Notes under the pieces: generated by a model
The model's input: the letters and a program-made list of their open reading frames with translations, nothing else
Told to the model about the DNA's origin: nothing
Databases searched by the model: none
Shown here: positions 1-64,000 of the stretch, piece after piece
How positions within the stretch are numbered: the first letter of the stretch is position 1
Layout of the letters: each line of letters begins with the position of its first letter
Made by a program: the position numbers and the translations under genes
Assembly (NCBI GenBank): GCA_021432605.1
Contig: MU271162.1
Location: 381,721 to 445,720 of the forward strand
Direction: 5' to 3'
DNA: 64,000 bases
Source: Coniochaeta sp. PMI_546
Taxonomy: Eukaryota; Ascomycota; Sordariomycetes; Coniochaetales; Coniochaetaceae

Positions 1-684
1 CATCACCACTGCCACTCTCATACGAGCCGCCTGGGCACTGGTGCTAGCGCGGTACTCTGACAGCACTGAGGAAGTATGCTTCGGAACAACAGTGTCGGGT
101 AGACAAGCTCCCGTTCACGGTGTCAGCAACATGGCCGGACTGGCCGTGGCCACGGTACCAGTGCGTGTGCGTCTCAACGGACGACAGTCTGTAGCCGACT
201 TTCTCCATGGCATCCAGACGCAGGCATCTGAGATGATAGCATTTGAGCAATTCGGGCTGCAGAATATTTCCAAGCTCAGTGCAGACGCGAAGGCGGCCTG
301 CGACTTCGCTAGTTTGATGATCATTCAACCTGCACAGGCTATGACGTCGCCCGAAGCAGGGCTCCTGCTTCCCGTTGGCTCCGGGGAATCGTCATCAAGT
401 GCTGAGGCGCTTGACGGTTATTTTAGCTATCCTCTCGTCTTCGAGGCCCTCGCGTACCCCAACCGCGTCGACTTAGTCGTTACATACGATGCGAACGTGC
501 TATCGAAGCGACGTATCCAGGCCCTAGCATATCACTTTGAACATGTCCTCAATCAACTGCTGGTCAAGGGCGCATCTGGTACATCCGACTCGGTTCTTGA
601 GAGCGTGTCTGTTGCTGGCTCCTGGGATCTCGACCAAGCCGTGCGCTGGAACAGCTCCGTCAATGTGGACCTAGTCGATTCCTG
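1..684 (+). other. C-terminal half of an upstream NRPS condensation domain
   Basis: The window opens in the second half of a C domain. Visible are the RAAWALVLARYSD helix, the FGTTVSGRQAPV motif near base 80-120, the ATVPVRVR strand and the FSYPLVFEA segment. The HHxxxD half lies outside. It would condense the peptide from an upstream carrier with the residue loaded on module 1, so at least one more T domain or a starter unit exists to the left. It ends at the conserved linker AGSWDLDQAVRWN near base 615-655, which recurs at every module junction. Confidence 0.95.
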
Positions 685-3600
685 TATACACGACCTGATC
701 AGTAGCCGAGTATCACAGCAGTCAGCACATGAGGCTGTTTACGCTCACGATGGAACGCTTACATATCGACAGCTGGAAGAACTGTCCGACCTCCTAGCAT
801 CCAACCTGACTCGCCTGGGTGCTGGTCCCGAGACCCTCGTGCCGATGTGCTTCGAAAAATCGAAATGGGCCATCGTCGCTATGCTAGGCATCCTAAAGGC
901 AGGTGCTGCCTTTGTACCGCTCGATCCTTCGCATCCAGTTGCTCGACGGCGCGAATTGATATCTGAGACAAAGGCACATCTTATCGTCACGTCAGCAGCC
1001 AATGCGGCATCTTGCGATGGCTTGGTTGACGTTATTGTCGAGCTGTCAGCTGCAAGCATTGCTTCCATGTCAAAGAGCAGTTCTGAATATGCCCAGAGAC
1101 ACCGCGTATCAGTCGCTCCAGCCAACGCAGCGTACGCCATCTTCACATCTGGATCGACAGGGAAACCAAAGACTATCGTTGTGAGTCATTCGGCCCTGTG
1201 TACGAGTATCAGCGTCGAAGCTCCTGCATTCGATATCGGACCAGACTCGCGCGTCCTACAATTCTCAAATTTCGTCTTTGACGTGTCCCTTGCTGAAATA
1301 TTCACGACCCTTGGGTTTGGTGGAACAATATGTATTCCCTCGGAGGAGCAGCGGTTGCAAGATATTGCGGGATTCATCAACCTTGGCAACGTCTCTAACG
1401 CCTACCTCACGCCCTCATTTGCAGAGACCTTTGCACCCGACGCTACGCCAACACTGAAGACGCTGGTTCTGGGAGGTGAAGCTCCGACCCGGAACAGCTT
1501 GGAGAAATGGTTTGGACGTGTTCGTTTGATCAATGGTTACGGTCCCGCAGAAGCTGTCATTTACTGTGCTTCATTCACCTATAGCTCACCTGCAGATCTG
1601 CCGTCAACAATTGGGCGAGGTCTCAATGGTAGGTGCTGGGTAGTTGATCCCTTGAACCACCAAGTCTTGGCTCCGATTGGCTGCATCGGAGAGCTGGTCG
1701 TACAGGGCAACGCATTGGCTCGGGGGTACGCCAACGATGCAGAAAATACAGCAAAATCATTCCTGGAAGACGTCGAATTCCTACCTGAGACGGTATCACA
1801 GACTGGACAACGGTTTTATAAGACTGGTGATCTTGTGAGGTACAACTTTGACGGTACACTGGGGTTTCTGGGAAGGAAGGATACCCAAATCAAGCTGCGC
1901 GGGCAAAGAATCGAGTTGGCCGCCATCGAGCATAGCATCAAGCGCTCACAGCCATCCATTGAGCACGTGGTGGTTGATGTGCTGAGGTACAACTCGAGGG
2001 AATGGCTTGTTGCGCTCGTCACACTCGACAGTTACGAAGAAGGAGAGGATGGCGACTTGCTCATCTCCTTATCAGCTCGCCTTCGGGACATCTTCTCCGC
2101 AGCCAAGACGGAGCTGGAGAGCCAACTGCCTGCTTATATGGTCCCCAGCTTTTTCGTTCCGCTGCGCAGTATGCCGTTCCAGTCTTCGATGAAACTGAAC
2201 AGGTCAAAGCTTCGTGAGGTTGTGGGCGCCTTTTCACAGGAGAGCATCCTCAACTACTCCTTAGCAGACGGAGAGAAGACAGCGCCCGCAACCGACATGG
2301 AAGTTAAAATGCGGCAGATCTGGGCACGCGTGCTCCAGATAGCACCCGAGCAAATAGGTAGAGACGACAGCTTTCTGCAGATTGGCGGCGACTCTATCAG
2401 TGCCATCCATGTTGTCACAGACGCCAGGGAGTCCAACAACATAGAGCTTACGGTGCAGGATATCTTCAGCGATCCTCGCCTATGGGCAGTCAGTCTAAAA
2501 GCCTCCGAGAGCCGCAGCGTTACGAACCGTGCTACGCTGCAGCCCTTTGCTCTCTTGCCTCGTGACGAGGTAGATCAAATCTGCGCTGTCGCTGTATCTG
2601 ATTGCATGATGCAGACTGGACAAGAGGTTGAAGATGCCTACCCCTGTACCGCCCTGCAAGAAGGCTTGATGGCGCTGGCTATCAAGCAGCCCGGGTCGTA
2701 CATAGCGACGATGGCCTATCGACTATCTGACGGCACAGACGTGGATCGTTTCCGGGGCGCATGGGAGCAGACAATGATGGTGTGCCGTGCCCTGCGTACT
2801 CGGATTATCCTGTCCGGTGGAAAGTCGGTGCAGGTCGTCCTCCGGGAACCGTCCAGCTGGGATACACAACTGGCCAACTGCGAAAACTTGACTGATGCAG
2901 TAGAACGGGCGAAAAAGATAAATATGCGCTACGGCTCCCGGTTGTGCCACTATACGGTCGTCCCGGATGATGCCACTCGCTCTTGGTACTTCGTGGTCGC
3001 CATGCACCATGCCATCTTCGATGGCTGGAGCTTAGATTTGACCTTGAAGACTCTCCATGGCTTGTATTACAAGGACTCTGTTCCGACTCTACATCCTTTT
3101 GTGGATTTTGTCGAATACACTACTAATAATGACCAAGAAACGGCCGCAGAGTACTGGGCTGCACAGTTGCAAGGTGCTCAGCGAGCCGCGTTCCCGGAGC
3201 CTGCACGGCAGGTTTCGTCAACGAGATCAAGTGCAGACGCCACCACTCGAGCACTGGAGAAAACGATTCGATTTCAAAAGTGGACGAAAACGTCTATTAC
3301 CCAAGCAACGATCTTCCGTGCGGCGTGGGCTTTGGTCTTAGCCCGGTACTGCGATACGGATGACGTGTGTTTCGGTACTACTGTGTCCGGGAGACACGCA
3401 CCAGTGCCTGGCATTGAAAGAATGGCTGGTCCAACAGTAGCCACTGTGCCAGTCAGGCTTCGATTGGGAAACAAGCAGCAATCTGCCGCCGACTTCCTCA
3501 ACGATGTCCAGGCCCAAACTTTCAGCATGGTCCCTTACGAGCAGTACGGTCTACGCAACATCTCGAGACTGAGTCAAGATGCGAGGGAAGCCTGCGACTT

Positions 3601-6600
3601 TGCCAGTCTGGTCATCGTGCAGCCCGCCAAAGCGGTGTTATCGCTCGATGTGCCTGTCCCGAACGAAAATACACTCCTTCTTCCGGCTGACTTGAAGTCG
3701 CATGACTCGCAGGAGTTCTCTACTGGTGCTTCAACATCAGGCGGATATTTCAATTACCCACTAGTTGTCCAGGTTCTCACCCACAACGACTGCTGGGATC
3801 TGATACTCACATATGACGCAGCTATGGTTGCGGAGAGTCGACTGAAAGTTTTGGTTCATCACCTCGAGCACACTGTACAACAACTGACATCCCTCTCGCT
3901 CGCCAATGCAGCATTAGACAACCTGTCTGTGGCCGGGCCATGGGATTTGGATTGGGCAGCGCAATGGAACACCGCTGATACTACCGCGGTTGAAGCTTGT
4001 GTGCACGACTTGGTGACTGACAAGGCAAACGAGCTTCCGAACCACGAGGCCATTGTCGCCTGGGACGGCAGCCTCAGCTACGCCGAGTTGCAGTGGTTGT
4101 CCACCCTCCTCGGAAATCACCTGACAAACCTCGGCGCCGGGCCAGAGACTCTCGTACCCATTTGCTTCGAAAAGTCCATGTGGGCAATCGTCGCCATGCT
4201 TGGTGTCTTGAAGGCAGGAGCTGCCTTCGTCCCCCTCGACCCTGCCCATTCATACAGCAGGCAACAGGCTCTTATCACACAGGCCGGAGCCCGGCTCATT
4301 CTTGTCTCTTCTGCAACAGCGAATTCTTGCCAAGGCCTAGCCGAACACATCGTTGAGATATCGGCCTCGCAAGTTGGGCGCCTTGCTCGAAATGCTGGTC
4401 GTAGTCCTGCGCAAGCTACGCCATCCAACGCCGCCTACGCTATTTTCACGTCCGGATCCACGGGCAAACCAAAGACCATCGTTGTAGAGCACAGGGCATT
4501 GTCTACAAGCGTACTGAGAAACGGTGTCAGCCACGGATTCAGCCGAGACGCACGCGTCTTACAGTACTCCAGCTTTGTCTTCGATATCAGTTTGGGCGAG
4601 ATATTTGAGACCCTGGCATTTGGTGGGACCATCTGCATTCCGTCAGACAGCCAGCGTCTTCAAGGGGGGATTGCTAGCTTTATCGAAGAGACTCAGGTTA
4701 ATGTAGCCATGCTCACATCGTCGTTTCTCAAAACTCTGAAGCCGGCCGATGCACCATCATTGAAGCAACTCCTCCTCGTTGGGGAGGCACCGACTCAAGA
4801 AACTCTGCAGACCTGGGCTGGCCATGTGGAGCTTGTGAATGCCTATGGACCGGCAGAAGCAGTGGTCTATTGTGCATCTTACACCTACAAGTCCAGCGAT
4901 GAATATGCGACCAATATTGGCGGGAGCACTACAGCGAGTTTCTGGGTCGTCGATCGTGACAACTGCCAAAAGCTGGCACCAATAGGCAGCGTTGGGGAGC
5001 TGGTTGTTCAAGGCCACGCCCTTGCGCGTGGGTACGCGGGGGACGAGGAACTTACCGCTCTCTCTTTCACGGATCCTCTCGCCTGGCTACCATCTTCACA
5101 TGTCAAGGACGGGGACCGCTTCTATAAGACGGGCGACTTGGTCAGATACAATACGGACGACGGCACTCTGGAGTATCTGGGCCGCAAGGATACGCAAGTC
5201 AAGTTGCGCGGACAACGTGTTGAGTTGGGTGCTATTGAACATGAGATCAAGAGTGCGCAGACAACGAAGCAGGTGGAGCATGTCGCAGTTGATAAAATCC
5301 GGTACGGGTCTCAGGAACTACTTGCAGCATTCGTCAAGTTTAGCAACTCCGAAAGCGACAGGGAAGGTGAAGCCACCGAGATACTCCTGCCAATGACAGC
5401 GGATCTGCGCACGTCGTTTGGTGCCATCATCGAGCATCTGAAGGGCCAGCTCCCGAGTTACATGGTCCCGTACATTTTGGTCCCGCTTCGAGATGTACCC
5501 TTCCAGACGTCGATGAAGCTCCATAGGTCGAGGTTGAGGGAATTGGCAGCGTCCCTGACGCACGAACAGTTGCGAGATTATTCCCTGGTTGAAACCGGGG
5601 AAATAGAAGAACCTGTCACTGAGATGGAATTCAACATTCGTGCCGTTTGGGCGCAGGTTCTAGGATTACCCGCAAGTCACATTGGACGTAACGACAGTTT
5701 CCTTCAGATCGGCGGAGATTCGATCGGTGCCATCCAGCTAGTCACAGTCGCGCAAGAGCAGGGCATTAACCTGACCGTTCAAGATATTTTCAACAACCCT
5801 CGCTTGGCAGCAGTCGCCCTTGCAGCTGCCAATGGCCATGTTACCAAATCCTTTGCTACGCAGCCGTTCAGCCTCCTCCGTCACGATAAGGTCGATGACA
5901 TATTAACCACGGTCACTTCTGAATGCGGCATTAACAGACCTAGCATCAAGGACGCGTACCCGTGTACCGCTTTGCAGGAAGGGTTGATGGCTCTAAGCGT
6001 CAAGGAACCCGGGTCATATATCGCACGTCATGTATACCGGTTGTCAGACGTAGACGACGAGCAGAGATTCAAGGCCGCTTGGGAGAGAACACTTGCTTTC
6101 TGCGATAACCTGCGGACGCGCATTGTCCTACACGATGGCTCGTCAATCCAAGCTGTCCTTCAAGAGCAAGCTGCTTGGGAACCAACCGAGGACTTCCACA
6201 GTTTGGTGGCATTCCTTGACGCAGCGAAGACAATGGAGATGCAGTACTGTTCACGGCTCTGTCGATATGCATTCATCTCAGAGCCTACCGGCGCACGGTA
6301 CTTTGTACTGCTCGTTCACCACGCCGTTTTCGATGGATGGGGCATGGGCCTCGTTATGGAAACGCTGTGCAGATTTTACGGCGGCGACGACGCACCTGCT
6401 GTGGAACTGACACCATACGCCCACTTTGTCAACTTTGCCTCCAGCATCGACTTTGAGGCCGCGGAAGGTTATTGGAAGGGACAGCTAGCTGGTGCACAAC
6501 GGGCAGCTTTCCCACTCGCACACAACCGTTCCACAAAACAGGCGTCGACGCAGAAGGCTTCAGTCACTCGCGTCCTAAAGACAAAGATTGACATGGACTC

Positions 6601-9600
6601 ACGTACAGGTGACGCTTCTATCACCAAAGCCACATTCCTGCGGGCTGCATGGGGGTTGTTGCTCGCACGCTACTGTGATACCGATGATGTAACCTTTGGC
6701 ATGACCGTCTCCGGACGGCAGGCGCCATTGCCAGGCGTGGAGAAGGTTACTGGTCCTGCCGTGGCGACAATTCCAGTGCGCCTGAAACTCGATAGGACGC
6801 AGACAATCGCCGACTTTCTGCGTGATGTGCAGATTCAGGCTTCCCAAATGGTATCCTACGAGCAGTACGGCTTACAACGAATCTCGAAACTGGGTCCTGA
6901 CGCAAAGGAGGCATGCGACTTCGCCGCCTTGATGATTATACAGCCGGCGCGTGTCATAGGCACGTTTGAGGCGTCGCTTGGTGCCGGCGGACTGACGGCC
7001 GTCGATCCCGAGGAATACGGTTCTGAGGTTGCACTGGACGGCTCTTTCAACTATCCACTTGTTTTGCAGGCCATAGTCCACAACCAGCATGTGGAACTTG
7101 TCATGACGTACAATGATACGGCAATATCGAAGGACCGGTTGCTGGCTTTAACACACCATCTCGAGCATATCGTGCAGCAGTTGCTTGTGCATGGCGACGC
7201 ACCTCTCAATACACTTTCGACAGCTGGTCCCTGGGATCTGGACCAAGCCAGTAAATGGAACAGTATTGAACCAGCAGTTGTCGATGCTCGTGTGCAGGAC
7301 ATCATCGCACAACGAACCACCGAGACCCCTAGTGCCGAAGCCGTCTTTTCATGGGATGGCACCCTCACGTATTCTGAGCTCGATAGTTTGTCTAGCAAGC
7401 TCGCTGCCAGCCTGGCCGGCATTGTACTCCCAGACTCCATCGTGCCCATCTGCTTCGAAAAATCAATGTGGGCGGTAGTAGCGATGCTCGGCATCCTCAA
7501 AGCTGGAGGAGCCTTTATCCCGATAGACCCATCGCACCCTGAAAATCGCCGCCGGACACTCGTTCGGGAGATCCGTGCTGGCCTGATTCTTGCATCCTCG
7601 GAACATTTGGTAACCTGCAAGGGGCTCACGGATGTGGTGGTCGAGGTATCGGCTGCAAGTCTGGCGCTCTTATCCCAGCCAACTGAGACCAACACGAAAA
7701 CATCAGTTGAAACCACGACTAAGAATATCGCATACGCCATTTTTACTTCGGGGAGCACAGGAACTCCCAAGACTGTGCTGGTTGAGCATGCTGCCTTTTG
7801 TACCAGCTTGATCGCTCAAGGCAAAGCTTTCTCTATGAGCCCGAGCTCACGTCTCGTGCAATTCTCCAACTATGTCTTTGACGTCGCACTGGGTGACATC
7901 TTCATGACACTTGCATTCGGCGGCACCGTCTGTATACCCTCTGATGAGGATCGCATACAGAACATAGCGACCTTTATGTCGCGCGCTAGAGTAACAATCG
8001 CGCAGTTTACTCCCTCGTTTCTGCGGACAATTGACCCAGACGACGTTCCCACACTCGACACCGTGGTCATCGGCGGTGAGCCAGCTACACAGCAGATTTT
8101 GAGCACCTGGTGTGGACGCGTGCAGCTTATCAACGCCTACGGCCCTGCTGAAACGACAATCTGTTGCAGTCATCACCCTTACACGTCCGCTGAAGACTCG
8201 CCAACGAATATCGGCCATGGCCTAAATGCCAGCTGCTGGGTCGTTGATCCGGACGACTACAACGAGCTTGCCCCGATTGGCTGCACTGGTGAACTACTCG
8301 TGCAGAGCCCAGCTCTTGCACGTGGATACGCCAATGACCAGCACCTAACCGACCGTTCGTTCGTCGAAAATGTCAGATGGATGCCCAATATGCATGAGTC
8401 TAGGTTCTACAGGACCGGCGATCTCGTAAAATATAACTTTGACGGGACAATGGAATATGTCGGCCGCAAGGACACGCAAGCCAAGGTGCGTGGACAGCGT
8501 ATTGAGCTCGCCGCCATTGAGTATCATATCAAGAGCGCACATGCGGTAATCGAGCATGTAGCCGTTGACGTGGTCAAGCACAGTGGCCGCGAGTACTTGG
8601 TGGCCGTCTTCAACGTCCAGCGCCTGGATCTAGATGCCGTCCCCAGCAGGACTAGCGACGAGGTTCTCATTCCAATGACAGACGCCCTCCAGGATCTGAT
8701 CGTCTCTGTTGTCGCAGGCCTGGAGAGCGACCTGCCAGCATACATGGTCCCTACCTTCTTCATCCCAGTCCGCGAGATGCCCCTCCAGTCTGGCTCGATG
8801 AAGCTTAACCGCTCGAAATTTCGAGACATCGCCAATGGCCTCAGCCAGGAGCAGCTGCTGATGTATTCGCTCGCACAAGGCCCAAAAGCAGCACCTGTCA
8901 CTGAAACAGAATTCAGAATGCGGGACATCTGGGCGCAGCTGCTCCGACTCCAACCGTCCCAGATCGGTCGAGACGACAATTTTCTGCAAATTGGTGGTGA
9001 CTCCATCAGTGCGATACAGGTTGCTGCACTGGCCCGGCAAGCTGGGATGTCGCTCGCAGTACAAGACATATTTGCAGATCCTCGCCTTTGGGCTGTGTCT
9101 GCAGCAGCTACGGCTGGAAAAGAGTTGCAAGCATACGACACGCCGCCATTCAGCCTCCTTGCGGCGGACGAGGTGGAAACAATCTGCGCGGCTGTCCGGC
9201 GCGAGTGCAAACTGGACGACGAGCACGAGGTCGAGGACGCATACCCATGTACCGCTTTGCAAGAAGGACTGATGGCACTGTCCGTCAAACAGCCCGGCTC
9301 TTACGTCGCAAGACACGTTTTCCGCCTCTCAGAGTCCGTTAGTCTCAACGAGTTCCGACGTGCCTGGGACAGGACTGTCGAGAAATGCGCCAACCTGCGC
9401 ACACGCATCATTATTTCGCCTGCTGGAAGTTCAATTCAAGCGGTGATCAAAGGTCCGGCAACTAGTGACCTGGTCAGCTGCTCCCAATTGTCGGATGCCC
9501 TGGATGTCGCCAAAGCAATGAGGATGGACTACGGCTCGGAGTTGTGCCGAATCCTCATCGTGCAGGAACCCGCCGCACGATATGTTGTGTTGGTTATGCA

Positions 9601-12600
9601 CCACGCCATATTTGACGGCTGGAGTATGGAGATTATCCTTGAGACGCTACGAAGCATGATAGTCGGCAGTCCTGAGCCGGAATTGGGTTCATACGCGAGG
9701 TTCGTCAACTATGCTACCCATCTCAACCAGGCAGCAGCAGCGGAGTACTGGACGTCCCAACTGGATGGTGCTCAACGTGCACCTTTCCCGCAAGCAGTTC
9801 AGACAGTTGCAGATCCACAATCATCGGTACAAGCCGCCACTCGGGTGCTCAACACGACGATCCCTTTCACCAAAGTTACAGTAGACAAGTCCATCACTAA
9901 AGCCACCGTTGTGCGCGCTGCATGGGCGGTAGTTCTCGCGGAGTATTGCGAGACGGACGACGTAACCTTTGGGACAGTCGTCTCCGGTCGTCAAGCCCCC
10001 GTCTGTGGCATCGAGACCATCACAGGTGCCCTGCTGGCTACCGTGCCTGTACGGATGCGCCTCAACCGTCAGCAGTCGGTGGCCAAGTTCCTGCAAAGCG
10101 TACAGACCCAAGCAGCCAACATGGTCCCCTACGAACAATACGGCCTGCGGAATATCTCCAGATTGTCCCAGACGGCCAAAGAGGCGTGCGAGTTTAGCAG
10201 TCTACTCAATCTTCAACCTGCACGTGCTCTAAACTCTGCTCGAATGTCGGCAGAGGCTGCCATGCTGCTGGATGTCGACAAGGCGGACGACGATGGTTTT
10301 ATCGATGATGCGCTCCACGGGTACTTTAACTATCCGTTGGTCCTCCAGGCAGTCATCCATGAAGACAGTGTGGAACTTGTTATTACCTATGACACGACCG
10401 CGCTGTCAGAGAACCGGCTGGCCGCCCTGACCCGCCATCTCGGAAATGTGATCGAGCAACTGGCATTGGGGACGAAAGCGCTCGAAGACATAACCGTTTC
10501 CGGCATGTGGGATCTAAAACAAGCGATGCTGTGGAATAACCCCAAGACCGCGATCGTCGACGCGTGTGTGCATGAGATGATCACCGCCCGAGCTTCCGAG
10601 ATCCCGGATAGCGAAGCTGTCTACGCATGGGACGGTAGCCTTAGCTACCGCCAGTTGGAAAAGATGTCTGATGTTTTGGCCACTCACCTTTCCCAAGAGT
10701 GGCATGTAAATCCAGAAAGCTTAGTGCCTATCTGCCTTGAGAAATCAATGTGGGCAGTGGTAGCGATGCTAGGTGTCCTAAAGGCCGGAGGAGCCTTTGT
10801 ACCACTCGACCCCTCACATCCAACAAGCCGACACCAGGCTGTTCTACAGCAGACCAGAGCCAAACTCGTGATTGTTTCGGCTTCCACAGCGGCCTCTTTC
10901 AAAAACCTGGACGACCAAACGGACGTCGTCGAGCTCTCCGACGCGCGAATGAAACACTTATGCGAGGTTTCAATTCCGGAGAGCCTCAACGCTCAAGTTA
11001 GTCGCCCAAGCAATGCAGCGTACGCAATATTCACGTCTGGTTCCACGGGCAAGCCCAAGACCATTGTGGTCGAGCATTCCGGGCTTTGTACAAGCCTTGT
11101 TGCTCAAAGCAGCATCTTTTCGCAGAATACAGGCAGGGAAACACGATTCCTGCAGTTTGCCAGCTACGTATTCGATGCGGCAGTCACCGAGATTCTCATG
11201 ACACTCCTAGTGGGTGGAACTGTCTGTGTTCCCTCGGAAGTTGAGCGACTGCAGGATATCTCTGGGTTCATCAATCGCTCACGAGCTACGACGGCACTTC
11301 TCACCCCATCATTTGCTCTCACAGTCGAGCCCAGCCACGTTCCAACGCTCAAGACCCTCATCATCGGAGGTGAGCCAGCCACTCGTCAAACAGTCCAGGC
11401 GTGGTACGGGAAGGGTGTGCAGCTCATCAACGCTTACGGACCTGCTGAGACCGTCGTCGCTTGCACTTCCCACATATATACATCTGCCGACACCATCCCA
11501 GCCACCATCGGCAAAGGTCTAGCAGCCAACTGCTGGGTCGTTGATCCAGATGACCATGACCGACTCTCTCCAATTGGTTGTGTAGGCGAGCTTCTGGTCC
11601 AGAGCTATGCTCTCGCTCGTGGCTATGCCAATGAGGATGATCTTACGGCGCGATCTTTCATCAAACGCGTGAAGTGGCTGCCTTCGTCGTGGGTCCAGGA
11701 GGATCAGAGGTTCTACAAGACTGGGGACTTGGTGAGGAACAATTTCGACGGCACCTTGGAATATGTAGGAAGAAAGGACACTCAGGTCAAGCTGCGCGGG
11801 CAGCGGGTTGAACTGGGTGCTATTGAGCATTGTATCAAGGAGGCTGCTCCGCATATTGAGCATGTGGCCGTTGATGTGGTTACTCACGAATCTCGGCAAT
11901 GGCTAGTGGCTTTCCTGAGCTCTAGCAAGTCGGAGGGTAGGAACGACGCCAGGTCACTGAGCACGTTGGAGAATGGGATCAGCGGGAACGTGCTGATGCC
12001 AATGACAAGAGATCTCCACGACTCGTTTGCGAGCCTCACTGCCGACATTGAGCATCGCCTCCCCGCGTATATGGTTCCTGGCCTGTTCTTACCGCTCTGG
12101 AACATGCCATTCCAGACTTCAATGAAGCTCGACCGAAGCGAACTCCGTCGCATAGTCAGTAACATCACTCGCGAGGAACTTTTGAGCTACTCGCTCGCGT
12201 CTGCAGAAAAGGTGGAACCAGCTACCGAGATGGAATTCAGAGTCCGTGACATCTGGGCACGGGTACTGGGTATCCCTCCAGCCAACATCGGTCGACACGA
12301 CAGTTTCCTACAAATTGGCGGCGATTCACTTAGCGCGATTCAGGTCATGACAGCATCACGCGAGGTCGGCTTGATGATTACGGTTCAGGACATCTTCCAC
12401 GACCCGAGATTGTATGCTGTGGCAGGCAGAACTGTTGTCGGACGACTTGAGCACGAGCGTCAGGCCTCGGAGCCGTTTTCTCTAATTCCGGCAGAGAAAC
12501 GAGACAGTGTCGTGGCTGAAGTAATTTCCTGCTGCGCTATTGAGGACCTCCAGCAAGTGGAGAACGTCTACCCATGCACTTCGCTGCAGGAGGGTTTGAT

Positions 12601-15600
12601 GGCATTAGCCGTCAAGCAACCCGGGTCCTACATCTCCAAGAACGTATATACACTGGGTGCGAGTGTGGAAGTAAACCGCTTCAGGGAAGCCTGGGAGCGC
12701 ACACTCGACCTCTGTTCCAACCTTCGCAGCCGTATCATCATGACAGGTGGGGCATCTGTCCAAGCTGTGATCCGAGAACCGGCTGCATGGGAGTCAAGCC
12801 ACGCGAGTCTCGCAGACACTTTGGAGTCCTCCAAGGGTCTCGAGATGCAATATGGCTCTCGCTTATGCCGGTATGCTCTGGTTCAAGAACCGGCTGGGTC
12901 ACGGTATTTTGTACTGTTTATCCACCACGCAGTCTTCGACGGCTGGAGTTTGGGACTGATTCTCGAGTCGCTCCGAGCCATGTACGACGATAGCATTAAC
13001 CCGCCCTTACTGACTCCGTTTGCGGAATTTGTCCGCTACACGACATGCACAGATACACAATCTGCAGCTGAATACTGGACCAAGCAGCTTGAAGGTGCAC
13101 AGGCGGCTACCTTTCCTCAGCTAGACCATGTAGCAAGGACTGAGACCGCATCTCGAGTCTTTGACGCGACGATAGCTATCCCACGCTTGAGTGGCACCTC
13201 CTCGATCACCCAAGCAACAATTTTGCGTGCCGCGTGGGCGTTTGTTCTGGCGCAGTATTGCGATGCAGACGATGTCTGCTTCGGCACCACCGTGTCTGGC
13301 CGGCAGGCACCGGTGTCTGGACTGGAGACCATGGCCGGACCGGCAATTGCTACGGTACCAGTGCGGATCCGGGTCGACAGGTCAACAACTGTAGGTGACT
13401 TCTTGGCCGACGTACAAAGACATGCTTCTGAGATGGTTGCCCACGAACAATATGGACTGCAGAATATCGCCAAACTCAGCACAGACGCCAAAGAAGCATG
13501 CGACTTTACTTCATTGATGGTTATTCAGCCATCGAAACTGGTGGGGAACGTTGCTGGCTCGTCTGACTTCCTCGCGCCTGTGTCCGATGTATCCGACGCT
13601 GGGGACACTTTCACTGGCTACTTCACCTATCCGCTCGTGCTACAAGCCGTGGCCTACGAAGAGCACTTTCAACTGACGCTCATGTTTGACCCTTCTGTTG
13701 TGTCGGAAGATCGTCTCAGGGCTTTATCGCACCACCTTGGCCACGTTATTATCCAATTCCTAAGCCGCCCCGACGTCGCACTCGCGGAAGTTTCCGTGGC
13801 CGGACCGTGGGATCTGTCACAGGCCATCCAGCGCAATGGCGATGCCCCAGAGATTGTGGACGCTTGCGTTCATCAGCTCATCGAGGAGCAAGCCCGCCGG
13901 AGTCCGGATAAGCTTGCAATACATGCATGGGATGCTCAGTTCACATATGCCGAAATGAACGCGGCAGCGAATCGGTTGGCTCATCACCTCGCCCGGAGCG
14001 GCGTTCGCACTGGTGATCTTGTGCATGTGTGCTTTGAGAAATCCGCCTGGTATATCGTAGCTATACTCGCCATCAACAAAGCCGGAGCTGCTTGGGTGCC
14101 TTTGGAGCCTGACCATCCGACTCTACGACACAAGCAAATCGTCCAGCAGACTGGTGCGAGATTTGCCCTGACTTCGGTTATGCAGGGCTCGAAATGCGAG
14201 AATCTGGTGGACCACGTTATTGTGGTATCGCAGCAGCTTGACAAGGATCTTTCCGTTGATCTGGGGGGCGCACCACCTGATAGAGTGACTGAGGTCACAC
14301 CAGATCATGCAGCATACGTGCTGTTCACGTCCGGAAGCACTGGTGTGCCCAAAGGCTTTGTACTGCAACACCGGGCTGTCAGCACCAGCCAAACGGCCAT
14401 CATCAAACGGCTCGGACTTGACAAGGTGCCAGACCTTCGGATGCTTCAGTTCGCGTCCTATGTATTTGATATGAGCGTGGGTGAGATCCTGCTCACTCTG
14501 CTCGCTGGTGGACAGCTCTGTGTTCCACCAGAAAGCACCAGACTGAACGGCATCGACACCTTTATCCGGGCCACGGACACCAACTGGCTCTTTCTAACAC
14601 CTGCGTTCGCCAGGACCTTACGTCCGGATGATGTCCCCGGTGTGGAGGGCATAATACTAGCCGGTGAAGCCGTGGGACGTGATCTATTTAACCTATGGGT
14701 CAATCGTGTCCGCCTGGTTAATGGATGGGGTCCAGCTGAGACCTGTGTTTGCAGTACGCTTCATGAGTTCCAGGCCGATGATTCCCCTCTGAGTATTGGC
14801 CGTCCTGTCGGCGGATTTTGCTGGATTGTCGACCCCCAGGACCCTTACAGGTTGGCTCCTGTGGGCTGCGTGGGCGAGGTCGTCATTCAAGGACCCACCA
14901 TTCTCCGGGAATACCTTGCTGACGAGGCCAAGACCAAGGCGGCGACCATGACAGACTTGCCAAACTGGGCGCCCAAACGGGATGAAGCAGGCTGGAACCG
15001 CATCTTCAAATCCGGAGACTTGTGCGTGTATAACAGCAATGGCGGCATTGATTTTGTCACTCGTAAGGATACGCAGGTCAAGATCCGCGGCCTAAGGGTT
15101 GAGCTAAGCGAAGTCGAACATCATCTCCAGTCCGTTATGGAGGCTGAAGGCGCGCGGCAGGTTGTGGTGGATGTGCTTCGGAACGGGGACGCAGCCACAT
15201 TGACAGCGTTCTTATGTTTCAACGACGATACGCACATATCCACGGATGGGAACTACGACCCCAAGACCTTGTTTCTGCCGCTTACGGCAAGCTTGAAGAG
15301 CCAGCTTCTAGGCATTGTGGGAAAGCTGAATGTCTTGCTTCCCAGTTACATGGTCCCGGCGCTTTTTATTCCTTGCCAGTACATACCGTCCATCGGGTCC
15401 ACAAAGGTCGACAGGACCGGATTGCGCCGCGCCGCGGGTCTCCTTGAAAACTTGGTGGCATACACTCTGGCGGAAGACGAGAAAAGGCCGGCGGAAACAC
15501 CGACCGAACGAGCATTGCAAGACATATTTGCGAGTGTCCTGAAGGTACCAGTTGCTTCAATCGGGCGAGACGACAATTTCTTGCGCCTAGGCGGCGACTC

Positions 15601-18600
15601 CATAAGCGCCATCCAGCTTGTTGCTGCAGGCCGTGCGGCGGGCTTGTCGTTCACCGTGCACGATGTTTTCAGCGATCCGAGGCTCCTAGCGGTGGCTTCT
15701 CGCGCGGGCGACCAGAATGCCAGAGCAGAATACGACACCGAGCCCTTCGGTATGCTCCCGGCCGAAGAACTGGACGAGATCACTACAGCCGTGGCGCAAC
15801 AGTGCGACTTGCAAGAAGACCAGATAATTGAGGACGCTTATCCTTGTACACCACTACAAGCCGGCCTCATGGCGCTGGCTGTAAAGCAGCCCGGGTCCTA
15901 CACTGCCAGACACATCTACAGACTGGCGAACTCGGTTGACGTGGACCGCCTGCGACATGCCTGGGAGCTGACTGTGGGGGCATGTGTCAACCTGCGAACT
16001 CGCATCGTGCACTGCAACGATCATTCAATCCAGGCCGTGATCCGAGAGAATGCTATCTGGGAGCAGACCGATGGCGCCGATCTAGCAACTGCACTCCTGA
16101 CACTGAAATCAATGCCCATGGAGTACGGCACGCGGTTGTGCCGGTACGCAGTTGTTTCAGAGCAGGAATCGCGCTACTTTGTTCTCGTCATCCACCACGC
16201 TGTGTGCGACGGCTGGAGCATGGGTTTGGTCTTGGAAACCTTGCACAGTCTATACAGTGGTGGCCTTACCCTGCCTCTCGAGAGATACTCCAGCTTTGTC
16301 AACTATACAACCGGACTCGACGAAGCAGCCGCAGGGACTTACTGGGCCGAACAGCTCGATGGTGCACAGCGTGCGTCATTCCCGCGCGTAGATAGGGACA
16401 TCAAAGCGGATCTACAGACTGAGGTGTTGAAGACCACAATCGACTTCCCGCGATCGGAAGATGCAAATACGTCGCTCACTAAAGCAACCATCCTCCGCGC
16501 AGCCTGGGCATTGGTACTAGCACGCTACTGCGAGTCGGACGATGTGTGTTTCGGCACAACAGTGTCCGGTCGACATGCTCCGGTTCCCGGCGTCGAAAAG
16601 ATGCCGGGTCCAACTGTGGCTACAGTGCCGCTGCGTCTACGACTTGGAGACTGGCATCGGCATCCAGTCGCCGAATTCCTGCGGAGCGTCCAAGACCAAG
16701 CTGCTGATATGGTCGCTTTCGAACAGTTTGGCTTGCAGCGAATCTCAAAATTGAGCCTTGACGCCAAGGAGGCCTGTGACTTCTCCAGCTTGATGGTTGT
16801 TCAGCCAGCGAACCTTGTCGAGCATATGGGCGGTGACGAGAAGTTGCTGTTATTTGGAGAGACAGACCAGTCTCTGGCGACCGAGTCTGTCAATGGATAC
16901 TACAGTTATCCCCTCGTTTTGCAGGTAATGACACACACTGACCGTGTCGAGCTTATTATCGCTTATGATGCGAACGTGGTTCAGCGAGCTCGACTCGAGA
17001 TACTGTCGAGACATATCGAACATGTGGTCCAGCAGCTGCTGCTTCATCCGGATGCTACACTTGCGTCGCTTTCGATCGCTGGCGACTGGGATATTGCGCA
17101 GGCTATCAAGTATAATGGCGACGCTCCTGATGTCGTCGAGGCTTGCGTCCATGATTTGTTCAAGACACAGGCTCGACTGAACCCTGATGCCACTGCTATT
17201 CGAGCGTGGGATGGCGAAATGACGTATCGCCAACTTGATGCTGCGTCGGACCTGCTGGCAGGCATGCTTCGCCTGGAAGCCGGTGTAAAAACCGGTGATT
17301 TCATTCACGTTTGTTTTGAGAAGTCACTGTGGTATTTCGTGGCAGTCCTGGCCGTTAACAAAGCCGGGGCGGCCTGGAGTCCGCTTGACCCCGACCATCC
17401 GGTCCAACGGCTGAGAAACATCGTACAGCAGACCGGAGCAAAACTTGCATTAGCATCAGCTGCTCAGGCTTCTCGCTGCGCCGATTTGGTGACCCGAGTG
17501 ATCGTGGTAGACTCAGCTCTTGATGGGGACCTCCGAGAAGCGGCAGCCCGCCACGTCACTCAGTCGGCAAGTAGCTTGCTTCGTGACGTCGATGTAAATC
17601 CCTACCACCCTGCCTATGTACTATTCACCTCCGGCAGCACAGGTACACCAAAGGGTCTGGTCATGCGGCACGTTTCTGTCTGCACCAGCCAAACAGCTAT
17701 TGCAAAACGCCTCGGCATGGACTCCCAGGTCCGCATACTGCAATTCTCGTCGTTCGTTTTTGACGTCTCTATTGGCGAGTTCATTGCACCACTCCTCTCC
17801 GGCGGGCAGGTCTGTGTCCCCGCTGAGGCTATGAGACTCAACGTGAGTAGCCTGGAGGAATTTGTCCGGGCTATGGATGTGAATTGGGCATTCTTCACTC
17901 CAGCATTTGCTCAAAATCTAAGACTGGAGAATATGCCTGGCCTGGAGGTCGTTCTTCTTGCCGGCGAAGCGGTCGGGCGCGACGTCTTTAACACCTGGTT
18001 TGGCCGGGTTCCGCGGCTCGTTAACGGATACGGACCGGCCGAAACTTGCGTCTTCAGCTCATTGCACGAGTGGACAGCGCATAGCGAATCACCCCTCACC
18101 ATTGGGCGGTCTGTTGGAGGTTTCTGTTGGATCGTGGATCCTGAAGATCCCCAGAGGCTTGCGCCTATAGGCTGCGTCGGTGAACTCGTCGTTCAGGGCC
18201 CGACTATACTCCAGGAGTACCTCGCCGATGAAGTGAAGACCACCAATGCCACGGTAGTCGACCTCCCGAGCTGGGCACCAAGGCGGAAAGCGGTATCATG
18301 GGATCGATTCTTTAAAACAGGTGATCTTTGCTACTACAATAGCAATGGTGCGCTTGAATATGTGAGCCGGAAAGACACCCAAGTCAAGATCCGGGGGCTG
18401 CGGGTTGAGCTTGGTGAGATCGAGCACCACCTTCATTCGATTGTGGACGACCTGGTGCAGGTTGCCGTCGATGTACTTCGCAAAGATACGGCCACGACCT
18501 TGGTTGCTTTCCTTTGTTTTAACGAAGAGAAACGCATCTCCACTGGTATTCAAGATCAAAACACCGAGGAACATTTCCTGCCTCTGACATCTAGCTTGAA

Positions 18601-21600
18601 GAGTCAGCTGGTCGCTGCGATCGGACAATTAAGCGTTGCACTTCCGGAGTACATGCTGCCGTCCTTGTTTATACCTTGCCGATATATGCCAGTCGTGGCA
18701 TCTGCCAAAATGGACAGGGCCCTCCTCCGACGGTCTGCCGGTTCTTTGGCAGCTGGGACTCTGGCGCAGTATACGCTTGCGGACAGCGACAAGCGGCCTG
18801 TGAAGGACTCCAGGGAGCGCGCCATGCAAGCAATCTGGGCGACGGTACTACGTATTCCTACCGAGTCTATTGGCCGAGACGATAGTTTCCTGCGTCTAGG
18901 GGGCGACTCGATCAGTGCCATCCAGCTGGTTACAGCAGCACGTAACGCGGGGCTTGCTTTCACGGTCCACGACATCTTCCAGGATCCTCGCCTACACGCT
19001 GTGACTTCCAAAGCGAGTCTTGATCGACAGGGAGGACACAAGGTGGAGCCATTCCAGCTGTTACACACGCACGCTGATGGCCTAGAGGCGACGAAGGTGG
19101 CCTTGGCACGTGCATGCGGACTTGTCGAAGGCCAGCAAATACAAGACGCCTACCCCTGCACTCCTCTTCAAGAAGGTTTGATGGCCCTTGCTGTCAAACA
19201 GCCTGGTTCTTACATTGCCAAGCGTGTCTTCCGTCTAGCGCACTCAGTGGACGAAGTCCGATTCAGAAGGGCTTGGGAACAAACGCTAAATGTTTGTGAC
19301 ATCCTCCGCACACGCATAGTGCTTCACGATAGCACGTCAATCCAAACTGCCGTTGATGGACCGGCTGTCTGGGAGCCCACCGGAGGTCTGGGCCTGTCGT
19401 CTGCACTCAACGCTTTGTCTAGCGGAGTAAAGATGGAGTATGGCTCGCGGCTGTGCCGGTACGCCCTGGTCACAGATACTGACGGATGGCGCTATTTTGT
19501 GCTGGTCCTGCACCACTCTGTTTTCGACGGTTGGAGCTTGGGCCTGGCGCTTGAAACTCTGTATACCATCTACGGCGGCGAACCTGCGCCAGCACTTGAG
19601 CCGTACTCCAAGTTCGTGGATCATCTCACTCGGGCTGATACGAAGGTGAATGAGGATTACTGGAGGATGCAGCTTGAAGGAGCGGTGCGGACAAATTACC
19701 CGCAAATGCATTCAGCGACAAGCCTCCCGGAGAGCATCAACATCCTAGAATCTTCTATCGCCTTCCCACAACAGCCGAGCTCGTCCATTACTAAAGCAAC
19801 CATTCTGCGTGCTGCTTGGGCACTCGTGCTGGCAAGATACTGTGACACGAATGATATCTGCTTCGGCACAGTTGTCTCCGGCCGACAAGCCGACGTCCCT
19901 GGGGTAGAGAGGATTGCGGGGCCGGTTGTAGCCACGGTTCCGGTCCGACTGCGGCTTGGGGACCGGCAACAGTCCGTCGATGACTTCCTGCAAAGTGTAC
20001 AACTCCACGCGTCGGAGATGGTAGCCCATGAACAGTTCGGAATTCGAAACATCTCCAAGCTTAGCGCTGAAGCAAAAGAAGCCTGCGACTTTGCCAGTCT
20101 GCTGATTATCCAGCCTGGGCAGGTTGTCGTCTCTGGAGCTGACCCCGAAATACTGCTTCCTGCAGACTCCGAAGCCTCTGAGACAACCGAGGCCTTAGAC
20201 GGCTACTTCAATTACCCGCTTGTGCTACAGATCGCCACCTACGACGACCACGTTAAGGCAGTCATAAGCTACGACACCGGTATCATCCGCAGGCCCGCGG
20301 CCGAAGCTCTGGTCCACCATCTTGGGCAAACAATACGAGAACTCGCGTCAAAAAGTCTTGGACACGCCGCACTCGACACAGTTTCCATCGCCGGATCCTG
20401 GGATGTGGAACAAGCGGCAAAGTGGAATACCGCTGATACATCAATAGTCGATGCATGCGTCCACGATCTAATCGCCGAACGAACTGCGAAAAATCCTGGC
20501 CACCAAGCCATTCACTCCTGGGATGGCAGGTTGAGTTACGCCCAACTGGATCAAATGTCAACACTGTTGGCCCTTCATCTCTCTGAATTTGGGGTTGGTC
20601 CCGAGGTATTGGTGCCCGTATGCTTTGAGAAGTCCATGTGGGCTATCGTCGCGATGCTGGGCGTCCTGAAGGCTGGAGGCGCATTCGTTCCATTAAGCCC
20701 ATCGTCCCCCCCCGCACAGCGCGAAGCACTAGTTCGCGAGACACGTGCCCAGGTGATGCTTGCATCGTCATCACAAATGCATTTAGTTCAGCACCTGACT
20801 GAAACGATCATCGAGGTATCGGCTTCGGAAATGGTGAGCCTTTCCTTTGGTGCTGTTGGCAACTCTCACCAAACCGCCAAGCGGTCAACAACGCCGGACA
20901 ACGCGGCGTACGCCATCTTCACATCTGGGTCAACTGGAAAACCGAAAACTATCATCATGGACCACTGCGCGCTATCTACTAGTGTGATGCGAAATGGCGT
21001 GGTACATCTACTAGATGACCATTCACGCGTATTGCAGTACTCAAGCTTCGTTTTCGATATCTCTCTAGGCGAAATATTCGAAACACTCGTCTTCGGTGGT
21101 ACAATATGTCTTCCTTCAGAAGACCAGAGGCTACAGGGCATAGCGACGTTCATGGAAGACGCGCTGGTGAACGTGGCCATGTTGACTGCGTCATTCCTAA
21201 CCACACTCAAGCCGACGGATGTGCCATCACTCAAACTTCTCCTACTGGTAGGAGAGGCGCCGACGCGGCAGGTCATCAACACCTGGGTCGGTCATGGAGT
21301 CGAGCTAGTCAACGCTTACGGCCCGGCAGAAGCGTGTATATACTGCGCGTCATTCACCTACCAGTCACGCGACGATCCCCCGGCAAGTATCGGGACGAGT
21401 ACTACAGCGGATTTCTGGGTGGTCGATCCAGACAATCACCAACGCCTCGCGCCGATCGGCTGTGTTGGTGAGTTGGTGGTCCAGGGTCACGCCTTAGCTC
21501 GTGGTTACGCCAACGACAAAGAAGGTACGGAACGAGTCTTCTTGAACACAGTGAGCTGGATGCCACAATCAGCTATACAAACGAAAACGAGGTTCTACCG

Positions 21601-24600
21601 CACAGGAGACTTGGTCCGCTACAACTTTGACGGCAGTCTGGAATACCTCGGTCGGAAGGACACCCAGATCAAACTGCGTGGCCAGCGTGTCGAACTAGGC
21701 GCCATTGAACATACCATCAAGAGCGCGTCGGAGGTTCTGGAGAACCTGACCATTGAGCACGTGGCTGTCGACATTGTCAAACAGAGTGGTCGGGAATGGC
21801 TTGTGGCGCTCATCAAATTCAGCGGTCTGACAAGCGGAAACAGCGAGCCAGAGGACGTGTTGATGCCGCTGACAGACGACCTCCGAGAGCTGATTAAAAG
21901 CATAGCCGGATATGTCAAGGACCGGTTACCGCCGTACATGGTACCTGCCTACTTCATACCACTCCGCTCAATGCCTTTCCAAACTTCTATGAAGCTCCAC
22001 CGTTCTAAGCTTCGCGACCTTGCGAATGGGCTTTCCCAGGAAGAGTTGCTCGCGTTCACACTATCATCGGACGTACAAGGCAGAGAGGCGCCGGTTACCG
22101 AGATGGAGACCAAATTGCGGGACGTCTGGGCTCACGTACTACACATAGAAGTGGACAAAATTGCACGCCATGACGACTTTTTCCAAATTGGCGGAGACTC
22201 CATCAGCGCAATACAAGTGGTCACGGCCGCGCATGAAGCCGGAATTACCGTTACGGTGCACGATATCTTCCGCAATCCGCGCCTCTCTGCCGTCGCGTCT
22301 GCTGCTGTCGAAGCCCCAGAGCAACAGGTATATCACGCAAAGCCATTCTCCCTGTTGCCGGCTGCCGAGCTGGAACATGTCAAGAAAGCCGTAGCGGATA
22401 CATGCGCAGTTGACGCTGTTGATATTCAGGACGCCTACCCTTGTACTGCACTTCAGGAGGGTTTGATGGCACTTACTTCTAAGGAGCCTGGATCCTACGT
22501 CGCCAAGCACGTCTTTCAGCTAGCAGCTTCTGTGGACCTTGCAGGCTTCCGGGATGCCTGGGAGCGTACACTCGCGGCGTACGAGATTATGCGAACACGA
22601 ATTATCCTCTACAATGAGATGCTGATTCAAGCTGTGATCCGAGAGCCAGCCCAATGGGAGACAGCAGAAGACATGAACCAAGTGAGCATGGTGTATGGCT
22701 CACGTCTGTGTCGATACGCAGTTGTCTCAGATCCGACTGGAGGACACTATTTTATCCTCGTCACGCATCACGCCATATTCGACGCATGGAGTTTGGGTAT
22801 GGTGCTGGAGACGCTGTGTGATGTTTATGAAGGAGGCCTAGCACCTGTCCTGGAGCCTTACTCTGGCTTTGTCAATTATATCAGTCAGATCGATCACGAG
22901 GCTGCGGATGAGTACTGGAGCTCGCAGCTGGACGGCGCACAGCGGGTGTCGTTTCCAGAAGCACGGTCCGTGACCAGCACTGCCAAACCGACAACCCAAA
23001 GCATGCAAACGACTCTTGGTTTACCTCAACTACCAGATACTACCATCACCAAAGCTACGCTGCTGAATGCTGCGTGGGCTTTGGTCATGGCACGCTACGC
23101 CGATGATAGAGATGACGTATGCTTTGGTACCACCGTCTCCGGCAGGCAGGCACCAATCGTTGGGGTAGAAAGGATGGCTGGTCCTGCTGTGGCAACAGTC
23201 CCAGTCCGCCTACGTGTGGACCGTCAAGAGTCTGTGGCAGAGTTCCTGCGTCGCACGCAGGTCCATATTTCGGAGATGGTGGCATACGAGCAGTATGGCT
23301 TGCAAAATATTGCGAAGGTCTCCCCAGCCGCAAAGGAGGCATGCAATTTTGCCAACTTGCTAATAGTCCAACCGGGGCAGACCTCTGTCTCTAGCAGCAC
23401 ATCAAGATTACTACTTCCTACAGAGAGACGAGGAGACAAGACTGCAGAAGCACTAGAAGGGTACTTCAGCTATCCTCTCGTGGTACAGGCATTCACTTAC
23501 AGTGACCGAGTGGAGCTCACTCTGACGTATGACGCAAATGTTGTCTCGGAAGCCACACTCAATGCCCTCGGTCATCATCTGGACCATGTGCTCCAGCAAC
23601 TCGTAACCCGTATGGATGTGGCCCTTGGGATGGTTTCTGTGGCAGGGCCTTGGGACCTGGAGCAAGCCACTTCCTGGAACACAGCAGACACGAGTGTCGC
23701 GAACATCGAGTGCGTACAAGATTTAATCGCCAAACATGTTGCTCAGACTCCTGAGAACGAAGCTGTCTATGCCTGGGATGGACGACTTACGTACGCTGAG
23801 CTGGACCATCTATCTACTATCCTCGCGATCCACCTCGCTGGCCAGTATAGTGTTGGCCCGGAGACCTTGGTCCCGATATGCTTTGAAAAGTCTATGTGGG
23901 CGATCGTGGCCATGCTAGGTGTTTTGAAAGCTGGAGGAGGCTTCATTCCTGTCGACCCCTCGCACCCAGCTAGCCGAAAGCGTGTGGTCATCCATGAGAC
24001 GCGAGCACATTTGATGCTAGCTTCATCAAGCACGTCAGCGGAAAACCAAGGCCTGGTCGACCATATAGTGGAAGTATCCGCCTTGCGACTACAATCTATG
24101 TCCAGACTTCCGAACCACAGCACTATCAAACTACCCCGAGCACAAACAAGCAACGCAGCGTACGCAATCTTCACGTCCGGCTCGACTGGCAAGCCTAAAA
24201 CAATCGTCATGGAACACATAGCTCTTTACATCAGCGTGCTAAGAAACGGCGTTGATCACGGCATGTGTTCCAAGTCTCGAGTGTTACAGTATTCGAGTTT
24301 CGTGTTCGATATCTCCCTGGGCGAAATCTTTGAAACCCTGGCATTTGGGGGGACAGTGTGCGTACCCTCAGAGGCCCAGCGCACCCAAGATATTGCCAGC
24401 TTTATCAACCAAGCACAGGTTAATGTTGCCATGTTGACCGCCTCTTTCCTTGTCGCCTTGGAGCCTTTAAGCGTCCCTTCCTTGAAGATCCTCCTACTTG
24501 TGGGCGAAGCCCCTACAAGGGAGACGATACAGACCTGGGTGGGTCAGGTCGACCGGCTTGTCAACGCATATGGTCCGGCCGAGGCCTGCATCTACTGTGC

Positions 24601-27600
24601 TTCGCACACGTATGAGCCAGGACAAGTATCACAGCCAACCAATATTGGGCGCGGCACAGCTGCGAACTTCTGGATTGTCAATTCGAATAATCACCAGGAG
24701 CTTGCGCCGATCGGCTGTGTGGGCGAGCTAGTCATTCACGGTGACGTCCTGGCACGTGGCTACGCCAACGATGAAGAAACAACCGCTCGCTCATTCCTTA
24801 CACATGTAGACTGGCTGCCTGCTCCAGTCCATGGGCAGCAGCGCTTCTACAAAACGGGCGACCTTGTAAAGTACAACGCTGAAGATGGCACGATTCATTA
24901 TCTCGGGCGAAAAGACACGCAAATCAAGCTACGTGGACAGCGTATTGAGCTTGGCGCGATCGAGCACTGTATCAAGCGATCCCAGCCATTGATTGAGCAT
25001 GTCGCCGTCGACATGGTCAAGCAGGGATCTTGGGAAATGCTGATTGCCCTTGTCACCTTCCAGAACACCATGAAAGGGCAAGAGGACGGAGACGTGCTTG
25101 TACCCGTCACAAATAGCATGCGCAAATGCTTTTCGGCTGTGGTTTCCCAGCTTAAGCACGAGTTACCTGCATATATGATACCGGCATTCTTCGTACCACT
25201 GCGGCGAATGCCATTTCAGGCCTCGATGAAATTGCACCGGTCGAAGCTCAGGGAGATTGCGAGTAGCCTGACGCTGGAGCACCTGTTGAGTTACAAACTT
25301 GGCGCAGGGGAGAAGAAGGTCGAACCCGTCAGCCAGATAGAATTCAAGGTCCGCGAGGTATGGGCACAGGTGTTGAAGGTTGACGCGGATGCCATCGGCC
25401 GATTTGACAGTTTTCTGGAGATTGGTGGTGACTCAATCAACGCAATCAAGGTGGTGGCAGCTTCTCGACAAGCCGGTCTCGTTCTTACCGTCAATGACAT
25501 CTTTGCGGACCCCCGGCTGTCTGCTGTTGCGACGAGGGCTGAGGCTGGAACCCTCAATGACTCTGACAAGAAGATCTTCGACGCAAAACCATTCGCCCTG
25601 TTGCAGCGTGAGCGAGTGCAACACGTCCGGGAAACGGTCGCCCAAGAGTGCGGTCTGGATGTTGGCAAGGTCGAAGATGCTTTCCCTTGCACGTCTCTTC
25701 AAGAGGGACTGATGGCCCTTGCTGTCAAACAACCTGGCTCGTACATGGCAAGATACGTCTACAGGCTCAATACTGTCGACATTGCACGATTCAAGACTGC
25801 CTGGGAGCGCACAGTTGCTGTCTGTGCCAACCTGCGCACACGTATCTGTCACCTCGATGGTCTTTCGATGCAAGCGATTGTTCGGGAGCAGCCGAGCTGG
25901 GAACCCACGCAATGCACGAGTCTCACTACCGTTCTGCAAGCGGTTGGCGGTACGGAAATGCAGTACGGCTCTCGTCTTTGCCGCTACGCGTTAGCATCCG
26001 ACGGAGAGATCAACTATTTCGTCCTGGTACTTCACCATGCCATATTTGATGGTTGGTCTATGGGTCTCGTTCTTGATACCCTCTCCACCCTGTACGATGG
26101 CAACACTGAGCCGACCCTGTATCCGTATGCCGGCTTCGTAGACTACACTCTTCGACTCGATGCAGACGCTGCGGGTGATTATTGGGCAGCCCAACTGCAC
26201 GGTTGTCGACGCGCTTCGTTCCCACAAGCCAACAGCCATGCGGCGGTGCAAGTGGGAACAAAGACCCAGGTCTTGGAGACGAATATCTCTCTTCCAAGAA
26301 CCATGGTAGACTCCTCGATTACGACCGCAACGATTCTCAGAGCTGCGTGGGCACTTGTGCTAGCGCAATACTCTGACGGGACAGACGACGTATGTTTTGG
26401 CACTTCGGTGTCTGGACGACAGGCACCAGTTGCAGGGATCGAGAGCATGGCTGGACCAGCAATTGCGACCGTCCCAGTCCGTGTCTTGTTTGATCAGCAC
26501 CAATCGGTGGCAGATTTCTTGCGGCAAGTCCAGACCCAGGCTGCTGAGATGACTCCGTACGAGCAGTACGGCCTGCAGAGAATCAGGAAACTTAGCGCAG
26601 ACGCGGCCGAGGCTTGTGACTTCCAGAGTCTGATTGTGATACAACCTGGCAAGGCCATGGCACTCGAGTCCAATACAACAACAAGCACTTTGCTAGTTCC
26701 CGGCACCGAGGAGGAATGCGGAACCGAGGATTCACTGGCTGGCTACTTCAGCTACCCTCTCGTAGTCCAAGCATTCCCTGACGGCAACGGCGGAGTCGAC
26801 TTCATGTTTACCTACGACGCCAATGTTGTTTCGAGCAGTCGGCTCCAAGCCATGTCGCGTCACCTTGACCACACGCTCCAGCAGCTCATACAACAGCCCG
26901 ATTCGTCAATCGGCGCTATCTCAATCGCGGGGACCTGGGACTTACAACAGGCCACACGGTGGAACGGTGATGCGCCTGAGCTGATCCCCTCTTGCGTGCA
27001 TGAGCTTGTTGAGGTGCAAGCGCGTGAACGGCCCAATGCCCTGGCCATCTGCGCGTGGGATGTTGAGCTCAGCTACTTGCAACTGGACGCAACAGCTACG
27101 AGACTAGCTCACAGGCTCATCAATGTCTTCAATGTCCAGACCGGTGATCTTGTTCACGTTTGCTTCGAGAAATCGGCGTGGTTCTTCGTCGCGATCCTAG
27201 CAATCAATAAAGCCGGAGCAGCCTGGGTGCCGTTGGACCCCGGCCACCCGGCTCAGAGACACAAACATATTGTTGGGCAGACTCGAGCCCGTGTTGCCCT
27301 GGTGTCCGAAGACCAGGCTTCCAAGATCACGGCTCTAAATTTATTGGCGCAGGTGCTCGTGGTGACGCCTACACTAGCTGCCGGGCTCCTTCTCGAAATG
27401 GGCGAACAACATGCCCCCGTCAAATCCACCGTGACACCACAGCACGCAGCATACGTGCTGTTCACTTCCGGAAGTACAGGAATGCCCAAAGGTCTGGTCA
27501 TGCAACACCAGGCGGTCTGCACCAGCCAGACCGCTATTGCCCGGCGCCTGCGTCTCACTCCTAACATTCGTATACTGCAATTCGCGTCTTACGTATTTGA

Positions 27601-30600
27601 TCTCTGCATCGGTGAGATCATTGCCCCGCTTATAACAGGAGCAACGCTTTGCGTGCCAGACGAAGCAACAAGACTCAACGGTATCGAACAATTCATTCGC
27701 ACCTACAACATCAACTGGGCATTCCTTACGCCGGCATTTGTGCAGACTATTCGTCCTGAGGACGTCCCTGGCCTTGAACTGCTTCTCCTGGCCGGCGAGG
27801 CCGTCCCACGCCAGGTCCTGGATACTTGGTTTGGCAAGGTTCGCTTGGTCAATGGATGGGGTCCTGCTGAGACTTGTGTCTTCAGTACCCTCCACGAGTG
27901 GGAGTCTCTTGACGAGTCACCACTCGCTATCGGCAGACCGGTTGGTGGATTCTGCTGGGTCGTTGATTCGGATGATCCGCAAAAGCTGGCACCTATTGGG
28001 TGTACAGGTGAGGTGGTAATCCAAGGCCCTACAATTCTAACCGAGTATCTTGATGATGTGGCCAAGACAAGGGCTGCAACTGTGGAGTCCGTGCCACCGT
28101 GGGCTCCGCGCCAGACAGAGGCTCCTTGGGGACGTTTCTTCAAGTCTGGTGATCTCTGCTACTATGGCAATCATGGCGTCCTCCACTTTGTCAGTCGCAA
28201 AGACACGCAGGTCAAGATTCGTGGCCTGCGTGTCGAGCTTGGTGAAGTTGAACACCACTTGAAGGAGGCCATGGTAACTGCTCTTTCCCGGGACACAGTG
28301 CAGGTTGTTGTTGATGTCCTTCGGGACGGTCCACTGCCTGCCTTGGTTGCATTCTTGTGCTGGAGCAACCAAGCGCAGATGTGTTCAGACAAGCGGGATA
28401 ACAATCTGTTTCTACCCCTTACACAACGCACGAAAAGCCAGATTGCAGCTGCTGTCGCCCACCTCGGTGTCATGCTACCTAGCTACATGATACCGACCCT
28501 GTTTATCCCCTGTCTCCACATACCGCACTCGACATCTACCAAGGTCGATAGAGGAACACTTTGCCGCCTTGCAAGTGTTCTTGAAAAGGACATCCTAGCC
28601 GGTTACACCCTTTCGGACGTTGAAAAACGACCGGCGGAGACGGAACCTGAGAGGCAATTGCAGGCGATCTGGTCCGCAGTATTGAAGATCCCAGCTCATT
28701 CCATCGGGCGAGACGACAGTTTCCTCCGTCTGGGCGGCGACTCCATAAGTGCTATCCACGTGGTGACTGCTGCTCGCGAGCTGGGGCTCTCACTGACCGT
28801 CCAGGAAATCTTTAACGATCCTCGTCTGATGGCGGTCGCTGCCAAGGTCGTGAGTGGCCACCCGGAAACGCTCGAGAGTTACAAGCCATTTAGTCTTCTT
28901 CCACATGAAGACCTCACAGACATCCTCGCCACCGTCGCAAGAGAATGTCACAGCGACGTCAACGACATTGAAGATGTCTATCCGTGCACACCCCTACAAG
29001 AGGGTCTGATGGCCTTGGCAGTCACGCAGCCCGGTACCTACAAGGTCAGGTACGTCTACCGGTTAGCTGAATCCGTCGACGTGGATCAATTCCGGACTGC
29101 GTGGGACCAGACAGTGCAAACATGCAGTAACCTCCGTACCCGAATCATGCTCCACAGACAGCTGGGTTCGATCCAGGTTGTCCTTCGAGGCCCGGTCCTG
29201 TGGTGGGAGCCAAACAACAGGACCGATCTGTCCGCTGTACTTAGTGCTGCTAAGACAACGGAGATGCGGTATGGACTTCCTCTCTGCCGTCATGCTCTAG
29301 TGACGGAGGCTTCTGGGACGAAGTACTTTGTGCTTGTTATGCATCACTCTATTATCGACGGTTGGAATATGGGCTTGGTCCTTAGCACACTGTCTAGCTT
29401 CTATAGCAGAAGTGACAGTGTACCTCCACTGGAGTCGTATGCAGCTTTTGTTCGTTATGTCGCAGATATCGACGATGCAGCTGCAGCGGAGTACTGGACC
29501 GCGCAGCTGGCTGGTGCGCAAAGAGCGCTCTTCCCACTTCGAGAAAGCGGAATGGGTTCAAAGAAGCACGGGACAGCGACGGCTACGCAGACTTTGGAAA
29601 CGACTATCTCGATCCAGGAACCGTCGGATAGCTCCATCACGATTGCCACTGTGCTAAGAGCAGCGTGGGCCGTGGTATTGGGTCAATACTGCGATACTGA
29701 CGATGTTTGCTTTGGTACAACAGTGTCAGGTCGCCACGCTCCTCTCGCTGGAGTAGAGAGGATGCCTGGACCAGCTGTCTCGACCGTTCCTGTTCGGATT
29801 CGTCTCGATAGAGCGCAGCTCCTAGACGAGTTCCTAACCAATATTCAGTCTCAGGCCACAGACATGATTGCCTTCGAGCAATACGGACTGCAAAACATAT
29901 CGAAGCTCTCTCCAGAGGCCAAGGAAGCTTGTGACTTTGCAAGCTTAATGGTCGTCCAACCTATGAACATGATGGGTGGCAAGATTGTGCAAGATGACTT
30001 GCTTTCAAATGGCCTATTGCCTCACAAGTCTGACGATGAATCACTGGATGGCTATTTCAGTTACCCCTTGGTCTTGCAAGCTGCTACACATCATGACCGC
30101 GTTGACCTGATGCTGACATACGATACCAATATGGTTTCCAAGGCAAGGATCGAAGCTCTCACCCATCACCTCGACCAGGTGGTTCGCCAGATAGCTGCGT
30201 CGCATGGCAGCGCAACAACAATTGACGCCATATCCGTAGCCAGCACATGGGATATGGAGCAGGCCATGCGTTGGAACAGCACCGTCGACACGTCTCCTGT
30301 GCTCAGATGCGTGCACGAGCTCATTGCCGACAGGACAGTCCAAACCCCGGTCCATGAGGCAGTTTACGCCTGGGACGGAACAGTCAGCTATTCCGAGCTC
30401 GACCGCCTATCCACGAAGATAGCTAGGCATCTAGTCGAGCTCGGTGTAGTCACTCCAGACGCCTTTCTGCTTCTGTGTTTTGAGAAATCGAAGTGGATGA
30501 TCATCGCAATGCTAGCAGTCATGAAGGCAGGTGGCGCCTTTGTTCCGCTCGACCCAACTCATCCACTGGAGCGGCGTCAGGCCCTAATTCGGGAGACGGG

Positions 30601-33600
30601 TGCTCGTGTGATTTTAGCATCCAGTTCGACAGCAGCTTTATGCCAAGGCATGACTGAGTTGTTGGTGGAGCTCTCGGCCGCCACGGTGGAAAAGCTGCCC
30701 AACGCCTTCACCGACGACCGTGACATCATGCCAATAGCGCATGTCAAGCCGGATCATGCCGTCTACGCAATCTTCACGTCCGGGACCACAGGCAAGCCCA
30801 AGACCATTGTAGTGGAACATTCAAGTCTCAGCACCAGTTTGCTTGCCCAGGGACGGGCATTCTCCGCTGGGCCTGACATGCGTTTCTTGCAGTTCGCAAA
30901 CTACGTGTTCGACGCCGCAATAACTGAGATCCTTATGACCTTGGTACACGGTGGCACAGTCTGTGTGCCGTCAGAGACGGAGAGACTCCAAGGTATTGCA
31001 GGCTTCATTCAAGAGAGCCGTGCAACAGCAGCGCTCTTCACACCTTCGTTTGCCACGACAGTAGCACCGCGTGACGTGCCGACACTAAAGTTGTTGATCC
31101 TAGGTGGCGAGGAACTGACAAGAGTGAGCCTGGCTACGTGGCATGGGCATGTCCAGCTCGTGAATGCGTATGGGCCGGCTGAGACTTGTGTTGTCGCTAC
31201 CGCTCACGTGTACGCGCCAGATGAGTTAATGAGTCCGACTACCATTGGCAAAGGTCTAAGCGGGCGGTGCTGGATTGTTAATCCACATGATCACCATCTT
31301 TTGACACCAGTGGGCTGCGTGGGGGAGCTTATCGTTGAGGGGCACGCTCTGGCGCGTGGTTATGCGAACGATTCGGAAGCAACGGCGCGCGTGTTTGTCA
31401 ACAAAGTGGACTGGCTGCCGGCAGACTCCATGCGATTCTACAAAACTGGAGACCTGGCTCGGTACAATTCCAACGGCACAATAGAGTATGTCGGCAGGAA
31501 AGATACCCAGATCAAGCTGCGCGGCCAGCGTATTGAGCTGGGTGCCATCGAACACAGCATCAAAAGTGCCCTGACCATTGTCCAGCACGTTGCTGTCGAT
31601 GTGCTTAAGCAGGGAGCACGAGAATGGCTCATCGCCTTGCTACGACTGGATAGCCAGGACACTGCAAACGAAGAAGCGAATGTCGACTCGCAGGCAGTGA
31701 CTGTCCCTATGACGGCCGCCCTTCGCAAAATTTTCGCACGTCTGGCCATAGAGTTGGGCCGTGAACTCCCGGCGTACATGGTGCCTTCATTTTTCGTCCC
31801 GGTACGGGAAATGCCATTCCAGGCCTCAATGAAGCTCGACAGGTCGGCATTGCACAAGATTGCTAGTGCTCTTACCCCCGAAGAGCTGCTGCAATTTTCG
31901 CTCTCTGACAATGAAAATGTGCCACCGGCAACGGTGAATGAGCTCACCATCCGGGATGTCTGGGCGGACCTTTTACAGCTGGAGAAGGAGCACATTAGCC
32001 GGCACGATAACTTCTTGCATATAGGCGGCGATTCCATCAGCGCAATTCGCATGGTTACTGCGCTGCGCGAGGCTGGACTTGTCCTGACGGTACAGGATAT
32101 CTTTGCTGATCCTCGACTTTCGGCTGTCGCTAGCAAGGCAACCAGCAGCTTGGACGACGCATTCATGACCGAGCCGTTCAGTCAGCTGCCTGCCTCTGCG
32201 ATTGACGGCATGCTAGCAAATATAGCACGCGAATGTGGACTCCAAGCTCCTATCCAGGATATCGAGGACGCCTATCCCTGCACACCACTACAGGAGGGTC
32301 TAATGGCGCTGGCCGTCAAGCAACCCGGATCCTATGTAGCCAGACACGTCTACCGCCTCGGCGAATCCGTAGACGTCAATCGCTTCCGGAAGGCTTGGGA
32401 GCATACAGTGGAAACGTGCGCAAACCTTCGGACGAGAATAGTCTACTGCGATGGCTTGTCCGTCCAGGCTGTGATTCGTCAACCAGCCGAGTGGGAACCG
32501 GCTGCCAATATCGAAGACGTACTCAGAGCGGCGGAGATACGGTATGGCTCACCATTGTGCCGGTACGCATTGGTCTCGGATGCAGAGTCGGGTGTCACTC
32601 ACTTCATACTTGTTATGCACCACGCGATATTTGATGGATGGAGCATGGGGCTCATTCTGGAGACCCTATTCGATTTCTATGCTTCTGCGAAAGAGCCAGC
32701 GCTGGTGCCGTACTCTGGCTTTGTCAAGTACATTGCACAGGTCGATGAGTCAACTGCGGCAGCGTATTGGACCACGCAGCTGGTTGATGCTCGCAGGGCC
32801 AACTTTCCCGCCTCGTTCAAATCCCGGAATCATTCGCCGGATGCCCGTACAGTCGAGACATCCATCGGCTTGAAACTACCGTCTGACAGTTCCATCACAA
32901 AAGCTACCATTCTCCGAGCCGCTTGGGCAGTTGTCCTCGCTCGCTATTGTGAGACCGATGATATTTGTTTTGGCACCACTGTTTCGGGGAGACAAGCCCC
33001 CGTGCCCGGCTTGGAGAGAATGGCAGGGCCGGCACTTGCCACAGTTCCGGTACGCGTACGGCTCGACCGGACCAAAATGGTGACCGAATTCCTCCGTGAT
33101 GTGCAGGCTCAGGCCGCGGAAATGACCGCTTACGAGCAGTACGGCCTGCAGAAGATCGCCAAGCTGGTGAATGACGAGGAGGTCACCAACTTTGCAAGCC
33201 TGTTGGTCATCCAGCCTGCGCAGCCTACAGTCCCAACCAGCAACGCGTCAGCAGAAGGCATGATATTGCTTCCGGCGGAACAGAATGTGTTCAAAATCCA
33301 AGAGGAGACCAAGAAAGGCATTTTTAATTACCCGCTTGTGGTACAGGCGGTTCTTCGCGACGATAGTGTTGATCTTGTGGCTACGTACGATGCGACTGTC
33401 GTTTCCGAGGACCGCCTACGTGCCCTAGCACATCACCTGGAACAGGTTGTCTGTCAGCTACTCGATCCTGGCGACGCCACGCTCGCCATACTGTCAGTTG
33501 CAGGAGCCTGGGATCTACAACAGGCGATGACATGGAACACGACCAGCGTGGCTCTCATCGACCGCTGCGTTCATGATCTTGTCGCACAGAAGATGATTGA

Positions 33601-36600
33601 CGTTCCCGATAAGGAAGCCATCTACTCCTGGGATGGAAGCCTCACCTACGGCGAACTAGACAATTTATCAGCAGCACTTGCAATCTACCTTGCACAGCTT
33701 GGGATCGGGCCGGAAGTCATGGTGCCAATTTCCTTCGAAAAGTCTCTGTGGGCAATCGTAGCGATGCTCGGCGTGCTTAGATCTGGAGGAGCATTCATCC
33801 CGATTGATCCAACACATCCGGCAGGCAGGAAGCAGGCTCTTGTCCAGGAAACTGGTGCAAAGTTGATGCTTGTCTCACCATCAGAGGCCGCCTCCTGCGA
33901 GGGTTTGACCGACCTTGTGATTGAGTTTTCACCGGCACGGGCGCGCGAGCTGTCGCGAACTGTCGGCGGAAATCTGGACGCACTCCCGCGTGTCGCGCCC
34001 GCAAACGCAGCTTACGCTATCTTCACGTCCGGTTCTACTGGCAAGCCAAAGACTATCGTCGTCGAGCACTCTTCGCTGTGCACCAGCATCACTGCCCAAG
34101 CTAGCGCGTATAAAGTCAACGACGCATCCCGCGTTCTACAATTCTCCAACTACGTCTTTGATGCTACCCTCTCAGAAATATTCACAACCCTGATTTCGGG
34201 AGGGACAGTTTGCGTGCCCTCTGAGAACGCTCGTCTACAAGACTTTCCTAAATTTGCCCGCCAGGCACACGCTACCACGGCCATGCTCACGCCGTCATTT
34301 GCAAACACCTTCTGTCCCACCGATGTGCCTACACTCAAAACCCTTGTGATGGGAGGTGAGGCACCGACGAGAGACAACCTAGTCACATGGCAGGGCAAGA
34401 TTGAGCGGCTCATTAACGGTTACGGACCGACTGAGACGTGCATCTATTGCACATACCACGTCTACACCTCTCCAGAGGAGGCGCCCGTTAATATTGGCAA
34501 GGGTCTGACAGCTGCTTGCTGGGTGGTTGAAGCAAATGATCATCAACGACTTGCTCCAATCGGGTGTATTGGCGAGCTTGTCGTACAGGGTTACGCTCTG
34601 GCTCGCGGGTACGCCAATAATGCGGACGACACGGCGCGCTCGTTCCTCCAGGCCGACGCGGTTGAATGGCTCCCAGGGTCACTCGTGGATGATAGGAAGA
34701 GGTTCTACAAGACGGGAGACCTTGTCAAGTACAACTTCGACGGGACACTGGAGTACCTTGGTCGCAAAGATACGCAGATCAAGCTGCGTGGTCAGCGCAT
34801 CGAACTGGGCGCTATCGAGCATTGCATCAAGAGTGCGCAGCCGGCAGTTGAGCATGTCGCTGTGGAAAGTGTCAAGCACGGTGCTCAGGAACGACTTGTG
34901 GCCCTCGTTAGCTTCACATCACCGGAGAGTAAAGATCAACAGACTGGCAGCTTACTCATGCGTCCGACCAAGTCGCTCCGCGATCGTTTCGCCGCAATTG
35001 TGGAGGATATCAAGCGTCACTTGCCGGCCTACATGGTGCCAGCATTCTTCTTGCCGCTCCATCGCATGCCATTCCAAGATGCCTCCCTAAAGCTTGACAG
35101 GCGTAGGCTTCGGGACATTGCCACGGAGCTTTCAGAGGATGATATGCTTTGTTATGGTCTATCAGCTGATCAAGAGAAACTTGCTCCAGTCGGTAACAAG
35201 GAGACCATACTTCAGGAGGTCTTCACACGAGTTCTCCGCGTCACACCAGAGCACATAGGACGGCACGACAGCTTTCTGCAAATCGGAGGCGACTCTATTA
35301 GTGCCATACAGGTAGTCACGAGGACGCGTGAGAGGGGCTTTGCGCTTACGGTGCACGATATTTTCGTCGATCCTCGGTTATCTGCTATTGCCACGAAGCT
35401 CGTGGACGTCTCTGAGCAAGAGGCAGATCGTGTGTTGCAGCCCTTCAGTCTCTTGCCGGCCAACGCACTAGGCAGTGGTCTCCTCGATGCAGTAGCGACG
35501 GATTGTGAACTGCAGAGCGCCCAGCAAATTGAAGATGCATACCCATGCACCCCGCTGCAAGAAGGTCTTATGGCTCTGGCCGTCAAGCAACCAGGATCCT
35601 ACATCGCAAGACACGTTTACCGTCTGGATGAGGTAGTCGATATCAAGCGCTTCCAACAGGCATGGGAGCGCACCGTCGCCATTTGCGCTAATCTCCGGAC
35701 CCGAGTTGTTTTCCGGGACGGTATGTCTATCCAAGCCGTTGTCCGGGATAAGGTCATCTGGGACACCGCGGGCGTAGACCTAGCGGCAACCTTGGAAGAA
35801 ACCAGGGCATTTACCATGCACTACGGATCAAGGCTTTGCCGGTATTCACTAGTGACAGAGGAAAATGGTTCTCGATATTTCGTCCTCGTGATACACCACG
35901 CCGTCTTCGATGGCTGGAACCTTGGGCTTGTATTGCAAGCTCTACGCGACCTTTATGCTGATGGTTCTACACCACCTCTCCAGTCGATGGCTGGATTTGT
36001 CAACTACACCACTCTCATCGACCACGAGGCTGCTTCAGAGTACTGGAAGGAGCAACTAAACGGGGCTCGGCGTACACCGTTCCCCGACCCCAATCTCACG
36101 AAAACCGAAGGTCGAAATGCCATCGCTGCGACGACGTCGATATATAATCAGCGCATTGCGTTCACACAGACTGCCGAGAGTTCCATAACAAAGCCAACCA
36201 TCCTACGCGCCGCCTGGGCTCTTGTGCTATCCCGATATTGCGAAGTAGATGACATTTCCTTCGGCGCGACCGTATCTGGTCGCCAAGCTCCAACTCAAGG
36301 CTTAGAAAGAATGGCCGGCCCAACTGTGGCAACAATTCCTATACGCATACGTGTCGACAAACAGCAGTCCGTGACAGAATTCCTTTCAGACGTGCAGGCT
36401 CAAGCATCCCGAATGACGGCCTTCGAACAGTTCGGCCTGCAGCGTATAGCCAAGTTGAGCCCGGAGGCTAAAGAGGCCTGCGACTTCACGAATTTGCTGA
36501 TAATCCAGCCCGGTCATGTGGTTGTCTCGCATGATGATGCGTCCATACCAGCCGATCTGCTGCAGCCCGTCGACTTGCAGTCCTACGGGTCCAAGGAAGT

Positions 36601-39600
36601 ACTGGACGGATATTTCAGTTATCCTCTTGTACTACAAGCTGTTACATACCCAGACCACGTTGAGCTAGGGCTGACCTACAACTCGTCGATGTTGGATGAG
36701 GCCAGACTCAAGGCCTTGGTCACGCACTTTGGGCACGTCATTACCCAGCTTCTGAATGGGAGTCAAAATGACACAAACATCGGCAGTCTCTCTATTGCTG
36801 GCCCGTGGGATCTAGAGCAGGCATCACGCTGGAACACAGCTGATATCACCGTCGTTGAGGCGCTAGTACATGAGCTGGTCGCTGAGCGGACTGTCCTAAC
36901 GCCAGAATACGAAGCAATCCATGCCTGGGATGGTATACTATCGTACAAGGAGTTAGACGACATGTCGACGGTCTTTGCGACACACCTCTCAAACATTGGT
37001 GTCACGGCAGACGCCCTAGTTCCCATGTGCTTCGAGAAATCGATGTGGGCTATCGTTGCCATGCTCTCGATCCTCAAGGCTGGTGGTGCCTTTGTTCCTC
37101 TCGACCCATCACACCCAGCTGAACGTCGCCGCAGCTTGATCCAGGAAGCTAAATGCCATGTCATTGTAGCTTCCTCATCTCTTGCGGCATCCTGCGAAGG
37201 GATGACACATGCCACGGTCGAAATCTCTTCCGCCAGTCTGTCGCAGCTGGCCGCCACGATCACGGGGCCCAACGGCACAGGAAGTCTCAGCACGCGGGAT
37301 GCGCCAACCACGCCGCACAACGCTGCCTACGCCATCTTCACATCAGGGTCTACCGGCAAACCAAAAACAATTCTGGTCGACCACGCAGCTATGTGCACAA
37401 GTGTACTAAGAAACGGCATCGAGCATCGGATGAGCCGAACATCGCGTGTGTTGCAATACTCCAGTTTCGTTTTCGACATCAGCTTGGGCGAAATCTTCGA
37501 GACGTTGACTTCCGGAGGGACCGTCTGCATCCCGTCAGATTCTCAACGACTGCAGGGCCTGGCAACCTTTATGGAGGATGCGCGGGTCAATACAGCCATG
37601 TTAACCGCATCGTTCCTCAAAACCTTGAACCCTGCGCATGTCCCGTCTCTGAAGCTGCTTCTACTCGTTGGGGAGGCGCCCTCCAAGGAAACGCTGCGCT
37701 GTTGGGTTGGCCACACCGAAGTGGTTAACGCGTATGGACCTGCGGAGGCTGTTATCTATTGTGCATCCCACACGTACAGATCAATTGACGAGTCGCCTAC
37801 GAATATTGGCAGAAGCACCACGTCTAACTTCTGGATCGTGGATCAAGACTTGCAACTAGCTCCGGTGGGCTGCATTGGAGAGCTTCTCGTGCAGGGCCAC
37901 GCCCTAGCTCGTGGCTACGCCAATGACGATGACCTCACGGGACGATCTTTTTTCAAGTCCGTGGACTGGCTGGCTTCGCCTCAAGGTGACCAGAGATTTT
38001 ACAGAACAGGTGACCTGGTGCGATACAATTCTGATGGCACCATAGAGTATTTGGGCCGGCGGGACACCCAGATCAAATTGCGCGGGCAGCGGATTGAGCT
38101 CGGCGCCATCGAGCACAGCATTAAGAGCTTTAGACGCGACGTGTTTGAGCACGTCGTGGTCGAAAAGGTTACGTACGGGTCTCAGGAGCTTCTTGTGGCG
38201 TTAGTCAACTTCCACAAACAGACATACTGCAGCGAAGGAGACGCGTTAGTCGTCCCAATGAGCGATACTCTCCGGGAAGTCTTTGTCGCCCTTGCGGCAC
38301 ACTTGCGGACAGCCCTCCCACTTTACATGGTGCCGGCGTTCTTCGTGCCGCTGAGGCAGATGCCCTTCCAAACCTCGATGAAGCTTCATCGATCGCGGTT
38401 AAGGGACATCGCCACCGGGCTCACGCAACAAGACTTGCTAGGCTACTCCCTCGCTACTCCTGGCATGTATGTCGCGCCTGTAACGGAAACGGAGATCGAA
38501 ATGCGGGATATTTGGGCGCGAGTGTTGGGAATTTCGGATCTCAATGTCATCGGACGGCACGAGAGCTTCCTTGAGATTGGAGGTGATTCGATCAGTGCTA
38601 TTCAACTAGTCGCGGCTGCACGCGATGTGGGATTGCAGCTCACTGTGAGCGACGTCTTCCGCAATCCGACACTTTCAGCTGTCGCCGCTGCTGCTATTGC
38701 CAGTGTTGATGACGAGGATCGCTACTTATACTCGCAGCCGTTTAGTCTGCTTCAGAATGGGGTGTATGATACAATCTGCACCGCTGCTACCTCCGACTGC
38801 GATCTCCGGCCAGGCCAGGAGGTCAGAGATGCCTACCCGTGCACTCCATTGCAGGAAGGACTTATGGCTCTAGCGGTCAAGCAGCCAGGGTCTTACATCG
38901 CAAAGAACGCATGGAGACTGGCTGAATCCATTGACGCAGGTCGCTTTCGAAGAGCCTGGGAGAAAACTGTCGATGCCCTCGATATACTCCGCACGCGCAT
39001 CATCCTCCGCGATGGAATCTCGTTTCAGGTGGTCGTCAACGAACCTCACACGTGGGAGACAACCGATGATCTCACGACGGCACAACATGCAACAGCTACG
39101 GTACAGATGCAGTACGGATCCCGACTCTGCCGGTACGCCTTAGTGTCTGACTCCGGAGCTCACTACTTTGTCCTCGTAATGCATCACGCCATTTTTGACG
39201 CCTGGAGCATGGGACTCATGCTGCAGACTTTAGACGCGCACTACAGGGGTCTCCAGACACCGTCATTGACACCGTATGCCAGCTTTGTCAGCTATACCAC
39301 CCAGATAGACACTGCAGCTGCAGCAGATTTTTGGAAAACACAACTCAAAGGGGCACAGCGCGCTTCGTTCCCACGAACGGACCAAATTTCTGCTACGGAC
39401 GTACCAGAGGCAGCAACTACCAGGGTGGTGCAGAGAGCCATATCTACTCCTCAGCAAGTCAACAATTCCATCACAAAGGCAACAGTCCTGCGAGCGGCGT
39501 GGGCCGTGGTCCTAGCGCGATACAGCGACACCGCCGACATCTGCTTTGGCACGACTGTGTCTGGACGACATGCACCGGTCCTAGGAGTTGAGACTATGGC

Positions 39601-42600
39601 CGGCCCCGCTGTAGCTACTGTCCCTGTGCGGATCAGGCTCGAAGAGTACATGCAGCAATCGGTTGCAAGTTTCCTCCACCGCGTTCAGACCCAAGCGTCT
39701 GAGATAATGCCTTACGAGCAGTATGGCATGCGCAATATATCCATGCTGAGTGCTGAGATCAGGGAGGCCTGCGACTTTGCTAGTCTCATTGTTGTACAGC
39801 CAGGGCAGCCAGGCTCAGATGACCCATCAGCCCCCGCTAGACAGCTACTGCTGCCAATCGACGCAGAGCTTTCCGGGACGCCTGGATCTACCGGGGACGG
39901 CTACTTCACTTACCCTCTTGTTTGCCAAGCTGTTACTCATCCAGACCGCGTGGATGTAGTACTTACCTACAATACAGCTGTATTGTCCGAGGACCGGATC
40001 GTCGCTTTAAGTCGTCATCTTGAACATGTCGTTCAGCAACTTGTTACTCAACCCGCTTCTACACTTGACATGATTACCATCGCTGGACCTTGGGACCTGG
40101 AGCAGGCCTCGCTTCGGAACACGGCCGACAGCTCACCTATGCAGTTCTGCGTGCACGACCTGATCTCTGATCGTGTCGCCAGTGTGCCTGTGGACCACCC
40201 GGCCGTGTGCTCTTGGGATGGCGCCCTTACCTACCGCCAATTAGACCATATGTCTGATATGTTGGCTATCCATCTAACCCAGCTCGGCGTTGGTCCGGAA
40301 ACAATGATCCCAGTCTGCTTCGAAAAATCCATGTGGTCTATCGTTACACTGTTAGCCGTCATGAAGGCTGGTGGAGCCTTCGTACCGCTCGATCCGTCGC
40401 ACCCGACTGAGCGCCACCGTTCATTAGTCCACGAAACAAGGGCACGGATTATGGTGGTGTCTCCCTCAACCGCTGCTCTTTGCGACGGTTTGACCGAGAT
40501 TGTCGTCGAGGTTTCTCCTGCTAAGATGGAGGGCTTGTCATCGGCGCTGGTCACAAGCAAGCAGACTGCCGTGGCGCTTACCCGCCGCTGTACCCCTTCC
40601 AACACTGCGTACGTCATTTATACATCTGGGTCTACCGGAAAGCCCAAGACTATTGTGGTCGAGCACTCAGCACTAGCCACTAGTCTTCTAGGTGACGGGC
40701 GGGCCTACCACTTCACTCCAAAGTCGCGTGTCCTCCAGTTCTCCAGTTACGTGTTCGACGTCAGCCTCAGCGAGATATTTGAGACGCTAGTCTTTGGGGG
40801 CACAATCTGCGTGCCTTCCGACAGGCAACGCTTAGAAGGCGGCATCGCGAGCTTCATCCGCGATAACGAGGTTAACACGGCACTTTTCACATCCACGTAC
40901 TTGCGCACCCTGGATCCATCAGATGTACCATCACTAGAGTTGCTCATCCTCGTCGGTGAGGCACCCACTAAAGAGATACTAGACACGTGGCATGGCAGAG
41001 TGACCGTGGCTAACGCATACGGTCCCTCCGAGATTTCCATCTTTTGTACCTCCCACGTGTACCGTTCGACAACCGAGCCCCCGACCACCGTCGGTCGTGG
41101 GTTTGCTAGCGCATGTTGGATCGTGGATCAGGGTGACCACAACCGCCTGGCACCGATTGGCTGTACCGGGGAGCTTATGGTGCAGAGACAGATGGCTCGT
41201 GGTTATCTCAACGATGATTCGAGCACCGAGGCGTACTTTATCAAGGCCGTCACATGGCTGCCCCCATTGTTGCAGGACGATACGCGGAAGTTTTACAAGA
41301 CGGGCGACGTGGTGCGCTATAACTCTGATGGCACGATTTTGTATCTTGGACGACGAGATACACAAGTCAAGGTGCGGGGTCACCGTGTCGAACTCGGGGA
41401 GATTGAGTACACACTGAAGCAGTGTCTCCCTACCGTCCAGCATGCCGCGGTTGACTTGATTCGCTTCCAGGACTCGCAAGACCAACTCGTCGCGTTCTTC
41501 AACTTCTCCGCTAAACAGGTCGATAAGGAAGTCAGCGCAGAGAATTACGATGGCTGGCTTCTACCGCTTGAAGGTGACCTTCGGCTCACTATCACCGCGG
41601 CCGTGGAGGAACTATTGCGCAAACTGCCAAATTATATGGCCCCATCTACCTTCCTACCGCTCGCGTACATGCCGCTTCTGACGTCAATGAAGCTGAACAG
41701 GGCCGAGCTGCGCAAGTTCGCCAGTGGGCTTACCAAGAAACAGATGCTTGAATACTCGCTCGACAACACTAAATGGGTTGAGCCTGTCACCGAGACAGAG
41801 CTCAAGCTGAGGGAGATCTGGGCGCAGGTTCTTCGGATGGAGCCGGAGCAGATAGGCCGACACGACAGCTTCCTACGGCTCGGGGGTGACTCCATAAGTG
41901 CTATACAGCTTGTGACCATAGCACGGGGTGCTGGTTATGAGCTGTCCGTCCATCAGATCTTCAACGACCCGCGCCTTTCAGCTGTGGCCGCAAAGCTGAC
42001 AAACACCGGCGGGAAGCATAACGAAAGGTACGATATCGAAGCGTTTGATATGGTTCCAACTGAAGGCCTAGAAGCTTTCAAGGCTTCTTTGGCTCTTCAA
42101 TGTCAACTGTCCAATGGTGGGGACGACATCGAGGATATCTATCCATGCACCCCCTTACAGCAGGGTCTCATGGCTCTCTCAATAAAGCAACCGGGGTCTT
42201 ACATCGCCAGGAAGATTTACCGACTACCTCATGATATGGACATGAACCGTTTCCGGGATGCATGGCAACGCACGGTCGCCGCTTGCACGAACTTGCGTAC
42301 CAGGATCGTCAACCACAATGGCGAATCATTACAGGTTATCGTCCGAGACCACGATACATCCTGGGAGTCTTTCAGCTCCATGCGCTCCACGGCAACGCTC
42401 ACGGCAGCGGCAGACGAGGTGGAAATGCGATACGGATCGCGCCTATGTCGGTGGGCAGTGGTTTCAGAAGGACGGAGTGTGCCTCAATACTTCGTGTTGA
42501 TTATGCACCATGCCGTCTTTGACGGCTGGAGTCTGGGCCTCATGCATGGCACATTGCGCACCTTCTATGAAGGAGGCCCTACGCCAAGTTTGGAACCATA

Positions 42601-45600
42601 CAGAAATTTCGTCAACTACACCACCCGCCTCGATCTCGATGCGGCTGCTGCTTTCTGGATCGAGCAACTGGACGGCGCAGAGCGTGCATCGTTTCCAGTG
42701 TTGAAACATGGTAGTTCGTTGGAAGAGGGGGTTCGAGGCCGTGTTTTCGGCGCAACAATCGCCCTTCCACGCTCGACTGACAATTCAATCACGACCGCGA
42801 CTATCATGCGGGCTGCCTGGGGACTAGTTCTGGCTCGTTACTGCGATACGGAGGATGTGTGCTTTGGCACCACCGTGTCTGGTCGCCAGGCGCCTGTTGC
42901 TGGAATTGAAAGCATGCCCGGGCTAGCGGTGGCTACTGTTCCTGTCCGCATGCGTCTCGGAGACAGACAACAGACGGTGGCCGAATTTCTGCACACCGTA
43001 CAGGTGCAGGCTTCTGAAATGGTAGCCTTCGAGCAGTATGGTTTGCGTAACATCTCTAGGCTATCTCCAGAGGCCAGAGAGATCTGCGACTTTGCCAGTT
43101 TATTGCTCATTCAGCCTGGACAAGAGGGGAATTTGGGGCAATCCGCGCTGCTGCTACCTCTTGACAAGCAAGCTTCCACAGCCGAAGACGGATCTGGTGA
43201 TTACTTCAGTTACCCACTCGTTCTGGAAGCTGCTGTCTACAGTGGTCGCATGGAGTTGGGTTTCACATACGACGCTTTGGTCGTTTCACAAGAGCGTCTA
43301 GAAGCCTTGTCCCACCACCTCGACCATACTGTCCATCAACTCATCTCCGCAAATAGCGGCGCTACACTTGGTTCGTTGTCTATTGCTGGTGCTTGGGACT
43401 TCGACCGATGTAAGCGCTGGAACTCCTCAGATACAAGCAAAGTCGATGCCTGTGTACATGACCTGGTTGCCGCTCAAAGTGCCCAGGTTCCCAGTGGCCA
43501 CGAAGCCCTGTTTGCTTGGGACGGTGTTCTCACCTACCGCGAACTCGATCTCCTCTCGTCCCAGCTAGCAACCAACCTTGTGCAGCAATACAAGGTCGGA
43601 CCGGAGACAATGGTTCCCATATGCTTCGAGAAGTCTATGTGGGCCATTGTCGCTATGCTGGGCGTTCTGAAAGCGGGAGGCGCATTTGTCCCCCTCGATC
43701 CGACATACCCAGTTGGCCGGCGTAAGGCGCTTGTACACGAAACCAGCGCGCTGTTAATTCTCACTTCCGCGGCGACATGGCGTTCTTGCCAAGGCTTGAC
43801 GGAGCATGTGTTTGCGGTATGTGCATCGTCGATGTCGCATTTATCACACAGCAGTGGCAAATATCTTGCTCAGTCGACAGTCAAGCCATCCAACGCTGCC
43901 TACGGTATTTTCACATCCGGATCTACCGGTCAGCCCAAGACAATCGTGGTCGAACACTCCGCCCTTTGTACCAGTGTGACTCGCAATGGTACAGCTCACC
44001 GGATGAATACTGGATCACGTGTCTTGCAATACTCGAGCTTTGTGTTTGATATCTGCTTGGGGGAGATCTTCGAGACTCTCGCCTTTGGAGGCACAATATG
44101 TATTCCGTCAGAATCGCAGCGTATGGGCATTGCAAGCTTCGGCCGTGACGCACGGGTGAACGTGGCGATGTTAACCGCTTCATTCCTTACTACTGTCAAG
44201 CCGGCTGACCTGCCATCCGTCAAGCTTCTCCTCCTTGTCGGCGAGGTACCAACCAAGGAGGTTCTAGAGACATGGCACGGGCACGTAGAGGTCATCAACG
44301 CTTACGGCCCGGCAGAGGCCGTCATCTACTGTGCGTATCACCCGTATACGTCCCGTCACGACGCCCCAGGTTCGATTGGGAGGCCTACCACAGGAAGCTT
44401 CTGGGTTGTTGACCAGGACAACCACCAACGACTGGCGCCGATTGGTTGTACCGGCGAGCTCTTGATCCAAGGGCACGCCCTTGCACGCGGCTATGCCAAC
44501 AACGACAAAGGCACGTCACAAGCGTTCCTTTCGGCGGTCGACTGGTTGCCGCCCTCCGACCAAAGACTCTACAAGACGGGCGACCTGGTAAAATACAATA
44601 TGGACGGCACGCTCGAGTATCTCGGCAGAAAGGACACACAAATCAAATTACGTGGCCAGCGCATCGAGCTGGGCGCCATTGAGCACAGTATCAAGACGGC
44701 CCGCGACGCAATTGAGCATGTGGCGGTAGACGTGGTCAGAGGTTCGCTTGTGGCATTCGTCAACTTCAGCAACATGGATAGCGCAGATCAGGGCGACAAC
44801 GATCAGCTAATTCTCCCATTGAGCGACGGCCTCCGTGAACTGTTTGCAGGTGTGGTCGAGGATATTAGCAAGCATCTGCCTACGTACATGGTGCCAAGGT
44901 TATTCATACCACTACGACACATGCCAATGCAGACTTCCATGAAGCTCAATAGGGCAGGGCTTCGGCACTTGATGAACGGCCTTACTCAAGAAAACTTGGC
45001 CAGCTTTGCGCTCGCGGACCAGCGTATCAAAACCCCACCCGTCACCGACTCCGAGATCACGATGCAGAAAATCTGGACCGAAGTGCTTCAAATGCCCGCG
45101 GCCCAGATCGGTCGGGACGACAGCTTCCTCCAAATCGGAGGCGACTCAATCAGTGCTATCCAGGTGGTGGCCCTGTTGCACGAGAAATTCGGAATGGCAC
45201 TCACTGTGCAGGACATCTTCAGTGATCCTCGCCTGTCAGTCGTAGCCACCAAGATCAGTCGCGACAGTGCAGCCCAAAGCTACCACGCAGAGCCTTTCAG
45301 TCTCTTGCCACTCGAACCAGCGGGTGCTGATTATGTCGAAGCTACACGCGAATGCGGCCTGGACGTTGAAGCTGGGCAGGAGATTGTTGACGCTTATCCA
45401 TGCACGGCACTTCAAGAAGGATTGATGGCTTTGACTGTCAAGCAGCCAGGTTCATATATTGCTCGACTCGTCAACCGACTGAACGAGTTCGTCGATGTGG
45501 ATCGTTTCCAGACGGCCTGGGAGCAGACGGTGACAGTGTGTGAAGCCTTGCGTACACGTATCATCATCCTCAAGGGCATATCAATTCAGGTTGTGATAAA

Positions 45601-48600
45601 GGAGCCAGTGGTTTGGGATTCCGTCGAACAGGTCGACTTGAATAACTTGGAGATGGGATATGGATCACGCCTCTGTCGCTTTGCTCTGACGGCGACCGAG
45701 GACAATCACTCGCCTCACTTCGTGCTCATGATGCACCATGCTGTGTTTGACGGCTGGAGCATGGGACTGCTATTGGATACGCTGCAAAGCTTCTACGATG
45801 CCACTGATGTTGTGCCTGCTCTAAAGCCGTACTCCAGCTTTGTCAACTATGTCAAACAGACGGACTCGACTGCAGCAGCGGACTACTGGAGAAAGGAGCT
45901 GGATGGTGCACAACGTGCTCCCTTCCCGCATGCAGATCATCTCACGAGATCCGAAGTCATGGAGAACCGCACTCGTCCCCAGCTGATGGATATGACTATC
46001 AGTTTTCCACGATCCCACCACTCGTCGATTACCGATGCCACAGTCATCAGAGCGGCATGGGCATTGGTTCTGGCACGTTATTGCGATGCAAACGACATCA
46101 CATTTGGAACGACGGTCTCAGGTCGACAAGCTCCCCTGTCCGCCATCGATAGGATAGCAGGGCCAACTGTTGCTACTGTTCCTGTGCGGATGGAGATCGA
46201 CAAGACCCGAACTGTGCTTGACTTCCTCCGGGAAGTCCAAGAACAAGCGTCCGAAATGATCCCTTTCGAGCAATACGGTCTGCAGAAAATATCTAGACTA
46301 TCCAGAGACGCAAGAGAGGCGTGCAATTTCGGCAGTCTCCTTATTATCCAACCTGGGCAGGCTACTGGCACGGAAGGAGCCGCGTCCACAGGATTACTTC
46401 TCCCGGTCGACTCACCGACAGAGATTCCAGGCGGCTACTTCAACTACCCACTTGTATTGCAGGTTATGACGTATGACGGACGGATCGATCTGCTGTTTAC
46501 CTACGAAAGCAGTGTCATCGCACAAAGCCGTCTGGATGCTCTCACCCATCATCTCGAGCACGTCATTCAGCAGCTCTGCAGAGATAGTGATTCGATGCTT
46601 GTTGGATCTCTTTCGGTCGCTGGTCCATGGGACCTGGACTTGGCTACCCGTTGGAATATCACAGACACAACACCTGCGAATATTTGCCTGCACCACATGA
46701 TTGCCGAACAGACTGTCAAAACACCGTCTCACGAAGCCATCTATTCTTGGGACGGAAGCTTCACATACGCGGAACTAGACCATACATCCACGCTACTTGC
46801 TAACCAGCTCGTCCGCCTCGGTGTAGGGCCTGAGACCATGGTCCCGCTCTGTTTCGAAAAGTCGATCTGGGCCATAGTAGCCATGGTAGGGATCATGAAG
46901 GCAGGAGGTGCCTTTGTCCCTCTTGACCCGGAGCATCCAGTGAGTCGGAGACAAGAGTTGCTCCAGGAGATCAAGGCACGCGTTATGGTTGTGTCGTCGT
47001 CTCAGATGACATCCTGCACAGGAGCAGCCAAGCATATCATCGAGCTTTCATCCAGTAGTGTCGTGCACTTGGCTAGGGCCGCTGCGACGAACTTACAATA
47101 CCCCTTCGTCACCCCAACAAATATGGCATACGCGATATTCACATCGGGATCGACTGGCAAACCGAAGACAATTACCGTAGGGCACCGAGCCATCAGCACG
47201 AGCATCCGCGCCATTGCCCGTTCTTGCGCAATCGGCACGGATTGCCGAGTTCTACAGTTTTCAAACTTCGTGTTCGACGTATGTCTCGGCGAGATCTTCG
47301 CGTCGCTTGTGGCTGGAGCTACAATTTGTATTCCCTCTGATGCCGACCGTCTGGAGAACCTAGCCCGCTTTATTTCGCTAAGCAGCGTTACCACGGCATT
47401 CTTGACACCTACTGTGGCCAGGATATTCGGACCGGACGATACGCCGTCTCTGAAAACCCTTATCCTCGGAGGCGAGGCACCGACGAGGAACAACATGGAT
47501 GCTTGGTACGGTCAGGTAAGCCTCCTCAATGGATATGGGCCTGCGGAAGCATGTGTTTACGCCACGATGCACGCGTATGACTCGCCTCATGAGTCCCCAT
47601 CCACTATTGGACGCGGCCTTAGTGTCGACTGCTTTATTGTTGACCCGGACAATGCCCACCACCTAGCACCAGTTGGTTGCATCGGCGAGTTGGTCGTTTA
47701 TGGACACTCGGTTGCGCGGGGATATACCAACGATTCGGAAGAGACTACTCGTGCGTTCTTGAAGAAAGTCGACTGGCTACCGCTCGCAGCAGATGATCGG
47801 GTATTCTACAAGACGGGTGATCTGGTGCGCTACGATTTCACAGGCACTATGGAATACCTCGGGAGAAAGGACCGACAGGTCAAGTTGCGCGGACAGAGGA
47901 TTGAACTAGGCGCTATCGAGCACGGCATTAAGAAGGCGCATCAAGCTGTCCAACACGTTGCTGTCGACAAGGTTACGGTTGGATCACGGGAATGGCTCGT
48001 TGCGATGATCACCTTCAGCAATATGCCAAGCCCGGAGACGGAGGATGAGGTCTTCATCCCGGTAACACAATCTCTACGACACTCACTCGCCGCAATTGCC
48101 GACAGTTTACGAAACGACCTTCCTGCCTACATGGTTCCCACATACTTCGTGCCACTGTATCGCATGCCGTTTCAAACCTCTATGAAATTAGACCGCTCTA
48201 AGCTACGCGAGATCGCGAGCCAACTGACAGCTGACGAGCTACTTCGGTATTCGTTATCTGATACAGCGAAGGTAGCAGCATCTACCGAGATGGAACTCAG
48301 GGTACGAGACGTGTGGGCGCAGGTGTTGGGCACGGATCCGGAGCATATCGGACGACGTGACAACTTCCTGCAGATTGGAGGTGACTCCATAACCGCCATT
48401 CAAGTGGTCACCGCTGCGAGAGCGGCTGGTATCTCTTTCACAGTCCGGGACATCTTCGCCGATGCACGGCTGTTTGCGGTGGCCGCCAGGGCTACCAGCG
48501 GGCGGCCTCATGTTTCGTATGACACGCCACCGTTCGGCCTACTCCCGGGAGACCAAATTGACGGGCTTCGATCAGCTCTCGCGAAGGTCTGCGAATTGGA

Positions 48601-49909: not shown

Positions 49910-50699
49910 GCTGATCTCAAGACTATGTTGGATGAAGTGGGAAACGCCAATTTTTCATTTGTTCAGATTGCCTCCCGGTGAAAGAATGTTTGAAGGGGTG
50001 TGTTTTCAGGTATTCGACGTGATTTGAGTTGCTGACGCTCCTATCCAAGTTTCCTATGTCATTTCTTTTGTTCGATTGATAATTCAAGGCATATACTCTT
50101 TCTCTCATTTTTCAAAGTTAGCTAGATAATGAATAGCTATTTAAATCTGCTCAATTACAAGAGTCAATTCACTTCCATTCACTTGATATGTTACCATGTT
50201 ATAAGAGTGTGGCGAGGTGTCGCCGACAAGTGGCACCAGAAGAGATGTTCGTTGTAGGACGTAAATGTTTTATTCGTATGCTCTGTGCTTATCTAGGCCT
50301 AATCTGTCTTCCTTGATACAGGTGCTAGGATACATAGGCTGCATAGTAATTAACTAGTATACGGCGGAATGATAGTCATAAAGAGTTGTTAAGACACGAA
50401 GCAAATCAGTGCAGCGGTCTGAGTTCATGAAGGAGTTCCATTAGTCATACTAGACGGCTCAAGTAATATTACGATAATGACATGTTTCGACCACAGCTAC
50501 ACCCACACGTCCGCCGAGGTTGCCAGCTACCAAAGAGCTGCTAAATATCTACAAGGCTAATATGAGCACTATATGGCCTTGGAATCCACAGGAGCACAAT
50601 ATTGCGCGCCATTCAAGTACTGTTCTTTAGTGCAGATGTTCACTACTAGAGCGAACGATGCGGCCTTTCGAAAAGAAATCAAATCATGCAGAAAGATGT
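49910..50699. other. Convergent intergenic region, no gene seen
   Basis: The stretch between the stop of the NRPS (+) and the stop of the membrane protein gene (-) holds the 3' ends of both. It is A+T-richer than the coding DNA. I see no supported gene or RNA. A unique polyadenylation site cannot be chosen by eye. Confidence 0.7.
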
Positions 50700-52419
50700 T
50701 TATTGGATAAAATCGCTGCTAACTGAGTGTTTGGACATCGCATCAACCCTGCCCGTTTCTACTAGCTCGATAGTGCTTGACTGCGCACCGTTGTGCAGGC
50801 AAGACCTGAGATTGAAGCCACGCGAAAAAACGATTGTATGGGTCGGGTCACGTATGTCGTGTCCACTCTTCGCACGAGAGCGATTGTCCAATCGTGCATT
50901 TGTCGCTTCCATGTCAGATCTGGTGGACGAGCCCATATGCTTTGGGAACACCTTGACGAGAAGAAGACGTATATTCGGCATGCACGCGCAACAAACAGCG
51001 ACATTAAGCTCTACATCGGACCAGTAGGCGGTATCATAGGCATCCCCTGTCCTGTGTTAGGGGCAAGCGTTCTTGAAGAAGAAAAAGGGATAATCCTACA
51101 TGTTGGGTTGACCGTGTTGCCGAACTTCACCAGGAATTGAAGCCGTAAAATACTGACGGCTGTGACACTGTCATGAAATCAGCTACTTGATCGTCTGCAT
51201 CCAACTGAGTAATAGCACGGCGACTCACAAGATGCCCACACCGAACATCAGGACGACGCCAACCTTCTTCTTCCAATGAAGCCGTAGATGAATGACCTGG
51301 GATAACGGAAGGGCCAGCATCCAGAGATCAAGAAAGATACTGACGGCAGCATTGGCCCAAGTCAAGACATTGACACTGATGCATCGGCCCTGGTGTAAGG
51401 CGTCCCATCCTTCCCAGTAGTGCTGGATCGGCTGGCACTGGAATATGGTAACGAAGTCGAAAACAACAAGGCACAGCACTGTTGTAAAGATAGTGCCCCA
51501 TATTAAACGTCGAATTGACGTGCCGGGGAAGATTCGGAGGTAAAAGATAAGAATGCACAGCTTGACCGTGAAGACTTCGGTGAAGTAGAGTACTTCATTT
51601 ATATAGAGAAACTTTGCATCCCCATTGTCAGTTGACGGCACGAGCAAGGGTGACGGGTTGAGCTTACCTTCAGGAACCTAGTGATCTGGTCAAAGGGAAC
51701 CGTCCACACGTCTCTTCCCAAACCATTTGGGGTGACTGGCAAGGTGTTAGGTAAAAGTGACCGCAGCTAGAGGCCAGATAAAACTAACGTCCATGAATAT
51801 TGATCGCTGTCGAAGGTATTCCAACAAGCTACGGCAAACAGTGGTTGTCAGCGTGTCGCGAACACCTCAAATCAAGTGCACTGTGTACTAACGAAGCTGA
51901 AGAGGATCATATGGTCGTCGACGTAAAAACCTGAACCAAACAGAAGCCGTTCCAGAAATCTAAGTCCGACGAAGAGAGTGGTAACTAAGATGAAGGCAAT
52001 GGAAATCGTATTATATGCTTCGCTCTGGTTTCTGACAGTCGCATCACAATCAACGGATGCCAGGTTTATGGCCACTGATATTCCAGCACATTGTCAGCGA
52101 CGTGGATGACCAGACAGGTGGACTAAACTTTTTTCGATTCAACTCACGAAGAAGGTCCTTCGGCATACATGTATTCTTCCCACACTCGAAGATATGCTCG
52201 GCAAAGGAAGAACACGAAGAATTAGACAGGAAAGACGCAAGACACTCTTTCTACGTGCCACATTAGCCACCCGGTTGCACAGTACGTTTGCAAACGTTGC
52301 CTGGTATACGATGCACCTACAGCGCACTCTGGTGCTGACGAAGCTGAGGAGTTTGGAGCGCAGATTGACGGGCTGATAGCGAGCAAGAAAACAATAGCGA
52401 CCTGATAGAAGCTCATCAT
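50700..52419 (-). CDS. Rhodopsin-fold integral membrane protein with CFEM-like N-terminus, multi-exon
   Basis: This is a fungal seven-helix membrane protein of the rhodopsin-domain family (also called the satratoxin SC1-type family), probably of the plasma membrane; its biochemical role is unknown. Readable pieces in order are a signal peptide (MMSFYQVAIVFLLAISPSICA from 52419), a short Cys-containing segment with CMPKDLL like the end of a CFEM domain, the helix AINLASVDCDATVRNQ with LVTTLFVGLRFLERLL and VDDHMILFSF, GLGRDVWTVPFDQITRFLK near 51700, FLYINEVLYFTEVFTVKLC, CQPIQHYWEGW, CISVNVLTWANAAVSIFLDL, and YWSDVELNVAVCCACMPNIR near 50980. About six introns are needed. Two are clear: 51892 down to about 51830, and a GTAAGC donor after RFLK. 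The N-terminal exon joins are uncertain and the CFEM Cys pattern is incomplete. Confidence 0.75.
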
Positions 52420-53530
52420 TGCGGCGACGCAGAAGGGTTCGGCATCTGACTTTGGCACAGTCCATACAAGCACATCACCACGGTAAAACCGAGGAGGCTT
52501 CTGTACCGGTGTCGACTTAATATAACTGCCCATCCAAGCATCGCTTTGCCTCTCGAAGGCCTGCCATGGACTTGATGTCTCTCGCATCCATAATTTCGCT
52601 GACCCGGATGGTGTGAACCCCCTGAACGGCTGGAACTTCTGGAACGCTACTGGCTGTCTTTGACACCACGGTTTCAGGAGGAAGTTATGGGGCAAGGGAG
52701 TCCGGAAGTCTAGTGCAATGCAAGTGAACGTTTGGGGAACTGGGAAGCCGCAAGAGCATAACGCTAACCAAGCTTAACAGTAGCGTCAACGCACTGATGG
52801 CTGGATTCCCTAAAATTGATGACTGGCCGGGCACTACCCTGGTGGTGGACTGATGGAAAGTGTTTGAACGCAACCATGCGATAATTCTTGTCGACGACGT
52901 GAACAACGGCCATGTTATGGTCTACAATTGTGAACCACCAGAGTTACAGAATAGACGTTTCACAGTTTGGTCTAAGTCTGACGCGGGTATCAATAACGAT
53001 CGCGCGGACCAAAAAAAAAAAAAAAATAACAAATATCTACCAAGTCTACGTGTAAACAGCTCGGCAAAGTCTGAAGCATGGCTTTTTGCAGCTGATAGTG
53101 ACGCGCACCGCCCGAAGATCCCACGTAACTGTTAAGCGAATCGTTGGATAAGGTATACTGTGGTAACCGCTTTCTAACAACCTGCAGCCCTTAAAGGAGG
53201 TCAAAGCCGGGGAGAACGCCACATGCTACCTTCCCCGCAATGGCACACCTCGGCTGAGAGTCTATACGTGAAAGTGGACCAACCAAAGTCAAATTGCCCG
53301 GGTTATCCTGGTTGTTTTCTTTTTTTACACCGAGCTGCATATCAAAGAAGCGCAGGCTACCACGCCAGGGAAGCAGTAACCCGAAGAGCCATCCACGAAG
53401 ACAGTTGTAAGTGAATGCTGCTACCTTATTAACACGTTCGTTGGATGGGGCATATAGTGCAGACTTGGAGCCTAGATAGCTGAAAGCAGACTGGCTAGCC
53501 AAGTTAGTCTTTCTTGATGACAATCATTGA
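52420..53530. other. Spacer without a recognisable gene
   Basis: Only short overlapping open frames without recognisable domains occur here. The stretch just left of 52800 would hold the promoter of the minus-strand membrane protein gene. It contains a poly-A run at 53011-53026. Confidence 0.6.
53011..53026 (+). repeat. Poly-A homopolymer, 16 nt
   Basis: Sixteen adenines in a row in non-coding DNA. I see no target-site duplication or retroposed gene attached to it. Confidence 0.9.
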
Positions 53531-55150
53531 TTATTATATTGTCATTTGTCCTTATTGGAAAACCGGCCTGATCGGCTAAGAATCTAAATGTACTTTATAA
53601 CGAAAGGATTACCGAATATGGGTCTTGTGGGTATGTTCGTAAATGTTCTTCTAGTAGCGGATATATAGCTATACCTTAAGTACCTTTAACGTAATCTAGT
53701 CGGCGATCAAGATTGGGTATCCCTTATAATATTACCTAACGTTAGGCCGAGCTCAGGTACGACTTATGGATTTTAACGGCTGTCCAAGATACTTGCGAAG
53801 CGTATTAGTCAAATATTATCTTGGGATAATACCTTGCTTACGAAAGGAAGTTAACTATGATATATTACGTATCGCGTTTTAGGATCTCAACTTTGGAGCC
53901 CGGTTACCGAGACTAAATAGCTACCTTTATACGTAGAATACCTAGTTTTGTAATTACTCTCGTATATAAGTCAACAAGTAAGGCCCTTACAATTGCTCTA
54001 GGTGAAGATCCTATATCAAATATAGGGTTGGAAGTTATTCGCGGTTCAAGTTACAAAGATATATTAAACCTAATCATTTCTTAGAACAGATGTTAAAACT
54101 ATATGGTTTCTAGAAGTTATTACAATCGTCAGCTACGCTATTTTAGCTGCGATACTATCGTCTAATTTTCTTATAGCTCCCTCGTATAGTACTGTTCGTA
54201 CAAATTACCATTTCCGATGGCTAGGCCAATTGTTACCTTATAGCTGACAAATTGTATGGTATTATACGTTTACTACCCTTAATCAAATCTATAGGAGATT
54301 GATTCGATTTGTAGCTGGTTGGTAGCTTATAGAGACTATCCTTAACCTCGCTTGTTATAGTACTATTGATTTGAGTAGTAGACTAATAGGATTGTTAGCT
54401 ATCCTGGTTATTGTATAGAGGTAGGAGTCTTTGACAAAGAGGTTCGGAATATACCTTTTCCGTAAACCATGTTGAAAATGGGGAAAATAGTCGTAATGCT
54501 ATAAACGCTATATTATATATAGCGTTAGTATCCGGGATTCTTCGGCTATATCTAGATTTGTCGACCCCTTACCGATTCACTTTATAATCTTAGCAAGAAA
54601 CGTTCAAACGTACTCTTCTCGCCGAACCACTCGACCTAAGCTAGCCTATGCCAAACGACGCTCTTGTAGAGATATTCAACTCGATCGTCGACGGTTGTAG
54701 GAAGACATAATGGACGTACGCGATATAGTCTTCGGCTGAACTAGAAAAGCCGGCTTGTCTCTTTGCCTACCTTGGTCGACCTTCCTTGCTGACTCTTGAC
54801 CGCTCTTCGTACGATATAATATCCTTCACTATTATATTTCCCAACAAGCCTAAGATACGCTATCGTTTCGTCTTAATAATACTCAAGTTGCCTAGCTAAG
54901 AGTCTGTCTTACCATATAGCTATTTAATATACTCTCGTATGCGTTCTATATCCCCCCGTCATTTGTTTCGCCATCTTCCAGACCGACCGCCGGGACTTAA
55001 TCCCTCCTGGCGACCCAATACACGTTCTTCCCAAGCCAGCGTCTGTATTTCAGGATGGTACACTCGGATCGTCAATCTCTCCCTCATGCTCCATCTTATT
55101 TACGTGTTTATTAACACTTAGGATAGCGAGCTATGCTGCCTTATTAAAAT
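53531..55150. other. A+T-rich, TpA-rich degenerate tract, possibly RIP-altered repeat DNA
   Basis: Composition changes sharply from the surrounding G+C-richer DNA. TpA steps are dense (many TATA, CTTA, GTAT and TATAG words), stops fill all frames, and no open frame reaches 65 codons. This is the look of ascomycete DNA altered by repeat-induced point mutation, usually a dead mobile element. I see no terminal repeats or recognisable element protein, so no family is named. Confidence 0.55.
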
Positions 55151-55155
55151 CTCTT

Positions 55156-55596
55156 TTGTTACCAGCATACCCGCACAATAGGGAAAGTCGTATCCCGTTT
55201 GACCGCGATAGCTTTGTTCAACATCATACAGCATTCGCCGATCTTGGACTTGGGAGGACAGCCGTCAATGTTCCTCATGCCGTCTCGACACTACCGGTAG
55301 TCTGCAGCTTCGAATATGCAACTTTTGAGCCTGTTATACGTCCAGTACTCACTACTACTGCAGGATTCGAGGAACACGATTGGTGGGGCTTTACTGGGCT
55401 GGCAACGGGCCAGCAATACAACAATAACTCTTGTGGCGGGGAAGCCATCTGGTTGAGCCATGCCGTTCTTTGGGGCATCCGCGACAGTGGCTTATCTGCC
55501 TGTAGGTGTGGTGTGGATTCAGGTAGATTGCGGAGTGCTCGTCGAAGAACGACACACAAGCCTCAGGGTATTATTGCCCAGCAGGCAAAGGTCTGA
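55156..55596 (+). other. Unassigned open frame of 146 codons, doubtful as a gene
   Basis: An ATG-to-stop frame lies between the degenerate tract and the hydrolase 3' end. Its translation (for example HHTAFADLGLGRTAVNV and GFEEHDWWGFTGLATG) matches no domain I know. The opposite strand carries a 94-codon frame over the same bases. It could be a fragment of an older gene. The next gene ends only 37 bases away on the other strand. Confidence 0.2.
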
Positions 55597-55632
55597 CTGC
55601 TCTCGAATCTTCGGACCATTTTGGGTCTAAAA

Positions 55633-57711
55633 CTATACTCTAACAAACGGAAGTATTACATGGCTCGGATATTCTCCGCCCATGTGAACTACGTGTGTAC
55701 CCTTGTTGCCTGTCATGAATTCTCCACGCAATGGTTCAAATTCAGCCAAGGTCATGTGGTGTCCAGCGATCTTGAAGACCAGGCGCTCCCCAGGCTGAAA
55801 TACTATGCCAGAGGGCCAGATTCCGATATCCAGCTTGACAACCGTGCCCGGGGGGATCTTCTGCTCTTTGAGATGGCTGTGAAGGGGCCAGTGAGGCTTT
55901 GAGAGCTCCAAGTCGATTTCTCGGTGGCTAGCACGCAGAATGCCGCTTGGACCAAGGTACTTATTCGTATTGGTAGAAACCACCTCGGAAGCCTGAAGCT
56001 GCAGGTCTCGGAGGGGGATGTTGATGTTTTGCAGTATGTTACCATCAACATCTGCCTTCCGTAGCTGAACAAAGAAGTCCATATCATCAGCATCTGGGCA
56101 TGACATGTATACAACGGCTTTAGGGTAGCCAACGAGATTGCTACGATGCGAGAAGGTGTATTCAAAGCAGAGCTCCTCGGGGTCCGAGTCGATCTGCAGC
56201 GATGGCACGTCTGATCGATAGGACATGGTGGCCGGTTCAGAAGGCGTGCTCTCCGTCAGACATCTGTCTTGGGAAAGATAGAAGGTACGATACTCTGTGT
56301 TGGGAATAGGCCAGTTATCGAAGCGGTGGTTGTACTCGGGTTCCTATCGAGCGTCAGCGACTCAGCTACGGCAACCTCATGAGCTGTATACCTCGTTGAA
56401 ACGCAGCAGTGAGACTCGAGCGCGTGGCGTTTCACGCCAGCCGTTTTGCTTCCCTTTCAAGAAGTGGTCGAAGAAAAGTTGCAAGTCTTCAGTGCACTCG
56501 GATGAGTACAGATCGTGCCATTCCATGGTTGGATGAACGCGCAGCCTGTTGACTGTACATCAGCACACCGGGCAACAGCAGGGGTCCTTAAAGGCCTCAA
56601 AGATTAATATCTCTCACCATTTATCTTTACTTGGCAGATCTTCGAACATCCGGAACGAGCCGACGGTATGTAACGCTGACGAGTAGCTCGCTAAAACATA
56701 GGCGGGGATATGTATCTGTTCAGCCTTGGCTCTCTTGTCCTCCCAATAGCCGTTCATCAGAGGGTACTTCTTAAGCATGCCTAGGACATCTTCTTGCTGC
56801 TTTCGTCCTTTTTTGAAGTCATTATTATGTCCTTTGCGGGCAGGTGGAGGAATGGGGCAGGGGGTTGTCGATGAGTCCTACCTATGATACCGACTGTCGC
56901 AAGAAAGCCCCAGAAAGGCTCTAAGGTACACCGCCTCTGCAGACAGTCTCGCGGTAGAAGTCACTGAACCCTTCCAGAGGAGCAAAGCATGTAAGGTGCG
57001 GTGGCTTCTCAGCAGCAATAAGCCATTGTGCTGCGCCCAGCCACGAGTTACCGACCAGAGAGACTTTGCCACTGCACCAAGGGAGGCTGGCAATATGTTC
57101 AATGGCGTCGTATCCGTCGCGACCCTCTCCCGTTCCGAACCATCTAAGACAGGGTAAGCTTAGGCATACCGCTTCACTTCGAGTCAGTGACTGACCTGAC
57201 ATCGCCTTCCGAGTCAAACGCTCCTCGCGAATTCACGTTAACAACTGCGTAGCCTCTGGCAGTCCACTCGGCAGGATCTGGGGCTTCAAAGCTCTCGAAG
57301 CCCGAGAGTCTGCTCTGAGGGACGCCAACACGACCGGGAACGAGGTCCAAGCTGAAAAATCCTGTGGGAAATGGTTTGTAAATCGCCGGGTGGGGGAGGT
57401 GGGGGAGAGACGATAGCCATACCGGTGCCGCTTTTCCCATAGGGACTCCAAGCAACGAGAGCTGGTACATTGCTCGCCGAGTCCGCGGGGCGGAAAACGT
57501 CCGCACGTAGTTTTGTTCCATCGCGGAGAGGGACCTCGATGTCTCTCTCATAAATGGTATCGGCACGGAATGCACGGTGTTCGGGCGTCTTTTGGAAGCC
57601 GGCCTGAAGATTGACAATTTCGGGTTTCAATCCGTCATAACGAGAGACCGGCGACTCAGGTGACACTGTTGCGCGTTGCAAAACGTCAAAGCTGGCAACC
57701 TGGTAAGCCAT
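55633..57711 (-). CDS. CocE/NonD-type serine hydrolase (X-Pro dipeptidyl-peptidase family fold), one apparent frameshift
   Basis: This alpha/beta-hydrolase family cleaves esters or amides. The N-terminal part has RDGTKLRADVFRP and ALVAWSPYGKSG. The nucleophile is the Ser in LVGNSWLGAAQW. FAPLEGFSDFYRE follows, then a jelly-roll C-terminal part with the likely catalytic His in NKGTHVVHMGGEYPSH. Exons as I read them are 57711-57423, 57361-57196, 57143-56882, 56792-56618, 56545-56392 and 56343-55633, all with GT/AG borders, giving about 585 residues, normal for the family. In exon 3 the frame slips by one base around 56920-56935: RETVCRGGVP runs into a stop, while EPFWGFLATVGII continues in another frame. 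This is either a real lesion or a sequencing error. An upstream ATG at 57753 is possible. It is divergent from the monooxygenase pseudogene and may be a cluster tailoring enzyme, by position only. Confidence 0.75.
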
Positions 57712-57753
57712 TCTGGTGCAGCTGGGATTAGGTAGGCAACTCTTTTGCATCAC

Positions 57754-59388
57754 TGTTTTCGTTGAGATTTGACGCTCAGGTAAGGGGACTTATATAAATG
57801 ATGTTCCCCACTACTGCCCTCTTGAGGCCCCGCGACCCCTCCCAACGCTTCCCCTTCTCCCCTTCTCCGGCCCAAAGGACCAAATCGTTGTAGGCTCGGT
57901 TCTCGAGTATACATCGACTGTCTTCTTCTTCTGACTCTCGGGCCATGGGGAAGGTCGGCAGCACCATCCGCCGAAAACGAAGGGGCAAGCCAAAGCTCTG
58001 GTTCAGTTGACTAGCTGCAGATGGCAGGATAGTTGTCAGAAGAGTCACCTGGCATGCGTCGAGAAAGTCCGCACATCGAAGTAGTAAGAATACCGAAAGG
58101 GAGAGCGAGCAATTTCACATACGGTATTGCTCGGAGTTATGGAGACTATATGTTGATTTCAGACTCTGCTTCCACTTCTGGTCCACCCCTCGTCCTTCGC
58201 GTCCTTTCAACACCATGACGACATGTCCTACCGCGGATTAGTCCTGATAATATTCGGGTTAGGCCTAAAGAAATTTTGCACATCTGGACACCAAGCAAGC
58301 CAGATCTCACCCTCTTCCCTTTTCTATACCGGCGCTTTCAGGGACAGGACCGAATCTAACGCTTCTAATCGCCCTTCCTTGTTCTTGTTCATGAGCAATT
58401 GGGCGAAATAGCGGTGCAAAGAAGCCACCATTATCGATGACCCAGTCCATCTCTGAAATGTATCGCTGAGCAAGTGTCTGGGGCGCTGCGAGTCACTGGT
58501 CTTCGATGTTGCGCAGGCCAACGAATGTCTCTAGTAGAAGTACGCATGTACCGCGGGATATTTGAACGCAGGATGACTAGCTTGTCGCCCTGGGATCCAA
58601 CTTTCACGGTCGCTGCTACTTCTGCTGCCGGACTGATATAGTGAAGCTTGAAGTCTCTACACACCTCCAAGGTTGTATTGGCATTGATGATTCCTCCGGG
58701 TGGATGGAAGCCCTAAGGCTCAATGCAATTTTCAGCTACCCGCTGTCCGACGCCATGGGGACCCAAAACTGCTCTTGAAGTTCGTTCTCTCTTCCCCTTC
58801 GCTCTTCAGGTTTGACCATGCTTCTACTTACCATGCGTGCCATGTAACATCGTGCTCGTGACCCACTGTACGATGTGAATCAAGTTGAACTCCCCGTACA
58901 AGATAATATTCCATCGCGATAATGCATACTTCTCCAGTGATTCCAACGCCGACCGGTTTGGACACTGGCCACAGCTTGCAGTTCAGATCTGCAACTTCTC
59001 CTATGTAGCAGCACGAACGGTCGGCGGATGGTGAGTGAAGTGTATGCGGCCCCGCGTGGGGAAGGGGGGACAACATGATTTCCTGGGTACGTGAGGCCGC
59101 TCCTTCATGCCGCAGCAGCTCAGGGGCTGGGCCCATCTACGCGGGGCCGCGGCGAAGCAAGTGTAGCAAAAGGGTTGCACCCAGTAGTTAGTTCTATTTG
59201 TCTGCCTTAGCAATAGATTGTGCCGATTTGGTCATTCTCCCCCTCCTACTAGACCATTTCAGCTGGCAGTTCATATAAATGCTGTCTGTAAGTCGAACAC
59301 CCAAACTCCGTTGTCGCATCGGCGTCTCTGAGAATAGCCCAACACATGCAAGCACGACAGACGCATCGAGTCAACTAACACTTGCGAG
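57754..59388. other. Divergent intergenic region between hydrolase and monooxygenase
   Basis: This 1.6-kb stretch should hold the promoters of both flanking genes. It has no long open frame. A minus-strand patch at 58330-58760 reads like eroded protein and is listed separately. Otherwise I see nothing that can be named. Confidence 0.6.
58330..58760 (-). pseudogene. Possible eroded protein-coding relic, family unknown
   Basis: Two minus-strand pieces in different frames look protein-like: GIINANTTLEVCRDFKLHYI with ATVKVGSQGDKLVILRSN, and further on TLAQRYISEMDWVIDN with GGFFAPLFRPIAHE. The first piece vaguely recalls a hot-dog thioesterase strand order, but I cannot confirm it. A stop and a change of frame separate them. 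Either an unrecognised gene with short introns or a remnant. Confidence 0.25.
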
Positions 59389-61470
59389 ATGGAAACAACC
59401 GACGTCTTCATATGCGGCTGTGGGCCGACGGGTGCTATGTTGGCGTCGCAGCTAAGTCTCCTCGGTGTTCCAACCATTTGCATTGACAAAGACAAAGGCA
59501 TCAACACGGACCCCAGAGGCATTGCCCTGGACGAAGATGGGATCCGCGCCCTACAGAGCATTGGCATCTACGACAAGATTTACAGTGACATAGGTCAATG
59601 CATGGGCATTTTCAAGTTTGTCGGCGGCGTCCATACCGATCTGAACTACCCCCCCTTTCTGTCCATAGACTACTCGACAACCGAAGGAGGAACCGGACAC
59701 GTCGGATTTATATGCCACAAGCAGCCGCATTTAGAAAAGCATCTCCGCAGTACCATTCTCGGCTCTCCTTTTTGCCAAGTAAGAGAGGGTTGCGAATTGA
59801 CTGCCATCAACGAGGACGAAAACTGGGTTTATGCGACATATCGAACCGCCGAGGGGAAGGAGAAGACGGTCCGAGCCAAATTCCTTGTGGGCGCTGACGG
59901 GAAAACTGGCTTTACGAGGAAGAAGTACTTGGAGCCGAAGGGCATTATCATGGAAAAGTCATCCAGGTGAGCAAAGGGTGATCAGGAAGACAGGGACATA
60001 CAAGCCTGACGTCGAAGCAGAACGTCATACGAAGAAACGTGGGTTGCTGTGAATTGGCGCATTTCGTTGCCCACACCGACGACCCACCCGGGGCTTCCCG
60101 CTGTGGAAGCTTGGGTACAATCCCGAAGGCGTGTTTAACCTTTTTTTCCCGCCGAAGTTTCGGTTTCTCTGTAATCCCGATCGGCCTGCCGTTTGCGGTC
60201 GTTTTGGAACCTCTGCTGAGAGGTTGTGGCGATTCGAGTTTGTGGTTCGGTCCGGCGAAGATGGCAACGAGATCTCCACGCCAGAGAATCTAGCCAAGAT
60301 TCTTCATCCCTATATAACGCATTCTGGAAATCGCTATGGGTAAGTTTGATGTCAGCACCGGGACACCCTGGAGCCTTTGCTCACAAAGTCTGGTAGGCTT
60401 GGTTATGACGTCCCTTACCCGTCCGACTGGATTGAGACGTTGAGGGCAAGACCTTTCCTATTCGCCGCGAGGAGCTGCAACAAGTGGTCGTTGGGCCGAG
60501 TCATTCTGAGCGGAGACTCTGCCCATGTTTTCCCGCCGTGTAAGCTCGCTTCGCTTCAGTGCGATCCGAATTGGTCCATGGGATGATTTGCTGATCCATC
60601 TTCTGCGCAGTTGGAGGCCAGGGTCTTGCTTCTGGCTTCCGTGATGCGTGCTCGCTCGCGTGGCGATTGAAATTAGCTTGCCAGCCAACCTTTACGTCTT
60701 ACCGGAGTCTTTTCGAGGGATGGTACATGGAGCGCAAATAGCAGCTGGAAGATTCGTTGGCCGCGTCAGTCGAGAATGGACGATATGTATTAGAAGGTGA
60801 CCGGGTCAAGGTCTTCTTCAGGGACACCTACCTTCGGATGGTCCAATCCATTCCATGGTGGAGACGCGAGCTCGAAAAAGGTGCCCGCCGCCATGGAATG
60901 TGCTGCTATAAGTTTCAATCCAGCATGCACTTCGTGCCAGAATACGGCGGCGGGTTGCTTCTACCTCAGGTGTACTGCTATCCTCTGGCTGGTCCTCGAC
61001 CTGGTAAGCCAAAATTGGTCAGCTTCACGGATGACGAAATTTTTAGTCCAGAGAAGAAGGGCCTATTCCAGTTGCTTGTGGTCATTCACAGTACGGCCGA
61101 GTAGCGAGACGCACAAAAAGAACTCGAGAACCTAGAGGGGCGCTCAGATGAGTATATCACGATTTCAGAATCTACGACACTCATCTTGAGCCCCAAATCC
61201 AGGCTTGTCACTTCGTTAGCCACGAAGTACGGAACTTTCCGAGTAGCAACAGCGGAAGAGTTCGCGGCATCTCCTCTTTGCCGAGACAGACCCATTCCTA
61301 AGTACTATGAAGAGAGCCGAATCGCCAAAGAATGTCCCGACAAGAGGTTTATTATCGTTCGGCCGGATCGCTTCGTCTTCGCGGCTTGCGCGGATGCTCA
61401 AGAACTCAGGGATGCCTGGGACCGAATCGGTTCAATCCTTAGTGGGGACAGGAGGATGGATCTCGTCTAG
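59389..61470 (+). pseudogene. Class A FAD-dependent monooxygenase (PHBH/UbiH-like), disabled
   Basis: The family hydroxylates or epoxidises substrates using FAD and NAD(P)H. The Rossmann motif CGCGPTGAMLASQL is at residues 10-23, the second FAD motif FLVGADGKTG ends exon 1, and GDSAHVFPPFGGQGLASGF spans the exon 3/4 join. Exons read as 59389-59966, 60021-60339, 60397-60539 and 60611-61470 with good GT/AG borders. Three lesions are visible: an extra base in exon 2 near the G run at 60088-60091, where HPG is followed by a frame change before LWKLGYNPEG, and in-frame TAG codons at 60739 (after GWYMERK) and 61102 (after IHSTAE). Sequence after each lesion still reads as family protein, so the decay looks recent. 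It may once have oxidised the NRPS product. Confidence 0.85.
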
Positions 61471-62215
61471 AGAATGTTTTCAGCTCGTATGGCATATCAT
61501 TTAGGCCCTCTATCGTCACCATGAGTGTCTCTACAGCCACTGCTGTCCCTCAAGTTATGTATGGGACACGTTCCGGCTGCGGTCTGGCCAAAGCAATACC
61601 GGCTCGATCGTGACACCTTTGCGCATATTCTCCAGCGCACGCTGAAATCACGCCGAAGGACACATGGTCCGCAGCTTATCGACCGGCAGCTTTCCCTTGC
61701 GATACCACATCCACGTAGTCTGAAGGTATCGCACCCCCTTGCACACAACCGATGATCTGCTTGCCCGAATTTATATGGTCCGCCATTGACATGTTCTATA
61801 ATTATGGCCTCAGGCGTCGCGACGCCAACCTGTAACACCCGGCCAAGACACCGTACGCGGTCCCATCATTTCCTTGCCAGCTCTTGCCACCCCCGGACGT
61901 GTCAAGAGAGACACGCACTACCTTGCCAACGGTCAGTTTCAGTACTTCCGACACAAGTTCCACCGCGTGCGGTCAATAGCGGTGTTGATGATGTGCGTTG
62001 CTCACATATTGCCAAAAGCGCCGGAGCCTGGCTGCAACTACCCCGCACCCCAGAAATGGGTTTCTTTCGCGGGGCAACGAAGCACCTCACGACGTGGGGC
62101 CACCTGGGGGTGGATGAGTGAGGTGGTGGGACTTGTACAAATCCAATCTCCTCTTTGTTCCCCGCCAATCTTCCATTGAGGATGCGGGCTCGCGGGACCT
62201 CTTGTCGAGCAGATC
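61471..62215. other. Spacer upstream of the zinc-finger gene
   Basis: No supported gene occurs here. A stretch starting near 61521 (MSVSTATAVPQVMYGT) looks faintly like the start of an oxidoreductase but soon meets stops. The region should contain the promoter of the zinc-finger gene. Confidence 0.5.
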
Positions 62216-64000
62216 ATGAATCCGGCAGGCAACATGCTAAAGCCTTTCCAGTGCAGCGTATGCAGCAGGAGTTTCACCAAGAACGAGCATCTGGCACGCC
62301 ACGTCCGCTCGCACACGAAAGAGAAACCGTTCAAATGCCAGAACTGCGGAAACCGCTACGGCAGACAGTAGGCCCCCGCAGCTCTTCAGTTCACTCATTG
62401 AATCACAGTCCTCTCTGACCTGGACGCAGAGACATCCTGAATCGCCATCGGCGTGATGTTAGATGTAGAAACCCGTATGCCGACCATGCGACTGCCGGAG
62501 TATCCCCTCCATCTCCAGTGGAACCATACGGACCCAGACAAAGCACTGGGGATGCTCTTGCCGTGCTTTCGACTGCTGCCTCGCAGCAGCAGGTAGGGCG
62601 AGTCGCCTCTCCAGATACGGAACACTCGGGTGTGACAGCAATCCCCAGCCAGATAGACCAGAATCATTCTCCCGGCCCAGCTTCGACTGCCGGCCCGGCC
62701 CGGCCCAGGCAAGTCACCCTGGACGCTGGATTCTTACAGACATTCAACGGGAGTCACCGGTCAGATGCCGGATCTTCTGCTCCTCAAGGTTCAATTCGCG
62801 CCCCTCAGCTCGGATTCGCTACTCTGGATCCTTTTCTGTCGCGTCCCGCACAAAATCCTTTGTCTGTCCCACAAATACCGCAGTACTCGAATTGCAACGA
62901 GTATTCGTCGACGTGGATGATAGACTCTGGGCTACACAATGACATTATGCAGATCAACTTCCCCATCCTAGAGGATTTCCCGACTTCTGGCGAGATTCCC
63001 TCCGGTGCGGCTGATCAAGTGCCTTCTCCGGCCCACCAGATTGAACGGATATGGTTCTCTCGGCTCCCGGACGATTTACCCGGTGTCGTACCCGACACTC
63101 TTGACCCAGGACGTCCGCTGGAGCCGATTTCCGGGGAAGCCACTGGCCCGTCGACTCCGCGTCTGGGAAATCACCAGATAGAAGATCGCCATCGGCGGAA
63201 TTTGCAGAGGCGTTTGGAAATATTTCCCTATGAGCCGACTGTACCATCCGCAGATCTTCTCAACCTGTGGATTCGCCTGTATTTCGCCAAGGCACACCTC
63301 GTCTTTCCTATCATCCACGCGGCAACATTTCGCCCCAGCCGATCGAACACGAACCTGTTGATCGCCATGTGCGCAGTCGGAAGCCTCTTCACCGGGTCAG
63401 AGCAGGCTCTTCGCCAAGGGACGAAACTCTTTGACCGCATCCATAAAGCGACGATCCTGAACTGGGATCAGCTTTCGGCGAGAAATCCGAACACGATGGT
63501 GTCGATCATTCAAAGTGCTCTGATCGCCCAGATGTTTGGAATGCTCTCCGGCAACCCGACGCTCCTGCTGACGGTCGATGCCTTCCACGGTCCGCCGATA
63601 GCTTGGGCACGCCACATACGCCTGCACCGATCCCAACCAAATATACAGATCGATTCGGATATCGACGGCCATCGACTGGACGAGCTGTGGCGAGAATGGG
63701 CACGTAACGAGGAGTTGATCCGCGTGGCTCACGGATTGTATGTTATCGATGCTGAACTGGCGAATCTCCTCCACCGCGAGCCGTTCCAGAACTTCACTTC
63801 TTATAAATTCTCTTTTGCCGCCTCCGATGCCGCGTTCATGGCACCTAACGCCCGGTCATGGAAGGAGAGGCACCTCGTGGATGTACACCAACGTCAGCAC
63901 TACGCTTCTTCGCCAGATTCCCGTGTGCTTCTGCCTGGGCCGCTCAGCCTGGAGCAGGTGCCAGCCACCAGCTCTTTTACAGCCTACGCAATCCTCGAAG
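62216..64000 (+). CDS. C2H2 zinc-finger transcription factor with fungal regulatory domain, 3' end outside the window
   Basis: This is a predicted nuclear DNA-binding regulator. Finger 1 is FQCSVCSRSFTKNEHLARH with spacing C-x2-C-x12-H-x3-H. Finger 2, FKCQNCGNRYGRQ, is split by a 62-nt intron (62368-62429) and resumes as DILNRHRRDVRC; its last ligand appears to be Cys (H-x5-C) and not His. A Ser/Pro/Gln-rich linker follows. From about 63240, DLLNLWIRLYFAKAHLVFPI with LLIAMCAVGSLFTG matches the fungal-specific transcription factor domain seen in many C2H2 regulators of secondary metabolism. The ATG at 62216 is the first in frame before finger 1; an in-frame ATG six codons later is an alternative start. 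The frame is open to the window edge. It may control the NRPS, by proximity only. Confidence 0.9.

What the first reader, a model, noticed from the sequence alone, without database searches (positions are those of the whole stretch)
1..49909. Intron-free NRPS of at least fifteen modules, with more upstream
Fifteen complete A-T-C modules plus a partial C domain lie in one open frame of nearly 50 kb. All A, T and C core motifs that I could check are intact. Few fungal synthetases are this long, and most of those known to me are peptaibol synthetases ending in a reductase. This one ends in a C domain and has only three Aib-like modules, so I cannot match it to a known product.
Basis: partly seen in the sequence, partly recalled or inferred. 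Interest (0 to 1): 0.8.

Follow-up and report, generated by a model that had tools for sequence, protein, structure and literature searches.

The report
Two-protein, 29-module fungal peptide synthetase
The giant gene in this window looks like the first half of a two-protein fungal assembly line that would build a capped peptide of about 29 residues, with oppositely charged protein ends that probably plug the two halves together.

Summary
The window frame (2-49909 +) carries the end of one C domain and 15 complete A-T-C modules. The whole gene (gene 2, 20,630 aa) is T0-C0-(A-T-C)x18, with one inferred 115-bp intron upstream of the window. A second giant NRPS lies upstream on the same strand: gene 1, 12,136 aa, A-T-(C-A-T)x10-C.

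I read them as one line, gene 2 then gene 1. Gene 2 ends in an elongation-type C domain without an A-T partner; gene 1 starts with A-T without a C. Gene 2's most basic stretch is its end, gene 1's most acidic its start. Five basic tails and four acidic starts occur, these two included, against none at 331 and 326 internal junctions.

The cluster holds TqaM- and TqaL-type enzymes and a HAD hydrolase (Aib synthesis), a reducing PKS, an acyl ligase and transporters. Inferred product: an N-acyl, Aib-containing peptide of up to 29 residues. No reductase, so not a classical peptaibol synthetase. Docking, order and product are inferred; 60 N separate the genes.

The parts
2..49909 (+). 3' part of exon 2 of gene 2 (giant NRPS; full gene contig C20:369622-431629, 20630 aa, T0-C0-(A-T-C)x18)
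2..547 (+). end of the C domain of module 3
575..3874 (+). module 4 A-T-C, code DVAYVGGIYK
3893..7171 (+). module 5 A-T-C, code DIGMLVAVYK
7184..10450 (+). module 6 A-T-C, code DVGQVGAICK
10460..13747 (+). module 7 A-T-C, code DATLIGAVAK
13760..17026 (+). module 8 A-T-C, Aib-like code DMGFIAGVCK
17039..20332 (+). module 9 A-T-C, Aib-like code DVGFLAGVFK
20351..23590 (+). module 10 A-T-C, code DIGMLVAIYK; C has HHxxxDA
23603..26875 (+). module 11 A-T-C, code DIGMLVAIYK
26888..30181 (+). module 12 A-T-C, Aib-like code DLGFLAGVFK
30200..33448 (+). module 13 A-T-C, code DATLIGAVVK
33461..36739 (+). module 14 A-T-C, code DASMVGGIYK
36758..40030 (+). module 15 A-T-C, code DIGMLVAIYK; C has HHxxxDA
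40043..43330 (+). module 16 A-T-C, code DVSLIVAIFK
43346..46564 (+). module 17 A-T-C, code DIGMLVAIYK
46580..49828 (+). module 18 A-T-C, code DVGFIGGVYK; terminal C domain of elongation type (HHAVFDG)
49796..49906 (+). C-terminal end and lysine-rich tail (...VKSLKKKKEKGKGKGKAASTRS), proposed docking tail

Best explanation
The window gene (gene 2) is the upstream half of a two-protein nonribosomal assembly line. An acyl chain, made by the reducing PKS and activated by the acyl ligase of the cluster, is loaded on T0. C0 passes it to module 1. Eighteen modules extend the chain. The last C domain of gene 2 then joins the 18-residue chain to the Aib-type residue on the first A-T of gene 1. Gene 1 adds 11 residues in all and its diverged terminal C domain releases the product. 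The basic C-terminal tail of gene 2 and the acidic N-terminal tail of gene 1 hold the two together. Shown: domain order, the C-domain classes, the charged ends, the neighbouring genes. Inferred: docking, direction, loading by the ligase, release, residue identities and the 29-residue length.
For: (1) Split-module anatomy: gene 2 ends T-C, gene 1 begins A-T; together T0-(C-A-T)x29-C. (2) With a profile trained only on 123 internal C domains of 29 relatives chosen from 285, gene 2's terminal C scores 586 (27 own internal C: 557-612), gene 1's 418; 19 terminal C domains fall into 7 at 577-639 and 12 at 378-524. (3) Of 20,606 windows of 25 aa in gene 2, all nine with net charge +7 or more are the last nine; of 12,112 in gene 1, all four at -10 or less start at residues 18-21. 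(4) A basic tail (+6 or more) follows 5 of the 7 and 0 of the 12 terminal C domains, and 0 of 331 internal C ends. An acidic start of -10 or less: 4 of 15 peptaibol-type A-first chains, 0 of 326 internal junctions. At -8 or less: 5 of 15, against 0 of 99 other A-first NRPSs and 4 of 326 internal junctions. (5) Modules of the two genes interleave in the C and A trees. (6) TqaM-like, TqaL-like and HAD genes within 10 kb of each other, PKS and acyl ligase beside them.
Against: No case where both partner types are proven to act together. The Aspergillus halves (P0126, P0021) and the No.11243-like halves (P0129, P0122) come from different species or samples. Two elongation-like terminal C (P0009, P0010) have no basic tail. 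The line between the two C classes lies near the 5th percentile of the relatives' internal C domains (542), and P0004 (524) is close to it. The relatives were chosen by me, and 'peptaibol-type' was set with a profile trained on these two genes. The start of gene 1 is read from sequence alone. A stretch of 60 N lies between the two genes, so their adjacency rests on the assembly. K-rich ends also occur on NRPSs of other classes and may have nothing to do with docking. The terminal C of gene 1 matches no fungal cyclising C domain preferentially, so release is unexplained. Two HHxxxDA C domains may mean module skipping.
Confidence: 0.68

Rival explanations
1. Two independent peptide synthetases in one cluster: gene 2 makes an N-acyl 18-residue peptide, gene 1 an 11-residue peptide, each released or cyclised by its own terminal C domain.
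For: Both proteins end in a C domain, and fungal cyclic-peptide NRPSs are generally single proteins ending in a C domain (passages of PMC8949500). Tolypocladium ophioglossoides has 10- and 16-module NRPSs in one cluster (section 10 of PMC4517408), and that section does not suggest that they work together.
Against: Gene 2's terminal C scores as an elongation C and sits among internal C domains of the two genes; gene 1 starts without any acyl entry although the ligase and PKS lie on its side of the gap; charged ends.
Confidence: 0.24
2. One line in the other order: gene 1 first (free amine start), its terminal C handing the chain to T0-C0 of gene 2.
For: Gene 2 opens with T-C and gene 1 ends in C; gene 1 lies upstream on the same strand.
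Against: Gene 1's terminal C is the diverged one; T0 has no A domain but an acyl ligase lies in the cluster; the basic and acidic ends would not meet.
Confidence: 0.06
3. One or both genes are inactive or skip modules, so the real product is short. This does not exclude the two-protein line; its odds are given apart.
For: HHxxxDA in gene-2 C10 and C15, a motif linked to module skipping in Trichoderma (passages of PMC12192607); gene-1 C10 QHxxxDG.
Against: 29 of 29 A3 and 30 of 30 GGDS motifs present; a colinear relative (P0252) keeps modules 1-4 at 60-72% identity.
Confidence: 0.1

Closest known systems
Long peptaibol synthetases of Trichoderma (tex1 with 18 modules, passage of PMC4517408; 69.5-kb gene for a 20-residue product, passage of PMC11610996)
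   Same: Aib-type A domains, C-A-T repeats, similar protein size; named relatives in the listing include Trichoderma NRPSs
   Different: No C-terminal reductase; T0-C0 start and not KS-AT-T; two proteins; 29 A domains in all
Tolypocladium ophioglossoides 10+16-module cluster TOPH_03035/TOPH_03025 (section 10 of PMC4517408)
   Same: Two giant peptaibiotic NRPS genes in one cluster with a PKS and transporters
   Different: Termini and docking were not compared here (sequences not held); the section read does not propose one line
Echinocandin-type NRPS (P0053; role of its T0 recalled)
   Same: T0-C0 start; C-terminal C domain
   Different: Six modules, one protein, terminal C of another class (127 bits against 647 with a profile trained on the present genes)
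Sarocladium implicatum P0222 and Aspergillus recurvatus P0126
   Same: K-tailed, elongation-like terminal C; P0222 opens with T0-C0
   Different: 3 and 5 modules; partner gene not seen

Membership tests
Peptaibol synthetase | Several Aib-type A domains | tested here: met
   8 of 29 A codes of the D-x-G-F/W-x-A-G type; meaning of the code recalled; TqaM- and TqaL-like genes nearby
Peptaibol synthetase | C-terminal reductase giving an amino alcohol | tested here: not met
   Both proteins end in a C domain plus short tail; a reductase in trans was not searched
Peptaibol synthetase | N-terminal KS-AT-T loading part | tested here: not met
   Gene 2 starts with a stretch of about 115 aa, T0, C0; gene 1 with A
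Fungal cyclising NRPS (CT type) | Single protein with a terminal CT domain | tested here: inconclusive
   Both terminal C domains match solved TqaA, but below bacterial C domains; activity not testable
Lipo-initiated NRPS (T0-C0 type) | T0-C0 start and an acyl ligase in the cluster | tested here: met
   loading itself not tested
Split NRPS with docking ends | Matched ends on consecutive proteins that bind | not testable with these tools
   Opposite charges and recurrence shown; binding needs an experiment

The most novel reading that the evidence does not exclude
A recurrent fungal mode of splitting giant synthetases between C and A, in which a lysine-rich end of the first protein and an acidic start of the second act as a docking pair; here it yields a 29-residue N-acyl Aib peptide, longer than the 5-21 residues stated for peptaibols.
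Probability: 0.58. Interest if true: 0.82.

Novelty: new variant of a known kind. Interest (0 to 1): 0.68.

Why it matters
If true, fungal peptide length is not limited by the size of one protein, and genomes should be read for partner genes. An NRPS that ends in an elongation-type C domain with a basic tail would point to a missing second half with an acidic start. The charged ends would also be a simple, testable docking pair for building fungal lines. The cluster additionally places TqaM- and TqaL-type genes and a HAD hydrolase (TqaF-type by inference) beside the synthetase.

Tried and rejected
Species: not identified. No listed protein was near-identical, and no listed protein exceeded 7,989 aa (120 shown of 2,923, 208 and 400), so whole giants could not be compared. 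Two named leads were a 'Quercus suber' entry (P0004), most likely a fungal contaminant (my judgement), and Dothideomycetidae sp. 11243 (P0122). FR901469 of strain No.11243 was considered because of P0122 and dropped: its 12 residues (whole text of PMC4384479) do not fit 18 or 11 modules.

Residue prediction beyond 'Aib-like' was given up. None of six code strings occurs in the paper library, and a passage of PMC12192607 says signature comparison is limited for such synthetases. The code of gene-1 module 2 was mis-read by my script at one position. An A-domain remnant before T0 was suspected; the profile match is too weak to claim it (-0.5 bits for gene 2, 8.5 at best among nine).

A single ancestral split is not supported: the K-tailed terminal C domains lie in different parts of the tree (no formal test). 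Module-order matches to a characterised cluster: none found, but MIBiG and antiSMASH were not available. The cluster map is incomplete: 32 frames were scanned with Pfam, and multi-exon genes are easily missed.

Prior art: ten paper searches. In the titles and abstract starts shown (lists capped at 20 of up to 497) I saw no 29-module fungal NRPS and no charged-tail docking pair in fungi. The one '29 modules' listing was a transcriptome paper seen only in the listing. In the docking review PMC9113145 the words 'fungal', 'fungi', 'lysine' and 'acidic' do not occur; electrostatic contacts in bacterial docking do (passages).

Full report
What is there. The window is C20:381721-445720 of a 33.5-Mb genome in 24 contigs. 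I take it to be an ascomycete fungus from its relatives; it was not identified. One frame runs from the window's start to the stop at 49909. Extending to the left, the gene (gene 2) spans contig 369622-431629. The frame changes at 372195, where a GT...AG stretch of 115 bp joins two exons in phase. Gene calls of two relatives (P0020, P0252) begin just after this point, which fits a shared intron. The spliced protein is 20,630 aa: T0-C0 followed by 18 A-T-C modules. The window holds modules 4 to 18 and the end of the C domain of module 3.

The second giant. On the same strand at contig 316698-353158 lies gene 1, 12,136 aa: A-T-(C-A-T)x10-C. Its start is read as a 62-bp exon, a 50-bp intron and a second exon (inferred). 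The region 359152-359211 between the genes reads N, so their adjacency depends on the assembly, or on a masked stretch. Modules are not near-copies: with words of 20, the only self-match of 150 bp or more is 911 bp at 74% identity, reported once in each direction. An assembly artefact of copied modules is therefore unlikely.

Why I read the two as one line. Gene 2 ends after a C domain, gene 1 begins with A-T; the break lies in the C-A linker. To test the kind of the terminal C domains I trained a profile on 123 internal C domains from 29 of the 285 proteins listed. The 29 were chosen by me as peptaibol-like; C domains under 85% of the profile were dropped, gene 2's C0 among them. The 27 own internal C domains score 557-612; the relatives' internal ones have a median of 598 and a 5th percentile of 542. 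Terminal C domains split in two: P0126 639, P0222 602, P0009 598, P0010 592, P0015 591, gene 2 586, P0129 577; and P0004 524, P0003 511, P0122 492, P0227 486, P0231 443, P0002 419, gene 1 418, P0019 409, P0001 408, P0014 402, P0007 382, P0011 378. In a FastTree tree, gene 2's terminal C sits with internal C domains of genes 1 and 2 (support 86). The K-tailed ones of P0126 (80) and P0129 (99) sit with internal domains of their own lineage; those of P0015 and P0222 share a weakly supported group (66) with internal domains of other proteins.

The charged ends. In gene 2 all nine 25-aa windows with net charge +7 or more, of 20,606, are the last nine. In gene 1 all four windows at -10 or less, of 12,112, start at residues 18-21. 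Among relatives, a basic tail of +6 or more follows 5 of 7 elongation-like terminal C domains (gene 2, P0015, P0126, P0129, P0222; not P0009, P0010), 0 of 12 diverged ones and 0 of 331 internal C ends (Fisher p 0.0018 for the first pair, relatedness ignored). K-rich ends also occur on NRPSs of other classes, such as P0053 and P0039. Of 15 peptaibol-type chains that open with an A domain, the most acidic starts are P0231 -15, P0021 -13, gene 1 -11, P0004 -10, P0005 -8 and P0002 -7; the other nine lie at -6 to -1. Most of those nine look like gene-call fragments that start inside a C or A domain; I did not check each. At -10 or less it is 4 of 15 against 0 of 326 internal junctions; at -8 or less, 5 of 15 against 0 of 99 other A-first NRPSs and 4 of 326 internal junctions. 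'Peptaibol-type' was set by a score of 500 with a profile trained on genes 1 and 2.

Halves in other fungi. Module trees place Aspergillus recurvatus P0126 (K-tailed) beside A. fischeri P0021 (acidic start), and metagenome P0129 (K-tailed) beside P0122 of Dothideomycetidae sp. 11243 (diverged terminal C). This suggests that the halves share one module pool, but in neither case are both halves from one genome. P0252, a metagenome protein, is colinear with gene-2 modules 1-4: A1 62%, C1 64%, A2 72%, C2 65%, A3 61%, C3 63%, A4 60%.

The cluster. Left of gene 1: a reducing PKS with KS, AT, DH, methyltransferase, ER, KR and ACP (contig about 282.9-290.8 kb, -); an AMP-binding acyl ligase (292.7-294.0 kb, +); a class II aldolase-fold protein that matches solved TqaM at E 1.5e-131 (294.4-295.3 kb, -); a 2OG-Fe enzyme that matches solved TqaL at E 2.1e-128 (297.0-298.2 kb, +); a second 2OG-FeII protein (300.9-301.5 kb, -); a HAD hydrolase whose best solved match is a haloacid dehalogenase also named L-azetidine-2-carboxylate hydrolase, E 5e-58 (302.6-303.5 kb, +), TqaF-type only by inference; an ABC transporter (305.6-310.5 kb, +); a thioesterase match below the curated cut-off (314.0-314.5 kb, -). 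Between the genes: an ankyrin protein, another thioesterase match below the cut-off and an ABC transporter. TqaL, TqaF and TqaM make Aib from valine (passages of PMC11880133). In efrapeptin and Trichoderma the three are not all together (passages of PMC12192607).

How it most likely works. PKS and ligase give an acyl group to T0; C0 hands it to module 1; 18 residues are added; the terminal C of gene 2 joins the chain to the first, Aib-type residue of gene 1; 11 residues in all are added there; the diverged terminal C, or one of the thioesterase-like proteins, releases the product. Only the anatomy is shown. The acyl step is by analogy with echinocandin and emericellamide systems (recalled). 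Release is the weakest point: gene 1's terminal C hits bacterial C domains before the cyclising C domain of TqaA.

Known kinds. Peptaibols are given as 5-21 residues (start of the abstract of PMC12734927), and the longest peptaibol NRPS gene in a 2022 review is 69.5 kb for a 20-residue product (passage of PMC11610996). Gene 2 alone (62.0 kb) is not longer than that. The pair has 29 A domains and 32,766 aa. It fails the reductase test of peptaibol synthetases. A close precedent for two giants in one cluster is T. ophioglossoides (section 10 of PMC4517408). Whether those two also have charged ends could not be tested. Electrostatic contacts between docking ends are known from bacterial systems (passages of PMC9113145).

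Noticed in passing
window 20351-23590 and 36758-40030 (C domains of modules 10 and 15): HHxxxDA instead of HHxxxDG, the motif that passages of PMC12192607 link to module skipping; the product may therefore come in shorter forms.
   Followed up: partly
window 51228-51677 (-), 55636-56343 (-), 59338-59967 (+), 62419-64000 (+): Pfam matches to fungal rhodopsin domain, PepX_C, FAD_binding_3 and Fungal_trans; probably outside the cluster, though the regulator at the end could belong to it.
   Followed up: no
contig C20:359152-359211 (outside the window): 60 N between gene 1 and gene 2: assembly gap or masked stretch.
   Followed up: no
contig C20:294409-303542 (outside the window): TqaM- and TqaL-type genes and a HAD hydrolase lie within 10 kb of each other, unlike the split arrangement reported for efrapeptin and Trichoderma.
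   Followed up: yes
G000 contigs C5, C6, C8, C16, C21: Other, smaller NRPS frames of the same genome, for instance C21:236564-249065.
   Followed up: no
P0004, P0226: NRPSs filed under Quercus suber (cork oak) are close to fungal ones; most likely a fungal contaminant in a plant genome.
   Followed up: no
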